Shown piece after piece: positions 1-64,000 of a stretch of 64,000 bases of DNA; the first letter of the stretch is position 1; each line of letters opens with the position of its first letter. The notes beneath the pieces were generated by a model. That model made no database searches, was not told the origin of the DNA, and was given only the letters and a program-made list of their open reading frames with translations. A program made the position numbers and the translations under genes. Source of the stretch: Pedosphaera sp. (GTDB lineage: Bacteria > Verrucomicrobiota > Verrucomicrobiia > Limisphaerales > AAA164-E04); contig NZFL01000011.1 in assembly GCA_002690655.1 (NCBI GenBank), positions 124,247-188,246 of the forward strand, given 5' to 3'.

Positions 1-909
1 GCAATGATCCTTCATGAGCAGGGTTTCTTTCAACTGGATGATCCTGTCTCAAAAGTGATTCCTGCTCTCGATAAGCTTCAAGTGAAAACCAAGAAGGGAT
101 TCGTTCCGCTCAACCGCTCCATTACCTACAGAGACCTCTTGCTCCACACGTCAGGGATTGCTGGGTACGATGGATCCTTCGATCAAGAAGGGACCTGGAA
201 AGAGGTGATGGAGTTGGATCATTTAGAGGGTTTAATCGATTTACTCATTTCCAAGCCACTCGAACATCAGCCAGGGGAGCGCCATACGTATGGGCTTAGT
301 ACGGCCGTTTTAGGCCATGCGATTGAGAAACATGCGGGACAATCACTGGATGTTTTTTTCAGGGAAAGGATTTTTGAACCTCTGGACATGCACCGGACTC
401 AATTTCATTTGGCTCCCGATGATCGCCGTCAATTTCAGCCGCTTTTCGTGGATCAGGGGGGTAAGTTCAGGATTGGAACACCGAAAGAGGACGAATTGTA
501 TTACCTTCCCGGCAGTCGACTCCTTCTTGGAGGGGAAGGATTGGTAAGCACGATTGAGGATTATGGTCGGTTTTGCCAGTTATTGCTGAATGCGGGCTCG
601 ACCCAAAGGGGGCGGCAAATCATTTCACGGGAGACGTTGAATTTGATGCTAAAAGATCAGTTGGGCTCTATTTCTGGCTTTGGCGGCCGAGAATCTTCCC
701 ATGTTCTTGGTTTCGGGTTCCATGTATTGAAAAATACAGAGAAAGATCTTACGGGATCGCCCGCAGGTATCTTTGGGTGGGGAGGCTACCATACCACTCA
801 TTTCTGGGTTGATCCGGTTAACCAGATTTACGGTTTATTCATGACTCGGCGATATCCCAACCATGACGATATCGAAGCGAACATCCGACGAACGCTGTAT
901 GCTCGTTGA
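1..909 (+). CDS. Serine hydrolase of the beta-lactamase/class C family, 5' end missing
   Basis: The reading frame is open to the first base of the window, so the N-terminus lies outside. What remains (about 302 residues) matches the C-terminal three quarters of class C beta-lactamase-like esterases/peptidases. It has the stretch TYRDLLLHTSGIAGYDG that follows the SxxK serine in this family, a YGLS segment at the place of the YxN motif, and a late GWGGYHTTHFWVDP segment at the place of the H/KxG motif. The SxxK nucleophile itself would sit just upstream of base 1 and cannot be checked. These proteins are usually exported esterases or D-amino peptidases rather than true resistance enzymes, and the substrate cannot be told. 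It converges on the pseudopilin gene with a 32-base gap. Confidence 0.85.
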   Translation, partial: AMILHEQGFFQLDDPVSKVIPALDKLQVKTKKGFVPLNRSITYRDLLLHTSGIAGYDGSFDQEGTWKEVMELDHLEGLIDLLISKPLEHQPGERHTYGLSTAVLGHAIEKHAGQSLDVFFRERIFEPLDMHRTQFHLAPDDRRQFQPLFVDQGGKFRIGTPKEDELYYLPGSRLLLGGEGLVSTIEDYGRFCQLLLNAGSTQRGRQIISRETLNLMLKDQLGSISGFGGRESSHVLGFGFHVLKNTEKDLTGSPAGIFGWGGYHTTHFWVDPVNQIYGLFMTRRYPNHDDIEANIRRTLYAR

Positions 910-941
910 TACTTTTTACAAGGTCTGATCGGGGATTTTAA

Positions 942-1775
942 CTACCGCCGCCTTGTGGAGCGCTCCTGCATCCAGGCGATATCTACATTGTTCGGGGAAG
1001 GGCGATCATACGGCGTTATCTTGCCTTTCTGAAATGACTCAACCGTGCGGGCATCTGTCCATTTTTTTGTTTCTGAATGACCGTCGGCAAAAGAAAATCC
1101 ACCCGAACCATTGTGGTATGAAGCAGGTATATCTACGATGCGAAATTGTGTTGATCGGTCAGGGAAGCCTCCCATGTCTACCACAAACATGCCATCGTTG
1201 ATACTGTCCTCGCGTTCGTCCAGAAACACGATTGTTTGCGATGGGCCTGGAGCAACAAAATCCGAGTCTTTTCTGTAGATGCGCCAAGGACCTGTAGAAT
1301 CGGACCACCCCATGGCTCTGCCTTCTCCACGTCCGCCCACCCAGTTCAGCATGGACATGCTTCTTATGCGTGGCTTCACTCCCTCAGGGGTTTGAACGAC
1401 GCTTTTGTCACCCGGACATTTGAAGATCCCCTGACTACCACCCAGATAAGGCCAGAGGATACTTTTAGTGAGGTTGGATTGTGGATCCCAATTGTCACGA
1501 TTACCACGTGTGAAATCGAGCCAGCCACCTACCCATTCTGAAGGACCATGTTTGACGTACGGTAAATTCCCCTCGAAATCGTCGGTGTAGATTTTCCAGC
1601 CAAGTAAAAGCTGTTTGTGGTTGTTCAGGCAGACAATACCTTGTGCCTTTGATTTTGCTTTGGACAAGGCTGGAAGAAGCATACCCGCAAGTATCGCAAT
1701 GATCGCAATGACGACGAGTAATTCAATAAGAGTGAAGGCTTGTTTCCCAGCGTTGAGTCTTGATCGGAGGTTCAT
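942..1775 (-). CDS. Pseudopilin-like protein with prepilin leader and H-X9-DG tail
   Basis: About 277 residues. The N-terminus has a short basic leader, then [18 protein letters not shown], the class III prepilin signal (cleaved by PilD-type peptidase before F, with the +5 glutamate present) and its hydrophobic helix. Near the C-terminus is YHNGSGGFSFADGH, the H-X9-DG motif typical of the large pseudopilin-like families of Verrucomicrobia, Lentisphaerae and Planctomycetes. An upstream in-frame start at 1829 exists, but the start at 1775 puts the leader at normal length. No secretion or pilus gene is adjacent, so it is an orphan member. The role of these proteins is not established; they are presumed to be exported and assembled or anchored at the surface. 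Confidence 0.85.
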   Translation of the reverse strand: MNLRSRLNAGKQAFTLIELLVVIAIIAILAGMLLPALSKAKSKAQGIVCLNNHKQLLLGWKIYTDDFEGNLPYVKHGPSEWVGGWLDFTRGNRDNWDPQSNLTKSILWPYLGGSQGIFKCPGDKSVVQTPEGVKPRIRSMSMLNWVGGRGEGRAMGWSDSTGPWRIYRKDSDFVAPGPSQTIVFLDEREDSINDGMFVVDMGGFPDRSTQFRIVDIPASYHNGSGGFSFADGHSETKKWTDARTVESFQKGKITPYDRPSPNNVDIAWMQERSTRRR

Positions 1776-2033
1776 TTTTGCCGTTCGGTAAACTAACACA
1801 ACGATGGATGCCTTTGTGTCTGTGAACAAGTATTAAAATTGATCTATCAGTATTGCGGGTTTTTTTGCCCAATAAAACATGGATCCTTGTTCCAATGTGA
1901 TGAGATTGATGTCCAATGCTTTCACGCTCAGTTGGCTGGTTTATCGGACCAAAGCGAAGTCTGATTCTTCAAAGAATGAACTGTTTTTTCGGGGTGATCC
2001 TTGATTTGTCTTCTATTTCCAGTATTCTTTGAC

Positions 2034-2047
2034 CCTTATCGATAAGG
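2034..2047. promoter_or_regulatory. 14-bp perfect palindrome just before moeZ start
   Basis: CCTTATCGATAAGG is a perfect inverted repeat ending four bases before the moeZ start codon, so it covers the expected ribosome-binding position (the AAGG is the only Shine-Dalgarno-like element). It could be a repressor site or a small hairpin hiding the ribosome-binding site. It shares the TATC/GATAAG core of the sites ahead of metH and metK, but without the two-base spacer. The rest of 1776-2051 shows nothing else I can name. Confidence 0.4.
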
Positions 2048-2051
2048 CTAT

Positions 2052-3200
2052 ATGCAATTGAACAACGAGGAAATACGACGTTACTCCCGCCACCTGATTC
2101 TTCCGGAAGTAGGGATGGCTGGTCAGAAAAAGTTAAAGGGTTCATCGGTGCTATGTATTGGCGCGGGTGGTTTGGGGTCGCCCATTGCCATGTATCTGGC
2201 AGCTGCCGGTATTGGTAAAATAGGTATTGTCGATTTTGATCGAGTCGATTTTTCAAATCTTCAGCGTCAGATCATACATGGCACAAAGGATGTAGACAGA
2301 TCCAAAGCGGTTTCTGCTAAAGAATCGCTTGAGGAAATTAATCCAAATACAGAAGTCAATATCCACGATACTCGACTTTCGGGGGACAACGCGCTCGATA
2401 TCATCAAGGATTACGACATAGTGGTGGACGGCACTGACAATTTCCCCACTCGCTATTTAACGAATGACGCGTGCGTATTACTCAAGAAACCCAACGTTTA
2501 TGGAAGTATCTTTCGGTTTGAAGGGCAGTTAAGCGTCTTTGCCCCGCATTTGGGGGGGCCGTGCTACAGGTGCCTTTACCCTGAACCTCCACCTCCAGGA
2601 ATGGTTCCCAGCTGTGCAGAAGGGGGCGTTCTGGGAGTCTTGCCTGGCGTTATAGGGTGCTTGCAATCGACAGAAATTATTAAACTGGCATTGGATGCCG
2701 GCGATAAAATGATCGGGCGATTGATGACTTACAATGCTTTGGAAATGAAGTTTAGAGAGTTGAAACTTCGACGAGATCCCAATTGTCCTATTTGTGGAGA
2801 TAATCCAACGATCACCGAACTTATCGATTATGACCAATTCTGTGGGATCCCTGACGCACCAGAAGATCCGGGTGTGAATCCTGATGAAGTTACGGTTCAG
2901 GACATGAAGAAGGCATTGGATGATCCCTCACTGAATATCAAAGTTATCGATGTACGTGAGTTAGATGAATTTCAAATTGCAAAAGTTCGGGATGTTCCCT
3001 TGGTGCCTCTCAGCACCCTGCACGAAAAGTTTACCGAATTGGACCCGAATCAAAGTTACTACATTCACTGCAAGGCTGGCGTTCGTTCCATGAAGGCTTT
3101 ATATTTTCTCAGAGAACAAGGATTCAAGCACCTCAAGAGTGTCAGAGGCGGAATTTCTGCCTGGTCGCAGGAAATTGATCCCTCGGTACCCGGTTATTGA
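2052..3200 (+). CDS. moeZ: Adenylyltransferase/sulfurtransferase (ThiF/MoeB domain plus rhodanese)
   Basis: 382 residues. Residues 10-240 are a ThiF/MoeB E1-like domain: nucleotide-binding GAGGLGSP (38-45), the RxxxxQ-type segment NLQRQ, zinc ligands C171/C174 and C245/C248, and the cysteine of VPSC at 188 in the usual catalytic position. Residues 275-382 are a rhodanese domain with active-site C340 in HCKAGVRS. Such MoeZ/MoeBR proteins adenylate the C-terminal glycine of a small sulfur carrier (MoaD, ThiS or CysO type) and then pass sulfur to form the thiocarboxylate. No carrier gene lies beside it, so the pathway served (molybdopterin, thiamin or cysteine) is open. The next gene, nusB, starts 117 bases downstream. 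Confidence 0.93.
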   Translation: MQLNNEEIRRYSRHLILPEVGMAGQKKLKGSSVLCIGAGGLGSPIAMYLAAAGIGKIGIVDFDRVDFSNLQRQIIHGTKDVDRSKAVSAKESLEEINPNTEVNIHDTRLSGDNALDIIKDYDIVVDGTDNFPTRYLTNDACVLLKKPNVYGSIFRFEGQLSVFAPHLGGPCYRCLYPEPPPPGMVPSCAEGGVLGVLPGVIGCLQSTEIIKLALDAGDKMIGRLMTYNALEMKFRELKLRRDPNCPICGDNPTITELIDYDQFCGIPDAPEDPGVNPDEVTVQDMKKALDDPSLNIKVIDVRELDEFQIAKVRDVPLVPLSTLHEKFTELDPNQSYYIHCKAGVRSMKALYFLREQGFKHLKSVRGGISAWSQEIDPSVPGY

Positions 3201-3236
3201 TATGGAGCAGATCCTTCATTGTAAAAAGCAATCATC

Positions 3237-3260
3237 TTTTGTCGCTTTCAAGCGACAAAA
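3237..3260. promoter_or_regulatory. 24-base near-perfect palindrome between moeZ and nusB
   Basis: Two 11-base arms, TTTTGTCGCTT and AAGCGACAAAA, are separated by TC. The order of the T and A tracts is the reverse of an intrinsic terminator (T-rich side first, no T run after the stem), so an operator or an mRNA hairpin in the nusB leader is more likely than termination. Confidence 0.4.
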
Positions 3261-3317
3261 TCACCTGCTGGCTCCCGGCCTTAATGACGTGATAATCAAA
3301 ACTATTCTGCCTTTCTT

Positions 3318-3842
3318 ATGGGACTGAGACGTGAAGCACGCGAGCGAGCTGTTCAATTCCTCTTCCAATATGATTTAAATCCTGGAGAGGAAAAGGATCT
3401 TGCTGTGAACTTAAATCAGTTCTGGCATACCCACAGACTATCCGAATCAGGCTATGAGAAGGGTAATGCGACATGGGGGGGGGAAATAGAACTTTCCGAT
3501 ACAACGACTCGAGATGCGTCGATTCGAGTGTTTGCTGAAGATTTGATTCGTGGAGTGTTGGAGAAAAAGAAAGAGCTGGATCTCAAATTGCAAAAGTATC
3601 TTCGTAATTGGGATCTGACGCGGATGGCCGTTGTTGATCGCAATATCTTAAGAATGGCGATATTCGAATTGTATTATCGTGAGGACATACCTCCGGTGGT
3701 GAGTCTCAACGAAGCCATTGAAATCGCGAAACGATTTTCAACCCGGGAAAGTGGTAAATTTGTGAATGGATTACTGGACCGTATTCGTCAAGATATTCTA
3801 CGCCCTGCCAGAACACCCTTGAAAAAGAGCAATCCTTCCTGA
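3318..3842 (+). CDS. nusB: Transcription antitermination protein NusB
   Basis: 174 residues, slightly longer than the usual 135-160. The N-terminus RREARERAVQFLFQYDLNP and the C-terminal half (DRNILRMAIFELYY, PPVVSLNEAIEIAKRFS, KFVNGLLDRI) are classic NusB. It is an all-helical RNA-binding protein that with NusE/S10 binds boxA and supports antitermination in rRNA operons. The extra length lies at about residues 35-65. That stretch holds a run of nine G at 3475-3483, read as Trp-Gly-Gly in frame. The stop codon overlaps the start of the PHP gene (TGATG), so the two are translationally coupled. Confidence 0.95.
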   Translation: MGLRREARERAVQFLFQYDLNPGEEKDLAVNLNQFWHTHRLSESGYEKGNATWGGEIELSDTTTRDASIRVFAEDLIRGVLEKKKELDLKLQKYLRNWDLTRMAVVDRNILRMAIFELYYREDIPPVVSLNEAIEIAKRFSTRESGKFVNGLLDRIRQDILRPARTPLKKSNPS

Positions 3843-4696
3843 TGTCTGCCGATTTGCATCTCCATAGCACTTATTCCGATGGCACCCTCGAACCGCAAGA
3901 AATCGTGGAGCGCGCTGGTTCTATAGGGCTGAGAGCCTTGGCTTTAACAGATCACGATACGATAAACGGGTGGGGTGATATGAAACGACAATGTCAATCT
4001 GCCAACATCAGCTGGGTTCCTGGGATTGAATTGTCCACCTCGCATGCTGGACAGGAAATTCATGTGCTCGGCTACTTTCCAGATGACATCCTTTCCGTAA
4101 TTCCAGAGAAATTAGAAGCTTTTCAGGCTCGAAGAAGAAAAAGGATATGCGACATCATTATTCGATTAAGGGATGCTGGCATCAACTGGGATGTTGATCA
4201 GGTTATTGATTCCATCAACTGCCAATCTCCCGGGCGTCCTCATGTGGCAAGAGCAATGGTAAAACATGGTGTTGTCAGCAATGTGTCGAATGCTTTTCGG
4301 AAATATCTTTGCAAAGATAAACCGGGTTGGGTGCCATCGACTTATCCAAGTGCGAGCGAAATGATTAAGACCATTCATTCAGATCGTGGATTGGCTGTTC
4401 TAGCGCACCCTGGCCTTGGAGTTTCCAATGAGGTAATAACGGACCTTGCCAGCCAGGGATTGGACGGTGTGGAAGTTTACCACACCTCACACAAACCCAG
4501 CTTGGTCCGTAAATATCGTTATCTTGCAGATAAATTCAAATTGGTCGTCACTGGAGGATCAGATTGCCATGGGCATATTTCCGGCGGGATCCGTATGGGC
4601 AAGGTCGTTTTATCTAATGAGGATACCATGTGCTTTTTCAAAAGATTAGGTAAGAGTGCTTCCTTTCGACCATCGACTACCGCTGCCAGTCACTAG
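3842..4696 (+). CDS. PHP-domain metal-dependent phosphoesterase (RNase AM/TrpH-like)
   Basis: 284 residues, a complete PHP domain. The metal-binding motifs are in order: LHLHSTYSDG (4-13), LTDHDT, the glutamate of GIELST, HVLGYF, LAHPG, and GSDCHG near the C-terminus. This set matches the YciV/TrpH group, of which the E. coli member is a 5'-3' exonuclease acting on short RNAs and 5S rRNA trimming; the same fold also includes 3',5'-nucleotide bisphosphate phosphatases. It is coupled to nusB and followed 25 bases later by ftsY, so it sits in an RNA/translation housekeeping operon, which fits an RNA-processing role. Confidence 0.85.
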   Translation: MSADLHLHSTYSDGTLEPQEIVERAGSIGLRALALTDHDTINGWGDMKRQCQSANISWVPGIELSTSHAGQEIHVLGYFPDDILSVIPEKLEAFQARRRKRICDIIIRLRDAGINWDVDQVIDSINCQSPGRPHVARAMVKHGVVSNVSNAFRKYLCKDKPGWVPSTYPSASEMIKTIHSDRGLAVLAHPGLGVSNEVITDLASQGLDGVEVYHTSHKPSLVRKYRYLADKFKLVVTGGSDCHGHISGGIRMGKVVLSNEDTMCFFKRLGKSASFRPSTTAASH

Positions 4697-4721
4697 CAAT
4701 CAACTACATCACAATAAAGCA

Positions 4722-5639
4722 ATGGGATTTTTCAGTAAACTCAAGGAACGCCTTGGTAAGACTCAAAACAAACTGGTTCATGAGATCAAGCGGATCGTTT
4801 CACGTTCGGCCCGTTTGACAGCTGACAGTGCGGAAGAGTTAGAGGTGGCCTTGTTGTCTGCTGACTTTGGCATGTCCATGACAACTCAAATCATTGCAGC
4901 CACAAAAAAAGCCTATGAGACCAAAGGTAAAGGTGATTTCGATTTCATTCAGGTTGCTGCAGACGAAGTTGAAAAGGCGCTTCAAAAAGGTGACCACACC
5001 CTGCTTGATCAGGGAGACGATCTGACAGTTGTCTCGATGGTAGGCGTTAATGGCACCGGTAAAACCACCACGTGCGCCAAGCTGGCCCATCAATTGAAGG
5101 CAAAGGGACTATCTGTTGGAATGGCCGCCTGTGATACATTCAGAGCAGCTGCCATTGATCAATTGAAAGTCTGGAGCGAGCGATTGAACGTTCCTTTGAC
5201 GGCTGGCGATTATGGAGCAGATCCAGCCGCTGTGGCTCATGACGCCGTTTCTTCCGCTCTATCATGCAAAGCACATTACATGTTGATTGACACTGCCGGT
5301 CGCCTTCACACGAAGCATAACTTGATGAAGGAATTGCAAAAAGTGCATCGTGTGATGGGTAAAAGACTGGAAAATGCTCCCCACGAAACACTTCTTGTAC
5401 TTGATGCAACCACTGGTATGAATGCCTTGAATCAAGCCCGTGAGTTTAATAAAGCCGTTCCATTGACAGGACTGGTGATCACCAAACTCGATGGTACCAG
5501 CAAAGCAGGCATGGTCGTTGCCATTCAGAATGAATTAAAAATTCCAGTTAAATTTATTGGAGTAGGGGAACAGCCTGATGACTTGCAACCTTTCGTTGCA
5601 CGCGAATTTGCTCGGGCCATATTTGGTTTGGAGCAGTGA
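4722..5639 (+). CDS. ftsY: Signal recognition particle receptor FtsY
   Basis: 305 residues from the start at 4722 (MGFFSKLKERLGKTQ); an in-frame start at 4656 would lie inside the preceding gene and is rejected. It has the SRP N domain (1-95), then the GTPase G domain with P-loop GVNGTGKTT (108-116), DTFRAAA, DTAGR and TKLDGTSKAG. It docks SRP-ribosome complexes at the membrane for co-translational insertion. The acidic A domain of enterobacterial FtsY is absent, as in many phyla, so membrane binding would rely on the N-terminal amphipathic helix. It is the last gene of the nusB-PHP-ftsY run. Confidence 0.95.
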   Translation: MGFFSKLKERLGKTQNKLVHEIKRIVSRSARLTADSAEELEVALLSADFGMSMTTQIIAATKKAYETKGKGDFDFIQVAADEVEKALQKGDHTLLDQGDDLTVVSMVGVNGTGKTTTCAKLAHQLKAKGLSVGMAACDTFRAAAIDQLKVWSERLNVPLTAGDYGADPAAVAHDAVSSALSCKAHYMLIDTAGRLHTKHNLMKELQKVHRVMGKRLENAPHETLLVLDATTGMNALNQAREFNKAVPLTGLVITKLDGTSKAGMVVAIQNELKIPVKFIGVGEQPDDLQPFVAREFARAIFGLEQ

Positions 5640-6065
5640 GTTTGCTCAGGACTCTTGATCGAGCTCTTTTAGCACAATCAAACGTAAAACAGTCTCTCAT
5701 ACCAAGCCGAAGTAATCTTTTTGGTTTTGCGAGTCATCTTAACTAAATCGCTTGCCAGTATCCTGAGAATCATGAACAAGATTTCATACTGAGTCCTCGT
5801 GTTTTATAATGAACACAACCAATTCCTGTCTTTACAGAGAATAAACTATGTTGATATCAGCGGACGCATAAAAAATAGATACATGTTAAAAGCTATTGAG
5901 ATCAAAATGTATTCTTCACTTCCAATTATCCTTCGATAATTCTCAGGTTCTTTACGCCTAATCAAATGGTTCAAGGCGCTCGCGAATAAACTTGCCTCCC
6001 GCCGGACCACTCGGTTCAATGATTTATACAGCCTTTTTGTTCGATATTCCTGAAACACCATTCTA
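5640..6065. other. 426-base stretch with no convincing gene
   Basis: I see no terminator, RNA gene or repeat here. The only candidate is a minus-strand frame from 6061 down to 5846 (about 71 codons, basic in the middle, ending in a hydrophobic segment ISIAFNMYLFFM). It has no ribosome-binding site and no family I recognise, and is probably chance. The promoter of the histidine kinase gene should lie here. Confidence 0.4.
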
Positions 6066-7163
6066 ATGGCCATTAATTTAAAATTGATTCGTTTGTTTGC
6101 GGAACTGAATAGTGCGCAAATTGAACGTCTCCATGCCACATCGAGATGCAAGTTCTTTGAAAAAGATCAAATCATATTCAAAGAAGGAGACCTTGGGGAT
6201 GGAATCTATTTGATTGCAGAGGGAGCTGTGTTTGTTTCAGTGAGGATGCCGAATCTTCATTTTTGCCAACTTGCGAGACTCAATAAAGGGGATTTTTTCG
6301 GTGAGATGGCCGTCCTTGATCAAGGGCCAAGATCTGCCTCGGTGAGTGCCATTGTGAAAACCGAAGTGATGTTCATACCTAGGCAAATCATTCTGGATCT
6401 TTTTCATGAATCCTCAGTCTTTGCATTGCGCCTCTTCAATGAAACCAGTGCCCGTTTGCGTGAATTCAATCAAAAATATGTGGAAGAATCCCTGCAGGCT
6501 GAACGTCTGTCTCTTGTGGGAAGGTTTGCGAGATCAATTGTACATGACTTTAAGAATCCGCTGCATGTCATTCGACTGGCTTCGGAATTTTTAACTCAAA
6601 GCACGATTAACTCTGACATGTGCCAAATGACACATGATCGAATTGCTCAACAGGTGGATCGCTTGAGCGGTATGATCAACGAACTATTGGAATTCACCAG
6701 CGGTGACAGAGCGGAAGTTGTTTTGTCCCCATCCAATTATGGTCAATTTATTCATAACATAATTCAGGAAATGGGTGAGGAAGCATCAACACGAGGATTA
6801 CAACTTAAATTAGATTCAGATCTTCCAGACGTGGAGTTAAGCTTCGATCCAAGACGTCTCAAGCATGTCTTTCACAATCTTGTCGCCAATGCCGCGGATG
6901 CCATGCCAGACGGTGGCGTTGTGTCTTTCAAAATACGTCAATCTGGACAACATCTGGAGACGCATATCGAAGATAACGGAAAAGGAATACATCCTGACAT
7001 TGCCGGCCGACTTTTCGAGCCCTTTGCAACCTACGGTAAGAAGCAGGGTACCGGGCTGGGATTATCCATTTGTCAGAAAATCATTCAAGATCATCGAGGT
7101 GAAATCAATGCTCTTCCCAATGAAGGAAAGGGAGCATTGTTCCGCATCTCTCTTCCGATTTAA
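6066..7163 (+). CDS. Cyclic-nucleotide-binding-domain histidine kinase
   Basis: 365 residues, no membrane segment, so cytoplasmic. Residues 8-125 are a CRP/cNMP-type sensor domain with the phosphate-binding-cassette pattern FFGEMAVLDQGPRSASV (about 78-93), including the conserved Glu and Arg. After a short linker comes a HisKA domain with phospho-acceptor H160 (HDFKNPL), then an HATPase domain with NAADAMPDGG (N box), DNGKGI (G1), LFEPF (F box) and GTGLGLSI (G2). All catalytic boxes are intact. No response regulator or other signalling gene is adjacent, so it is an orphan sensor, probably reading a cyclic nucleotide. The phosphotransfer target is unknown. Confidence 0.9.
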   Translation: MAINLKLIRLFAELNSAQIERLHATSRCKFFEKDQIIFKEGDLGDGIYLIAEGAVFVSVRMPNLHFCQLARLNKGDFFGEMAVLDQGPRSASVSAIVKTEVMFIPRQIILDLFHESSVFALRLFNETSARLREFNQKYVEESLQAERLSLVGRFARSIVHDFKNPLHVIRLASEFLTQSTINSDMCQMTHDRIAQQVDRLSGMINELLEFTSGDRAEVVLSPSNYGQFIHNIIQEMGEEASTRGLQLKLDSDLPDVELSFDPRRLKHVFHNLVANAADAMPDGGVVSFKIRQSGQHLETHIEDNGKGIHPDIAGRLFEPFATYGKKQGTGLGLSICQKIIQDHRGEINALPNEGKGALFRISLPI

Positions 7164-7235
7164 AGAGGAACCGTCTGCTAAAACTAAAACGGATCATTGC
7201 TTGGACTCAACTACTCAGGGCATTGGGATTCAGGG

Positions 7236-8603
7236 TTACTTCTTCTTTTTGCCTTTACCCAGACGTTTGATTTTCAGATTGCGATAGTGAACTTCGTCAC
7301 TGTGATCCTGAAGGAGAATATGGCCTTGATGGCGATAGCCGAACCTATCCACTCTCTTGAATTTACTTTTAGACACCGCATCCTGTAATTGCTGACTACC
7401 TAATGTGTAGTTGAGTACCATGATACCGTTGAGCCAATGTTCAGCTAATTGACTCTTCACTCTCACGCGACTCTCATTAAAGGATCCTACTGGTTGCAGG
7501 ACCCGGTTATTTGCTGGGAACACATCGTAAAAAGCCGCTGTCTGCCATTTGGGGCCACGCAGTGCATCCGGGTGCTTATTGTCGTCGATGACCTGATATT
7601 CGTGGCCAATGGCGCCACCACGTTCTTCCATGATGAAGTATTTTACCCCGCTGTTGGCCGCAGGAGCGACTTTCCACTCCCATTGGAAATCAAATTGACC
7701 ATATTTTTGTTTGGTGATGATATCGCCGCCGCCTCCCTTGCTGATATGCTTGATGCAATCGTTTACAATGATCCAGCCTTTTTGCGGGAAGGTTTCCTTT
7801 TTGAAACCACGCCATTGATTTGTGTTCTTGCCATTAAACAGATTACGCCAGCCAGCCTCTCGTTGCGCTTTACTAATGGTATTGACACGCTTCCCGTCAG
7901 GTAAAATCTCCTGTTCAGGTAATTCGCGGACTTTGATGTTCTTGAACCAGACTTCGTCGTGATGGTGCTGAAAAACAATATGGCCGGTTTGTTTTTTCAT
8001 GAAATCCTGGTGGGAGGAAAATTTGCTGCTCTTCACCAGGGTATTCACTCCATAGGATTCAATGTCACAAGCCACGACTTTATCTCCGTTGAGCCAATGC
8101 TGCAGTGAATCTCCTGCAAGCACGATGCGTGACTGGTTATAATCTCCAACGGGCTTGAGTGTTTTGTTTTGTGCAGAGATAAGAGCGTAAAGCGAACCAG
8201 CAGAGGTCAATGGGTTTTTTCCGTCATTATGTGTGGAATCGTCAAGTATTTGGTATTCAGGACCAGTATGCCACGGGCTATTTTTCGATTCATCAACTCT
8301 GTACATCACTCCGCTATTTGCTCCAGGAGTTACTTTCCAATCAAAGATGAGTTCAAAGTTACGATATTTTTTCTTGGTGATAATGTCCACAACCTGGCCA
8401 TCGGCAATGGTGCGCAAAGTTCCATCCTCGATGGTCCATCCGTCCTTCGGAAAAGCATCCATTTGATATCCCCTGAAGGAGGCAATGTCTTGGCCATCAA
8501 ATAACACTTCCCATTCTCCTGCCTGAACGGGAGGTAATATGAACGCAATACCCATTAGGGCGGCGAATGTGTTCTTTATGCGACGCTTTGAAATCATGGA
8601 CAT
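7236..8603 (-). CDS. Secreted protein with two DUF1080 (3-keto-disaccharide hydrolase) domains
   Basis: 455 residues. An N-terminal signal peptide (basic start, hydrophobic core, cleavage near VQAGE) is followed by two tandem DUF1080 jelly-roll domains, about 28-235 and 255-450. Each has the signature order: LFDG/LFNGKN start, GWxIxDGxL-like strand, DIITKKKY, ANSGVMY/ANSGVKY, GPEYQILDD/GHEYQVIDD, QHWLNG/EHWLNG and a final GHIxxQxHxDEVxxxNIKxR. DUF1080 proteins are glycan-active lectin-like hydrolases that in some bacteria act on 3-keto-glycosides. Lysine-rich tail. It lies 36 bases after metH on the same strand, so it may share its transcript although the functions look unrelated. Confidence 0.88.
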   Translation of the reverse strand: MSMISKRRIKNTFAALMGIAFILPPVQAGEWEVLFDGQDIASFRGYQMDAFPKDGWTIEDGTLRTIADGQVVDIITKKKYRNFELIFDWKVTPGANSGVMYRVDESKNSPWHTGPEYQILDDSTHNDGKNPLTSAGSLYALISAQNKTLKPVGDYNQSRIVLAGDSLQHWLNGDKVVACDIESYGVNTLVKSSKFSSHQDFMKKQTGHIVFQHHHDEVWFKNIKVRELPEQEILPDGKRVNTISKAQREAGWRNLFNGKNTNQWRGFKKETFPQKGWIIVNDCIKHISKGGGGDIITKQKYGQFDFQWEWKVAPAANSGVKYFIMEERGGAIGHEYQVIDDNKHPDALRGPKWQTAAFYDVFPANNRVLQPVGSFNESRVRVKSQLAEHWLNGIMVLNYTLGSQQLQDAVSKSKFKRVDRFGYRHQGHILLQDHSDEVHYRNLKIKRLGKGKKKK

Positions 8604-8639
8604 CTTTAGGAAATAGTTCGGAATCAGGTTTCAATGCAA

Positions 8640-11600
8640 TCAATAATTCAGCCATGGAGACAACCATTTCTCCGCGTCATCCACCGAGATAGACTTGCGG
8701 TTTGCATAGTCTTTGATTTGGTCCTTGTTGATTTTGCCCACGGCAAAATACTTCGATTGAGGATGTGAGAAATATAACCCGCTCACACTGGCCGCCGGCC
8801 ACATAGCGCAACTTTCAGTCAATTTCATGCCAGTCTGGTTTTCGACGTCCAATACCTCCCAGAGCAGTTGTTTCTCAGTGTGATCAGGACAAGCAGGATA
8901 TCCGGGTGCAGGCCGTATACCTTGGTATTTTTCGCGAATCAAAGCCTCATTATCGAGTTGTTCCTTTTTTCCGTAACCCCATTCATTTCTCACCCGCTCA
9001 TGAAGGCATTCCGCAAAAGCTTCCGCCAGCCTGTCTGCAAGGGCCTTGGCCATGATGGATGAGTAGTCGTCATGATCTTTCAGGAATTCTGAGGCATGCT
9101 CATCTGCGCCGTGCCCCGTTGTTACCGCAAACATCCCGATGTAATCTTCCACCCCCGATTCCTGCGGTGCTATGAAGTCAGCAAGTGCATGATTGAATTG
9201 TCCATCAGGTTTATGGATTTGTTGCCTCAATGTATGGAAGGTCGTAAGTGCCTTCGATCGGTCGGCATCCTGATAAACCACAATGTCATCGCCTGTAGAT
9301 ACAGCTGGAAAAAAACCATAGACCGCACGAGCTGTAAATCGTCGGTTCAGGACAATATCCTTGAGTTGTTTCTGAGCATCTTCAAAAAGCTCGCGAGCCT
9401 TTGAACCGACAATGGCATCATCAAGAATCGCCGGGTAACGACCTCTCATCTCCCAGGCATGAAAAAAAGGAGACCAGTCGATGTATGGAACCAAGTCTTC
9501 CAGTGGGAAGTTATTCAAAGTTTTGGTACCGATGAAATCGGGTTTGAGAGTGGAGTGATTGGTCCAGTCAATCCTAGTCCTGTTCTGTCGTGATTCTTCG
9601 ATTGTTTTCAGGGGTTTGCTGCCGCGCAGCGCGTGGGATTCCCTTAAGGTTTGTTGATCCTGTTCATTCTTATCAAGGAAAGCGGGGCGCCGTTTGTCGC
9701 TCATCAAATCGCGTACGACTCCTACGGCTTTGGATGCATCCAGGACGTGAAGAACTGGCCCGTTGTAATGATTGGCGATTTTAACCGCCGTGTGTGCCTT
9801 GCTGGTCGTGGCTCCTCCGATGAGCAGTGGAAGCTTGAATTCAAGCCGATCCATTTCTTTAGCGACATGCATCATTTCATCCAGAGACGGGGTGATGAGA
9901 CCGCTGAGCCCAATCATGTCAGCTTTAAATTCTTTCGCTTTCTCCAAAATGCGGTTAGCTGGTACCATCACGCCCATGTCTTCCACCACATAACCGTTGC
10001 AGTTAAGCACTACTCCCACGATGTTTTTGCCTATGTCGTGCACATCGCCTTTGACCGTCGCCATCAAGACACGTCCTGCCTCTTTTTGCGGGCTTTTTGC
10101 TTTCTCTGCTTCCAGATACGGCAGAAGGTAAGCAACCGCCTTCTTCATGACACGCGCACTTTTCACGACCTGTGGAAGAAACATTTTACCTTCGCCAAAC
10201 AAATCCCCGACGATATTCATCCCATCCATCAAGGGCCCTTCAATTACTGAAAGAGGTCTGCCATATTTTTCAAGTGCCTCGGCAGTGTCTTGGTCTATAT
10301 GTTCTACCAGTCCTTTGATAAGCGCATGTGAAAGTCGCTTTTCAACGGGTTCTTCCCGCCATGCGGCTATTTCCGCCTGCGACTTTTCTTCACCTTTGAC
10401 TGTTTGAGCAAAGGTGATCAGACGTTCCGTTGCCTCAGGGTGACGGTTCAAAAGCACGTCTTCCACCTGCTTCAGTAAGTCCTTGGGTATTTCTTCGTAG
10501 ACTGCAAGCTGACCTGCATTGACGATTCCCATGTCAAGTCCCGCCTGGATGCCGTGATAAAGAAAAGCCGAGTGCATGGCTTCACGCACAGGATTATTGC
10601 CTCGGAATGAAAATGATACGTTGCTGACACCACCGCTGACTTTTGCTCCCGGAAGGTTTTGCTTTATCCAGCGCGTGGCTTCGATGAATGCCACCGCATA
10701 GTCATTGTGTTCATCCATGCCCGTGGCAACAGTGAGAACATTTGGATCGAAAATGATGTCCTCTGGCGGGAAACCTACTTTTTCTGTCAGTAGTTTATAT
10801 GAGCGTTCGCAAACTTCGATTTTACGTTCAAAAGTGTCTGCTTGGCCGATTTCATCAAAGGCCATTACGACAACTGCCGCACCGTATCTCCGAATCAATG
10901 AAGCCTGCTCCAGAAATTGCTCTTCCCCTTCCTTGAGGCTGATCGAATTCACGATCCCTTTGCCCTGCACGCATTGTAAGCCGATTTCCAAAACTGACCA
11001 CTTGGAGCTGTCGATCATGATGGGAACACGCGCAATATCGGACTCGGCTGCGATTAAATTCAAAAAAGTCAGCATGGCTTCCTCAGAATCGAGCATGCCC
11101 TCGTCCATGTTGACGTCAATAATCTGGGCTCCATTTTCAACTTGTTGGCGTGCCACCGAGAGTGCGTCTTCAAACCTGCCTTCTCGGATCATCTTGGCAA
11201 ACCGAGGAGAGCCTGCGACATTGGTACGTTCACCTACATTGATAAAATTTGATTCCGGACTCACGGTCAGCGCCTCAAGTCCGCTTAGTCGCATCCGTGG
11301 CTCGACATCTGGAAGCTGTCGAGGAGAAATTCCATCAATGGATTCTTTGAGCAATTTAATGTGATCCGGGGTGGTTCCACAACAACCTCCGAGCAAATTC
11401 AACCATCCAGCATCCGCCCATTCCCGAATCTTGGGCGCAAATGTCTCTGGCGTTTCCGAAAATCCGGTAGGAAGCAATGGATCGGGTAATCCTGCATTTG
11501 GGTAAACACTGACAGGGATAGGTGCTAATCCGGCAAGCTCTTCAATCAATGGGCGCATTTCCTTGGGGCCCAATGCACAATTCATGCCGACACTCAGCAG

Positions 11601-12350
11601 GGGAACATGATTGATGGAATTCCAGAAAGCTTCTACTGTCTGGCCTGTCATGCCCCGGTTGCTGCCAGCCTGAATAAACGTAACTGACGCCATCAAAGGT
11701 ATCGAGAAACCCATGTCTTCAATCAGTTTTTCGCAGGCAAAAAAGGCAGCTTTTGAATTGAGTGTATCGAAAATGGTCTCGACGATCAAAAGATCGGCTC
11801 CTCCTTCAACCAATCCTCTTGCCTGCTCATAATAAGCGTCGACAAGTTGATTGTAAGTAATGTCTCTTGCTGCGGGGTTTTCGTTATCGGTAGCCACAGA
11901 AGCAGTTTTCGTTGTCGGTCCTATGGCTCCCGCAACGAAAGCGGTCCTTTCGGGACATTCCTTCATGAACAAATCCGCTGCTTCTCTTGCAACAGATGCT
12001 CCTGAGTGAGCCAGTTCATGGGCGAGAGATTCCATTCCGTAATCTGCCAAGGAAACCGCCTGCGCATTGAATGTGTTCGTTTCGATGATGTCTGCGCCTG
12101 CGCGCAGATATTCGAGGTGAATATTACGAATTACCTCGGGACGCGTGAGATTGAGGAGATCATTGTTGCCTTTGAGATCCTTTTCCCAGTCCTTGAATCG
12201 ATCGCCACGGAAATCCTCTTCACTCAACTTGCATTTCTGAATCATCGTTCCCATGGCTCCGTCAATGAGAACGATGCGTTCCCTGAGAAGCTTGCTCAAT
12301 GTTGCTTCTCTGTGCTTTATCCTGTCGCGACTGTCCTTTATGGCATCCAT
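8640..12350 (-). CDS. metH: Cobalamin-dependent methionine synthase
   Basis: About 1236 residues, full length. The modules are in order: homocysteine-binding domain with zinc cysteines (GMNCALG, GGCCGTT); pterin-binding domain starting [11 protein letters not shown]; four-helix cap; B12-binding domain with the cobalt ligand motif DVHDIGKNI; and an AdoMet reactivation domain ending in the region [10 protein letters not shown]. It transfers the methyl of 5-methyl-tetrahydrofolate to homocysteine through methylcobalamin. The start at 12350 ([10 protein letters not shown], preceded by AAGAGA) is preferred over a GTG at 12377. An operator-like sequence shared with metK lies 50 bases upstream. No cobalamin or SAM riboswitch is evident in the leader. 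Confidence 0.96.
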
Positions 12351-12399
12351 GTTTCTCTTATTAAAACAAATGAACACAAAATTTCAACAGTAAAATCAA

Positions 12400-12422
12400 C
12401 ATATCGGGATAAGATGATATGT
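12400..12422. promoter_or_regulatory. Operator-like site upstream of metH (shared with metK)
   Basis: The site contains TATCnnGATAAGATGATAT, flanked as CATATC...GATATG to give 6-base inverted arms around a 10-base middle. The same 17 defined bases, in the same orientation, occur at 33843-33865 ahead of metK-ahcY. Its left end lies 50 bases before the metH start codon, a normal place for a repressor site. It also sits in the divergent region with the opp operon. Likely ligand: the SahR-like regulator encoded at 33950-34882 (inference). Confidence 0.65.
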
Positions 12423-12577
12423 AAAATATTTTGGTCCGCGTTCATACCCTAACACTAGAATCACTCTCTTTTTGGTGAAATGTATTGCATTGGAATTCTC
12501 AGAACATGGCGAACTTCATGAAGACCCTATTGACATTTCAGCGGGATTAACGAAATCTGGTGAGACATATTTTTTTG

Positions 12578-14218
12578 ATGATGCTTTCAACAACACGACG
12601 ATTAATGAAGCTTTTTGTATTTTCAGCATTGGTTGGCTTTCTCTTTATTCCCACGGGATGCGGTCCAACTGAAACGAAAGTTCAAAAAGGCAATCGCGAG
12701 CAGGTCCTGCACCTCTCCAATGGTTCTGAACCGGAAAGTATTGACCCTCACATCGTCACCGGGGTTCCGGAGCATAATGTGATCTCTGCCCTTACGGAAG
12801 GGTTGGTCACGGAAGATCCCGTTGATTTACATCCGGTTCCAGGGATGGCTGAGAGTTGGGACATATCTGAAGATGGTACTGTTTACACCTTTCGCCTGCG
12901 CGATAATGCAAAGTGGACAAACGGAGAATCGGTCACCGCCCAGGATTTTGTCCGTTCTTTCCAACGTATCCTGACTCCAAGTTTGGCCTCCAAATATGCC
13001 TACATGCTTTTTGTGATGAAAAATGCCGAACCCTACAACAAGGGAGAGTTGAAAGACTTCTCCCAAGTAGGAGCTCGTGCCATTGATGATCGAACGCTGG
13101 AAATCACGCTCAGCAACGCAGCTCCGTATTTTCTTTCTCTCCTGAATCATTACACGTGGTTTCCGGTTCATTTGCCTACGGTTGAAAAATATGGGAAGGC
13201 GGATGATCGAGGCAATCCATGGACCAAGGCGGGTAATTTCGTAAGCAACGGGCCTTTTCGTCTCAAGGAGTGGCGCATCAGTGATGTCATGATTGTTGAG
13301 AAGAATCCCGATTATTGGGATGCGAACACAGTCAGGCTCAGAGAAATACACTTTTATCCGATTGAGAGTGTCGAAACGCAGGATCGAGCTTTTCGCAATG
13401 GTGGTACGCACAATACCTACGAGATGATTCCTGCGAAAATAGAACAATATCAGAAGGAATCTCCCGAGTTGGTGCATATCGACCCCTATCTAGGTTCATA
13501 CTTTTACAGAATCAATACCCAGGAAAAACCTTTCGATGACGTACGCGTGCGTCGCGCCCTGGCGATGGCTGTTGATAGAGAAAGTATTGTTAAAAACGTC
13601 ACGCGAGGTGGGCAAATGCCAGGAAATTATTTTACTCCTCCCAACACTGCCGGATACACTACCAGAGCGCGGATCCCCACTGATCTTGAAGGAGCAAAAA
13701 AATTGTTGGCTGAGGCTGGGTATCCAGAGGGTAAAGATTTTCCCAAAGCTTCCATCATCTTCAATACCAATGAAAATCACAAAGCCATTGCCGCGGCCAT
13801 TCAGGAAATGTGGAGCAAGCATTTGAATATTGAAGTGGAACTGATTAATCAAGAGTGGAAGGTCTACCTTGATTCCCAACGAAACGGAGATTACTTTTTG
13901 TCACGAGCAGGATGGATCGGTGACTATGTCGACCCGAATTCCTTCATGGACATGTGGACTTCCTGGAGCCAGCAGAACCAAACCGGGTGGTCAACCGATG
14001 CCTATGATGATCTGATCGCGCAAGCGGGCAAAACAGGGGATGCAGAGCAACGCCTTGAATACTTTCAACAGGCTGAAGAAATATTAATGGCAGAGGCTCC
14101 CATCATTCCGATCTACATCTATACCAGAGTCTATCTCCTTGATCCGGCGGTCAAAAATTGGAACCCAACCATACTTGACCATCATCCCTACAAACATCTT
14201 TATCTGGAATCCAACTAG
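12578..14218 (+). CDS. oppA: Oligopeptide ABC transporter substrate-binding lipoprotein
   Basis: About 546 residues; the start is uncertain (in-frame GTG at 12560, ATG at 12578, 12581 and 12605). All choices give a hydrophobic segment ending in IPTGC, a lipoprotein cleavage site, so the protein should be lipid-anchored. The rest is an SBP_bac_5 family binder: HLSNGSEPESIDPH, NVISALTEGLV, GMAESWDISEDGTVYTFRLRDNAKWTNGE, the FDDVRVRRALAMAVDRE segment, and ENPDYWD-like NPDYWDANTV. It captures peptides and delivers them to OppBC. First gene of a complete five-gene operon. Confidence 0.92.
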   Translation: MMLSTTRRLMKLFVFSALVGFLFIPTGCGPTETKVQKGNREQVLHLSNGSEPESIDPHIVTGVPEHNVISALTEGLVTEDPVDLHPVPGMAESWDISEDGTVYTFRLRDNAKWTNGESVTAQDFVRSFQRILTPSLASKYAYMLFVMKNAEPYNKGELKDFSQVGARAIDDRTLEITLSNAAPYFLSLLNHYTWFPVHLPTVEKYGKADDRGNPWTKAGNFVSNGPFRLKEWRISDVMIVEKNPDYWDANTVRLREIHFYPIESVETQDRAFRNGGTHNTYEMIPAKIEQYQKESPELVHIDPYLGSYFYRINTQEKPFDDVRVRRALAMAVDRESIVKNVTRGGQMPGNYFTPPNTAGYTTRARIPTDLEGAKKLLAEAGYPEGKDFPKASIIFNTNENHKAIAAAIQEMWSKHLNIEVELINQEWKVYLDSQRNGDYFLSRAGWIGDYVDPNSFMDMWTSWSQQNQTGWSTDAYDDLIAQAGKTGDAEQRLEYFQQAEEILMAEAPIIPIYIYTRVYLLDPAVKNWNPTILDHHPYKHLYLESN

Positions 14219-14274
14219 TCGTTTGAATGGGGTGAATCACGGAATCCCCTGAGCATCCAATCAACCATTGAGAT

Positions 14275-15192
14275 ATGATTCGATTTATCCTTCGCCGAAT
14301 ACTTCAAACGATTCCTGTATTGTGGGCAGTTGCAACGCTGACCTTTTTCATGTTGCGATTGGCTCCAGGGGGACCATTCGCGGATGAACGTGCGGTCAGT
14401 CCTGCGGTGCAAAAAGCATTGGAAGCTCACTATGGTCTGGATAAACCATTAATCGCCCAATACGGAGAATATCTTTTCAACTTAATTCAGGGCGATTTGG
14501 GCCCCTCCTTCAAGTATCCAGGGCGAACGGTCAACGAAATTATTCAAATAAAATTCCCCAAATCGATGGAACTGGGGATTTACTCAATGTCCATCGCATT
14601 GGTTTTTGGGCTGACTTTGGGTGTGATTGCTTCACTCAAACCCAACTCCTTTTTGGATTATGTGCCTTCCAGCCTTTCAATGGTGGGTATCTGTCTCCCC
14701 ACATTTGTGCTGGGCCCCTTGCTCGTACTCGTGTTTGCCTTGAAATTGAAATGGTTTCCTTACCCCGGTTGGGACGGGCCAGCCTATAAAGTGCTCCCTT
14801 CAGCAACCCTCGGTTTCTTTTATGCGGCTTACATTGCGAGATTGACGCGCGGTGGGATGCGTGAAGTTTTAACCCAGGATTACATTCGAACTGCACGAGC
14901 CAAAGGTGCCGCTGCTCACACAGTGATCTTGCGACATGCCCTGCGGGGCGGGATTTTGCCTGTGGTGAGTTTCATGGGGCCTGCCTTTGCTGGCCTGGTG
15001 GCTGGGTCATTTGTCATTGAGACGATCTTCAATATTCCTGGTCTGGGGAAGGATTTTGTCACCAGTGCTTTCAACCGTGATTACACTATGGTGCTTGGTC
15101 TGGTGGTGTTCTTCGCAGCGCTCATTGTTGTCTTTAACACCATCGTTGATGTAGTTCAGGTATGGCTCAATCCTAAGCTCAAGCTTGAATAG
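14275..15192 (+). CDS. oppB: Oligopeptide ABC transporter permease OppB
   Basis: 305 residues with about six membrane helices. It begins MIRFILRRILQTIPVLWAVATLTF, the typical OppB/DppB first helix, and has the cytoplasmic coupling loop EVLTQDYIRTARAKGAAAHTVI-type (EAA motif with ARAKG) at about residues 198-220 that docks to the ATPase. The ending VDVVQVWLNPKLK is also typical. It forms the membrane channel with OppC. It follows oppA by 56 bases and precedes oppC by 14. Confidence 0.93.
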   Translation: MIRFILRRILQTIPVLWAVATLTFFMLRLAPGGPFADERAVSPAVQKALEAHYGLDKPLIAQYGEYLFNLIQGDLGPSFKYPGRTVNEIIQIKFPKSMELGIYSMSIALVFGLTLGVIASLKPNSFLDYVPSSLSMVGICLPTFVLGPLLVLVFALKLKWFPYPGWDGPAYKVLPSATLGFFYAAYIARLTRGGMREVLTQDYIRTARAKGAAAHTVILRHALRGGILPVVSFMGPAFAGLVAGSFVIETIFNIPGLGKDFVTSAFNRDYTMVLGLVVFFAALIVVFNTIVDVVQVWLNPKLKLE

Positions 15193-15206
15193 AAACGGTT
15201 TTTATA

Positions 15207-16115
15207 ATGGCATCGACTCAACTTAGATCCGAATCGATTAAAGCGCCCTTGCTTGAGCAAGCGGAGCAGGGCCACTCTTTGTGGCAGGATGCCTGGTACC
15301 GCTTGCGTAAAAACCATATGGCCGTTGCTGGCGGGATCTTTATCTCTTTGATGATCCTGACGTCGGCATTTGGTCCGATGCTCGTTCAGTACGGCTATCA
15401 GGAACAAAACCTGGAACTCAGGGAATCGTCCCCCAGTGCCGAGCACTGGCTTGGCACGGACAAGCTAGGAAGGGATCTGCTTTCAAGGATTCTCTATGGA
15501 GGGCGTATTTCACTTACCGTTGGCCTTGTTGCAACAGCCGTTTCATTGACCATTGGAGTTCTTTACGGGACGATTGCCGGGTATTGCGGAGGTAAAACTG
15601 ACGCCGTTATGATGAGGTTTGTCGATATTCTGTATGCACTGCCTTTCACTATTTTCGTCATATTACTGATGGTTTTCTTCGGAAGGGATATAAGGTTGAT
15701 GTTCCTTGCCATTGGGGCAGTCGAGTGGCTGACCATGGCACGTATCGTTCGCGGCCAAGTGCTTAGTCTGCGTAAACAGGAATTTATTGAGGCATGCATC
15801 GCCTTGGGGTTGCCGATGTGGAAAATTATCATTCGTCACTTGGCGCCTAATGTCATTGGCCCAGTCATAGTCTATTCCACGCTTACGATTCCTGCCGTGA
15901 TGCTGCTTGAAGCTTTTCTGAGTTTTCTTGGATTGGGCGTTCAGGAGCCAATGTGCAGTTGGGGGTCTCTCATCAAAGAAGGTGCAGAAATCATGGAGGA
16001 AGCTCCCTGGCTCCTTTTGTTTCCCGGTGTTCTTTTTGCCATGACTTTGTTTTCATTGAACTTTTTGGGAGATGGGCTGCGCGATGCCCTGGATCCGCGT
16101 GCATCCAAAGATTGA
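15207..16115 (+). CDS. oppC: Oligopeptide ABC transporter permease OppC
   Basis: 302 residues. A cytoplasmic N-terminal arm (SLWQDAWYRLRKNHMAVAG) leads into the first helix; then comes the periplasmic signature HWLGTDKLGRDLLSRILYGGRISL, diagnostic for OppC/DppC, several membrane helices, and the EAA loop RIVRGQVLSLRKQEFIEACIAL (about 175-197). The C-terminus FLGDGLRDALDPR is the family ending. Partner of OppB. Only three bases separate it from oppD. Confidence 0.94.
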   Translation: MASTQLRSESIKAPLLEQAEQGHSLWQDAWYRLRKNHMAVAGGIFISLMILTSAFGPMLVQYGYQEQNLELRESSPSAEHWLGTDKLGRDLLSRILYGGRISLTVGLVATAVSLTIGVLYGTIAGYCGGKTDAVMMRFVDILYALPFTIFVILLMVFFGRDIRLMFLAIGAVEWLTMARIVRGQVLSLRKQEFIEACIALGLPMWKIIIRHLAPNVIGPVIVYSTLTIPAVMLLEAFLSFLGLGVQEPMCSWGSLIKEGAEIMEEAPWLLLFPGVLFAMTLFSLNFLGDGLRDALDPRASKD

Positions 16116-16118
16116 ATT

Positions 16119-17101
<983 letters not shown>

Positions 17102-17105
<4 letters not shown>

Positions 17106-18124
17106 GTTTACAGCAAAATTCTTTCCTGAAAATCAGAGGCCTCAAGACCCACTTTCCTGTTGAAAAGGGGATCCTGTTTCGCAAGGTCATTGCAACCGTC
17201 AAAGCTGTTGATGGAGTGGACTTGGATTTGCAGCGAGGAGAAATCCTTGGGTTGGTAGGTGAGTCTGGATGTGGTAAATCTTCATTGGGGCGAACTGTTC
17301 TTCAGCTACTCAAGCCAACAAATGGCAGTGTCCAGCTGGAGGGAAGGGAATTAGTTGGTCTTCGAGGAAATGAATTGCGAGCAGCTCGCAAGGACTTTCA
17401 GATGATTTTTCAAGACCCTTATGCATCCCTGAATCCGCGCATGACTGTCTACGATGCTTTGGCTGAAGCCATTTTGGCTCATCAATTCGTGCCGAAGTCA
17501 GCACTTCCTGAAAAAGTAGCTGAGCTGATGAACAAGGTTGGATTGTCTCCCAGGTTCATAAAAAAGTATCCGCATGAATTTTCCGGAGGTCAGCGTCAGC
17601 GCATAGCTATTGCGCGCGCCCTCGCCGTGGAACCCAAGTTACTTATTGCTGATGAAGCAGTTTCAGCGCTCGATGTTTCCATTCAGGCTCAAATCATCAA
17701 TCTTTTGGCCAAACTTTCTCGTGAAATGAATTTAACGATGATTTTCATTTCGCATGATTTGTCCGTCGTGAAGCACATAGCGGACCGCATTGCCGTCATG
17801 TATCTAGGGCGCATTGTTGAAATTGGCCCTGCGTTAACATTGTTTGATCAACCCCGACATCCTTATACACGTGCCTTGGTGAGTGCTGTTCCTGTTCCTG
17901 ACCCTGATCGGGAACGTGGCAGAAAACGTATCCTTTTGCCTGGTGATCCACCATCACCAATGAATCCTCCACAAGGCTGCACTTTTCATCCAAGGTGCCC
18001 CTACGCGACCGATGCTTGCCAGTCCGAATTTCCCGAATGGAGCGTTGCCGGGGAAGGACATCAAGCAGCCTGCATTCGCTTGGATGCCATACAGCAAAAC
18101 CCGGATACCATGGTCACTTCCTGA
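17102..18124 (+). CDS. oppF: Oligopeptide ABC transporter ATPase OppF
   Basis: 340 residues. Second ATPase of the importer: N-terminal [10 protein letters not shown] start typical of OppF, Walker [10 protein letters not shown]-loop [11 protein letters not shown], signature FSGGQRQR, Walker [34 protein letters not shown], and a C-terminal [14 protein letters not shown] cysteine segment. It ends the opp operon; no clear terminator is seen in the 50 bases before the next gene. Confidence 0.95.
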
Positions 18125-18174
18125 GTCTGTTTGTTTGCTGCAATGCGTAAGGGACTGTAAAATCATTATTTGAC

Positions 18175-20361
18175 ATGATCAATTATTGTCCCCACTGGGT
18201 TTCAAGCGGGCTCGCACTGCGCATCTGTCTCTTCGTCTGTAGCCTCAGTGCAATGATGAATAAGTTGGAAGCTGCCGACTTTCAATCTGCAGATTTACCG
18301 CCTGTGCTTGAATTTACTGATGGCTCTCCAGTGGTAAATTATGAAGATTGGAAGAAGCGACGAGCAGAAATCAAGCAACTCTGGTGTGATACATACATTG
18401 GCCAATTTCCGCACGAAGCCCCATCAATTCAGGCAATACAAATAATCAACCAAAATCAAAGAGGAGATGGGGTGATCGTGAGGAATGTAAGACTGACTTT
18501 TGATACACCAAATCGTGCGGCCTTTGAAATTCGTTTGCTACTTCCCAAAAAAATCAGGGAGTCTGAAATACAAGACCTTCCTTTGTTGTTGACGCAGCCT
18601 CGTCATTATCAGGTTGCATGGGCAGAGGCAGCAGTGGAGCGAGGATACGTGGTCTGTTTTTACCCGGGGGTTGATTATAATCATCGTGAGGAAGCCTTTC
18701 CCGGATATGAAAATGTATGGCGAACCTTTCAAAAGGAATATCCGAATGCAACCTGGTCCTCTTCGCTTGGCATACAGTCATGGCTTGCCAGTCGCTCGTT
18801 GGATTACCTGCTGGGTGACCACTCCGGTTTGCTGATCAACCCTGAAAAGGTTGGAATTATTGGTCATTCGCGTTATGGAAAGCAGTCATTGTACGCAGCT
18901 GCTTTTGATGAACGATTCACTGCTGTCGTTTCAAGAAGCGCGGGCTCTCCAGCTGCAGCTGGGTATCGGTTTACCGGAAGAGATACGTTCATGGAAACGG
19001 TTGTGGATGCACCCTCAGAGTGGGCGTTGCCTTCATTAAAGCGTTTTTTCGGCCGTGAAGATGCATTGCCTGTTGAAAGTAATGGATTGATGGCTTTGAT
19101 AGCTCCTCGCTATTGCCTTCTTCATACTGCCCACAATGACGGAAGTGATCCATCTTTTGCTGTAGAGCGGAGTTATTTGGGTGCAAAGGTAGCGTATCAG
19201 TTTCTGAATGCTCCAGAGAACATCGCTCTGCAATACCGCGGGGGTAATCATAACCCCATCACCAAAGAGCACATTCGCTCCAATCTGGATTGGTTTGATT
19301 GGGCTTTCAAGCGTGGCGATATAAAGCGGTCGGATTTCAAGGAAAAACTACTCCATGATTTCGATTGGAAACAATGGAAAGCACAACAGTCCTCCTCAGA
19401 TTTAATTCCACCCGGAGATATCGCTCCATTAAACGAAAAAGCAGACTGGTTGATGGGAGATATTCCTGAAGGGTTGGAAGGCAGAAATACACATCCGCTG
19501 AGCATCATTGGCGATGACTCAAGAGGAGTGGCGGTTTGGTCGCGGGAAAGATGGAAACCTGATAATGTCAATCGACTTTCTGTTTCATTTGGATCCAACA
19601 TTCAAGGCCAACTGGCTTTCCCGAAAGAAAATCCCCGCCCCTTGCCGATTGTGATATGGCTGCACCCTTTCAATTACTCGCATGGTTCCAATGAAGGTTA
19701 TGGTGTAGAGGGGACAACAATTTATTACCGCCTGGCGCAGGCCGGTTATGCTGTTTTGTCCTTCGATCAATGTGGCTTCGGCGATCGGTTGCTGGAAGGG
19801 GCTTCTTTCTACGATAAGTATCCCCAATGGTCGAAACTGGGGAAAATGGTTTACGATGTTCGATGTGCCCTCAACTTTTTGACCGAAGGTCGTGGAATAG
19901 CCGCCCAGGAGATGCCTCCACTGGATCGTGACAAAATTATACTTGTTGGTTATTCATTGGGAGGAATGGTGGCTTTGCATGCAGGTGCCTTTGATGATCG
20001 AGTCACAGGCATTGCATCTTTCTGCGGTTTTACACCCTTTCGGACTGACTCCGATGAAAAATCAACAGGCGGAATTCGTCGTTGGTGGCAATGGCACGGG
20101 CTTCTGCCCAAACTAGGTTTGTTTGATAGAAATGAAGAGAAGATTCCCTATGATTTTGATGAACTGTTGAAAGCAGCCTCCACGAAGCCCATCCTCATTT
20201 ATTCGGCGCTTCACGACCGGGGAGTGGATTCCGACGAAGTCGAGGCATGCGTGGAGCGTGCAGGGAGCGGGGCCTTGACGTTCATACATGCGGAAGATGT
20301 AAATCGGTTCCAATCAAGTCAGCACAAGGTCTTGATCGATTGGCTGGCTTCTATTGAATAA
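18175..20361 (+). CDS. Exported two-domain esterase: CE15-like plus second alpha/beta hydrolase
   Basis: 728 residues. A plausible signal peptide (about 1-34) is followed by two alpha/beta hydrolase domains. The first (about 40-400) has GHSRYGKQSL near residue 230, the GxSRxGK nucleophile signature of CE15 glucuronoyl esterases, and NHNPITKEH as the likely histidine region. The second (about 420-728) has a LHPF oxyanion-type strand, a GYSLGG nucleophile near residue 591, an ALHDRG acid and a late SSQHKVLIDW histidine, like acetyl-xylan esterase or dienelactone-hydrolase proteins. Both triads look complete. CE15 enzymes split ester links between glucuronic acid and lignin or other groups; the actual substrate here is unknown. 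It converges on the TPR gene. Confidence 0.85.
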   Translation: MINYCPHWVSSGLALRICLFVCSLSAMMNKLEAADFQSADLPPVLEFTDGSPVVNYEDWKKRRAEIKQLWCDTYIGQFPHEAPSIQAIQIINQNQRGDGVIVRNVRLTFDTPNRAAFEIRLLLPKKIRESEIQDLPLLLTQPRHYQVAWAEAAVERGYVVCFYPGVDYNHREEAFPGYENVWRTFQKEYPNATWSSSLGIQSWLASRSLDYLLGDHSGLLINPEKVGIIGHSRYGKQSLYAAAFDERFTAVVSRSAGSPAAAGYRFTGRDTFMETVVDAPSEWALPSLKRFFGREDALPVESNGLMALIAPRYCLLHTAHNDGSDPSFAVERSYLGAKVAYQFLNAPENIALQYRGGNHNPITKEHIRSNLDWFDWAFKRGDIKRSDFKEKLLHDFDWKQWKAQQSSSDLIPPGDIAPLNEKADWLMGDIPEGLEGRNTHPLSIIGDDSRGVAVWSRERWKPDNVNRLSVSFGSNIQGQLAFPKENPRPLPIVIWLHPFNYSHGSNEGYGVEGTTIYYRLAQAGYAVLSFDQCGFGDRLLEGASFYDKYPQWSKLGKMVYDVRCALNFLTEGRGIAAQEMPPLDRDKIILVGYSLGGMVALHAGAFDDRVTGIASFCGFTPFRTDSDEKSTGGIRRWWQWHGLLPKLGLFDRNEEKIPYDFDELLKAASTKPILIYSALHDRGVDSDEVEACVERAGSGALTFIHAEDVNRFQSSQHKVLIDWLASIE

Positions 20362-20388
20362 CAGCCACAAATGACTGCGAGAACGGAG

Positions 20389-21249
20389 TTATTCGTTCGT
20401 ACCGTTGTCAATAAGCTCTAATCGCTGATTTGCCTTTTCAGCAGCAGAAGTCTCTGGATATTTTTCAACCAAATCCCTTAGAAGTTGGATGGCCTTCTCA
20501 GGCTTATTCATGGGTCCTGAATATAGGTTGGCCAAATGAATTGCAGACCATCCCCAACGATTTGGTGTTAGCTTTTGAGTCAGTATTTCCTCGTATTCAA
20601 GTGCGGCCGCTAGTGGGTTTTTGAGGTCTTTTTCGTAAATTTCAGCAATGCGGATCGCTGCGTGCTGCTGCTTTGGGTTTGCGGCAAGGTATTCACGCAA
20701 AATGCGAACTGCCTCGAGAAAATCGCCTCGAGCCCATTCCTGCTCAGCTGATTCATACAGATCCCCGTCTTCCATTCCGCCACCATCATCGTTGTAAAGG
20801 GAATCTAAGACGCGACTGGCAGAATATTGCGAAAAATCATAAGCTGCGAGCAATCCCAGAGCGATCAAAGTGATGACAAAGATTCCCCCATAATATCCCA
20901 TTCGGTTGGGACTCTCCGTAGTTGAATGAGATTTTTTTTCCGCGTTGGAAGATGCTACTTGAGCGTCTGCTGCGTTCACTACTTCAACCTCTTCAGATAT
21001 ATCTGGAATGTTAGACTCTGGATCGGCTTTCTCATCAGGCGCTGTAGGTTCTACCTGTTCACTCAATGGGGCCTCGTTTACAATGACAGCGTTAGCATAC
21101 CCAGAATGATCAATATCATCCATACTCCGAGCGGCAGCTATAGCATTACTTTTTTCTGTAACTCTGTTGAAATCTGTAAGGAAGGCCTTACCAGAAAACA
21201 GCAGGCAGACCGAAAGAAGAATGTAAGCTATTAATTTAATGGCCTTCAT
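20389..21249 (-). CDS. Membrane protein with C-terminal TPR repeats
   Basis: 286 residues. Hydrophobic N-terminus (about 5-23, signal or anchor), an acidic and serine-rich linker (about 45-115), a second hydrophobic helix (YYGGIFVITLIALGLLAAYDF, about 119-139), and then about 130 residues of TPR-like helices: WARGDFLEAVRILREYLAANP, AAIRIAEIYEKDLKNPLAAALEYEEIL, AIHLANLYSGPMNKPEKAIQLLRDLVEKYP. This resembles outer-membrane-assembly or divisome-type TPR scaffolds, but I recognise no specific family. It is read alone, 88 bases after the cytochrome-like gene that precedes it on the same strand. Confidence 0.75.
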   Translation of the reverse strand: MKAIKLIAYILLSVCLLFSGKAFLTDFNRVTEKSNAIAAARSMDDIDHSGYANAVIVNEAPLSEQVEPTAPDEKADPESNIPDISEEVEVVNAADAQVASSNAEKKSHSTTESPNRMGYYGGIFVITLIALGLLAAYDFSQYSASRVLDSLYNDDGGGMEDGDLYESAEQEWARGDFLEAVRILREYLAANPKQQHAAIRIAEIYEKDLKNPLAAALEYEEILTQKLTPNRWGWSAIHLANLYSGPMNKPEKAIQLLRDLVEKYPETSAAEKANQRLELIDNGTNE

Positions 21250-21337
21250 GAATCGATTTGATAACTTATATTAATCATTTGCTCTGACCGGTGAAAGGTT
21301 TTAATAACCTCGGAAAAGTCAGATCTAACAACGGTGT

Positions 21338-23062
21338 TCAAGGTTCGTTGACTTGATCACGCCGTTTCTCAAGTATTTGTAGCAAAGCGTTGGCTGCAAT
21401 TTGGTCGGTCGGGTTGAGTCGTAACGCAGCCCTGAAACATTTCTCAGCAGGTTCGAGTTTTCCTTCCTCCTGAAAAATGATTCCAAGACTGCCATATGCT
21501 TCAGCATCATTCGGATCAATACGGATGACATTCCCGAAGGCTTGTTTTGCTGCATCATCCTGCCCAGAGCTCCTCAGCATGGTTCCCATGTTGAACCATG
21601 CATTAAATCTTTTCGGGTCCAGGCGAACCACTCTGCTGAAGGCTCTGAAAGCCGCCTGTTGATCACCCGTTGCCAGGTGTGCCTGCGCGGTAATCAGCAA
21701 TAAATCAGGGTCGTTTGTTTCACTGCCCAAAGCACTTTGCCCAAACTGTATTAAAACTTGTTTGTTTTTGAGTCTGACCGTTTCCTTGATTTTTTTTCGG
21801 TCTTCAAGACTATTCAATATGAATTGAAACCAAAGTTCAGCCATTTCATCCGAGGATTCCGGCCCATAAGTGACCTTCTTTGGAGGGGAATGCGGATTGG
21901 CAAGGTTTTCGGTAGAATTGTCATATGTATAATCCATGTGAAGGACGGTTCCTTTCGGAAGCTTGATCGGTGTTTCGTAAATGTAGTCTCCCTGCCAGTT
22001 GAAATCCCAATTTTTTATGAGGATCAGCCTTTTCTTGATCCCATCAGGAAAGATGGCATAACCCTCCATGCGTTTGCAAAGATAGTGAGCGTGGGGAAGG
22101 ATGCGAGTTAACTGCACATCCACGGGTAATTGCATGCTGTCCTTAACACGATAAAAGGAAGTTTCACTGGGAATGTCTATGGCCAGGGAAGTAAGTTTTA
22201 TCTTGTAAGGAATGCTTGAGGGAGGGGTTTCTGTAAAATGCAATCCGACTGAACACGAGAAATCCTCAACTTTTCCGGTTGGGTTCATGTGCACCTGGAT
22301 TACCAAGTCTGTTCCAGGTTGTAGCATCCAGGGAATACTGTTGTCTGATGTCGAATAAATCTTACCAGGCTGCCAACTCAGAAACTGCCCTTCCGGCATT
22401 CCAGCGCTCATCGGGACTCTCATTCCCCCGAATCCTGGTTTTGGATCTGCATTATCTCTTCGCTGTGATTGCCGGGTGCTATCGATGTAGATGAGGGCGT
22501 GGTGCACCACACTCGCGTTTTCTGGATGGAATTCCAGTTCCTTAACATACAATGGCTTGGTGATGGGGACTTTCAGGACAAAGTTCCGGTAAATATCCCG
22601 CCCTTCGGCTTGAAGGGAGTAACCATTGGGCATGGAGGCAACAAGGTCTGGTTCGCCCAGCTGCCAATCTCCGGGCCAATCAGGTATTGAAGGACGCACG
22701 GTATCATCTCCTTCTTTGCTGCCTGTATCCAACCAGCTTTTGATCAGGCGTATTTGTTGGTCAGATAAGCCCCTTTCATGCTTGAAACCTCCATCGACGG
22801 GTTCAGGAAGCCAGGGAGGCATGTATTTTGATTCCGTTACTTCTTTGATTTGTTTTGCTCTTCTGCTGGCATCTTCATACGTCAGTAATTGGAACGGAGC
22901 AGACATCCCCTCTCGATGGCAAGGAGTACAATGCTCCAAAAGGATTGGGGCAATATGCTGGTTGAAAGTTACTGTTTCTGGTGTGTCATCAGAGAGGGTA
23001 GACTCGATTGGAAAAGCCCATAAAACGAGTGTCAAACTACTGAAAAAAAAACGACGGATCAT
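21338..23062 (-). CDS. Cytochrome c / copper type II monooxygenase-like / TPR fusion protein
   Basis: 574 residues with a signal peptide (about 1-24). Residues 30-120 form a cytochrome-like domain with one heme site, C45-T-P-C48-H49, and the MPPWLPEP segment common in this PVC family. Residues 150-430 resemble the ascorbate-dependent copper type II monooxygenase fold of PHM/DBH enzymes: ASVVHHALIYID (HH pair), VIQVHMN and LPHAHYLCKRMEGYA (HxH) are candidate copper ligands. Residues 455-565 are three TPR repeats (FNAWFNMGTMLRSSGQ, AEAYGSLGIIFQEEGK). Likely a periplasmic redox enzyme; substrate unknown. It starts four bases after the redoxin gene, so the two are one operon. Confidence 0.8.
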   Translation of the reverse strand: MIRRFFFSSLTLVLWAFPIESTLSDDTPETVTFNQHIAPILLEHCTPCHREGMSAPFQLLTYEDASRRAKQIKEVTESKYMPPWLPEPVDGGFKHERGLSDQQIRLIKSWLDTGSKEGDDTVRPSIPDWPGDWQLGEPDLVASMPNGYSLQAEGRDIYRNFVLKVPITKPLYVKELEFHPENASVVHHALIYIDSTRQSQRRDNADPKPGFGGMRVPMSAGMPEGQFLSWQPGKIYSTSDNSIPWMLQPGTDLVIQVHMNPTGKVEDFSCSVGLHFTETPPSSIPYKIKLTSLAIDIPSETSFYRVKDSMQLPVDVQLTRILPHAHYLCKRMEGYAIFPDGIKKRLILIKNWDFNWQGDYIYETPIKLPKGTVLHMDYTYDNSTENLANPHSPPKKVTYGPESSDEMAELWFQFILNSLEDRKKIKETVRLKNKQVLIQFGQSALGSETNDPDLLLITAQAHLATGDQQAAFRAFSRVVRLDPKRFNAWFNMGTMLRSSGQDDAAKQAFGNVIRIDPNDAEAYGSLGIIFQEEGKLEPAEKCFRAALRLNPTDQIAANALLQILEKRRDQVNEP

Positions 23063-23066
23063 GCTT

Positions 23067-23732
23067 TTAGTCTTTATGAGCAGGCGGTAATTCAGTTATG
23101 TAACAACCTACAGCCTTGCTTTGTGGTGTCAAAATGGGTTTTTGGTTTAACAAAGAATCAAGAGCATTTCTGAGTTCGGTCTTTGTAGGTTTAATTCGCC
23201 GTTTTCCGAGTCTGGGGAAACGATCATCGATCCTGCCGTGGTAAAGACGCTTCCCGCAAGGATCAAAGACAAACGCTTCTGGAGTAACTTTTGCTCCGGC
23301 ATATTTAACCCACGTATGATCTCTGTCCAGAACGACTGCTGGCTTCAATTTGTATGCCTTACGGTGATTTCTTGCATCATCAAGCTCAAGCTTGGGGTCA
23401 CTGTGAATCAGCACGAATGAAACGTCTCTGGGGTGGTAAGCATCGACAAGTCGGTTTATTTCTGGTGAGTAGGCATTGGAAATCGGGCAATCCTCCATAA
23501 TGAAAATCCATACTATGGCTTTGGTCGAGGGAGAACTGTGCAGATGTTTCTTACCGTCAATATCCTCATACAATTGACTCCACCATGAGTTGTTCTGATG
23601 ACTACCTGAAGCGTTTACGCAACTTAACCAGGTCATCAAAAGCCAAAAAACGAATATTGATTGGATGTTCAACGCGGTATTTTGCCGAATCAAATGGTTG
23701 CTAGCTTCTGGATGGGGGCTATGTCGTATCAA
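23067..23732 (-). CDS. Exported thioredoxin-fold (redoxin) protein
   Basis: About 221 residues. The N-terminus has a hydrophobic stretch (FVFWLLMTWLSCVNASG) that may be a signal peptide or a weak lipobox. The core IVWIFIMEDCPISNAYSPEINRL has a CPxS peroxidatic-type cysteine, followed by DVSFVLIHSD, AVVLDRDHTWVKYAGAKVTPEAFVFD and LYHGRIDDRF, the redoxin/AhpC-TSA pattern seen in PVC proteins, including the cis-proline region VTPEAFVF. The start is unclear: no upstream ATG exists, only TTG at 23732 and two later TTG codons. It precedes the cytochrome/copper protein by four bases; in related proteins the two functions occur fused (from family knowledge), so they probably work together. Confidence 0.78.
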   Translation of the reverse strand: MIRHSPHPEASNHLIRQNTALNIQSIFVFWLLMTWLSCVNASGSHQNNSWWSQLYEDIDGKKHLHSSPSTKAIVWIFIMEDCPISNAYSPEINRLVDAYHPRDVSFVLIHSDPKLELDDARNHRKAYKLKPAVVLDRDHTWVKYAGAKVTPEAFVFDPCGKRLYHGRIDDRFPRLGKRRIKPTKTELRNALDSLLNQKPILTPQSKAVGCYITELPPAHKD

Positions 23733-23752
23733 TTTAAGGAGTTGTTTGTTAG

Positions 23753-23786
23753 AAAAAAGAGCCCGACCAACGATGGCCGGGCTCTT
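23753..23786 (-). terminator. Intrinsic terminator after the Gfo/Idh/MocA gene
   Basis: Read on the minus strand, a 9-base perfect stem (AAGAGCCCG with CGGGCTCTT) and a 12-base loop run into six T. It sits 15 bases past the stop of the oxidoreductase gene and before the redoxin gene, separating the two transcripts. Confidence 0.92.
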
Positions 23787-23800
23787 GGTGGGCGTGAAAA

Positions 23801-25258
23801 TTAAACGTCTCTCACAGAAGGTACCTGGAATTCAGGGTTGTTCGGATCTTTCAGGAGCCTGTTGGCTTCTGCAGCATGTGCACCAACGTGTTTTTCAGTA
23901 AGCGGATCGAATGTGAGCCAGGGGCCGACAACGTATTCGTTTTGATCCTCAGGCAGGCCAACGCCATTTTTCATGACATCATGCAGTTTCAGGAAATGTT
24001 CAGCGGCATCTGAGTTATCACCGAATTTTCCGGCTTTCTCATTGAATGGAACTTTTGATCCAAGACGGTATGAATTATTGATCAAATGCCCCATGACACA
24101 CGCATAATGCGCATCGATGACATTGCCATTTGCCATATCTGGATCCCCGCTGCGACATGCTTTTATGAAACTCCCCCAGTTACCGCCGGGCGTGACATCT
24201 CCATCAGGTATCTCCAGATCTTGACCTTCTGAACTTCCGGCAGAGTAATATTTATTGCGAATGATTTTTCCACCATCTTCGAAGTAGTATTCATTTTCAA
24301 CCTGACGCTGGTAACCATCATAGTTGACATTTCGAACATTAAAGAAAACCTGCTGTCCGTTGGGATACTCAGCCAAACCGAACATCGTGTTCGGAGTTTC
24401 TCCCTGATCATTCCACTGGAAGCGTCCGCCAATAGCCATGGCTCGAACAGGGTGTGTCTGATCCTGGTCAAGAGCCCATCTTGCAACATCCAACTGATGA
24501 GTTCCCTGATTGTTTAAATCACCGTTCCCTGTAGACCAAAACCAATGCCAATCGTAGTGCACATAGTTATTGTGAAATTGATGAATGACAGCCGGGCCGC
24601 GCCATAAATTCCAATCAACATTGGATGGAGCGGGGGAGGGGAGTTCAAAACCAATGCCACCGCGAGGTTTGCAACAATATCCGTATGAGATTTTCAGTTT
24701 ACCATATTTGCCTGCCTGAATCTGTTCATGTAAACCGGCGATTTTGGCATCACTGCGTCTTTGGGTTCCATGTTGAATGACAACTCCATACCGTTTCTGA
24801 GCCTCTACCGCTACACGGCCTTCCTCAACGTCATGGCTCAATGGTTTTTCAACATATACATGTTTTCCCGCTTGTGCACCCCAGATGGTCATCAAGGAAT
24901 GCCAGTGATTAGGGGTTGCAATTGAAATGGCATCGACAGTTGGGTCATCGAGTGCTTGGCGAATATCTTTAATGCCCTTGCACTTGTATTTTCCTTGTAC
25001 CTTGTCATTGACATAATCGACGACACTGCCACGGACTCTCTCATCTACATCAGCCAGATATGCAATTTCTACATTGTCCTGCCCAAGCCAACCACCTATA
25101 TGGCTTCGTCCTCGGCCGTTGAGTCCTGCTACTGCGATTCGCAGACGATTATTTGCGCCAATAGCTCTTCCAGAGGCTTTTGTTCCGCTTAAAAGCACGG
25201 TGGCCCCTGCGGCAAGTGAAGTTTGTTTCAAAAACTGACGTCGATTAAATCCGTTCAT
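23801..25258 (-). CDS. Gfo/Idh/MocA family oxidoreductase, Tat-exported
   Basis: 485 residues from the start at 25258 (MNGFNRRQFLKQTSLAAGA), which places a twin-arginine signal at the N-terminus; the longer frame from 25288 is rejected. The NAD(P)-binding fold IAVAGLNGRGRSHIGGWL is followed by the family lysine in YVEKPLSHD and the HQLDVARWAL segment of the substrate domain. These enzymes oxidise or reduce sugars, inositols or glycosides and in Verrucomicrobia/Planctomycetes are numerous and often exported with bound cofactor. The substrate cannot be told. Divergent from the sulfatase. Confidence 0.92.
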   Translation of the reverse strand: MNGFNRRQFLKQTSLAAGATVLLSGTKASGRAIGANNRLRIAVAGLNGRGRSHIGGWLGQDNVEIAYLADVDERVRGSVVDYVNDKVQGKYKCKGIKDIRQALDDPTVDAISIATPNHWHSLMTIWGAQAGKHVYVEKPLSHDVEEGRVAVEAQKRYGVVIQHGTQRRSDAKIAGLHEQIQAGKYGKLKISYGYCCKPRGGIGFELPSPAPSNVDWNLWRGPAVIHQFHNNYVHYDWHWFWSTGNGDLNNQGTHQLDVARWALDQDQTHPVRAMAIGGRFQWNDQGETPNTMFGLAEYPNGQQVFFNVRNVNYDGYQRQVENEYYFEDGGKIIRNKYYSAGSSEGQDLEIPDGDVTPGGNWGSFIKACRSGDPDMANGNVIDAHYACVMGHLINNSYRLGSKVPFNEKAGKFGDNSDAAEHFLKLHDVMKNGVGLPEDQNEYVVGPWLTFDPLTEKHVGAHAAEANRLLKDPNNPEFQVPSVRDV

Positions 25259-25601
25259 GGTTTCAATAAGTGTTTTAATACAAATCACCCATGGCGTGGG
25301 GTGTTTTGTTCATTAGTATGAGTTCACTTGAAAATTAATTGAGAATCGTTGAGTTGTAAATGGTTTGTTTATCTTAGGATTTGGTCGTTTTTGGCTTTCT
25401 TGCCGGTCAAGGCAAATAAGATCAGCTATCGCATGTGCTCGTGGCTGCAAAAATAGTTTTCTGGACAGGAAAAAGCGCGAGTTCGAACGCGCTCCATGCC
25501 CTTGCTCATGATTTAGCGGATAATAAAACCGATTCTTGTTGAAATCCTCTCGTCCGATTTCTTTATTGTGGTAAAAAGAATTCTTGAAAAAGTTTTAGAC
25601 A
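25259..25601. other. 343-base divergent intergenic region
   Basis: No gene. It must hold the divergent promoters of the oxidoreductase and the sulfatase. A GC-rich hairpin lies at 25474-25493 (arms AGCGCG and CGCGCT, loop AGTTCGAA), about 110 bases before the sulfatase start, with no T run after it. Otherwise nothing seen. Confidence 0.5.
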
Positions 25602-27080
25602 ATGAAACAACATCATATTCTCCCTTGGTTAATCGCCTCCTTCGCATTGATGATTCAGGCATCAGCGAAAGATCGTCCCAACATTTTGCTCATTCTGGTA
25701 GACGACCTCAAGCCTGCTCTAGGTTGTTATGGTGATCCACTGGCAAAGACTCCAAACATAGATCGTCTTGCCGCAAGTGGGTTGCGGTTTGAGTCGGCCT
25801 ACTGCAATCAATCCGTCTGTGCACCCTCCAGAAATAACCTCATGCTGGGAAGCCGTTCCACTTCAATCGGCATTTATGGTTTGGGACAGCATTTCAGGGA
25901 TGTATTCCCCGAGGCTGTGACAATGCCTCAGTATTTCAGTCAGCATGGGTGGATCTCTGCTTGCATGGGAAAAGTGCTGCACACTGGCCACGGAAATCAT
26001 GATGATGTTCATTCCTGGGATCATCCTACCTATCTCGACAAAGTCGTCGAATACCTCAAACCCGAAAGCACTGAAGGCGGGCAATTGACTCGTGAAGAGG
26101 CATATTTCACAAACCAGAAACTGGGGCAAATTCGATCGCTACCCAAAGGCTATGCATGGGAAAGCGCTGATGTGGGAGACGAAGCTTATGCAGACGGCCG
26201 CATAGCCGCCAAAGTTATAGAGCGCCTGAAAACACATCAATCTGAAACAAACTCCCCTTTTTTTATCATGGCGGGCTTTGTGAAGCCGCATCTTCCTTTC
26301 ACTGCTCCCCAAAAATACTGGGACATGCATGATCCCGCTGATTTCCCGGTCATGCCTTCTCAAACAACCCCTGAATGGGCTCCAGCATTCGCTGGGAAAC
26401 GGGGTGGTGAAATTGTCAACTATGCGCCTTTGACCGTTGAGAATATCAAGGAAATCACCATCCAGCGAAAATTAATGCACGGTTACTATGCAGCGGCTAG
26501 TTATGCGGATGCACAGATTGGTAAGGTGTTGAATACTTTGGATGAACTGAAGCTTGGTGATAACACCATCGTGGTTCTTTGGGGTGATCATGGGTGGCAT
26601 TTAGGGGATCATGGATACTGGACCAAGCACACCAATTACGAGCAAGCCAATCGTATTCCTATTATTGTTCGTGCGCCGGGTTTGACGATCCCTGGCAGCT
26701 CAACAAAGCAGCTGGCTGAAACCGTGGATATTTACCCGACCTTGGCAGAACTTGCAGGTCTGATGCGTCCTCAGGGGCCTCAGCCTATTGATGGAGTGAG
26801 TCTGTTTCCAGTTCTCAAAACCCCCTCTACTTCCGTTCGCGATCACTCATACCACTGTTACCCCAGGGGAAAACGTATAGGGCGAGCCATTCGAACCGCA
26901 CGCTATCGAATGGTCGAGTGGAAGCAGCCTGATGCATCGTCGGAAACAGCAGTCTACGAACTTTATGATTACGCAGAAGATCCAGGTGAAACGCGTAATC
27001 TAGCACAAGCCAGACCGGAGGCTCTAGCCGAATTGAGAAGCATTCTCGCGAGTCACCCTGAAGCGTCTGAAAGAAAATGA
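25602..27080 (+). CDS. Exported sulfatase (iduronate-2-sulfatase type)
   Basis: 492 residues, signal peptide about 1-22. N-terminal metal site PNILLILVDDLKP and the sulfatase signature CAPSR (cysteine at residue 73), converted to formylglycine by a maturase not in this window. Further family segments: GKVLHTGHGNHDD, GFVKPHLPFTAPQKYW, DHGWHLGDHGYWTKHTNYE and the C-terminal LYDYAEDPGETRNLA. The pattern fits iduronate-2-sulfatase-like enzymes, which in marine Verrucomicrobia remove sulfate from algal polysaccharides (inference). The stop overlaps the start of the next gene by four bases (ATGA), indicating coupled translation. Confidence 0.93.
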   Translation: MKQHHILPWLIASFALMIQASAKDRPNILLILVDDLKPALGCYGDPLAKTPNIDRLAASGLRFESAYCNQSVCAPSRNNLMLGSRSTSIGIYGLGQHFRDVFPEAVTMPQYFSQHGWISACMGKVLHTGHGNHDDVHSWDHPTYLDKVVEYLKPESTEGGQLTREEAYFTNQKLGQIRSLPKGYAWESADVGDEAYADGRIAAKVIERLKTHQSETNSPFFIMAGFVKPHLPFTAPQKYWDMHDPADFPVMPSQTTPEWAPAFAGKRGGEIVNYAPLTVENIKEITIQRKLMHGYYAAASYADAQIGKVLNTLDELKLGDNTIVVLWGDHGWHLGDHGYWTKHTNYEQANRIPIIVRAPGLTIPGSSTKQLAETVDIYPTLAELAGLMRPQGPQPIDGVSLFPVLKTPSTSVRDHSYHCYPRGKRIGRAIRTARYRMVEWKQPDASSETAVYELYDYAEDPGETRNLAQARPEALAELRSILASHPEASERK

Positions 27081-30000
27081 GGGTTTTTATGAATACCGTA
27101 AGTTTGTTCATGCATTTAAAGTTCTTGAAGGCGTGTCTCTTTGGTTGGGGAAGTTTTCGGAATCACTTTTTTTTAGTTTTGTTGTCAGGCCTGATAGTTG
27201 GTGCATGCACGCATCAGGCCGGATCGGTATCTTTGTTTGATGGTTATTCTCTCGATAGGTGGGAGGGAGATACTCAGAATGTGTGGCGCGTTGAAAATCA
27301 AACCATCGTGGGAGGTTCTCTGGACGGTAACTCTCGGAATGAATTCCTTTCAACGAAGCAATCGTATGATCATTTCCGATTAACTCTCGAATATAAATTG
27401 ATCGGTACCGAAGGCTTTGTGAATGGGGGTGTTCAGTTTCGCAGTCGTCGCATTAGTGATTCCCCAAATGAAATGGTTGGTTACCAAGCTGATATTGGTG
27501 CGGGATGGTCAGGAAGTCTTTATGACGAGTCTCGAAGGAAAATAATGCTCGCCGAGGCCGATAAGCAACGCATGGGGCGCATTGAGAAACCTGGTGAATG
27601 GAATCACTACGAGATCCTTGCTCTTGGAAATCAGGTAAAACTTTTTCTGAACGGTTCCCACATGATTACCTACGTGGAATCAGATCAGGCGATAGAACAA
27701 AATGGACTCGTTGCTTTGCAGATCCACGGTGGATGCAAGGCTGAGATTGCTTTTCGAAATATCATGATCGAATCCTTGCGTTTATCAGATACTCCAACAG
27801 AAGGTGTGATTCTCAATCGCTTTGGAAGTGGACAGCCGGTGGATTCAAAACCACGGTTTTCACATGGAGAATTTTCGCCTGCTGAAAACGAAATAGTAGT
27901 CACGATTGGTCAGGAAAACTTCGTCAGGGAACAGAAATCCGGTGCTTTTGAATCACGAATGATTGCTGGATTTCCTGCAGCAAACTTGCGTTTTCGTTCC
28001 ATGGCATGGGAAGGAGACACCGTTTACGAACAATGGCGTGAACTGAATTTTGGGAGCTGGGCAGATCAGTTGGAAACAGTGAAAGCAGGCATACTCATCG
28101 TTCAATTCGGGCAGATGGAGGCCTTTGATGGCGTGGGACGATTAACCGAATTCAAGACTGCCTATCATCGTCTGCTGGATCAATTCGCACAGCAGACGCG
28201 TCGAGTGATCCTGGTTTCTCCCATGCCGTTTGAAAAGCCGCTCGCGAGTCACGCTCCTGATTTGAGAAAACGCAATCAAGATGTGGCTTCTTATGCAGGC
28301 GTTGTTCAGGACATTGCTACGGAGCGCGGTTTGATCTTTGTGGATCTGTTGAGTGCTATAAACCAAGGGAAAGCAATGGGGCGCATTCCAAAATTGACCT
28401 CGGACGGGATTCATCTGACGGCCGCGGGACTCGAAGTAGTCGGGAAATTGATCGCCAATGCGCTTGGTGCTAAACCGTATGCCGTCAATGATGAAGCCGT
28501 TCTGAGGGAATCGGTAATCGCCAAAAATAAGTATTGGTTTGATTCCTGGCGTCCTGCGAACTGGTCTTTTTCCTATGGTGATCGTGTGTCGCAGATGTTT
28601 GGAAGAGGAGCTGCTGGCAGACCCTCGTTGAGAGAAAGTTTTGAACAACGTCGTCCAATGATTACGGCTCTGGATGATTTTATTCATCAGGTTTCCAATG
28701 GCAGTGCGTCTCCTGTTCCTACCACGCTCAATAAAACAGAAAAAGTCATCTCCCCGGAGGCGATGACTCCGGAAGAACAATTGGCGACATTTGAAATGGC
28801 TGAGGGTTTTCAGGTCAATCTTTACGCCTCGGAACGTGATGGCGTGGTGAACCCTGTTCAAATCGCATGGGATGAAAAGGGGAGGCTATACGTGGCATGT
28901 TCGCCGTCTTATCCGCAGAACCTGGCAAGTCGTCCCCCCTCAGACTACATACTTGTTCTTGAGGATAAGGATCGCGATGGAAAAACAGATCATTATTGGA
29001 GGTTTGCCAGCGGGCTCAATATGATCCAGGGATTAGAGCCTGGTGGAGATGGACTTTATGTATGTGATTTTGACCAGTTGATTTACCTTCGAGATGAGGA
29101 TGGTGATCTGAGGGCAGACTCACGCGAGATTCTTTATTCTGGTTTTGGTATCGGTGATACACATCAATTGGTGAATTCTATTTCTCACGGCCCGGATGGA
29201 AGTCTATGGTTTACGCAAGGATTGCATGCCATGTCTTTGGTGGAAACTCCTTGGGGGCTTACACGTCTTGATCGTGCAGCTGTTTGGAGGTTGCAGCCCA
29301 GAACTCTCCGCCTGGAAGGGTTCTTTGGTGGAGGAATGGCTGGTGCGAACTGTTGGGGAGTAACCTTTGATGATTTTGGCCAGGTCTTTCACAAGACAGG
29401 CGATCGTCCTCACGGGTACTGGACTGTCCCTGGCATGGTCCGTGGTGCCAGCCCCATTGGGAGCGGTTCACGGGAGTCCGCCAATCAATCTTATTCCAAC
29501 TCACCGGAACAATACCATTCGGTCGGCGCCATGTTCGAGACATCGCCCAAGACCACGTCGATCGATATTGTCGGTACGAAAGCCATGCCAGAGCACATGC
29601 AGGGTGCCGCATTGATCGGAGGCTATTTCGGATCGGTCGTGGAACTGCATCAATTCAATGATGATGGAGCGGGTTTCAGAACCACTCAATTACCCAAAGT
29701 CATGCGTGCCTCGAACAATGCCTTCAGGCCGGTTGACGTCAGCATGGGGCCGGACGGTGCCATGTATCTTGCTGATTGGTACAACCCGGTGATCGGGCAC
29801 TATCAGGCAAGTTATGCTGACCCCAAGCGCGATAAACATCACGGACGCATTTGGCGGATAGCTTCTACAAACAATACCCCAGTGCAAGCACCTGATCTGG
29901 CAGACATGGATCTGTCAGAGTTGCTTGTCCAGTTGGAATCACCTGAACGATGGACACGGTATCAAGCCAAGCGCTTACTTTATTATCGACCTACCTCCGA

Positions 30001-30862
30001 GGTCCTGATGGCGACAGATGCCTGGGTAAACACTCATTTGGGTGATTTATCGAAGCCGGAATCCTGGATGATTGAATTGCTAGGTGTTTACCAGGCTCAT
30101 GAAACGCCGAGGCCAGCATTGCTAGGGCGTATGCTGGAAGCATCTGATTACCGCGTTCGTGCCTACGCCGCTCGCGCCCTAGGTGGTTGGGCAGAACGAT
30201 TGCCACAAACCCGGGACTGGCTCAGGAAGGCTGTTCAAGACTCACATCCAAGAGTGCGTCTGGAAGGGGTAGTAGCCTGTAGTTATCTCCCATCACCTGA
30301 TTCTGTCACAATCGCGACTTTGGCTTTGCTACATCCAATGGATCGGTTTCTAGATTACGCACTTCGACAGAGTGTTCGTGCCCTTCAACCTTTATGGGAA
30401 TCTCCCTGGAATAAAGGTGAATTAAGATTTACTTCAACAAAACAACAAGCATATCTGAAAGACCTTGTCGGAAATCCCCCTGTTGCCCCGAGTCAAGGTG
30501 CGATACTCTATGAACAGGCATGCCTTCCATGTCATCAACCAGAAGGGAAAGGTTTGGCTGGCATTTATCCCTCTCTTGCAGAAAGTGACTGGATCAACGG
30601 TGATCCTGACCGCTTGATTCGCATTGTGCTGCATGGTCTTTCAGGTCCCATCGAAGTAAATGGTAAGCTTTTTCAAAGCGAGACTGACAATCCCATGCCT
30701 TCATTCGGTGGCTTGAAAGACGAACAAATTGCATCTCTGCTGACTTTTCTGCGGAAGTCTTTTGGCAATGATGCCGGCGCGATCAACGCCGACTCGGTTC
30801 GCAACGTGCGCTTGCTCACGCATGGGCGCATAGATCCATGGACAGCGCTTGAGCTGAATTGA
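27077..30862 (+). CDS. Giant lipoprotein: DUF1080, SGNH-like, PVC dehydrogenase, HEAT and cytochrome c domains
   Basis: 1261 residues. An N-terminal hydrophobic segment ends in VGAC (lipobox near residue 44). Domains in order: DUF1080 (about 50-230, SVSLFDGYSLDRW start); a SGNH-hydrolase-like domain (about 270-480) that keeps DGIHLTAAG but has TIGQEN where GDS is expected and FGQMEAF for the GxND block; a PVC-type membrane-bound dehydrogenase beta-propeller (about 565-935: GFQVNLYASE, VACSPSYPQ, MGPDGAMYLADWYNPVIGH); HEAT-like repeats (about 945-1120); and cytochrome c with CLPCHQ near 1148 and a PMPSFGGL methionine. Likely a lipid-anchored redox enzyme on glycans, coupled to the sulfatase. 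ATG at 27089 is an alternative start. Confidence 0.85.
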   Translation: MRVFMNTVSLFMHLKFLKACLFGWGSFRNHFFLVLLSGLIVGACTHQAGSVSLFDGYSLDRWEGDTQNVWRVENQTIVGGSLDGNSRNEFLSTKQSYDHFRLTLEYKLIGTEGFVNGGVQFRSRRISDSPNEMVGYQADIGAGWSGSLYDESRRKIMLAEADKQRMGRIEKPGEWNHYEILALGNQVKLFLNGSHMITYVESDQAIEQNGLVALQIHGGCKAEIAFRNIMIESLRLSDTPTEGVILNRFGSGQPVDSKPRFSHGEFSPAENEIVVTIGQENFVREQKSGAFESRMIAGFPAANLRFRSMAWEGDTVYEQWRELNFGSWADQLETVKAGILIVQFGQMEAFDGVGRLTEFKTAYHRLLDQFAQQTRRVILVSPMPFEKPLASHAPDLRKRNQDVASYAGVVQDIATERGLIFVDLLSAINQGKAMGRIPKLTSDGIHLTAAGLEVVGKLIANALGAKPYAVNDEAVLRESVIAKNKYWFDSWRPANWSFSYGDRVSQMFGRGAAGRPSLRESFEQRRPMITALDDFIHQVSNGSASPVPTTLNKTEKVISPEAMTPEEQLATFEMAEGFQVNLYASERDGVVNPVQIAWDEKGRLYVACSPSYPQNLASRPPSDYILVLEDKDRDGKTDHYWRFASGLNMIQGLEPGGDGLYVCDFDQLIYLRDEDGDLRADSREILYSGFGIGDTHQLVNSISHGPDGSLWFTQGLHAMSLVETPWGLTRLDRAAVWRLQPRTLRLEGFFGGGMAGANCWGVTFDDFGQVFHKTGDRPHGYWTVPGMVRGASPIGSGSRESANQSYSNSPEQYHSVGAMFETSPKTTSIDIVGTKAMPEHMQGAALIGGYFGSVVELHQFNDDGAGFRTTQLPKVMRASNNAFRPVDVSMGPDGAMYLADWYNPVIGHYQASYADPKRDKHHGRIWRIASTNNTPVQAPDLADMDLSELLVQLESPERWTRYQAKRLLYYRPTSEVLMATDAWVNTHLGDLSKPESWMIELLGVYQAHETPRPALLGRMLEASDYRVRAYAARALGGWAERLPQTRDWLRKAVQDSHPRVRLEGVVACSYLPSPDSVTIATLALLHPMDRFLDYALRQSVRALQPLWESPWNKGELRFTSTKQQAYLKDLVGNPPVAPSQGAILYEQACLPCHQPEGKGLAGIYPSLAESDWINGDPDRLIRIVLHGLSGPIEVNGKLFQSETDNPMPSFGGLKDEQIASLLTFLRKSFGNDAGAINADSVRNVRLLTHGRIDPWTALELN

Positions 30863-31092
30863 CTTTCAAGTCTGACCGTGGCAGCCACAAGGCGAGCAGT
30901 CCCAGATACTGCGGGCTTGGTTCGCCTGTATTGATGACACGGATGAACGAATGAATCCCTGATGGGGGTGACTCGTGAGCGCAAGATACTTTTAGGAAAG
31001 AAAGGGGCGGGGTAATTTTTGTTTGTCTCTTTCATTTTCATGGATGCATTGCTGTCGATCAGGTCGGTAAATGATTGGGATCCAGTATCACA
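30863..31092. other. Intergenic region with a nested stem-loop
   Basis: Between convergent genes. At 30890-30927 an outer stem (AGGCGA with TCGCCT) encloses an inner one (GCAGT with ACTGC). It has no T run, so it is not a clear terminator; it may protect the 3' end of the preceding long mRNA. Nothing else seen. Confidence 0.35.
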
Positions 31093-31123
31093 CAAAAAAG
31101 GCGGCAAATAAATTTGCCGCCTT
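31093..31123 (-). terminator. Intrinsic terminator of metK-ahcY
   Basis: A 12-base perfect stem (AAGGCGGCAAAT with ATTTGCCGCCTT) with a two-base centre is followed on the minus strand by a run of T. It lies 27 bases beyond the ahcY stop. Confidence 0.93.
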
Positions 31124-31150
31124 CTAGAATATTGTTTTTAAAACTAATTT

Positions 31151-32581
31151 TTAGTAGCGATAGTGGTCTGGCTTGTAAGGGCCCTCAACTGAAACTCCGA
31201 TGTAATCGGCTTGATTCTTGCTCAGAGTGGTCAGGTTCACACCCAGTTTGGATAAGTGCAGTCGTGCAACTTCCTCGTCAAGTGCCTTGGGCAAAACATA
31301 AACGCTGGGCTCGTTGGTATCCCGTTTTTCCCATAAATCAATCTGTGCCAGCGTTTGATTCGCAAAACTAGCTGACATGACGAATGACGGGTGCCCTGTG
31401 GCACAGCCAAGATTCACAAGACGGCCTTCTGCCAGCATGAAAATGGATCGACCATCTTTCATGAAATACTGATCAACCTGAGGTTTGACGGTGACCATTT
31501 TCACGTCCGGATGGTTGTTCAATTTATCTACCTGTATCTCATTATCGAAATGCCCAATGTTACAGACGATGGCTTGATCTTTCATGCTCAGCATATGGTC
31601 CAAGGTAATCACATCTTTATTCCCAGTCGTGGTTACATAAATGTCTGCTCGTCCCAATGTTTCTTCTACCGTTGTTACCTCGAAACCCTCCATCACGGCT
31701 TGGAGAGCATTGATGGGGTCAATTTCCGTAACAATCACTCGGGCACCGAATCCACGCATCGATTGTGCACAGCCTTTACCGACATCACCATAACCAATGA
31801 CACAGACTAACTTGCCGGCGACCATGACGTCTGTGGCTCGTTTGATTCCGTCGGCAAGAGATTCTCGACATCCGTACAAATTGTCGAATTTGGATTTGGT
31901 AACAGAATCATTGACATTAACAGCTGGTATCAGAAGAGAGCCCTCTTGATGCATCTTAACCAAACGATGTACTCCTGTGGTTGTCTCTTCGGAAACACCT
32001 TTCCAATCCTTGACAACTGTATGCCACTTGAGCGGGTCCTCGGCATGGACTTTCTTCAAGAGATCCTTTATGACCTGTTCCTCGGCGCTTTCAGAAGGGC
32101 TGTTGACCCAGTCGCTGCCGTTTTCCAACTCGTATCCTTTGTGAATCAAAAGTGTCGCATCACCACCATCGTCCACGATCAATTGAGGGCCTTTGCCATC
32201 TGGATGAGTCAGTGCCTGATAAGTACACCACCAGTATTCTTCGAGTGTCTCTCCTTTCCAGGCAAACACTGGGAAGTCCGCCTCAGCAATGGCTGCGGCA
32301 GCATGATCTTGAGTTGAGAAGATGTTACAACTAGCCCAACGGATGGAGGCGCCAAGATCAGCAAGTGTTTCAATTAATACAGCAGTTTGAATGGTCATGT
32401 GCAGCGATCCTGTGATACGCACATCCTTCAAAGGTTTGCTGGATGCGTATTTTTCACGGATAGCCATTAAGCCGGGCATTTCTTTCTCGGCAATGGTGAT
32501 TTCTTTTCGACCCCATTCTGCTAGTGAAAGGTCGGCGACTTTGAAGTCTCCGGTTTTGGCTTGCTCTAATGTTTCGCTCAT
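31151..32581 (-). CDS. ahcY: Adenosylhomocysteinase
   Basis: 476 residues, normal for bacterial SahH with the 40-residue insert. Conserved: N-terminal [30 protein letters not shown]; catalytic segment [21 protein letters not shown] (lysine and aspartate of the active site); NAD site [26 protein letters not shown]; and C-terminus [10 protein letters not shown]. It splits S-adenosylhomocysteine to adenosine and homocysteine, removing the product inhibitor of methyltransferases. It follows metK by 37 bases and ends at a strong terminator, so it shares the metK promoter and operator. Confidence 0.97.
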
Positions 32582-32618
32582 ATTTTCAAGTTATTTCGTA
32601 TTTAAAAAATGCTATCGA

Positions 32619-33800
32619 TCAGGATTTCACTGCTCTTTTCAGGGCGGCAGCCTTGTCAGTGCGTTCCCAGGTGATTGTTTTTGTATCGTCTACTTTGCCA
32701 AAGTGGCCGTAGTTAGTGGTGGCAGAGAAGATAGGACGCAAAAGCTTCAACTGTTTGACGATGTCAGCTGGCTTGAAGCTGAAGACTTTCTCAACGGCTT
32801 CGGTAATTTTGGCTTCACTGACGGTTCCTGTGCCGAAAGTATCCACGGTAACTGAAACCGGATCAGGATAGCCTATCGCGTAGGCAAACTGGACTTCACA
32901 TTTTGTAGCCAGTCCAGCGGCGACAACATTCTTGGCTACATAACGTCCCATGTAGGCAGCACTCCGATCAACCTTACTTGGATCTTTTCCGGAGAATGCT
33001 CCTCCGCCATGACGTCCCATGCCACCATATGTGTCGACAATAATTTTTCTACCTGTTAATCCCGCATCGCCTTGTGGGCCGCCCACGACGAACCGGCCGG
33101 TGGGATTGATAAGATACTGGGTGTTCTTGTTCAGCAATTTTTTCGGCAGCACTTTTTGAATAACATTCTTCACAATGAAATCATGGATCTGTTTGTGGGT
33201 AACTCCGTCCGTGTGCTGTGTGCTTACCACAACACTCGTTACTTCTACAGGCTTGCCGTTCTCGTATCGGACAGAGCACTGTGATTTGGCGTCAGGACGC
33301 AACCATTTAGCCTTGCCACTCTTCCGTATGCGTGTCAACTCACGCCCGACGCGGTGAGCATACATCACTGGAGCAGGCATGAGTTCATCTGTCTCGTCAC
33401 AGGCGTAACCAAACATCAATCCCTGATCACCTGCGCCTTGTTCATCCGTAGCCTTGCCCTTGGCAGCTTTGGCGTCGACACCTTGCGCAATGTCGGTGCT
33501 CTGCGTCGTGAGATAATTGTTTATGAACACATGATCTGCATGGAAAACATCGTCGTCATTCACGTATCCGATACTTCGTATTGCCTCGCGAACGACCTCA
33601 TTGTAGTCGAATTTGGCTTTGGTGGTTATTTCACCGCCTATGACGACCACATTACTTTTGACAAAGGTTTCACATGCGACACGACTTTTTTTGTCCTGTG
33701 CCAGGCAGGCGTCCAGTATTGCGTCCGATATGGTGTCGCAGACTTTATCAGGATGCCCTTCGCCTACGGATTCAGATGAAAAGATGTAGTTATTACTCAT
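32619..33800 (-). CDS. metK: S-adenosylmethionine synthase
   Basis: 393 residues. Typical Met[26 protein letters not shown] at the N-terminus, [12 protein letters not shown] (phosphate-binding region), [21 protein letters not shown], and [22 protein letters not shown]. It makes S-adenosylmethionine from methionine and ATP. Upstream partner of ahcY. The start codon is 43 bases from the operator-like site that also occurs ahead of metH, and 149 bases from the divergent regulator gene. Confidence 0.98.
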
Positions 33801-33842
33801 GATTAATGTGACTCAAGTTCATTACGTCCTAACACATATTGA

Positions 33843-33865
33843 CGTATCTTGATAAGATGATATAA
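33843..33865. promoter_or_regulatory. Operator-like site between metK-ahcY and the SahR-like gene
   Basis: It contains TATCnnGATAAGATGATAT, with inner symmetric half-sites ATCTT/AAGAT around GAT and outer TATC/GATA arms. It matches the site upstream of metH at 17 defined positions and in the same orientation. It sits in the 149-base divergent region, 43 bases from the metK start and 85 from the regulator start, so one site could control both and give autoregulation. Confidence 0.7.
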
Positions 33866-33949
33866 TCTATTTACTCGACGTCAATGGATTATTCCTGAAT
33901 TTATGGCAGTCGAAATTTAAATGAGCCCCTCGTTAAACATGGAGATAGA

Positions 33950-34882
33950 ATGGCTGACATAGTCGCATCACTAAGAGTGCTTGCAGATGCCACGCGCATA
34001 CGGCTCGTTGCGTTGCTGTCTAGGGATGAACTCTCTGTCAATGAAATGCAAGAGATCACTCACATGGGACAATCGCGCATCAGTACGCATTTAGGACTGC
34101 TGCAAAAACATGGCTTGCTTTCATCACGTCGGGAAGGGAAGCGAGTGTTCTACAAATTGCTGGATCTGAAAAAGGGCACCGATAAATCTCTTCTCGATAT
34201 TGCACTTGAAGGAGCCAGAGGCTTGGAAGATTTTGAATCCGATCGCATCAATTTGAAACGGATTCTCGACAGACGAGAAGATCAGGCCAAGGTTTATTTC
34301 AATCAGGTGGCCGGTCGTTTTGACCGCAGTTATGGTCCTGGAAGGTCATGGCAAGCCTTTGGACATCTGCTCTTGAGGCTTATCCCCAAGCTGGACATTG
34401 CAGATCTCGGGTCAGGTGAAGGATTACTTTCGGAATTACTTGCGATGAGTGCAAAATCGGTGATTGCCGTTGATAACTCTCAAAGCATGGTTGATTTTGG
34501 TGCGCGCAAGGCCAAGGAAAATAAAATTCGTAACTTAGACTTCCGTCAGGGCGATATCATGCAGCCACCTATTGATGACCAGAGCGTCGATGTGGTTGTT
34601 TTGAGTCAAGCCCTGCATCACGCTAAGGATCCAGCGGTGGCACTTAAATCCGCCTTCAGGATTCTACGACCGGGAGGAAATCTGATGGTCTTGGATTTAC
34701 TTCAACATGATTTCGAAGAAGCAAAGGCGTTGTATGGTGATGTCTGGATGGGTTTTGAAGAAAGCCTGCTTCAAAAGTGGCTGGAGAAGGCGGGTTTTGC
34801 GCAAATTGAAATAGAAGCTGTCGCCAAGGAGGCTGAGCCTCCTCATTTTCAAACCCTGCTGGCCACAGCTTTCAAGGAATGA
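33950..34882 (+). CDS. ArsR-family regulator fused to a SAM-dependent methyltransferase domain (SahR-like)
   Basis: 310 residues. Residues 1-85 are an ArsR winged helix (SLRVLADATRIRLVALLSRDELSVNEMQ, QSRISTHLGLLQKHGLLSSRREGKRVFYKL) without an obvious metal-binding CxC. Residues 105-305 are a class I methyltransferase fold: motif I DLGSGEG, acidic AVDNS, GDIMQPPIDDQSVDVVVLSQALHH and ILRPGGNLMVLDL. GGAGAT lies four bases before the ATG. ArsR-methyltransferase fusions called SahR sense S-adenosylhomocysteine and repress SAM-cycle genes in Proteobacteria (family knowledge). Its position divergent from metK-ahcY with a shared operator-like site strongly suggests the same role here. Confidence 0.88.
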   Translation: MADIVASLRVLADATRIRLVALLSRDELSVNEMQEITHMGQSRISTHLGLLQKHGLLSSRREGKRVFYKLLDLKKGTDKSLLDIALEGARGLEDFESDRINLKRILDRREDQAKVYFNQVAGRFDRSYGPGRSWQAFGHLLLRLIPKLDIADLGSGEGLLSELLAMSAKSVIAVDNSQSMVDFGARKAKENKIRNLDFRQGDIMQPPIDDQSVDVVVLSQALHHAKDPAVALKSAFRILRPGGNLMVLDLLQHDFEEAKALYGDVWMGFEESLLQKWLEKAGFAQIEIEAVAKEAEPPHFQTLLATAFKE

Positions 34883-35061
34883 CGTCAATTGGCCTGTTCG
34901 ACTCAAAGCTTTGACTTGATAGTTATCATTTTACCGACTGCTCTTTACCTCTCGCTACAGCCCTCTGCAGATAGGATCGTGTTCCATTCTAACACTGTTT
35001 TGTTAACGTTATTTTGATGGAAGAACCGGGGACACAACCACTATGCAAGTCTTGGAGAAAT

Positions 35062-35089
35062 TCAAACTAAATCGATGGAATTAGTTTGA
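35062..35089. promoter_or_regulatory. Inverted repeat upstream of the second pseudopilin
   Basis: Perfect 9-base arms TCAAACTAA and TTAGTTTGA separated by 10 bases, so arm centres are about two helical turns apart. It ends 31 bases before the pseudopilin start. The arrangement suits a dimeric regulator; a hairpin in the leader is the alternative. Not found ahead of the other pseudopilin at 1775. Confidence 0.45.
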
Positions 35090-35119
35090 TTAATTTCAGT
35101 TTTAATCTATCCCTCATCT

Positions 35120-35929
35120 ATGATCCAAGATAAAGAAGCTCACCTGAAATTGGCCGGGCCGTTTCAATCTTTCAGAAAACAAGGCGCTTTCACATTGATC
35201 GAGCTGCTGGTAGTGATCGCCATCATTGCCATTCTAGCAGGGATGCTTTTACCGGCACTTGGTAAAGCTAAAGAGAAAGGCCAACGTATTGCCTGCCTGA
35301 ATAATTTGCGCCAAATAAATCTTTTCATGCAATTTTATACGGATGATAACAACGATACATTTCCACCTCACCGAAACAACGGGACATCATCCACTGCACA
35401 AAATCTGACCAATTGGTGGGGAACCACCATCATTCCTGAGGGCAATATGTCGAATCTTTTTCACTGCCTTTCCCTCAAGCGAAGTCGGCAGGACAATAAC
35501 GTGAAATGGGAATGGGCCTTTGATGCTCACAAAGTGGGCTATGGTTACAATGCGTTTTTTCTCGGTATTCATCCTTACGGGGGCGGATCTTTCACCATTA
35601 ACGGTATCAAAGTAGAATCCAAACCTAACTTTAAACGCACTGCTGTTCGAAGTCCGTCCATGAATCTAGCAGTCGGGGATACCATGCCCAAGCCGAATGG
35701 TTCGTGGAGTAGTAGTCTCTGGTGGCCTACGTCGGGCTTCGGTAATGGTGACGCACTTGAGGGTATTGATCCAAATCGGCACCAGGGAGGTGGAAATGTT
35801 GGTTTCAACGATGGCCATGCTGAGTTTCGGAAGGGAGATCAAATCAACCCACCTTCAGATCCTGCCCGCACAGGCACCGATGTAAATTTGGAGTTCTGGG
35901 ACCCACTTCAGCGCAAGCAAGGTTATTGA
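35120..35929 (+). CDS. Pseudopilin-like protein with prepilin leader and H-X9-DG tail
   Basis: 269 residues. The leader ends at [18 protein letters not shown] (basic leader, cleavage before F, glutamate at +5), then [37 protein letters not shown], nearly the same as the first pseudopilin in the helix. The C-terminal motif [17 protein letters not shown] contains H-X9-DG. The middle differs from the other copy, including a long variable glycine- and asparagine-rich globular region. It stands alone without secretion genes; function unknown. The leader is about 25 residues long, near the upper end for this family. Confidence 0.87.
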
Positions 35930-36119
35930 TCTTTGCTATCAGTAGTTGCTGTTTGTTCCCTCAACACTTTTCCCTCTTTGAGGAATCCTACAAATGAACA
36001 AATGTGTTTTTGAAACTTATTTGTTCACCTCAATGCACTTCTTGCCTGGATCGAGGGAGTGGGAAGATAGCCAAGATTGCCTCATTCTAAGCAAGACGAT
36101 ATACCGTGAGTTTGAAGGC

Positions 36120-36147
36120 AAAAAAAAGGGGATAGTCCTCTTTTTTT
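36120..36147 (+). terminator. Intrinsic terminator between pseudopilin and hisD
   Basis: An A-rich/G-rich left arm pairs with TCCTC followed by seven T (one G-T pair, three-base loop). A-tract on one side and T-tract on the other make it usable in both directions. It is about 190 bases past the pseudopilin stop and 69 bases before the chosen hisD start. Confidence 0.7.
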
Positions 36148-36215
36148 GAATTTTCTTAACAAGAGTGGAATTTGCCATTTGCCAAGAGGGCTATAATGCA
36201 CGTATGTGTACTCTT

Positions 36216-37508
36216 ATGAACATTGCGGTCTTCTCAGAAAAGTCCTTTCAGCGGAAATGGAACAAGGTCCTAGCTACATCGAGTCTGTTTGATGAAGAGG
36301 TGGATCAAAGAGTTCGTTCCATCATGCACGAAGTAGCCAGTAAAGGAGATAAGGCAGTTTTGCATTTTACGGAACAATTTGATGGTGCCGTATTGAAGGC
36401 GCGAGAATTAATTGTCTCTAAAACTGAATTCGAACATGCCTCACGACAAGTCGATTCTGCGACAAAAGCGGCAATAAAAGAGTCTTTTTCAAACATTCAG
36501 AATTTTGGGAAAATGTCCAAAAGAAAGGGCTGGAGTGGACGCAACTCGCATGGAGCTCGCGTGGGGGAAAAATATGATCCTTTCCGCAGGGTGGGTCTTT
36601 ATGTACCTGGAGGCACGGCTCCATTAGCCTCGACAGCATTAATGACAGTAGGGCTTGCCAAAGTAGCAGGTTGCCCTGAGATTAACGTATGCACTCCATG
36701 CAATCCGGAGGGTAAAGTAAATCCAGACTTATTGTTTGCATTAAAACACGCAGGAGCTTCCAAGGTTTTCAAAGTAGGTGGAGCACAGGCTGTAGCGGCC
36801 ATGGCATTCGGTACTAGAACCATTGCCAAAGCAGATAAAATTTTTGGTCCAGGGAATGCCTATGTTGTGGCCGCAAAAAGGCTTGCATTTGGTCATGTGT
36901 CCATTGATTTGCTTCCGGGTCCGAGTGAGGTGCTCATCATTGCTGACCCAACAGCTAATGCTTCCTATGTTGCTGCTGACATGCTTGCTCAAGCTGAACA
37001 CGGCTCAGGTAAAGAACGTGTCTGTTTACTGACAACTTCCAAAAGATTGATCAGTCGTGTTCAGGCAGAGGTAAATAAGCAAGTTGAAAAGTTGACGCGT
37101 TCAGAATTCATAGGAAAAGCTTTGAACAAAAATGCGTGGTTGATTCACGTCAGGGATTTGGATCAGGCTGTGGGATTGGCCAACGAGTTTGCACCTGAGC
37201 ATTGCGAAATCATGACACACAATGCCCGTAAGCTTTCGAAGGGAATTGTAACGGCAGGCGCCATTTTCCTTGGTAATGATTCACCAACTGCGCTCGGAGA
37301 TTATGTGGCTGGTCCCAGTCACGTATTGCCTACTGGAGGAGCTGGGGCTTCTTTTCCGGGTTTGACAGTGGATCAATTTCAACGTCGCACGAGTATTGTT
37401 GAGTATCAGAAGTCATCGCTTGAAAGGGCATTGCCCGCGGTGCGTGCCTTTGCGAATATGGAAGGTTTGGACGGACATGGAAACTCGGCAGAAATACGTA
37501 AAAGTTGA
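36216..37508 (+). CDS. hisD: Histidinol dehydrogenase
   Basis: 430 residues from the start at 36216, the normal length; in-frame starts at 36165 and 36204 only add residues that do not fit the family. Typical segments: VGLYVPGGTAPLASTALM, VCTPCNPEGKVNP, GGAQAVAAMAFGT, KIFGPGNAYV, DLLPGPSEVLIIAD, AQAEHGSG (zinc ligands), EFAPEHCEIM, and GPSHVLPTGGAG near the C-terminus. It carries out the last two steps of histidine synthesis (histidinol to histidine with NAD). Followed 29 bases later by hisC. Confidence 0.96.
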   Translation: MNIAVFSEKSFQRKWNKVLATSSLFDEEVDQRVRSIMHEVASKGDKAVLHFTEQFDGAVLKARELIVSKTEFEHASRQVDSATKAAIKESFSNIQNFGKMSKRKGWSGRNSHGARVGEKYDPFRRVGLYVPGGTAPLASTALMTVGLAKVAGCPEINVCTPCNPEGKVNPDLLFALKHAGASKVFKVGGAQAVAAMAFGTRTIAKADKIFGPGNAYVVAAKRLAFGHVSIDLLPGPSEVLIIADPTANASYVAADMLAQAEHGSGKERVCLLTTSKRLISRVQAEVNKQVEKLTRSEFIGKALNKNAWLIHVRDLDQAVGLANEFAPEHCEIMTHNARKLSKGIVTAGAIFLGNDSPTALGDYVAGPSHVLPTGGAGASFPGLTVDQFQRRTSIVEYQKSSLERALPAVRAFANMEGLDGHGNSAEIRKS

Positions 37509-37537
37509 GTGCTCAGTGATCTTTAAGCAATGATGCC

Positions 37538-38671
37538 ATGGCTCGAAATTTAAAATCTAATCCTGATTGGATACGACCACTTGTTCATGAACTACACCCT
37601 TACACCCCCGGTGAACAACCCAAGGTGAAGGGATTGACCAAGCTCAACACCAACGAAAACCCTTACCCTCCCTCGCCAAGCGTGCTCAAGGCACTGAGGG
37701 GATCAGTGGATGAGCGATTGCGATTATATCCAAACCCTACGGCGCAGCCTTTGCGTCAGCGTATCGCGAAACTTCACGATGTAGAGGAAAATCAGATTAC
37801 GGTTGGAAATGGTTCGGATGAACTTCTGGGATTGGCCACTCGTGCTTTTGTTGAGCCCTGGCAAGGAAAGCGGGCTGGACGTGTCAGGGAAAAGTCTCTC
37901 GTTCAATATTGGACCCCAAGTTATTCGCTTTATCCTGTGCTGACGGACATTCAAGGAGCCATACGTCATGAGGTTCCGTTGAACCCTGATTTCAGTATGC
38001 CGTCTTTGCGGCAGCTGAAAAAAGAACAACAATGGAACTTTGATGCGGCACTTTCATTTGTCACAACCCCGAATGCGCCCACAGGCAGAGGGTATTCCAC
38101 CCGCGAACTGCTTGCTCTGTGCCGAGCTCAAAATGGTATTGTCATTTTAGATGAGGCCTATGCTGATTTTGCTGAGCAAAACGCCATGGAACTTGCTTCC
38201 ACCTTAAGTAATGTTCTGGTTTCACGGACCTTTTCAAAATCCTATTCCTTGTGTTTTCAGCGGGTAGGTTACTTTGTTGGGCATCCTGATTTAATTCACG
38301 CTATCGATTGCATTCGCGACAGTTACAATGTGAATGGAATGGGGCAAATAGCAGCACTGCAAACCTTGAGGAGCCTGTCCTATTACCGTTCCAATTTTCA
38401 GCGTATCAAAAAATGCAGAAATCAGACGGCTCAAGAACTCGAAGGGCTCGGTTTCAATGTTCTGCCGAGTCAAGCCAACTTCCTTTTTGTTAAACCTCCT
38501 CTGGCTCCTGCCAGCGAATGGTTTAATGGATTGCGCCGTCAAAAAATACTGGTTCGCTGGTTTACAACAGGTCAATTCAATGATCGAATTCGCATATCGA
38601 TTGGATCTAATCAAGAGATGAAAAAATGCATGAGTGCCATTCGGCTGTTGAAAGATCGTTTTGAATCTTAG
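37538..38671 (+). CDS. hisC: Histidinol-phosphate aminotransferase
   Basis: 377 residues. Class I/II PLP aminotransferase: LTKLNTNENPYPPSP at the start, LRLYPNPTAQPLRQRIA, VGNGSDELLG, SFVTTPNAPTGRGYS, IVILDEAYADFAEQNA, the PLP lysine in SRTFSKSYSLCFQRVGY, and NFLFVKP then the C-terminal arginine region IRISIGSNQEM. An insertion near residues 115-125 (QGKRAGRVREKSLVQYW) is longer than usual. It makes histidinol phosphate from imidazole-acetol phosphate and glutamate. Pairs with hisD; no other his gene is in the window. Confidence 0.94.
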   Translation: MARNLKSNPDWIRPLVHELHPYTPGEQPKVKGLTKLNTNENPYPPSPSVLKALRGSVDERLRLYPNPTAQPLRQRIAKLHDVEENQITVGNGSDELLGLATRAFVEPWQGKRAGRVREKSLVQYWTPSYSLYPVLTDIQGAIRHEVPLNPDFSMPSLRQLKKEQQWNFDAALSFVTTPNAPTGRGYSTRELLALCRAQNGIVILDEAYADFAEQNAMELASTLSNVLVSRTFSKSYSLCFQRVGYFVGHPDLIHAIDCIRDSYNVNGMGQIAALQTLRSLSYYRSNFQRIKKCRNQTAQELEGLGFNVLPSQANFLFVKPPLAPASEWFNGLRRQKILVRWFTTGQFNDRIRISIGSNQEMKKCMSAIRLLKDRFES

Positions 38672-39006
38672 ATGTATCCAAAAAGGTTCAAGATCGCCCC
38701 TGGATTACGCACGAGAGTTGCCGCGGTCAATTCAAGGTTTCTCATGATTAGTCACTGGCTCTCGGTGAAAACACCTGCACCAAGATTCATTTCCATTTCA
38801 AAGAACTGGTCCAATTAGCTAATATTTTTTCACATCAGGACGGAACTTCAGCTAAGGGTTTTAATCTTCCATGAACGCAGGTCAAAAATTGAGAAGCCCT
38901 TTTGATCAACCTTGGTTAGTCAAATAGAGGTAGATGGATAAGATGTTTACGAGGTCAATCAGGTCTATGTTTAACTGGATGTTAAAGGTGATAGGTTTCC
39001 GATGTT
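38672..39006. other. 335-base intergenic region
   Basis: No gene, terminator or RNA recognised. GATAAGATG at 38937-38945 matches part of the metH/metK site but without its flanks. The promoter of the HypF-like gene should be here. Confidence 0.4.
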
Positions 39007-41385
39007 ATGAAGGACGCATCTCCAGGCTTTGTTCGTAAACAATTTTTGGTAAGGGGTAACCTGCATGGCAGCCGGTTTGCTGCTGCTGTTTTTCTTTTGG
39101 TCAGGTCTTTGAATTTACGAGGATGGATACGACCGTTTTCGCGAGGCTATGAGATCCAACTCGAAGGGGATGAGGGGACTCTGAAAGCTTTTGAAAATCA
39201 ATTTCTTTCGAGATTTCAACAGGCTGACTACCGTTTTGAATTGGTCAGTATCAATCGAATAAATCCCAAAGGAGACATGTCTTTCAGTCTTCGGGAAGCT
39301 GAAAACAGACAATCCGGTGGTAGGTGGGTTTTGCCAGACAGGGGACAATGCTCCGAATGTGTTGCGGAAATGCTCAACCCAGATAATCGCAGGTTCTTTT
39401 ACCCTTACACTTTTTGTGCCGACTGCGGTCCCAGATATTCAATTGCACGTAAAGGACTGCTCAGAAGAGGAGATACATCACTCGGTAAATACCCGCTTTG
39501 CGAGCAATGCTTGTCGGAAGTTGGTAATTCAAGAGATCGACGTTTTCTGCATTTGGTGAATACATGCCCTATTTGTGGTCCATCAGTTGAACTTTGGGAT
39601 CATTGTGGAGTTGTCAAAGGTCGTCAGCGCGACGCATTCATCCAATCTGCTGCAGTGATCGAAAAGGGGGGCGTATTGGCTGTCAAAGAAATCTCCGGTT
39701 TCTCTTTGGTAAGCCTGGCAACAGTCAACGAACCTGTCCGGCGCATACGCGCTTTGCTTGATTCCGCACATCAGCCGATTCCATGCATCCTAGATTCCGT
39801 TGATGCGATAGATGCTTTTGTGTTAGCGGGCGTCAAGGAGCGCGATTGGTTGATGCAATCCAGTGCGCCGCTGCTGAGGATGAAAAAACGAAATAATGTA
39901 TCGAGTCTGTCTGGTCAGATTGCACCCTTTGGGTCGCACCTTGACATCGGCCTCCCTGGCTCGGGTATTCTTCACCTTTTGATGAACTTACTTCATCGTC
40001 CTCTTGCGGTTATTTCCGGCGCTGAGCGACGACTGCCCAATGCCTGCACCGAGAGGGAGGCATTGCAAGCATTCGAGGGACATATTGATTCCATGTTGGT
40101 ATCGGATTTACCCATATTGAGAACGACGCCTGATAGTCTGGTTCAGCGATTAGGGGGGCAAAGGCAGGTTTTGCGCCATGGTAAGGGGATCGTTCCTCAG
40201 GAAATTAAGATGGAAGGAAGTAAAAAGGAACTCATTGCATTGGGCGGTAAGCGCATAACGTCCTTGGGGCTGAGCGTTGAAGAGCGTTCCTTTTTGCTCG
40301 CGCCCATAGGGCCTTTGGAGCAGGGGAGTAGTCTCGATTTCTTTTTTGACAACCTGAATGATTCCAAAGCCCTGTTCGACCATGATCCTCAGCAGCTTCA
40401 GGCAGACATGGATTCTCAGGCATTGACAGCCCAATATGCTCTATCTACCGAAACAAAAGTTCAGCAAATTGAACACGATCTTGCTCACGTCATGGCAGGT
40501 ATCCCATGCGATTTTGAAATATCGCATGTGATGGCGTTGTGTTTCGACGAGGGAATTGGGCTTGGTAGGCAGGACGAGCTAAATGGAGGGGAATGTCTAT
40601 GGCTTGAAGGTAACGAATGGCAGCGCATCATTCAATTTGAATCCTTCTGCCTGCCTGGCGGAGATTCCTCAATCGATGACAATCGAGCTTGTTTATTTGG
40701 TATGCTCCACGAGACATTTGGGAAAAAGATGTGGGACGTATTGCCTTTGAAGTTAAGAGCTCAATTGAACCTTCAGGAAATTGAGCAATGGGATCAGGTT
40801 TTTGATCGAAAACTTCAATGTCGGCAGACTCGCAGTGTCACTCAATGGTGGTTTGGTTTGGCCGCTTTGTTGCTGGGAACTCATCGTAATCGATATCAGG
40901 GACATACTTTTTCTGAGCTAGAGGCTGTGATGGATCGGGAAATGGATTTAAGGCGAGGGGTCAAGCCTTATGCACATCCCATCAATCAGGCAGGGGAAGC
41001 CAAACAAATGAGCATTTTGGGTTGGAAACCCATGCTTCAAGGAATTGTGACAGACATGCAACAAGGCAGGCATGCGCAGTACATCCTGAGACGCGTCTTT
41101 TGCACCTTTTCACAATGGATTCTCAAAATCGCCGCAACCCTTCATCCACAATGCATCATACTCAGTGGGTCAGCATTTGAAAACCGCATTTGGACAGAGT
41201 ACCTGATGGGGACACTCACACAGCACGGATTCAGAACACAACTGCCCGATCAAATCCCATTGAATGACAATGGTCTGGCCATTGGGCAGTTACGTGCTGC
41301 CTCACGAGGAATGAATGTACAACCTACAGAGATGCCTTCCATCACAGAGGCATTGACTAAAATAAGCGAGTCATCGGTTTCGTAA
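39007..41385 (+). CDS. Divergent HypF-like carbamoyltransferase homologue, probably altered function
   Basis: 792 residues with HypF domain order. Residues 10-95 are acylphosphatase-like, but the catalytic Arg position is Ala (GSRFAAAVF) and the catalytic Asn position is Pro (GWIRPFSRG). Residues 110-200 are the HypF zinc-finger pair with four CxxC (CSEC, CADCGPRYS, CEQC, CPICGP). Residues 210-395 are YrdC-like but lack the KRR/KP and TSGN motifs (here VISGA). Residues 400-785 are Kae1/TobZ-like: HHHAH has become EHDLAH (the HxxxH metal pair survives), DGxG is FDEGIGLG, and LSGSAFENR and NDNGLAIGQ remain. HypF makes thiocarbamate/cyanide for NiFe hydrogenase, but no hyp or hydrogenase gene is near. 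Function unknown. Confidence 0.8.
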   Translation: MKDASPGFVRKQFLVRGNLHGSRFAAAVFLLVRSLNLRGWIRPFSRGYEIQLEGDEGTLKAFENQFLSRFQQADYRFELVSINRINPKGDMSFSLREAENRQSGGRWVLPDRGQCSECVAEMLNPDNRRFFYPYTFCADCGPRYSIARKGLLRRGDTSLGKYPLCEQCLSEVGNSRDRRFLHLVNTCPICGPSVELWDHCGVVKGRQRDAFIQSAAVIEKGGVLAVKEISGFSLVSLATVNEPVRRIRALLDSAHQPIPCILDSVDAIDAFVLAGVKERDWLMQSSAPLLRMKKRNNVSSLSGQIAPFGSHLDIGLPGSGILHLLMNLLHRPLAVISGAERRLPNACTEREALQAFEGHIDSMLVSDLPILRTTPDSLVQRLGGQRQVLRHGKGIVPQEIKMEGSKKELIALGGKRITSLGLSVEERSFLLAPIGPLEQGSSLDFFFDNLNDSKALFDHDPQQLQADMDSQALTAQYALSTETKVQQIEHDLAHVMAGIPCDFEISHVMALCFDEGIGLGRQDELNGGECLWLEGNEWQRIIQFESFCLPGGDSSIDDNRACLFGMLHETFGKKMWDVLPLKLRAQLNLQEIEQWDQVFDRKLQCRQTRSVTQWWFGLAALLLGTHRNRYQGHTFSELEAVMDREMDLRRGVKPYAHPINQAGEAKQMSILGWKPMLQGIVTDMQQGRHAQYILRRVFCTFSQWILKIAATLHPQCIILSGSAFENRIWTEYLMGTLTQHGFRTQLPDQIPLNDNGLAIGQLRAASRGMNVQPTEMPSITEALTKISESSVS

Positions 41386-42001
41386 ATGAAGCGAAACGGC
41401 TTGTCCTCCTGACAACTCAAACGTGTCAAAATATCTCGCATTTTTTCACTGCCGTCACGACGGTCATGCCGGCATGGTAAAGAAAGTCCCCTCTTTTGAT
41501 TATCTCTACCCGGTGGCATGCATTGAAATGAACTTATGGGGAGATCATAGAAGCGAGTGTTCCTGTGCAACGTTGTTTACGAAAATAGCACGCTTATTTA
41601 TCAATATTTTCATTATGATTGCGAGCAGAGCACCTATGATGATCAGAATCACCAGAAGTAATCTGAGCTTTAGTCACCTTGCGCGTTATGATTCCTAGCG
41701 TTCAGCCAACAACAAAAGTAAATCACTTTGGTGTCACCTTTATATGTGAGAATGTTTCCTTTCACTGCATCATGACTCGGGTTAATGTAGGGATTACACA
41801 CTGAAACGACTTACAGCATGGCTGGTTTATTTGAATAATGACTTAAACTACTGTTTCATCCGTCGGAAGGTGCATATTGTGCTTGTTACTGATACCTGCA
41901 GCCCAATGCTAAACAGGTCCCGTAAAAAAGGATCTCCATCAGTCTCGTGATTTTGTATTATTGAACAATATAGAGTAAGGAACCCAAGGCAACTTTGTGT
42001 G
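41386..42001. other. 616-base intergenic region with paired palindromes
   Basis: No convincing gene; a 91-codon plus-strand frame at 41423-41698 lacks a ribosome-binding site and recognisable sequence. At 41452-41476 two GC-rich palindromes stand side by side (see separate entry). AAGGAACC at 41978-41985 lies about 17 bases before the start of the next gene. Confidence 0.45.
41452..41476. repeat. Two adjacent GC-rich palindromes (REP-like)
   Basis: CCGTC-AC-GACGG (41452-41463) is followed after one base by the perfect palindrome CATGCCGGCATG (41465-41476). No T run follows on either strand. It is about 70 bases past the stop of the HypF-like gene. It could be a mRNA 3' stabiliser, a REP-type element or a binding site. 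Only one copy was noticed in the window. Confidence 0.4.
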
Positions 42002-44797
42002 ATGCAATGTTTTAAAAAGATCAATATGGCCAGCTTGTCGCAGTTGTTGATGGTTGGGTTGATGTTCTGGACTCAGGCGCTCGCCGATAAAGTGGCAGCA
42101 AAAGACCAGTTCGCCTCAGGTAAGGCAGAGCATTGGTGGGCATTTCGCCCATTGAGCGTTAATCCTCCTCCCGAGATGAATCAAGCAGGGCAGATAAGTC
42201 CTCACCCGATTGATCGATGGGTTTTCAGCCATCTGCATGAAAAGGGACTTCAACCCAACCCACGGGCAGACCATCGTGTGCTGCTGCGCCGAGCTTCATT
42301 TGACCTTCAAGGTATTCCTCCAAGCTATGAAAGTGTGCAGGGATTCATGGATGATGCCTCACCAGCGAAGTGGTCCAATGCTGTATCAGGGCTGCTGGAG
42401 AGCGAGCGCTATGGTGAACGTTGGGGAAGGTATTGGCTGGATCTGGCGCGTTACGCTGAAAGCTCTGGCTTCGAGCATGATTATGACCGCCCGAGTGCGT
42501 ATCACTACCGTGATTTTGTGATAAAGGCCCTTAATGCAGACATGCCTTACGATCAATTTGTACGTTGGCAATTAGCTGGGGATGAGTATGAGCCGAACAA
42601 CCCGCTGGCTATGATGGCGACGGGGTTTTTGGGTGCTGGTGTGTTTCCTACACAAATTACAGCCAATGAAGTTGAGCGTGTCCGTTATGATGCCATGGAC
42701 GATATGCTTTCTACAGCAGGCTCTGCTATGCTGGGGCTCACTGTCGGATGTGCGCGATGTCATGATCATAAAGCCGATCCCATCTCCAGTATGGAATATT
42801 ATCGGCTGTTATCGACATTCACATCTACCGTGAGAAGTGAAATTGAAATCGACCTCGAACCTGAAAAATATCAGGAGGCTCTTCAGCAATTTGAAAAAGA
42901 ACATGCTCCATATCTCGAAGCCTTGCATAATTACGAAAAGAGAGTCATTCCTGTAAAATTTGAGAATTGGTTAAAGAAAGACTCTTTCGATGCCTTCCAT
43001 CCTATTTGGGAACAAATTGATTTTCAAACGCTACATTCCAAAGCTGGAGCTTCATTCAGGAAATTGGAGGACGGTTCATACGTAGTAGAGGGCAAAAATG
43101 GTGATTCGGATGTCTACACGATGACGACGACCCTCTCAAAAAAAGGGGTTCTAGCTTTGAGGGTCGAAGCATTGGCTGATTCGACCCTCAAACAAAACGG
43201 GCCTGGACGAGCCGATAATGGTAATTTCGGTCTCAGCAGGATTCGAGTATTCATCACCAGAAAGGGGGGGGTAGAGAGCGAAGAGATTCCCTTGATTCGT
43301 CCACGTGCTACTTTTCAACAAAACGACAAGCATCTCTCTGTGGCCGCAGCTCTTGATGAAAACCCAAATTCTGGATGGGCTGTGGATCCTCAATTTGGTG
43401 ATAATCATGCAGCTGTTTTTGAGTTCAATGAACCTTTGACTCTTTTTGTTGGTGATAAACTGGAATTGCATCTTGAGTTTTCGGTTAATAAGCGACACAG
43501 CATCGGACGTCCTCGGATCTCTCTTGCAAGCGATCGGAATGCCGGGCTTCGTGACATAACGCTTCCATCCACAATCACCACCTTGTTGCGGGGAATGAAG
43601 GAGTCATCAAGCGTAAAAGGAGGTATCACCACGGAAGATCGCCACTTACTCATGGAGTGGTGGAAAAGCACTGATGTCGGTTGGCAAACTGTCAAAGGGA
43701 AACTTCAAGAACATTTGCTGCAAAAACCTGAGCCAGACCGCACGAAAGTTCTGGTTTGCGCGGAAGGATTTCCTGCTGTTCGAATGCATTCTCAAGGTGC
43801 TGATTTTTTTGAAAAAACGTACTTTCTCAAACGAGGGAGTACGAACTCCAAGGGCAAAGTGGTGAATCAAGGATTTATCAAAGCCTTGCATCCCGATGAT
43901 GACAGTGGCAATCCATGGAAACACGACCCGCCTGAAGGGGTGAAATACTCAGGCAAAAGACGGGCTCTGGCTGAATGGATGACTGACGTAGAAAACGGTG
44001 CGGGTCGTTTACTTGCAAGAGTGATTGTCAACAGGCTTTGGCAACACCATTTTGGAACAGGGCTCGTTTCGACTCCAAATGATTTCGGAGGCTTTGGGAA
44101 TCAACCGGCACATCCTGAGCTCCTTGATTGGCTTGCGGTCAAATTGATCGAAAATCAATGGCGTCTGAAACCTCTGCATCAACTCATCATGACCAGCGCG
44201 ACCTATCAGCAAACGTCGCATCGACCAACCAGAAACTCATCCGTTGAAGAGCAGGCAGGATTCGATCATGCCCCTTTTTTTCCTGCGCATCGCAGATTAG
44301 AAGCCGAAGCGATTCGCGATTCCCTTTTGACCGTTTCCGGGCGACTGGACAAAAGCATGTTTGGTCAAGGATCGCTAGATCCTGCAAGTTTGAGGCGTAG
44401 TATTTACCTCACAGTCAAGAGAAGCAGGCTTATTACAGCAATGCAGTCTTTTGATGCTCCCGAACCTCTCGTCAGTCAGGGTACAAGGCCTACGACCACG
44501 GTGGCCCCGCAGGCTCTGCTTCTCATGAATAGTCCATTTGTGAGAAACTGGGCCAAAGCTTTTGCGGAACGCATACGGAATGAGGCAGGTGATTCAATGA
44601 TGGATTCCGTGGATAAAGCTTATGAAATAGCGCTTAATCGCAAGCCTGGCAGATTGGAGTTAGCTGAGGGTGCAGCATTCATTGCAGCCCAAACAGAGAG
44701 ACATCGCTCCTCTGGCTCAAAAAACCATGAGATGCTGGCGCTCACGGATTTTGCTCAAGTTGTCATGAATCTCAATGAATTCATTTATGTGGACTGA
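42002..44797 (+). CDS. DUF1549/DUF1553 exported protein (cytochrome-like family without the N-terminal heme domain)
   Basis: About 931 residues. The start at 42002 gives MQCFKKINMASLSQLLMVGLMFW, a signal peptide ending near ALA-DK. DUF1549 spans about 45-260 with HPIDRWVFSHL, GERWGRYWLDLARYAESSG, YDQFVRWQLAGDE and VGCARCHDHKADPI, the last carrying a CxxCH heme-like motif. A less conserved middle (about 270-620) is followed by DUF1553 (about 640-925): LARVIVNRLWQHHFG, DFGGFGNQPAHPELLDWLA, RRLEAEAIRDSLL, LVSQGTRPTTTVAPQALLLMN. The usual separate N-terminal cytochrome domain is missing. These proteins come paired with DUF1501 proteins, as here. Biochemical role unknown, thought to be catabolic and exported. 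Confidence 0.9.
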   Translation: MQCFKKINMASLSQLLMVGLMFWTQALADKVAAKDQFASGKAEHWWAFRPLSVNPPPEMNQAGQISPHPIDRWVFSHLHEKGLQPNPRADHRVLLRRASFDLQGIPPSYESVQGFMDDASPAKWSNAVSGLLESERYGERWGRYWLDLARYAESSGFEHDYDRPSAYHYRDFVIKALNADMPYDQFVRWQLAGDEYEPNNPLAMMATGFLGAGVFPTQITANEVERVRYDAMDDMLSTAGSAMLGLTVGCARCHDHKADPISSMEYYRLLSTFTSTVRSEIEIDLEPEKYQEALQQFEKEHAPYLEALHNYEKRVIPVKFENWLKKDSFDAFHPIWEQIDFQTLHSKAGASFRKLEDGSYVVEGKNGDSDVYTMTTTLSKKGVLALRVEALADSTLKQNGPGRADNGNFGLSRIRVFITRKGGVESEEIPLIRPRATFQQNDKHLSVAAALDENPNSGWAVDPQFGDNHAAVFEFNEPLTLFVGDKLELHLEFSVNKRHSIGRPRISLASDRNAGLRDITLPSTITTLLRGMKESSSVKGGITTEDRHLLMEWWKSTDVGWQTVKGKLQEHLLQKPEPDRTKVLVCAEGFPAVRMHSQGADFFEKTYFLKRGSTNSKGKVVNQGFIKALHPDDDSGNPWKHDPPEGVKYSGKRRALAEWMTDVENGAGRLLARVIVNRLWQHHFGTGLVSTPNDFGGFGNQPAHPELLDWLAVKLIENQWRLKPLHQLIMTSATYQQTSHRPTRNSSVEEQAGFDHAPFFPAHRRLEAEAIRDSLLTVSGRLDKSMFGQGSLDPASLRRSIYLTVKRSRLITAMQSFDAPEPLVSQGTRPTTTVAPQALLLMNSPFVRNWAKAFAERIRNEAGDSMMDSVDKAYEIALNRKPGRLELAEGAAFIAAQTERHRSSGSKNHEMLALTDFAQVVMNLNEFIYVD

Positions 44798-44807
44798 CTT
44801 TCTCTCT

Positions 44808-46235
44808 ATGAACCGACGCGAAATGTTCAGAAAATCCGGAGCTGGTGCTGGGCTTCTTGGTCTGGCTGGCTTACTTAAGGATGGAGGTTTGGTCGCGCCC
44901 TCCTTGATCGCTGATGGGCCAGATCCATTGGCTCCGCGAGTCCCTCAACTTCCGGTGAAGGCCAAATCGGTCATCTGGTTATTTGTCAACGGTGGGCCAA
45001 GTCAGGTCGATACCTGGGATTACAAGCCCGAACTCGCAAAACGTGATGGCATGGAATTGAATGGTTTTGACAACAATACTGGATTTTTCACCAACGCCGT
45101 GGGCCCCTTGATGAAATCCCCTTTTAACTGGAAGCAGCATGGTCAAAGCGGGACATGGGTCAGTGAAATATTCCCTCATCTGGCAGAGCATACAGATAAA
45201 ATGGCATTCGTTCATTCGTGCCACACTGAATCAAATAACCATAGCCCTGCTTTATTCATGATCAACACGGGTTCTACCCGAATGGGTTGGCCTTGTGTTG
45301 GATCATGGCTGACTTACGGTCTGGGGAGTGAAAGTCGTAATCTACCTTCATTTGTTGTAATGAGTGACCCACTCGATCGTGGGCTTCCCAAAGGACACGC
45401 GAGCAATTGGGGGGCTGGATTTTTACCAAGCGTTCATCAAGGAACTTGGCTTCGCCCTAAAGGGAATCCCATTGATAATTTAAACCCACCTCAGGAATTA
45501 AATCCAGATAACCAACGTGCACAGCTTGATTTGCTTGCAAAACTGAATCGTTCACAAAATGTGCGCTCTGCGGCTGAGGCAGAGCTGAATGCACGTATTG
45601 AAAGCTATGAGTTAGCCTTTCGCATGCAGTCGGCGGCACCTGAAGCTTTTAATATCGAGAGTGAACCAGATCATATCAAAAAACTTTATGGGCTGGATCA
45701 AGATCATTGTAAGCATTTTGCGGGTCAGTGCATGATGGCTCGCCGTATGGTTGAGCGCGGCGTAAGGTGCGTTCAAATTTATTCCGGCGGTATGGAGAAT
45801 CAACGAAGTTGGGATGGTCACCAGGACATAGCGGGTAATCATCAAGGATTTGCCAGGGAAACCGATCAGCCCATAGCTGGTCTATTGTCGGACCTTGAAC
45901 AGAGAGGGGTCCTGGATGAAACACTGGTTATTTGGGGCGGGGAATTTGGCAGGTTACCCATTTCTCAAAAAGGCAATAATCCGGGGCGAGATCATAATCC
46001 CCATGCTTTTACTTATTGGTTTGCAGGTGGCGGTGTCAAAGGGGGCGTCCATCATGGTTCCACGGATGAAATTGGATTTAAGGCGGTTGATGACCGAGTG
46101 AGTGTCAATGATCTTCATGCCACTATCTTGCGATTAATGGGTTTTGATCACGAAAAGTTGACGTATTTCATGAATGGTCGAGATTTCAGGTTGACTGATG
46201 TAGCGGGGGAAGTTGTTCAATCAATCATTGCATAA
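44808..46235 (+). CDS. DUF1501 protein, Tat-exported
   Basis: 475 residues from the start at 44808 (MNRREMFRKSGAGAGLLGL), which gives a twin-arginine signal; the longer frame overlaps the previous gene. Family segments: VIWLFVNGGPSQVDTWDYKPEL, HQGTWLRP-type loop, LLAKLN, GQCMMARRMVERGVRCVQIYSGG, GVLDETLVIWGGEFGRLP, GRDHNPHAFTYWFAGGGVKGG and NDLHATILRLMGFDHEKLTY. The fold is sulfatase/alkaline-phosphatase-like (family knowledge), with the metal-type residues DxxGGEFGR and GRDHNP. It starts 10 bases after the DUF1549/DUF1553 stop, the standard operon pair of PVC genomes. Confidence 0.93.
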   Translation: MNRREMFRKSGAGAGLLGLAGLLKDGGLVAPSLIADGPDPLAPRVPQLPVKAKSVIWLFVNGGPSQVDTWDYKPELAKRDGMELNGFDNNTGFFTNAVGPLMKSPFNWKQHGQSGTWVSEIFPHLAEHTDKMAFVHSCHTESNNHSPALFMINTGSTRMGWPCVGSWLTYGLGSESRNLPSFVVMSDPLDRGLPKGHASNWGAGFLPSVHQGTWLRPKGNPIDNLNPPQELNPDNQRAQLDLLAKLNRSQNVRSAAEAELNARIESYELAFRMQSAAPEAFNIESEPDHIKKLYGLDQDHCKHFAGQCMMARRMVERGVRCVQIYSGGMENQRSWDGHQDIAGNHQGFARETDQPIAGLLSDLEQRGVLDETLVIWGGEFGRLPISQKGNNPGRDHNPHAFTYWFAGGGVKGGVHHGSTDEIGFKAVDDRVSVNDLHATILRLMGFDHEKLTYFMNGRDFRLTDVAGEVVQSIIA

Positions 46236-46249
46236 TCAAAATTCACTGC

Positions 46250-46263
46250 ATCACGATCGTGAT
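46250..46263. promoter_or_regulatory. 14-bp perfect palindrome upstream of the EpsI-exosortase pair
   Basis: ATCACGATCGTGAT, a perfect inverted repeat, begins 15 bases past the DUF1501 stop and ends 64 bases before the EpsI-like start. A T-rich stretch begins about ten bases later, too far for a standard terminator, so a regulator site for the downstream pair is the better guess. Confidence 0.4.
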
Positions 46264-46326
46264 ACGTTAAATTTTTTTCACTGTCTTTATTTGGGGTAGG
46301 CATTTGGCATAAATACTTGGTAATGT

Positions 46327-47163
46327 ATGGTGGATGCTATTAAAAATAAATCTCAACATCAGGATTTGGTGAATTCATCTTTCTGGATTTTTGGGATTTC
46401 TCTGCTTCTCATAGGATTATGGGGTTTTCCAAATATCTGGTATACACACGTGGATCAAAGTCGGGAGCGATTCTGGTTTTCATCGAAGAGTGAGGTCACT
46501 GGTTACGATTTCGTGGATCACCCTATTGGTGACGCCATGGAACGCCGTCTCGTGGCTGATGAAACATTCAATGGCCAGTTTCTGGATGCCTCCGACAATG
46601 CCATCCTGGCTTTCATAGCCAAACGCCACAGTGAATCAATCAACGAAATAGGCCTTTTTGTTCACACTCCTGATCGATGCTGGACTGAGGGAGGCTGGAA
46701 GATTCAGCCTATCCAGCCAGACTACGTGGAGGTGGAGGTTCAAGGCGACAAGATAGGGTTTGAGCGCCGGCTGTTTATTGCAGGATCACGTTCTGAACTT
46801 GTTTATTTTACAGGCATGGTCGGAGGGCAAACCTTGCCCTATCGATTGGATCATAATCTTTCGGTTGCCATGAAATACCAGTTTGAAAAAGAACGGGAGA
46901 ACACGACGGGAACCTCAAATCGCATGGTTGATTCGAAGCTCTGGGCAAGGGTATGGGATAGCTTCAAGAGCAGACGTCCCTTGCTGGGGCCCAAGCAATT
47001 CATCAGGGTTTCTACCACCGTTCAAGCCGGGCAATTGGAAAAAGGGGATGATCGGCTGAAAGTTTTTTTGAGTCAATGGCTTGTTCGTGATGATTACGTG
47101 CAAGCGATTGAAGCGTGGGAAAGTGCGAAAGCATCAGAAGAGGGAGACCCTGATGGCAAGTGA
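46327..47163 (+). CDS. EpsI-family exosortase-associated protein
   Basis: 278 residues. One N-terminal membrane segment (SFWIFGISLLLIGLWGFPNIW, about 17-37), then a periplasmic domain with HTPDRCWTEGGWKIQP (about 117-132), the HTPxxCxxxxGW signature of EpsI/DUF3485 proteins that accompany exosortases. The C-terminal part KLWARVWDSFKSRRPLLGPKQFIRVST is less conserved. EpsI proteins are required for exopolysaccharide export in some systems. The last 11 bases overlap the exosortase gene, so both are translated together. Confidence 0.82.
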   Translation: MVDAIKNKSQHQDLVNSSFWIFGISLLLIGLWGFPNIWYTHVDQSRERFWFSSKSEVTGYDFVDHPIGDAMERRLVADETFNGQFLDASDNAILAFIAKRHSESINEIGLFVHTPDRCWTEGGWKIQPIQPDYVEVEVQGDKIGFERRLFIAGSRSELVYFTGMVGGQTLPYRLDHNLSVAMKYQFEKERENTTGTSNRMVDSKLWARVWDSFKSRRPLLGPKQFIRVSTTVQAGQLEKGDDRLKVFLSQWLVRDDYVQAIEAWESAKASEEGDPDGK

Positions 47164-48070
47164 ATCCAAAGTTCCCATGCAGGCGCCTCCGGATTCATAT
47201 TCGGAGCGGTCTCTTTGCCTGCAATTGCTACCAAGCTTCATTGCGCTGGCCTGGCTGGCAGCCAAAGCATCTTGGTTCTGGAATCACCAGCCCGATCTTT
47301 CCTTTGGCTGGATCGTGATTTTCCTCTGCGTATTTCTATTCTGGGAATCCTGGCAGGTGCGACCTTCTGCTACCCTGAAAGTGGGCTGGCCATCCGTGTC
47401 ATGCGGCATCGCAGGCATTGGATTGCTTTTTACGTTTCAAATATATCAGGCGGCCTTTGGTTTGAAACCTGCCGCACTGGTCGGTTTAGCGCTGGCGGTA
47501 ATGTTGGTTGTCACAGCCAATCTCCATTACGTCTTTGGCTGGAAGGGCATCATGAAATTTTTATTTCCATATGCTTTTATCCTCATCGCCTTGCCCATGC
47601 CTTCCGTGGTTCACGGTTTTGTGGTCAATGGACTGCAGCACCAGATTGCTTTTGCCACAGTAGAGATCCTTGAAGTCATCGGGATACCTGCGGACTTGGC
47701 CGGAAGTGTGATTCATCTTTCAAGCGGACCTGTGGGTGTGGACGAAGCGTGCAGTGGTATACGAAGCTTGCAAAGCACCGTCATGGCGACTTTGTTCATT
47801 GGTTTTCTGATGCTGAAAGAACTTGGGTTGAGGATATTGCTTTTTTTCGCTGGTATCGCTCTTGCCGTTTTCGGAAATTTGATGCGGGTGTTGTTTTTGA
47901 GTTATCAAGCACATCATCATGGTATCGAGTCGATCGATGCAAATCACGATGCCGCCGGGTGGTTCATTCTTCTGTTCACCATAGGTGGGGTTGCTTTGCT
48001 GTCTTGGCTATTAGGCAAATTGCAAAGGGCCATGGAAGCTTCACCGAGGCCAGATCCGTCAAGATACTGA
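47153..48070 (+). CDS. Exosortase (transpeptidase for C-terminal sorting signals)
   Basis: 305 residues from the start at 47153, which has AGAAGAGGGA just upstream; the longer frame from 47081 is rejected. About eight membrane helices. The transpeptidase triad is visible: C200 in DEACSGIRSLQ, R245 in GNLMRVLFLS and H265 in NHDAAGW. Exosortases cleave PEP-CTERM-like tails of secreted proteins and probably link them to a surface carrier, commonly with exopolysaccharide genes. No protein encoded in this window ends with a clear PEP-CTERM tail, and no EPS glycosyltransferase cluster is adjacent, so targets must lie elsewhere. Confidence 0.93.
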   Translation: MASESKVPMQAPPDSYSERSLCLQLLPSFIALAWLAAKASWFWNHQPDLSFGWIVIFLCVFLFWESWQVRPSATLKVGWPSVSCGIAGIGLLFTFQIYQAAFGLKPAALVGLALAVMLVVTANLHYVFGWKGIMKFLFPYAFILIALPMPSVVHGFVVNGLQHQIAFATVEILEVIGIPADLAGSVIHLSSGPVGVDEACSGIRSLQSTVMATLFIGFLMLKELGLRILLFFAGIALAVFGNLMRVLFLSYQAHHHGIESIDANHDAAGWFILLFTIGGVALLSWLLGKLQRAMEASPRPDPSRY

Positions 48071-48074
48071 GGTT

Positions 48075-49433
48075 TTATTTACTCATTAGGCTTTTAACTG
48101 CTTGTGATATTTGATGTTCCACATCTTGGGACCATCGAGTGGGTTGGCCGTAATAAACCATGGCTCCCCCACCTTCATAGCCTCCTTCGTTCCAGATTCG
48201 TCTTGAGGGAATATAGCCCATGATATCATGCGAGTAACCTGCGATCCACAAGTCCCTGCCGTAGGTTTGCTTGAAGGTCAGTGCAAAGTCCACAACTACC
48301 TCCCCGCCCATCGTGAGCCATTTGACCTGATTACCCAATCTCCAAAGACCTATGGGGTAAGGATAACTCGTTGGCAATGGGTGGCCTTGTTTCATATGAT
48401 TCATCCATTTTTGTGCACGTGAGGCGGCATACGGATTGTCAGACTGGGCTTCGGACTCAAGATCCTCTCTTGAAGGCATAGGGGCAAAGAGCAGGGGTAT
48501 TTCCGTATAATCGGTTTTCAGGGTCGGGGATACCTCGTCCATGACCCCCTTGATTCCCTGAGTCACAGCCTGGGCAAGTTCCACGCCATACTGTTCAGCA
48601 AGTGCGGCTGTGCGTCTTGGTAATGGATTGATATCTGCACCGCACCCGGCCCAGAACATGGCCTGAATTCCATCATATCGAGATTCAAGTTGTATTTGAG
48701 CGAAGCCCGGGTAATCGCCTGACCATTGGTAATCACTCAAGACTGTTGCATGACATGCATAACCAAATACGAGACCTTTCAATTGATGATCCATGTCCCT
48801 GATTTCGAGAATGGGTACCGAATAGTCCACAGGGCCTTTTAATTTTCCTGATGCTCGCCAGGCGAGAACGTGTGATTGAGGGTTCTCTCGCCTGTTGGTG
48901 GCAAAAGTGGCTTGAGATTGACCTGCTCGTAATCTGGATGCTTCCAAATTCGAAAATGCAGCATCTGCAAGTTCGACCAGTCGCTCCTTCAAGTGACGTG
49001 TATAGTTGAGCAATTTTTGAGATTCATTTTCTTCAAGAATATACATGGTTCTCAAGTTTTCACCGACTACAGGTCCAGTATGGGTATGGGAGCAATTGAT
49101 GAGGACGTCTTTTAATCCAAGTTGATGATTGACCGCAATCTCATGTCTGACGGGATCTGTGACATCCCTTGAGACACCCACCAGATCCAGTGTGACCAAG
49201 AGCGCTCTCTTACCTTTCGCATCCTCCAGAGCCAATGCCTTTGCCCAAAGACGGGTGCGCGTTCCTTCTGAAGCATGATCGCGTGCAGCATAGCCACTCA
49301 TCCACATTGAAGAAGAAGGCGTGATGTCATCACGACTGAAACCTGTTCTCCATGCTGCGACTGGTTCTGCAAAGACAGCGTCAATGGATTGCAGCAGGAG
49401 CGCAAATGAAAGCAATGCCGGCAATGTATTCAT
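48075..49433 (-). CDS. Neutral/alkaline ceramidase-like exported protein, nucleophile replaced
   Basis: 452 residues; start at 49433 gives a signal peptide ending near VFAEP. It matches the N-terminal domain of neutral ceramidases: GFSRDDITPSSSMWMSGYAARD, LLVTLDLVGVS, zinc-type CSHTHTGP, YACHATVLSDY. But at the GDxSPN site that carries the catalytic serine of ceramidases it reads GADINPLPRR, so the serine is replaced by asparagine, and the C-terminal ceramidase domain is missing. Many PVC members look like this, and their substrate is unknown; a ceramide amidase function is unlikely. It converges on the exosortase gene with a four-base gap. Confidence 0.85.
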   Translation of the reverse strand: MNTLPALLSFALLLQSIDAVFAEPVAAWRTGFSRDDITPSSSMWMSGYAARDHASEGTRTRLWAKALALEDAKGKRALLVTLDLVGVSRDVTDPVRHEIAVNHQLGLKDVLINCSHTHTGPVVGENLRTMYILEENESQKLLNYTRHLKERLVELADAAFSNLEASRLRAGQSQATFATNRRENPQSHVLAWRASGKLKGPVDYSVPILEIRDMDHQLKGLVFGYACHATVLSDYQWSGDYPGFAQIQLESRYDGIQAMFWAGCGADINPLPRRTAALAEQYGVELAQAVTQGIKGVMDEVSPTLKTDYTEIPLLFAPMPSREDLESEAQSDNPYAASRAQKWMNHMKQGHPLPTSYPYPIGLWRLGNQVKWLTMGGEVVVDFALTFKQTYGRDLWIAGYSHDIMGYIPSRRIWNEGGYEGGGAMVYYGQPTRWSQDVEHQISQAVKSLMSK

Positions 49434-49789
49434 GGGAATCACCGAACGACCTTACAAAGCAAGGCAGCGTTAGGGAAGAGCGTTTTCAGCGATCTGAGCT
49501 CAAGGACATCCTGCATGTTTCCAACGATGAAGAGTTCACTGAAAGGCGGAACACTCATCCTGCCTTACAAGTGAACAACACCTCTCCAAGGGAAGGAACG
49601 CAGCGCAACAAACGTCTTCCTTCAGGCTTTGCGATTGTTGTAGCGCAGGATGCTCAGCGAAGTCGAACATCCAAATGGTTCAGATGAAGATTACATTTTT
49701 GTAACGGGACGGAAAGGTTGCAGTGAATCTCATGTGGTCTTGTGTGAATGTGAGTAAAGAAGCACACAACCTGATTGAAAGATAACCAT
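49434..49789. other. 356-base divergent region between ceramidase-like and htrA genes
   Basis: No gene. A short inverted repeat TTACA-tttt-TGTAA lies at 49691-49704, about 85 bases before the htrA start, and could take part in stress regulation of htrA. Nothing else recognised. Confidence 0.4.
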
Positions 49790-51292
49790 ATGAAAAAACA
49801 AATTGCAGTATTATGCAACAGCATGCGCTTTGCATTAATTGGTACGATGACTATCGCAATCCTCGCTTCTGTTGCAACGGGGTGGATGAAGGGAGATGGT
49901 CGTGCAGGTGCTCATCCTGAGCCGACATTAAAAATCGACAATCAACCGCTGAAACGCGAAGGAAGCATGACCGTGAGTTTCGCTCCGGTGATTCAAAAAG
50001 TAGCGCCTAGCGTCGTCAAGGTATTCACAAGCACTGAAGCGAAGCCGAACGCATCACGTCGTGGCCCTGGTCTGGAACAGTTCTTTGGAGAAAAGTTCCG
50101 GGGCTTTGAATTCCCTGACATGCAGGGTTCCAAACCGAAAAGCGGATTGGGTTCCGGTGTCATTGTGTCTCCCGAAGGTTATATCCTTACCAATAATCAC
50201 GTCATTGAGGGTGCCAACACGGTCAAGGTCGTCTTGAGTCCCGGCAATGAAGAATATGCTGCAGCAGTAGTTGGAGTAGACCCGAAGTCGGACGTTGCGG
50301 TTTTGAAAATAGATGCCCTCGATTTACAACCCATTGAACTGGGCAACAGCGATCAGATATTAGTGGGTGATCTGGTGCTTGCCATTGGGAACCCATTTGG
50401 AGTTGGGCAGACTGTTACCATGGGAATGGTCAGCGCCAAGGGGAGGTCGAACATGGGCCTGGACTACGAAGACTTCATCCAAACCGACGCGGCCATCAAC
50501 CCAGGTAATTCCGGGGGGGCTCTTGTGGATGCTGAAGGTCGTTTGATCGGTGTGAATACTGCCATTTTGAGTCAATCGGGAGGCAATCTTGGCATTGGTT
50601 TTGCCATCCCTGTCAATCTTGCCCGCAGTGTCATGGAAAGCCTGATCAATCATGGCCATGTTGTGAGGGGCTATCTGGGGGTCAATATTCAGGACGTTCA
50701 ACCTGCAATGGCATCACACTTCGGTATGGAAGGCAGCACGGGAGCACTGATTGCAGATGTGGTACCAGGCAGTCCTGCCGATGCGGCCGGTCTACAGGCT
50801 GGCGATGTCGTGGTTGAGTTTGGTGGGAAGAAAATCAAGGACAGCCGACACCTGAAACTGGTGGTGGGGCAAAGCGCACCCAATCAGGGCTACGGTTTAG
50901 AGATCAATCGGGGCGGTGAACTGACAGCGATCGAAGTTTCGCTGGATGAACTCAGTGACAAAGGTTCGCAGTGGGCAAGTCAGTCGGGTCGCAACGCTGA
51001 ATCTTACTGGCCCGGCGACATGCAACTTGAGGAATTGACACCTGAGCTTCGAAGGCAGTTTCAGATTCCTTCGCGCATCAAGGGCATTCTTGTAAGCGGT
51101 GTCAAACAGGGTGGGGCAGCCTGGCAAGCCGGTGTGCGCCCTGGAGCGGTAATCCGCGAGATCAATCAATTACCTGTCGCCTCTCTGGCTGATCTGGATG
51201 GCATGCAGCTCGGTGATGGAGAATCGCTTGTGCGAATTTGGTATAAGGGTGCCAGTAACTATCGCGTGATTCGTTCGGAACCCCTGGGATAA
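49790..51292 (+). CDS. Periplasmic serine protease Do/HtrA
   Basis: 500 residues from the start at 49790. An N-terminal hydrophobic segment (about 12-32) serves as signal or membrane anchor. The trypsin-like domain has the full triad H137 (LTNNHVIEGA), D168 (DPKSDVAVLKID) and S241 (NPGNSGGALVD), with a 30-residue LA-loop before it. Two PDZ domains follow (about 290-385, RGYLGVNIQDV; and about 410-500, GILVSGVKQGGAAWQAG). It is a DegP/DegQ-type protease and chaperone for misfolded envelope proteins. Monocistronic, followed by a terminator. Confidence 0.95.
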   Translation: MKKQIAVLCNSMRFALIGTMTIAILASVATGWMKGDGRAGAHPEPTLKIDNQPLKREGSMTVSFAPVIQKVAPSVVKVFTSTEAKPNASRRGPGLEQFFGEKFRGFEFPDMQGSKPKSGLGSGVIVSPEGYILTNNHVIEGANTVKVVLSPGNEEYAAAVVGVDPKSDVAVLKIDALDLQPIELGNSDQILVGDLVLAIGNPFGVGQTVTMGMVSAKGRSNMGLDYEDFIQTDAAINPGNSGGALVDAEGRLIGVNTAILSQSGGNLGIGFAIPVNLARSVMESLINHGHVVRGYLGVNIQDVQPAMASHFGMEGSTGALIADVVPGSPADAAGLQAGDVVVEFGGKKIKDSRHLKLVVGQSAPNQGYGLEINRGGELTAIEVSLDELSDKGSQWASQSGRNAESYWPGDMQLEELTPELRRQFQIPSRIKGILVSGVKQGGAAWQAGVRPGAVIREINQLPVASLADLDGMQLGDGESLVRIWYKGASNYRVIRSEPLG

Positions 51293-51317
51293 AAGACTGA
51301 TCACGTTTCGGGAAAAT

Positions 51318-51351
51318 GCCTCCCTCCTTCAGGAGTGGGGGCGTTTTTTTT
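51318..51351 (+). terminator. Intrinsic terminator of the htrA gene
   Basis: A GC-rich stem (GCCTCCCTCC against GGAGTGGGGGC, one bulge, loop TTCA) is followed by eight T. It lies 25 bases past the htrA stop. Confidence 0.92.
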
Positions 51352-51446
51352 AGTCGTAAAGGGGATCTCGACGGACCGAGCCCAACCGATCCAAAGGATT
51401 CAATGGTTGCAAATTTGCGCTGAATTCAGTTTTCTTGCGGTCCCAT

Positions 51447-52322
51447 ATGGGTATGACACACATACAAACACCGCCGAAATGGCGTACATTGCTCATCCTC
51501 GGTCGCGCATCCAATGTTCCGACCGTTTGGTCCAATTGTCTGGCCGGTTGGTTGATAGGAGGTATGGCCGAATACATAGTATTGTTTTGGTTATGCCTTG
51601 GGGGCACTTTGTTGCATATTGGCGGCATGTATCTAAATGATGCTTTCGATGTTGGCTTTGATCGAAGATTCCGGCAAGAGCGGCCTATTCCCGCAGGTCA
51701 TATTGAAGAAAAAACGGTTTGGATTTTAGGGTCAGGGGCAATCAGTGGAGGGTTTTTATGCCTCCTCTGGGGCGCAAACGTATCGTTGATGATCGGGCTT
51801 CTTCTGGTTGCTTCCATTCTGCTTTACGACGCACTGCACAAGCATGTCTCTTTCTCTCCTGTCATCATGGCGGCATGCCGTTTTTTTCTCATCCTGGCCG
51901 CTTTCGACTCATCAGGAAACCCATGGCAGGGTTCTGCTCTCTGGACAGCTTTCGCGATGGCTGCCTACATCGTGGGGCTTACCTATGTAGCCAGGAGAGA
52001 ATCTACCGGGGGGGGCATCGCTATTTGGCCATGTTTATTCATCGCGGCCCCGATAGGGCTTTCTTTTCTGTTGAACAACGGTCGCTTTTTTTGGATGGGG
52101 CTGATGGTTTCGCTTGTATTACTGGCTTGGGTTGTCTGGTGCCTTCAATTCATCCTGCGTTCTCAGAATGTTCAAATTTTCAAAACGGTCTCAGGACTGC
52201 TGGCAGGCATACCTTTGGTGGATATGATTTCGATTGTTGGAGTGGATCCCTCATGGATGGGAGTCACGCTGACGTTATTTTTTGCAGCCTTGTTTTTCCA
52301 GCGATTTATTCCCGCCACCTGA
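51447..52322 (+). CDS. UbiA-family prenyltransferase
   Basis: About 291 residues; ATG codons at 51435, 51447 and 51453 are all possible starts. Multi-pass membrane protein with about eight helices. The polyprenyl-diphosphate/magnesium motif is clear: NDAFDVGFD (NDxxDxxxD) followed by RRFRQERPIPAG, and the second region reads LYDALHKH. The N-terminal LGRASNVPTVWSN resembles the UbiA branch found with ebo-type clusters as well as quinone or heme enzymes, so the acceptor is undefined. No quinone, heme O or ebo genes flank it. It converges on the sialidase-like gene. Confidence 0.85.
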   Translation: MGMTHIQTPPKWRTLLILGRASNVPTVWSNCLAGWLIGGMAEYIVLFWLCLGGTLLHIGGMYLNDAFDVGFDRRFRQERPIPAGHIEEKTVWILGSGAISGGFLCLLWGANVSLMIGLLLVASILLYDALHKHVSFSPVIMAACRFFLILAAFDSSGNPWQGSALWTAFAMAAYIVGLTYVARRESTGGGIAIWPCLFIAAPIGLSFLLNNGRFFWMGLMVSLVLLAWVVWCLQFILRSQNVQIFKTVSGLLAGIPLVDMISIVGVDPSWMGVTLTLFFAALFFQRFIPAT

Positions 52323-52347
52323 TTTGCCTGACGATGCCCCTTACAGG

Positions 52348-53523
52348 TCAGTTCAGGAATTCCAGCTTTTCGGCTTTGGAATCCAACTCGGATAGTTTCA
52401 AGCGGACACTCACAATGTAGGGAGCCTCTCCTTTGTCCCAATGACCATAAGTTGTCGTGACAATGGTGCCATCTGGAAGGAGTTCAACACCAGGATAGGC
52501 GCAATCCGCATTTTTCGTGTTATCCATTAATCTCACCCGGTATTGACCTTCTCGATTGTTCAGAAGGTCATCGTAAGTGCCAACCCAGGCGACCCAATCA
52601 CCCTTGGTAGGGGATTTCAGCGTGGTATCCCGAAAGGAAATGAAGAGTCGTCCGTCTGGAGCATACACTCCAGTGTGGCGGTCACCTGTCAAAGATGCGG
52701 GAAGTTCTCGGGGCTTTGACCAGCTTTCCGCTTCATCCGAACTGAAGATGACATGTGAATTTCGTCGACGTCTATTTTCTCTGAGGAGTACCGCCATTTG
52801 CTTGCCGTCAGGTGATCTTACCATTCCCGGTTCACAAAGGTGGATCTGATCATTGCTGTAGATACGCTTAGGCTGAGACCATTTTAATCCTCCGTCATTG
52901 GAAAAAGTCTGATAGAGAGTCATGGTGGCTGCACGTTTTCCGTCTGCTTTGAAGAAACGCCCGTCATCATGGAACATGGCCACGTAGTGCCCAGGTTTTT
53001 TTTGAATCGGAGCAACACACCCCATCACTACAATACCTCCCCAGTCTCCAGCGGGTTTCAGCTCGCTCCATGTGAAGCCATCGTTTTCGGACACCGCCAT
53101 GCGGGCAGGAAAAAGTCCAGACCACATGATGATTCGCTTTGTGCCGTTTGCATCAATTACCCTATGCAAAGTAGGGACTTCCTTCGAACTTGCCCATGAG
53201 GCAGGAGTTTTCAATCTTTCCGACCATGTCTTTCCTCCATCCAAACTGCGCTTGTAAACGATGGCACCTCGACCATGACCCTTGGGGTATACGCAGAGCA
53301 TGGTTTTCCCATCTTCCAGCAGGCAAGTTGTCGGATGTCCAAGATATTGTCCTTTTTCACGGTCAATGATCACCTGACGATTTATTTCCTCAGAGAGATC
53401 AATGGTGGGTATCGAATAAGTAGCAGGCATCGCGGCATTTTGCGCTTGCGCATGGGTGAAGAGGGTCGATAGGAGGAGTAATAAGCGCGTGCTCGTTTGT
53501 TTGCGTAACTTGAAAGTGTTCAT
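52348..53523 (-). CDS. Sialidase/neuraminidase-family (BNR repeat) exported protein
   Basis: 391 residues with a signal peptide (about 1-27, cleavage near AQA-QN). The body is a six-bladed propeller of the exo-sialidase type with Asp-box repeats SLDGGKTWSE, SENDGFTWSE, SNDGGLKWSQ and a degenerate SSDEAESWSK. Arginine candidates for carboxylate binding occur in GRGAIVYKRS, LLRENRRRRNS and YRVRL. Related PVC proteins act on sialic acid or other acidic sugars; the present substrate is not known. Fits with the sulfatase and esterases as glycan-degrading functions. Confidence 0.85.
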   Translation of the reverse strand: MNTFKLRKQTSTRLLLLLSTLFTHAQAQNAAMPATYSIPTIDLSEEINRQVIIDREKGQYLGHPTTCLLEDGKTMLCVYPKGHGRGAIVYKRSLDGGKTWSERLKTPASWASSKEVPTLHRVIDANGTKRIIMWSGLFPARMAVSENDGFTWSELKPAGDWGGIVVMGCVAPIQKKPGHYVAMFHDDGRFFKADGKRAATMTLYQTFSNDGGLKWSQPKRIYSNDQIHLCEPGMVRSPDGKQMAVLLRENRRRRNSHVIFSSDEAESWSKPRELPASLTGDRHTGVYAPDGRLFISFRDTTLKSPTKGDWVAWVGTYDDLLNNREGQYRVRLMDNTKNADCAYPGVELLPDGTIVTTTYGHWDKGEAPYIVSVRLKLSELDSKAEKLEFLN

Positions 53524-53688
53524 GGATTAAATGGGTCAGGTTTTGTCTGTGGAAATGATCTAAGGATAAGTTGAGAATCCTTTCAACACCCGATAATAGA
53601 ATAAACTTGCGATGAACAGTCCTTGCCTCCCGACGCTGAACCTTTAGTTTTATTTTTTAATCCAGAAATCATATCACCACTTAATCAA

Positions 53689-55551
53689 ATGTACTCAATG
53701 CCTCGATTGCTCACTTTCATAGGTACCGTACTACTGGTCCTTGGAATCAATGCTGCGGATTGGTCTATTCACCCTGATTTGAAAGGTTACTTTGAATCAG
53801 AAGTCGAGGATATTGAAAAGCAGTCACAAAAATGGTTGAATCCTGCAACCGCTGAATTATGGAAACAGCAAGCACCTGAATTGCGGCGACAGTTGTCCGA
53901 AATGCTGGGGCTTTATCCCATGCCTGCGAAAACCCCGCTTTCTCCTGTGGTGACACGAACTATAGAGAAGGAGCTCTATACGGTTGAGAATATGCACTTT
54001 CAATCCATGCCCGGCTTGTATGTCACTGGTAATCTGTATATTCCTCGTGAGATTCAAAAACCACTGCCTGCCATCCTCTATGTCAGCGGGCATGCTCACG
54101 CTAAAGAAGGCGATGTGAGTTATGGCAATAAAACGGCCTACCAGCACCACGGTATCTGGTTTGCCCAACACGGTTTTGTATGCTTGACCATTGACACGAT
54201 CCAATTGGGAGAAATCCAAGGAGTGCATCATGGCACTTACCGGGAAGGTCGCTGGTGGTGGAATTCACGGGGATATACTCCTGCGGGAGTTGAGGCATGG
54301 AACGGGATGCGTGCCCTGGATTATTTACAAACGCGACCAGAGGTTGATCCCGAGAGGCTTGGCATCACTGGGCGATCTGGTGGAGGCGCTTATTCATGGT
54401 GGATTGCAGCATTGGATAAACGTGTCAAAGCAGCGGTTCCTGTAGCCGGTATCACGGACTTGCGTGATTACGTGCTGGATGGCGCAGTGGAAGGTCATTG
54501 CGATTGCATGTTCATGGTGAATACCTATCGATGGGATTTTCCTGTGGTTGCATCCCTTGTTGCTCCCAGAGCCCTTCTGATAGCCAATACGGACAAGGAT
54601 TCAATTTTCCCTTTGGACGGGGTTCTCCGAACGCACCGTCAAGTTCAACACATCTACTCGTTATTTGGTCTTGAGGATCAACTTGGCTTACTGGTCACCG
54701 AAGGTCCTCACAAGGATACTCAGGATCTGCAGATACCGGCATTCCGTTGGTTTCAAAAATGGCTCAAGGGCTCAAATGTGTTGATAGAGACAGCTGCCAA
54801 GAAAGAAATTCAACCTTCAGATCTTCGCGTTTTTCAAAGATTGCCGAAAACTGAAAAAGTGACATCGGTCGATACGTTCTTTGTAAGAGCGTCCGAAAAA
54901 CGCCCAGTTCCAAAGACGATTGAAGAGTGGGATCATGAAGTGCATAAACTCAGACACGCACTGAAGCGCCATACATTTGAGGATTCCCGCCATACTCAGG
55001 ATACAAGGATTGATACGAAGCGTTACCCGTTCTGGGAGTATACCGTTCTTGAAGATTCACAAAGGAGGGTTGAAATATTTGATCGACAAGGCTGGCTGAA
55101 AGGAAATTCAGAACATAAGAAAAACCAGGTCCGGAGGCGTTACATGCTGGTTGGACAAACTCTGGATTCTACCCGTGTCATGGAACTGAAACAAACTTTG
55201 GAATCGCTGATGGGCAAATCAGATATCTCAAATCGTAATCTCAGGGTGGAAGCAAACGGAACCATGGCGGTCAATGCCATTTATGCAGGTCTTTTGATGG
55301 AGGGGAATGATGGTCCGCTTGAGACCTTGTCATTCCATTTAACCAATCTGCCAGCTTCGCATATGCAGGGCCCGGACTACTTGAACGTGATGAAAATGAC
55401 ACGACTCGATGAAAGCCTGGCTGCTCTTTCACGTCGATTCAAAGTGACTGTGGAAAACAGTCCTCGGACCCTTCAGGAATTCAGTGCGGCCTTGACAGAT
55501 ACATTGGGGCAGGAAGCGAGTCGATTGACTTGGATGAATCCCAATCAGTAA
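53689..55551 (+). CDS. Exported alpha/beta hydrolase (acetyl-xylan-esterase-like)
   Basis: About 620 residues; ATG at 53689 or 53698 both give a signal peptide (MPRLLTFIGTVLLVLGINAADW), while the longer frame from 53623 is unlikely. An alpha/beta hydrolase domain (about 100-370) has LYVSGHAHAKEG, the nucleophile elbow GRSGGGAYSWW near residue 227, and EGPHKDTQ as the histidine region. The C-terminal 250 residues form a separate, poorly conserved domain. Probably a deacetylase or esterase on plant or algal polysaccharides (inference). Its stop overlaps that of truA by seven bases, tail to tail. Confidence 0.85.
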   Translation: MYSMPRLLTFIGTVLLVLGINAADWSIHPDLKGYFESEVEDIEKQSQKWLNPATAELWKQQAPELRRQLSEMLGLYPMPAKTPLSPVVTRTIEKELYTVENMHFQSMPGLYVTGNLYIPREIQKPLPAILYVSGHAHAKEGDVSYGNKTAYQHHGIWFAQHGFVCLTIDTIQLGEIQGVHHGTYREGRWWWNSRGYTPAGVEAWNGMRALDYLQTRPEVDPERLGITGRSGGGAYSWWIAALDKRVKAAVPVAGITDLRDYVLDGAVEGHCDCMFMVNTYRWDFPVVASLVAPRALLIANTDKDSIFPLDGVLRTHRQVQHIYSLFGLEDQLGLLVTEGPHKDTQDLQIPAFRWFQKWLKGSNVLIETAAKKEIQPSDLRVFQRLPKTEKVTSVDTFFVRASEKRPVPKTIEEWDHEVHKLRHALKRHTFEDSRHTQDTRIDTKRYPFWEYTVLEDSQRRVEIFDRQGWLKGNSEHKKNQVRRRYMLVGQTLDSTRVMELKQTLESLMGKSDISNRNLRVEANGTMAVNAIYAGLLMEGNDGPLETLSFHLTNLPASHMQGPDYLNVMKMTRLDESLAALSRRFKVTVENSPRTLQEFSAALTDTLGQEASRLTWMNPNQ

Positions 55552-56309
55552 AATACTTTATGCAAGGTCAGACCGCAGGCGGGTGCATTCATGCCTGTAA
55601 GTGATCGTTTTTTTGTAAGCAATAACCCAGGGACTTCATCAGCCTGCCATTTACCTTTTCCGACGGCCGTCAGGGTCCCTACGATGCCCCTGCACATCTT
55701 GTATAGAAAAGCGTCTCCCTCGATGATGATCTTAAATTCATTGCCTTGCTTACGGACATCGCAGCGAGTCAATGTACGGACCGTGTTTTCATAGGCGTAT
55801 TTTCTGGCGGATGCGACTGATTGAAAATCGCGCTCACCTAAAAAATGTCGGGATGCTTTCTGCATGTGTTGCAGGTTGAGTTTTACAGGCAGATGCCAAG
55901 CTAAACCGTCGAGTAATGGATTCATGGAAGGGTGATTCCAGATTCGATACTGGTATTGTTTTCCCTTGGCATCGAATTGTGCATGGAAACGTAAGGGAAC
56001 TCTTACAGCTGAAATAATGCGTATATCAGATGGGAGGAGGGCGTTCATAGCCAACCGAATTTTCTTCGGTTCCATGATAAGGGAATCGGAAGGCATTTCA
56101 AGATGTGCCGTCATCCCCAAGGCATGCACTCCTGTATCTGTACGACTGGATCCGTGCAATGGTCCTGCCTTGTGAAAAAAATTTTTCAATTTCGTTTCAA
56201 TTACACTTTGCACACCTATTCCGCTTTTCTGAGTCTGCCAACCCTGATAATTACCACCATGATAGGCAATGATGAGCTTGAGTTTGATTTTTCGCTCTTT
56301 TTGATCCAT
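55545..56309 (-). CDS. truA: tRNA pseudouridine synthase A
   Basis: 254 residues from the start at 56309 (MDQKERKIKLKLIIAYHGGNYQGWQ), normal for TruA; the longer frame to 56357 runs into the divergent gene. The catalytic aspartate D58 sits in GSSRTDTGVHA. Other conserved parts: LPSDIRIISA, RFHAQFDAKGKQYQYRIWN, GERDFQSVA and FLYKMCRGIVGTLTAVGKGK. It makes pseudouridine at positions 38-40 of tRNA anticodon stems. Confidence 0.95.
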   Translation of the reverse strand: MDQKERKIKLKLIIAYHGGNYQGWQTQKSGIGVQSVIETKLKNFFHKAGPLHGSSRTDTGVHALGMTAHLEMPSDSLIMEPKKIRLAMNALLPSDIRIISAVRVPLRFHAQFDAKGKQYQYRIWNHPSMNPLLDGLAWHLPVKLNLQHMQKASRHFLGERDFQSVASARKYAYENTVRTLTRCDVRKQGNEFKIIIEGDAFLYKMCRGIVGTLTAVGKGKWQADEVPGLLLTKKRSLTGMNAPACGLTLHKVFY

Positions 56310-56355
56310 TTGTTTTCCATTTCCAAACCGTGCCCGGCAGGGTAAAACAACCATC

Positions 56356-57249
56356 ATGAAATGCCAAGCGAAGCTAGAATATATGGTGATCGTCTTTGTT
56401 GTCCTGATATCGATACTGTGCGCGCGCGGTCAGGCTCAATCCACCCAGTCATCTTTGCAAGAGGCGCTGACGTTTTACTCATCTTTCGACAGAGGCATTG
56501 AAGCGGAATTAGCTCATGGTGATCCAAGTTTATATACCATTACCTCGAAACAACCTCAGGAAACCGTTAGGCGAGGTCTTCATGCTCAAGGGCAAACCGA
56601 ATGGGTCACAGGGCTTGGGATCGATGGAGGGGCTGCGTTGAGGTTCAATCAACGGAATGCCTCATGGATATTCTATCGAGGCGAAAAGAACGTTCGATAC
56701 CGCTTGAATCAATGGTCAGGGAGTGTATCCCTCTGGCTGAAACTTGATCCTGAAACAGAATTAGCACCCGGTTTTGCTGATCCACTTCAATTAACAACCC
56801 GAGCTTGGAACGACGGTTCTTTTTTTGTCGATTTCAACAAGGACGGTGACCCTCGAGATTTCAGGCTTGGCGCCTTCGCTGACTTGAAAATATGGAATCC
56901 TGAAAACAAGGAGATCTCTGAGGATCAAAGACCATTATTTCCTGTAAAAGCTCCCCCTTTCGCAAAGGATCGTTGGACTCATGTTCTATTTACCTGGTCA
57001 AATTTTAATACAGGAAAGAAAGACGGGGTGGCCAGATTATATTTGAATGGTGCGTTCCAAGGCGAAATCGCGGGCTGGGATCAGACTTTTTCCTGGAAAC
57101 CGCATGAAACAATCAAAATTTACCTCGGATTGAACTACAATGGACTACTCGACGAGGTCAGCTGTTTTAATCGGGCTTTGACTCCAAAAGAGATTAAATG
57201 GTTCTTTGAGCATCCCAAGGAGCTCGTCTTCGAGAGTGCCTCGCAATGA
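56356..57249 (+). CDS. Exported LamG/concanavalin-like jelly-roll protein
   Basis: 297 residues. Signal peptide about 1-28 (VIVFVVLISILCARGQAQS). The rest is one LamG-type beta sandwich: LTFYSSFDRG start, GLGIDGGAALRFN, WSGSVSLWLKLDP, RWTHVLFTWSNFNTGKKDGVARLYLNG, and the closing NGLLDEVSCFNRALTPKEI. These domains bind carbohydrates or act as structural parts of surface enzymes; here no catalytic domain accompanies it. Divergent from truA with 46 bases between the starts. Confidence 0.82.
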   Translation: MKCQAKLEYMVIVFVVLISILCARGQAQSTQSSLQEALTFYSSFDRGIEAELAHGDPSLYTITSKQPQETVRRGLHAQGQTEWVTGLGIDGGAALRFNQRNASWIFYRGEKNVRYRLNQWSGSVSLWLKLDPETELAPGFADPLQLTTRAWNDGSFFVDFNKDGDPRDFRLGAFADLKIWNPENKEISEDQRPLFPVKAPPFAKDRWTHVLFTWSNFNTGKKDGVARLYLNGAFQGEIAGWDQTFSWKPHETIKIYLGLNYNGLLDEVSCFNRALTPKEIKWFFEHPKELVFESASQ

Positions 57250-57328
57250 TTGAGTCGACTCCTAATCCTCCCGAGATTAAATTTGGACTTTCCTCTGTCA
57301 GAGGGGCTCGTTAGGTTGTTTGGATCTG

Positions 57329-58141
57329 ATGCGTATATTTTTCACAAAAATGAATGGCGCCGGGAACGATTTTATACTGATCGATAACCGAAACCTGAGC
57401 TTCACGCCAGATTCCGAGCAGGTTGCAGCGCTTTGCGATCGGCATGCAGGGGTTGGTGCAGATGGCTTGATGTTGCTGGAAGAGAGTCAAAACAGGCATG
57501 CAGATTGGGCTTGGAAATTTTACAACAGCGATGGCAGTGAAGCGGAAATGTGTGGCAATGGTGCCCGCTGTTTTGCTGCCTTTGTCAAGCAGCTTACGCA
57601 TTCAGAAGATGGCCTGAGTTTTGATACCCAGGCAGGAGTAATCAGCGCGACCTTTGAGCCAAACGGTGTGACAGTCAACCTTACTGAACCAGGCCCCATG
57701 GAGCTGGATCGAGGTATTCAAATCAAGGGCAGCGAATTAAAAGTGCATTCGGTGAACACTGGAGTTCCTCATGCCGTTGTATTTGTTGAAGATGCAGGGC
57801 AATGCAATGTGGATGAGTTGGGTGCGGCAGTCAGATATCATGAACACTTTGGGCCTAACGGAACCAATGTGAATTTCGTGCAAATACTTGGTCCGGGTCG
57901 CGTTCGGGTTCGGACTTACGAACGTGGCGTGGAGGGAGAAACTCTGGCTTGCGGCACAGGTGTCACCGCTGCCTCACTGGTGGCCGCCAGAAAACACGGT
58001 TTTGACACACCCGTTGAAGTAAAGGTCAAAAGCGGTGATTGGCTTAAGGTATCTTTCGATCATGAGGATGGGGGATTTTCCAAGGTCCGGCTAAGTGGAC
58101 CAGCGGATTTTGTGTTTACGGGTGAAATAAATTTGGATTAA
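57329..58141 (+). CDS. dapF: Diaminopimelate epimerase
   Basis: 270 residues from ATG 57329 (MRIFFTKMNGAGNDF, the family start). The two catalytic cysteines are C75 (EMCGNGARC) and C208 (LACGTGVTAA). It converts LL- to meso-diaminopimelate for peptidoglycan and lysine synthesis. Followed by dapA after 11 bases, so two steps of the same pathway are co-transcribed. Confidence 0.96.
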   Translation: MRIFFTKMNGAGNDFILIDNRNLSFTPDSEQVAALCDRHAGVGADGLMLLEESQNRHADWAWKFYNSDGSEAEMCGNGARCFAAFVKQLTHSEDGLSFDTQAGVISATFEPNGVTVNLTEPGPMELDRGIQIKGSELKVHSVNTGVPHAVVFVEDAGQCNVDELGAAVRYHEHFGPNGTNVNFVQILGPGRVRVRTYERGVEGETLACGTGVTAASLVAARKHGFDTPVEVKVKSGDWLKVSFDHEDGGFSKVRLSGPADFVFTGEINLD

Positions 58142-58152
58142 GAACGAACAAC

Positions 58153-59028
58153 ATGTTAACAGGCACTTTTACTGCGATTGTAACGCCTTTCAAATCGGGG
58201 AAACTGGATGAAGACTCACTCAACAAACTTCTCCATCAACAGATTGAAGGGGGAGTGGATGGGGTTGTTCCGGTTGGGACAACGGGCGAATCACCGACTC
58301 TGAATTGTGATGAGCATCTGCGAGTCATTGAATTGACGGTTGCTGCAGCTGGGGGGAAAGTCAAAGTGATTGCCGGTACTGGCGGGAATGCAACCGAAGA
58401 GGCGATTTACCTCACGAAGGAAGCAGAGAAGCGAGGCGTTGATGGTTCCTTGCAGGTCGCTCCGTATTATAATAAACCATCGCAGGAAGGCCTTTTCCAA
58501 CATTTCAAGGCCATTGCTGAATCGACGGAGCTACCTATCATTCTTTACAGCATCCCCGGCCGGTGCGGGGTGGCCATCGAAGTCTGTACGGTGAAGAAAC
58601 TTGCCGATCATTGTCCTAACATCGTGGGAATTAAAGAGGCAGGTGGTGATGCTGATCGAGTCAGTCAACTCAGGCAGGAACTGGGAAATGAATTCATCAT
58701 CCTGAGTGGCGATGATGCCCTGACATTGCCCTTCATGTCAGTTGGCGCTCAGGGTGTGATAAGCGTAGCTTCTAACCTCATACCAGAGAGGATTTCAGCA
58801 ATGGTAAATTATTTTGCGAATGGACAAATTGCCGACGCGCTTTCCATTCATCAACAGTATTATCAACTTTTCAAGGCTCTTTTTATTGAGACCAATCCGG
58901 TTCCAGTCAAGGAAGCCCTTCATATGATGGGGCATATTGAAGGGGAAATTAGACTCCCTCTGGTTTCAATGACTGATTCAAATCTCCAGCAATTGCGCTC
59001 GGTCATCAATGCCTACGGCCTGATTTGA
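58153..59028 (+). CDS. dapA: 4-hydroxy-tetrahydrodipicolinate synthase
   Basis: 291 residues, normal length. Active-site features: GTTGESPTL (Thr45/46), Y133 in LYSIPGRCGV, R138, and the Schiff-base lysine K161 in GIKEAGGD; also LSGDDALTLPFMSVGAQGVISVASN. It condenses pyruvate with aspartate semialdehyde, the first committed step to diaminopimelate. Located between dapF and hemB in the same direction. Confidence 0.97.
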   Translation: MLTGTFTAIVTPFKSGKLDEDSLNKLLHQQIEGGVDGVVPVGTTGESPTLNCDEHLRVIELTVAAAGGKVKVIAGTGGNATEEAIYLTKEAEKRGVDGSLQVAPYYNKPSQEGLFQHFKAIAESTELPIILYSIPGRCGVAIEVCTVKKLADHCPNIVGIKEAGGDADRVSQLRQELGNEFIILSGDDALTLPFMSVGAQGVISVASNLIPERISAMVNYFANGQIADALSIHQQYYQLFKALFIETNPVPVKEALHMMGHIEGEIRLPLVSMTDSNLQQLRSVINAYGLI

Positions 59029-59075
59029 TTGGGACTGAATGACTCATCTCGCCTTAACTCAGCTGTATCATTGAC

Positions 59076-60098
59076 ATGTCAGATAAAGAGGACCTTTTTG
59101 TTTACGATTTGCCTGTTCGCATGCGTCGATTGCGGAAAAATAGCCGCATTCGTAATATGCTTCAGGAAACGCATCTGAGAACGGATCACCTGATTGCTCC
59201 TTTGTTCGTTAAAGAAGGCATACTCGATCCCGAACCTGTGGATTCGATGCCCGGAGTTCATCGACTGTCGGTTCCAGATTTGACCGAAGAATGTCGCAGA
59301 TTACTGGATATAGGGATCCAAGCAATTGCGCTTTTCCCGTGTAATCCCAAAGAAATAAAAGATCCGTTTGGTAGTGGTGCGCTGGACCCCAGTGGTTTAG
59401 CCCCCAGGGCGATCCATGCCATCAAGCAGAGTGTTCCTGAAATGACGGTGATTGCCGATGTTGCCCTGGATCCTTACACAAGTCATGGTCACGATGGGGT
59501 TCTCAATGCAGGGCAGACGGATGTTGATAATGATTCCACCCTTAATGTTCTTACCCAGATGGCGCGTGTTCTTGCGGAATCAGGCGCTGATTGGGTAGCC
59601 CCATCTGACATGATGGACGGCAGGATAGGTGCGATTCGGGATGTTTTGGATAATGCAGGGCATGCAGACGTTGCTATCATGGCCTACAGTGCCAAGTTCA
59701 ACTCAGCTTATTATGGACCTTTTCGAGACGCAGTGGGGAGTCAAGCCTCGGTTGGAAAGGCTTACCTTGACAAAGGGTCCTATCAGTTAAATCCAGCAAA
59801 TCCACGCGAAGCGCTGCGAGAAGCCCTTCTTGATGAGGAAGAAGGAGCTGATATCCTGATGGTGAAACCAGCTGGAGCTTATCTGGACATTGTATCCAAA
59901 CTACGTCAATCGACGGATCTGCCGGTGGCGGCATATCAAGTATCTGGTGAATATGCACAGATTCATGCCGCTGCAGAAAAAGGATGGCTTGATTTAAAAC
60001 GTACGCGTAATGAGTCACTCCTGGCCATCCGGCGGGCAGGGGCAGATTTGATCCTTACCTATTTTGCGAGTGAAGTGGCGGCTGAGATCAACAGTTAA
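59076..60098 (+). CDS. hemB: Porphobilinogen synthase (delta-aminolevulinate dehydratase)
   Basis: 340 residues. Family segments: LIAPLFVKEG, MPGVHRLS, GIQAIALFP, DVALDPYTSHGHDG, WVAPSDMMDGRIGAIR, YSAKFNSAYYGPFRDA and the Schiff-base lysine region LMVKPAGAYLD. The metal site reads DxALDPYTxxGHDG, with aspartates where zinc enzymes have cysteines, so this is the magnesium-type HemB. It makes porphobilinogen for heme and corrin synthesis, and corrin is also the cofactor of MetH in this window. Confidence 0.97.
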   Translation: MSDKEDLFVYDLPVRMRRLRKNSRIRNMLQETHLRTDHLIAPLFVKEGILDPEPVDSMPGVHRLSVPDLTEECRRLLDIGIQAIALFPCNPKEIKDPFGSGALDPSGLAPRAIHAIKQSVPEMTVIADVALDPYTSHGHDGVLNAGQTDVDNDSTLNVLTQMARVLAESGADWVAPSDMMDGRIGAIRDVLDNAGHADVAIMAYSAKFNSAYYGPFRDAVGSQASVGKAYLDKGSYQLNPANPREALREALLDEEEGADILMVKPAGAYLDIVSKLRQSTDLPVAAYQVSGEYAQIHAAAEKGWLDLKRTRNESLLAIRRAGADLILTYFASEVAAEINS

Positions 60099-60197
60099 CA
60101 TATGGAAATCAACATTTGATTATCCTGCTCAACCCGTTATGTTTTCGTCTTGATATGCAAATGCTCCGGACATCACCGGATTTGATTTTAGATAACT

Positions 60198-61640
60198 ATG
60201 GAATTGCTGAATTTTTTATTCATCTTGTTGGAGGTGATCGTTTTATTCAATCTACTGATCATCGTCCACGAACTTGGTCATTTCTTGGCTGCAAAGTGGC
60301 GAGGATTGGTCGTTGAACGGTTTGGGATATGGTTTGGTAAACCGCTGTGGGAAAAAGAGTTCAAGGGAGTAAAGTATAGCCTTGGAAGCATTCCGGCAGG
60401 CGGCTTTGTTGCGCTTCCACAGATGGCCCCCATGGAGGCTATCGAGGGAAAGGGGGATTCTGAACAAAAAGAACTGCCTCCCATCGGTGTCATCGACAAG
60501 ATCATCGTTGCTTTTGCCGGACCGTTGTTCAGTTTCGGATTGGCTTATGTTTTTGCAGTGCTGATCTGGGGCATTGGTAAACCTGTCAGTGAGAGAGACA
60601 CAACAACCCGAATCGGATATGTGTTTCCGGACTCACCTGCTGAAAAAGCAGGGCTCTTTTCTGGTGATGTCATCAAGAAGGTCAATGGTGAATTCGTAAC
60701 TCGTTGGTCGGGTATTGGTGATGCGGTCACCTGGCAAATCGTCAGCAGCACTGGGGATTCCGTTCCAATTGAAATTGATCGGGCAGGACAGACTTTGATT
60801 GTAGATGCCAAGCCCGAAAAACAGGACGCAGAATGGTATAAAAGAGGGAATTTGCGACAGATACAGATTGCCCCATTTCAAACCCCTTTGATAGCCAACG
60901 TGGAGGAAAACAGTCCTGCAGCCGTGGCTGGTATTCAGTCCAATGACATTGTCAGAAAAGTGAACGATGTGGCCATTTACCATCCAAGGGCTCTGAGTCA
61001 GGCGATAGAGGAACTTTCAGAGGAAGAGCTGGTGGTAACAGTTGAGCGGGATGGCAGCATGATGGACTTCTCAGTAAGGCCTGTGATTCCCTCATACGTA
61101 GACGATGCCCCACCGGTGGAAGATCAGCGCCCAATGGTCGGGATACAGTGGGACTTAAATGGAAACATGAAGATCAGTCACCCATCACCCAACGACCAGA
61201 TACGTGCAAGTGTTATGGCCATGGTGAATACTTTTAAGGCGTTGTTTGCAGAGGATTCTGATATTGGTGCTCAGCATCTCAGCGGGCCCGTTGGGATCAT
61301 GCGTATTTATTATATGCTGTTTCAAAGTGACTATGGCTGGCGTCTGGCTTTGTGGTTCAGTGTCATCTTGAACGTCAACCTGGCTTTGATGAACCTTTTA
61401 CCCGTTCCGGTGCTGGACGGAGGACACATCGTAATGGCGTGTATCGAAGGCGTCATCAGGCGTCCCATCCCATTCTTCATCCTGAATTACGTTCAAACGG
61501 GATTTGCTCTGCTGGTTATTGGTTATATGCTTTATGTCAGCTTTTTTGATGTGCAGGACCTTGGGCCCGGAGCTAAAGAAAAGACTTACCAGATTAAATT
61601 CGAACCTGTCTCAATCAATGAGACGGGGAACAATCAGTAG
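60198..61640 (+). CDS. rseP: RIP metalloprotease RseP (site-2 protease)
   Basis: 480 residues. First membrane helix carries the zinc motif HELGH (24-28); GSIPAGGFVALPQMAP follows; two PDZ domains (about 135-215 and 225-300, GYVFPDSPAEKAGLFSGDVI and ANVEENSPAAVAGIQSNDIV); the C-terminal membrane part holds NLLPVPVLDGGHIV, the second metal-ligand motif. It cleaves membrane-bound anti-sigma factors and leftover signal peptides. Directly upstream of ispG with a five-base gap, the common dxr-rseP-ispG order, but dxr is not in front of it; hemB is. Confidence 0.95.
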   Translation: MELLNFLFILLEVIVLFNLLIIVHELGHFLAAKWRGLVVERFGIWFGKPLWEKEFKGVKYSLGSIPAGGFVALPQMAPMEAIEGKGDSEQKELPPIGVIDKIIVAFAGPLFSFGLAYVFAVLIWGIGKPVSERDTTTRIGYVFPDSPAEKAGLFSGDVIKKVNGEFVTRWSGIGDAVTWQIVSSTGDSVPIEIDRAGQTLIVDAKPEKQDAEWYKRGNLRQIQIAPFQTPLIANVEENSPAAVAGIQSNDIVRKVNDVAIYHPRALSQAIEELSEEELVVTVERDGSMMDFSVRPVIPSYVDDAPPVEDQRPMVGIQWDLNGNMKISHPSPNDQIRASVMAMVNTFKALFAEDSDIGAQHLSGPVGIMRIYYMLFQSDYGWRLALWFSVILNVNLALMNLLPVPVLDGGHIVMACIEGVIRRPIPFFILNYVQTGFALLVIGYMLYVSFFDVQDLGPGAKEKTYQIKFEPVSINETGNNQ

Positions 61641-61645
61641 GCTGT

Positions 61646-63424
61646 ATGCAGTTTCAAGATTCTCCTTACCGTTACCAAAGAAGACGCACTCGAGAAATCG
61701 TTATTGCGAACCCTCATCAGGAGTTGAAACTGGGGGCGGATAGCGCCATTGTTTACCAGAGCATGATCACCAGTGACACGCTCGACACCGAAGCGTGTGT
61801 TAAACAAACGCTTGATCTTGCAGCTGTAGGGTGTCAATTGGTCCGTATCACTGCACAAACGGTCAGGCACGCTGCCAACCTTGAACACATAGCAAATGCA
61901 CTGAGGGAAAAAGGGTGTCATGTACCTTTGGTTGCTGACATCCATTTCAAACCCGAAGCGGCCATGGAAGCTGTCAAATGGGTAGAAGTAGTGCGCGTGA
62001 ATCCTGGGAACTATGCTGATTCAAAGAAGTTTAAAACCCGCGAATACACTGAAGGAGAATATGCATCCGAATTGGCACGTATTGAGGAAAAATTTGCACC
62101 TCTTGTTGAACAGTGCAAGTTGCTCAATCGCACTCTGAGAATAGGTACGAATCACGGTTCATTGAGTGACCGCATCATGAATCGTTATGGTGACACTCCT
62201 CTTGGTATGGTCGAGAGCGCATTGGAGTTTGCCTGTATCTCACGCAAGAAGGACTTTCATAATTTTAAATTCTCCATGAAATCCAGTAACCCCAAAGTCA
62301 TGATTGAGTGCTACCGCCTTCTGGTTGCTCGATTAAATGAGCTTGGTGAAGATTGGAATTACCCAATTCACCTTGGAGTAACTGAGGCTGGAGATGGTGA
62401 AGACGCCCGTGTAAAAAGTGCCATTGGAATTGGAGCGTTGTTATGCGACGGATTAGGAGACACTATTCGTGTCTCGCTGACGGAAGATGCTCCCAATGAA
62501 ATTCCCGTCTGTCGCGAATTGCTGGCTCAGATACCTGCTTTGACCCAAACTGAATGTGATTTCAAAGACGCTCCTCTTTCATTTGACCCGTTTGATTTTT
62601 CAAGGAGAGAATCTTTACAAGTGTCTCTGCCCACCGGGATTCATTGTGGAGGAAAGCAGACAATACGTGTCCTCGGAACTTCTCAACAGACTGCAGCTTG
62701 TCCTCCACAACCGAGTAAACCGGAAATGGTTCAAACAGAAGCTTCTTATGAACATTCCGGCATATGGGAGGTTGATCCGAGAGTGGACTTTCAACTCCCA
62801 GAAGAGCTCTGCTTGATAGCAATCAAGGATGAATTGGACTTGCCTGTTATCAGTGCATATCGCCTGCTAGCTTCCTGCTTGAAAAAGAAAGATTGTCGCT
62901 ATCCTGTTCTCCTGAAAGATACCTTTACTCCGCAGGACTCCCTCACTTCAGATATCGCGTTATTGAGATCGTCGGTTAATCTGGGATCGCTAATCTCAGA
63001 CGGGATTGGTGATGCTGTATTAATCAGAAATGAGCAGGATCCCAGCAAAGCGGTGAAGTTGGCGTATACCATTTTACAGGCTGCAGGCTGCAGATCATTT
63101 AAAACAGATTATGTCGCCTGCCCATCTTGTGGACGGACTCTGTTCAACCTTCAGTCGGTGACTGCAAGCATAAAGGAGAGAACAGGACACCTTACCGGAG
63201 TGAAGATTGCCATCATGGGATGTATCGTCAATGGCCCTGGTGAAATGGCTGATGCGGATTTCGGTTATGTTGGTGGTGCACCTGGCAAAATCAATCTCTA
63301 CGTAGGGAAACAGCCCGTTAAATTCAATATACCGGAAGCGGATGCAGTGGAGCAGCTTGTTGACTTAATTCGAGAGCATGGCAAATGGAGGGAAGTAGCT
63401 ATAATGGCTGATGCCCATGTTTGA
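61646..63424 (+). CDS. ispG: 4-hydroxy-3-methylbut-2-en-1-yl diphosphate synthase, long form
   Basis: 592 residues, far longer than the about 370 of E. coli. N-terminal TIM barrel (SMITSDTLDTEA, QLVRITAQT, PLVADIHFKPEAA, RVNPGNYAD, RIGTNHGSLSDRI), an inserted middle domain of roughly 250 residues (about 310-500), and the C-terminal reductase domain with cluster cysteines in YVACPSCGRTLFN and IMGCIVNGPGEM, and the ending GYVGGAPGKINLYVGK. This three-domain form occurs in Chlamydiae, Bacteroidetes and plants. It reduces cyclic methylerythritol diphosphate in the MEP isoprenoid pathway using a 4Fe-4S cluster. Confidence 0.96.
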   Translation: MQFQDSPYRYQRRRTREIVIANPHQELKLGADSAIVYQSMITSDTLDTEACVKQTLDLAAVGCQLVRITAQTVRHAANLEHIANALREKGCHVPLVADIHFKPEAAMEAVKWVEVVRVNPGNYADSKKFKTREYTEGEYASELARIEEKFAPLVEQCKLLNRTLRIGTNHGSLSDRIMNRYGDTPLGMVESALEFACISRKKDFHNFKFSMKSSNPKVMIECYRLLVARLNELGEDWNYPIHLGVTEAGDGEDARVKSAIGIGALLCDGLGDTIRVSLTEDAPNEIPVCRELLAQIPALTQTECDFKDAPLSFDPFDFSRRESLQVSLPTGIHCGGKQTIRVLGTSQQTAACPPQPSKPEMVQTEASYEHSGIWEVDPRVDFQLPEELCLIAIKDELDLPVISAYRLLASCLKKKDCRYPVLLKDTFTPQDSLTSDIALLRSSVNLGSLISDGIGDAVLIRNEQDPSKAVKLAYTILQAAGCRSFKTDYVACPSCGRTLFNLQSVTASIKERTGHLTGVKIAIMGCIVNGPGEMADADFGYVGGAPGKINLYVGKQPVKFNIPEADAVEQLVDLIREHGKWREVAIMADAHV

Positions 63425-63444
63425 TATACCAAGTCGACTAGCGT

Positions 63445-64000
63445 TTACTGCTGAAGTTTGCTTGATATTTGTTGATTTAAATCCATTACCAATTGGTGCA
63501 GGATTTTCTTCAAACCTGTGCCTGTAGAAGCGACGTAATCCTCAACTTGATTTGACTGCAGTGAGGTTATCTCTTCATAGGTTCGGGCCCAGTTTTCTTC
63601 TGACGAATTGCCTTTCCTGGGAGATTGATAATCAATGAGCATCCACCGGATTTTCAAAACGCTTTGAAGGTGGTTTGAGTTCCTTCGATCCAGATAAGAT
63701 TCAAGGAGTCTTCCCTCCAGATAATAGTCCGCTTCCATTAAACTGTCCTCACTGGTGATAGAGATAAAATTACCGGTCTGAATCAATGCGGATATACATG
63801 AATCTGTAATCATATCTCGAGGGTAGGCAAACCATTCATTATAAAAGTCTTTTTCCCATTGATCATCAGGCAAACGGTAAACAAAAGACTTTCCTTCAAA
63901 AGGAGCTGAGACTCCTGAGTTACGCACTTTGATTCGGTATGGAAGGGGGTGGGGTTCTTTGCTTTTTTCGAAGCTCAGGTCCGGCATATAACTTATTTTT
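63445..64000 (-). CDS. ABC-type transport auxiliary lipoprotein, 5' end beyond window
   Basis: The frame is open from the stop at 63445 to the window edge (about 185 codons), so the N-terminus, where the lipoprotein signal should be, is missing; the ATG at 63987 is probably internal. The visible part follows the PqiC/auxiliary-component pattern: YRIKVRNSGVSAPFEGKSFVYRLPDDQWEKDFYNEWFAYPRDMITDSCISALIQTGNF in outline (Pfam ABC_trans_aux style), with later YLEGRLLESYLD strand and a C-terminal helix. Such proteins work with MlaD/MCE-type lipid transporters between membranes. Convergent with ispG. Confidence 0.65.
   Translation of the reverse strand, partial: KISYMPDLSFEKSKEPHPLPYRIKVRNSGVSAPFEGKSFVYRLPDDQWEKDFYNEWFAYPRDMITDSCISALIQTGNFISITSEDSLMEADYYLEGRLLESYLDRRNSNHLQSVLKIRWMLIDYQSPRKGNSSEENWARTYEEITSLQSNQVEDYVASTGTGLKKILHQLVMDLNQQISSKLQQ

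Follow-up and report, generated by a model that had tools for sequence, protein, structure and literature searches.

Why does the same short sequence, TATCnnGATAAGATGATAT, stand both before metH and before metK-ahcY in this genome of Pedosphaera sp., and which protein might act on it? A sequence-only reading of the window (the whole 64,000-nucleotide stretch of DNA analysed) had taken the sequence for an operator and had put forward as regulator the product of the ArsR-methyltransferase gene that diverges from metK. We find that this sequence belongs to a 12-2-12 inverted repeat of greater length. The repeat is likely the operator of a SahR-like regulator, which presumably represses and is predicted to come off the DNA when it binds S-adenosylhomocysteine (SAH). 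What the sequence itself shows is that the repeat exists, that relatives conserve it, that it occurs together with the regulator gene, and that between metK and that gene it is set in a pair of promoter-like sequences.

An inverted repeat before metH and metK-ahcY

The genes concerned are metH (8640..12350, minus strand; NCBIfam NF007024, 2024 bits), which starts at an ATG at 12350 while the mechanical open reading frame opens at a GTG at 12377; metK (32619..33800, minus strand; TIGR01034, 553 bits; ATG at 33800); ahcY (31151..32581, minus strand; TIGR00936, 632 bits); and a gene on the plus strand at 33950..34882, whose 310-aa product combines an ArsR helix-turn-helix (HTH) with a methyltransferase domain (HTH_5 and Methyltransf_11 in Pfam) and has a single match in the genome at E ≤ 1e-30.

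Exact copies of the motif lie at 12402-12420 and 33845-33863 on the plus strand, in the same orientation relative to the genes, as the earlier reading had it, metH and metK both being on the minus strand. The ranges given there (12400-12422 and 33843-33865) contain the motif with two flanking bases added on each side, and its distances to the start codons (50 and 43) were close, our recount giving 51 for metH and 44 for metK. These two are the only exact copies in the source genome (4,083,318 bases in 35 contigs, 87% complete); the scan of the 4.08 Mb yielded no match with one or two mismatches and 18 with three, one of which is the opposite-strand half of the metH site overlapping the exact copy, and the reversed control had no match in the whole genome. 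Within the window, three matches with at most three mismatches were found against a shuffle mean of 0.15, and the third of these, on the other strand and overlapping the metH copy, is the palindrome's other half.

The motif comprises the centre and one arm of an imperfect inverted repeat of 24 bp, built as two overlapping ATC-N10-GAT units with ATCnnGAT in its central part; the earlier reading had seen only a portion of this longer repeat. The repeat before metH (12395..12418, unstranded; ATCAACATATC-GG-GATAAGATGAT) fits the pattern ATCNNCNNATCNNGATNNGNNGAT without mismatch and the one between metK and the regulator gene (33838..33861, unstranded; ATTGACGTATC-TT-GATAAGATGAT) with one, and both are kept in relatives. 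The search with ATCNNCNNATCNNGATNNGNNGAT gave 154 matches in all, of which 15 loci were opened. Two one-mismatch matches in the source genome (C23 and C25) were discarded as coding: they lie within a 637-aa open frame, in stretches that match each other over 500 of 500 flanking bases, and the start of the frame, its letters read by eye, reads like DnaK.

Conservation of the sites and co-occurrence with the regulator gene

To the strict pattern TATCNNGATNNGANGATA there were 58 matches in 58 genomes (the source genome and 57 relatives), compared with one for the reversed control. By gene labels assigned by hand, 39 are at metK, 14 at metH, one at metF and one at metE, so that 55 of 58 are at these four genes; many matches at unrelated genes, which the sequence-only reading had named as evidence against itself, were not what we saw. 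The other three (one within a SIR2-like frame, one some 300 bp ahead of msrA, one 268 bp from rtcB) were set aside as probable chance matches, as was a match of 17 bases that falls within a cadherin-like frame of another genome (G002).

The conservation anticipated before metH and metK is borne out. Scores of at least 12 of 14 were reached by 27 of 30 metH regions, compared with 3 of 600 shuffles. These regions belong to the best 30 of 34 metH matches at E ≤ 1e-60, the remaining four, read separately, scoring 11-12; their profile is TATCwTCwTATC-nn-GATATGTTGATT, and leans toward the pattern because each region was placed at its best match to it. Two genomes (G037 and G044) have metH sites while neither the regulator nor metK was found, and the regulator-metK locus may be absent from their assemblies.

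At metK, the site was present in all 50 related genomes that carry the regulator gene and whose metK was read (scores 11-14 of 14), and in none of the three with metK and without the regulator gene (8-10). The cut-off of 11, which 20 of 600 shuffles also reach, was chosen after the scores were known, and the association (Fisher p 4e-5) ignores relatedness among genomes that are not independent. The site is also there in five genomes in which the regulator gene does not adjoin metK (G011, G012, G016, G041 and G053). The ArsR-methyltransferase protein therefore holds its place as candidate regulator, and the 12-2-12 repeat is likely its operator, as judged from sequence. Might the motif instead be the operator of a different transcription factor, with the ArsR-methyltransferase gene only sharing a promoter region with metK? 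Across the wider class, 23 of 29 regulator loci read have neither an adjoining metK nor a site upstream of the regulator gene (best scores 7-10), as such a factor would allow; the tracking of the metK site with the regulator gene, even where that gene lies elsewhere, argues the other way, as do 12-2-12 repeats being typical of ArsR/SmtB proteins (PMC8790569), and we regard this alternative as quite improbable. Where metK does adjoin the regulator gene in the wider class, four of six loci score at least 11, and upstream of metK this score is reached in 9 of 11 same-class genomes versus none of three more distant ones. The evidence for the regulon thus weakens in the wider class.

Enrichment before methionine genes, which the sequence-only reading had proposed as a check, holds for metH and metK and fails for metF: only 2 of the 30 metF upstream regions read (from 56 metF genes in all, one region having just 32 bp upstream) have a site, metF of the source genome has none, and metF was rejected as a general target. 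In one relative (G033), metE bears the site and a metH match at E ≤ 1e-60 is absent.

Promoter-like sequences and a proposed mode of action

The metK site lies within two overlapping promoter-like sequences of opposite direction. One, TTGACG-16-TATAAT (33839..33866, plus strand; 11 of 12 consensus bases), points toward the regulator gene and encloses the operator; the other, TTGACG-16-TATCAT (33857..33884, minus strand; 10 of 12), points toward metK and has its -10 within the operator. Two such sites compare with 0.9 in shuffles of this region. The boxes of the former are kept in relatives, and each position of GTCAA in the latter is kept in 31-33 of 36. A single operator here could thus serve two overlapping, oppositely directed promoters.

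That the metK repeat overlaps promoter boxes also raises the question of whether the conserved sequence is only a promoter or leader RNA and no operator at all, and a promoter together with a small RNA hairpin does account for part of the conservation at the riboswitch loci described below. Since the sequence is missing at metK in the three genomes without the regulator gene and in 28 of 30 metF regions, we consider this extremely improbable. Rfam at its gathering score gave no match in the window or in eleven loci of relatives and the source genome; the lack of an RNA family at metH or metK likewise speaks against the leader-RNA view, and a riboswitch or other RNA at these two genes was rejected.

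Before metH, the only promoter-like sequence is weak (TTTACA-16-TATGTT, 12398..12425, minus strand; 9 of 12) and overlaps the operator, at chance level (one observed, 0.7 in shuffles). A TTG...TA pair immediately downstream of the metH operator is kept in 19 of 30 metH regions, and the operator would then sit upstream of the -35. This arrangement would suit a regulator that activates metH from just upstream of the -35 while repressing metK-ahcY and itself: TTG occurs 5-7 nt past the repeat in 21 of 30 regions, compared with at most five at offsets away from this position, 19 of those 21 have TA at promoter spacing, and metK of class-level relatives, read by eye, has TTGC at similar spacing. 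We nevertheless think activation unlikely, given that in the source genome such a promoter would start transcription almost at the start codon and that the best-scoring promoter-like site, albeit at chance level, overlaps the operator.

Under repression at all sites, a regulator dimer would, when SAH is low, sit on two promoter elements, the spacer in the promoter of the regulator gene and the -10 of metK-ahcY, and would also work at metH, keeping the methyl cycle low. Accumulating SAH would occupy the methyltransferase-type pocket and cause the regulator to leave DNA. Repression would then be lifted at metK-ahcY, at metH and at the regulator gene, and SAH would be hydrolysed and homocysteine remethylated. 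The structure model of the regulator (pLDDT 86) has a winged helix and a methyltransferase domain, and residues D152, L153, G154, G156, G158 and D175 are invariant across 27 homologues; conservation of these motif I residues and of D175 fits SAM/SAH binding in a general way only. That SAH is the effector is a prediction carried over from SahR; the ligand could also be SAM or something else, and the protein might itself have methyltransferase activity.

Relation to SahR, SamR and the SAM-I riboswitch

SahR joins an ArsR-type HTH to a SAM-methyltransferase-type domain, and the regulator here has the same architecture. The regulator is 28% identical to a SahR-like Sinorhizobium protein encoded beside metF and 34% to a SahR-like Leptospira protein encoded beside ahcY-metH, a low identity that counts against the interpretation, though these two proteins themselves share only 29%; the Sinorhizobium gene is 1023 bp, the same length as printed for Ensifer aridi sahR (1023), and both genes have ATC-N10-GAT palindromes just upstream. 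SahR has already been described in Proteobacteria as a SAM-cycle regulator of the ArsR family that responds to SAH (PMC4239095), where the ATC-N10-GAT consensus is common to SamR and gamma-proteobacterial SahR. The predicted sites at metK-ahcY/regulator and at metH, conserved as they are, resemble the SahR core regulon (sahR, ahcY, metK, metH), as do the autoregulatory position, the ATC-N10-GAT units and metE as an occasional target. The phylum differs (Verrucomicrobiota, not Proteobacteria), metF is outside the core regulon, and SahR has a 20-bp palindromic operator whereas the repeat here is of the 24-bp 12-2-12 type with a central ATCnnGAT; because of this last difference we call the regulator SahR-like and not SahR.

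SamR of the Xanthomonadales, a distant SahR homologue compared here by description only, has at its met genes a palindromic site of 24 bp (PMC4239095), which agrees with the repeat here in length and in the ATC-10 nt-GAT core; unlike here, its regulon takes in metB, metE, metF, metX2 and hom. The SmtB/ArsR metalloregulators share the winged-helix family and the 12-2-12 operator geometry (PMC8790569), but differ from our regulator in its fused methyltransferase-type domain and methionine-metabolism gene context. Sequence comparison thus makes it likely that Verrucomicrobiota have a regulon of the SahR-like type whose operator is built differently. If true, this would extend to another phylum a control system described in Proteobacteria, and it offers a testable methyl-cycle regulon spanning one order of Verrucomicrobiota. 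The comparative work on SahR (PMC4239095, PMC5343134) covers Proteobacteria, the word stem Verrucomicrob being absent from the portions of these papers used here, and no title on a methionine regulator was among the matches listed in the literature search.

New here are a third site in the source genome and riboswitch-linked elements in relatives. The third site stands 6 nt ahead of a SAM-I riboswitch (RF00162, 82.7 bits) in the leader of thrC, the threonine synthase gene; this transcript would then respond to SAH through the promoter and to SAM through the leader RNA. Among the SAM-I riboswitches of relatives, 38 could be read, and in 27 of them a similar element precedes the aptamer by 6-13 nt. 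Compared with a SAM-I riboswitch alone, the operator-like repeat would bring in a DNA-level control, and its placement suggests that a single transcript is controlled by SAH at the DNA and by SAM at the RNA; if the sites are bound, one mRNA would let the cell sense both terms of the methylation ratio. At a little short of even chances, in our estimate, the thrC leader of this order is doubly guarded, by a SahR-like repressor at a promoter-overlapping operator (SAH) and by the riboswitch (SAM), and the threonine/methionine branch point is set by the SAM/SAH ratio, or methylation potential, not by either alone. A looser core, TATC-N10-GATA, gave 49 palindromic matches in the genome versus 11 for the control and was judged too unspecific for building a regulon; its match set includes all three met sites.

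A repeat before metH and metK-ahcY

The motif TATCnnGATAAGATGATAT lies on the forward strand at window positions 12402-12420 and 33845-33863, upstream of metH (reverse strand, ATG at 12350) and metK-ahcY (reverse strand, ATG at 33800) respectively. A whole-genome scan gave no exact match beyond these two and no site differing at one or two bases, but 18 differing at three; its reversed control returned none, so that the pair is not due to chance; the sequence-only reading of one sequence common to both loci is thereby confirmed, and its interpretation as a methionine-cycle regulon supported. That reading had captured the centre and right arm of a longer element. Read on both strands, the copies are ATCAACATATC-GG-GATAAGATGAT at metH and ATTGACGTATC-TT-GATAAGATGAT at metK, both imperfect inverted repeats of the 12-2-12 type, whose outer and inner ATC/GAT triplets build two overlapping ATC-N10-GAT units. 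Such repeats are described as typical binding sites of ArsR/SmtB proteins (PMC8790569). Across 30 metH upstream regions the profile is TATCwTCwTATC-nn-GATATGTTGATT, and each of the four triplets is present in at least 29 of them, although each region was placed at its own best match, which favours the repeat pattern.

The probable regulator and the metK site

In the product of the candidate regulator gene (33950-34882, divergent from metK-ahcY), an ArsR winged helix is joined to a class I methyltransferase domain. The AlphaFold model of this protein (mean pLDDT 86, pTM 0.61) is weak at residues 117-127; the 50 Foldseek matches listed are all methyltransferase or related folds, with TM values to the whole query of at most 0.51, the first being Rv2258c with SAH. 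Its near-identical named relatives belong to Verrucomicrobiota. Homologues (E ≤ 1e-30) occur in 50 of 58 genomes, counting the window's own; one further genome, G001, has an 80-aa piece interrupted by a contig end.

The metK upstream region was readable in 53 of the 58 genomes. All 50 regulator-bearing genomes have the site (11-14 of 14 for the 18-mer pattern), and it is absent from all three without the regulator gene (scores 8, 9 and 10). The site is kept in several of the 50 where the regulator gene lies away from metK (G011, G012, G016, G041, G053), and therefore tracks the regulator rather than mere adjacency. Homology searches found neither metK nor the regulator in G017, G026, G037 and G044, a double absence perhaps due to assembly gaps. 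Upstream of metK, the regulator-free genomes G035, G039 and G057 (loci L214-L216) have neither the site nor an Rfam riboswitch.

Two promoter-like sequences, against 0.9 in shuffles, occur in the metK/regulator region, with boxes kept in relatives: TTGACG-16-TATAAT towards the regulator gene (33839-33866) and TTGACG-16-TATCAT towards metK (33884-33857). Because both enclose or overlap the predicted operator, a single bound dimer could block transcription in both directions. Among 49 regulator upstream regions, 36 have TTGAC or TTAAC immediately before the operator. The weak promoter-like sequence overlapping the metH operator in the window genome is at chance level (1 versus 0.7 in shuffles); 19 of 30 relatives keep a TTG...TA pair immediately downstream of the operator. 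From this position the protein may either repress or activate metH. An OppA-type peptide-binding ABC gene (12560-14218) is divergent from metH, placing the metH operator in a shared intergenic region.

Other targets and SAM-I riboswitches

The strict pattern TATCNNGATNNGANGATA occurs 58 times across the 58 genomes, against a single match for its reversed control; of these sites 39 are at metK, 14 at metH, one at metF (G043), one at metE (G033, in which metH was not found at E ≤ 1e-60) and three elsewhere. Of 30 metH regions read up to 300 bp upstream, 27 have a best score of 12 or more out of 14, a level that 3 of 600 shuffles attain. The suggestion that metF belongs to the regulon finds no support, since only 2 of 30 metF upstream regions reach 12 and no site precedes metF in the window genome.

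Allowing one mismatch, the 24-bp pattern has 154 matches in the 58 genomes, versus 1 for the control; those in the window genome are at metH, at metK, on contig C4 and in an identical coding stretch on C23 and C25. On C4 the site is followed after 6 nt by a SAM-I riboswitch (RF00162, 82.7 bits) preceding thrC (threonine synthase), an unexpected link. SAM-I riboswitches gave 39 matches in 38 of 58 genomes; excluding one with too little upstream sequence, 27 of 38 score 12 or 13 of 14 at a position 6-13 nt before the aptamer (shuffles, 3 of 760), a count close to one observation as these loci are homologous. The third triplet is CAT, not GAT, in 18 of 28 aligned riboswitch loci, and the conservation is explained in part by a small hairpin in the RNA and by a TTGACA promoter that is itself conserved. 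The 11 riboswitches lacking the element include those of both regulator-free genomes having the switch (G035, G057), and others in regulator-bearing genomes (G001, G008, G011, G016, G020, G023, G033 with two, and G054); G017 has the element, and no regulator was found there. At L272:3434-3593 (C4) and at the relatives' riboswitch loci, the hairpin between repeat and riboswitch pairs CCGTT/AACGG or TCGTT/AACGA, a compensating change in the alignment as read by eye. The riboswitch-thrC unit has a divergent neighbour, a short MetE-like methionine synthase gene (L272:2347-3348, reverse strand), towards which the third operator may be directed as well.

Relation to SahR and wider distribution

SahR is described as an SAH-responsive ArsR-family protein controlling sahR, ahcY, metH, metF and metK in Proteobacteria through a 20-bp palindrome, and SamR of Xanthomonadales as having a 24-bp palindrome, which has ATC-10 nt-GAT in common with gamma-proteobacterial SahR sites (PMC4239095). 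Unlike SahR, the window system has neither the 20-bp operator nor core metF control, and for this reason we call it SahR-like, not SahR. By analogy it would work like SahR; its effector and sign of regulation are inferred. The window protein is 28% identical to a Sinorhizobium protein beside metF (L210) and 34% identical to a Leptospira protein beside ahcY and metH (L213), these two sharing 29% identity; palindrome-like ACATAAACATATCTTTATGT and GATATCAAGATATCTTGATATC lie upstream of their respective genes.

The regulator-site pattern weakens beyond near relatives, in the phylum at large, where homologues (E ≤ 1e-25) are present in 56 of 145 genomes. metK lies alongside in 6 of 29 same-class regulator loci read, four of these scoring at least 11; the other 23 lack metK there, and their regulator genes have no site upstream. 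The metK upstream score reaches 11 in 9 of 11 same-class genomes versus none of three more distant ones. At metK unlinked to the regulator gene, 9 of 11 class-level relatives (L258-L268) have an operator-like repeat, which precedes TTGC, a possible -35 box. ArsR-methyltransferase proteins of Acidobacteria (L053, L054, L055; 36-37% identity) have their own ATC-N10-GAT sequence (e.g. ATCTGTGAATGTAGAT) directly before the start codon, just before base 5001.
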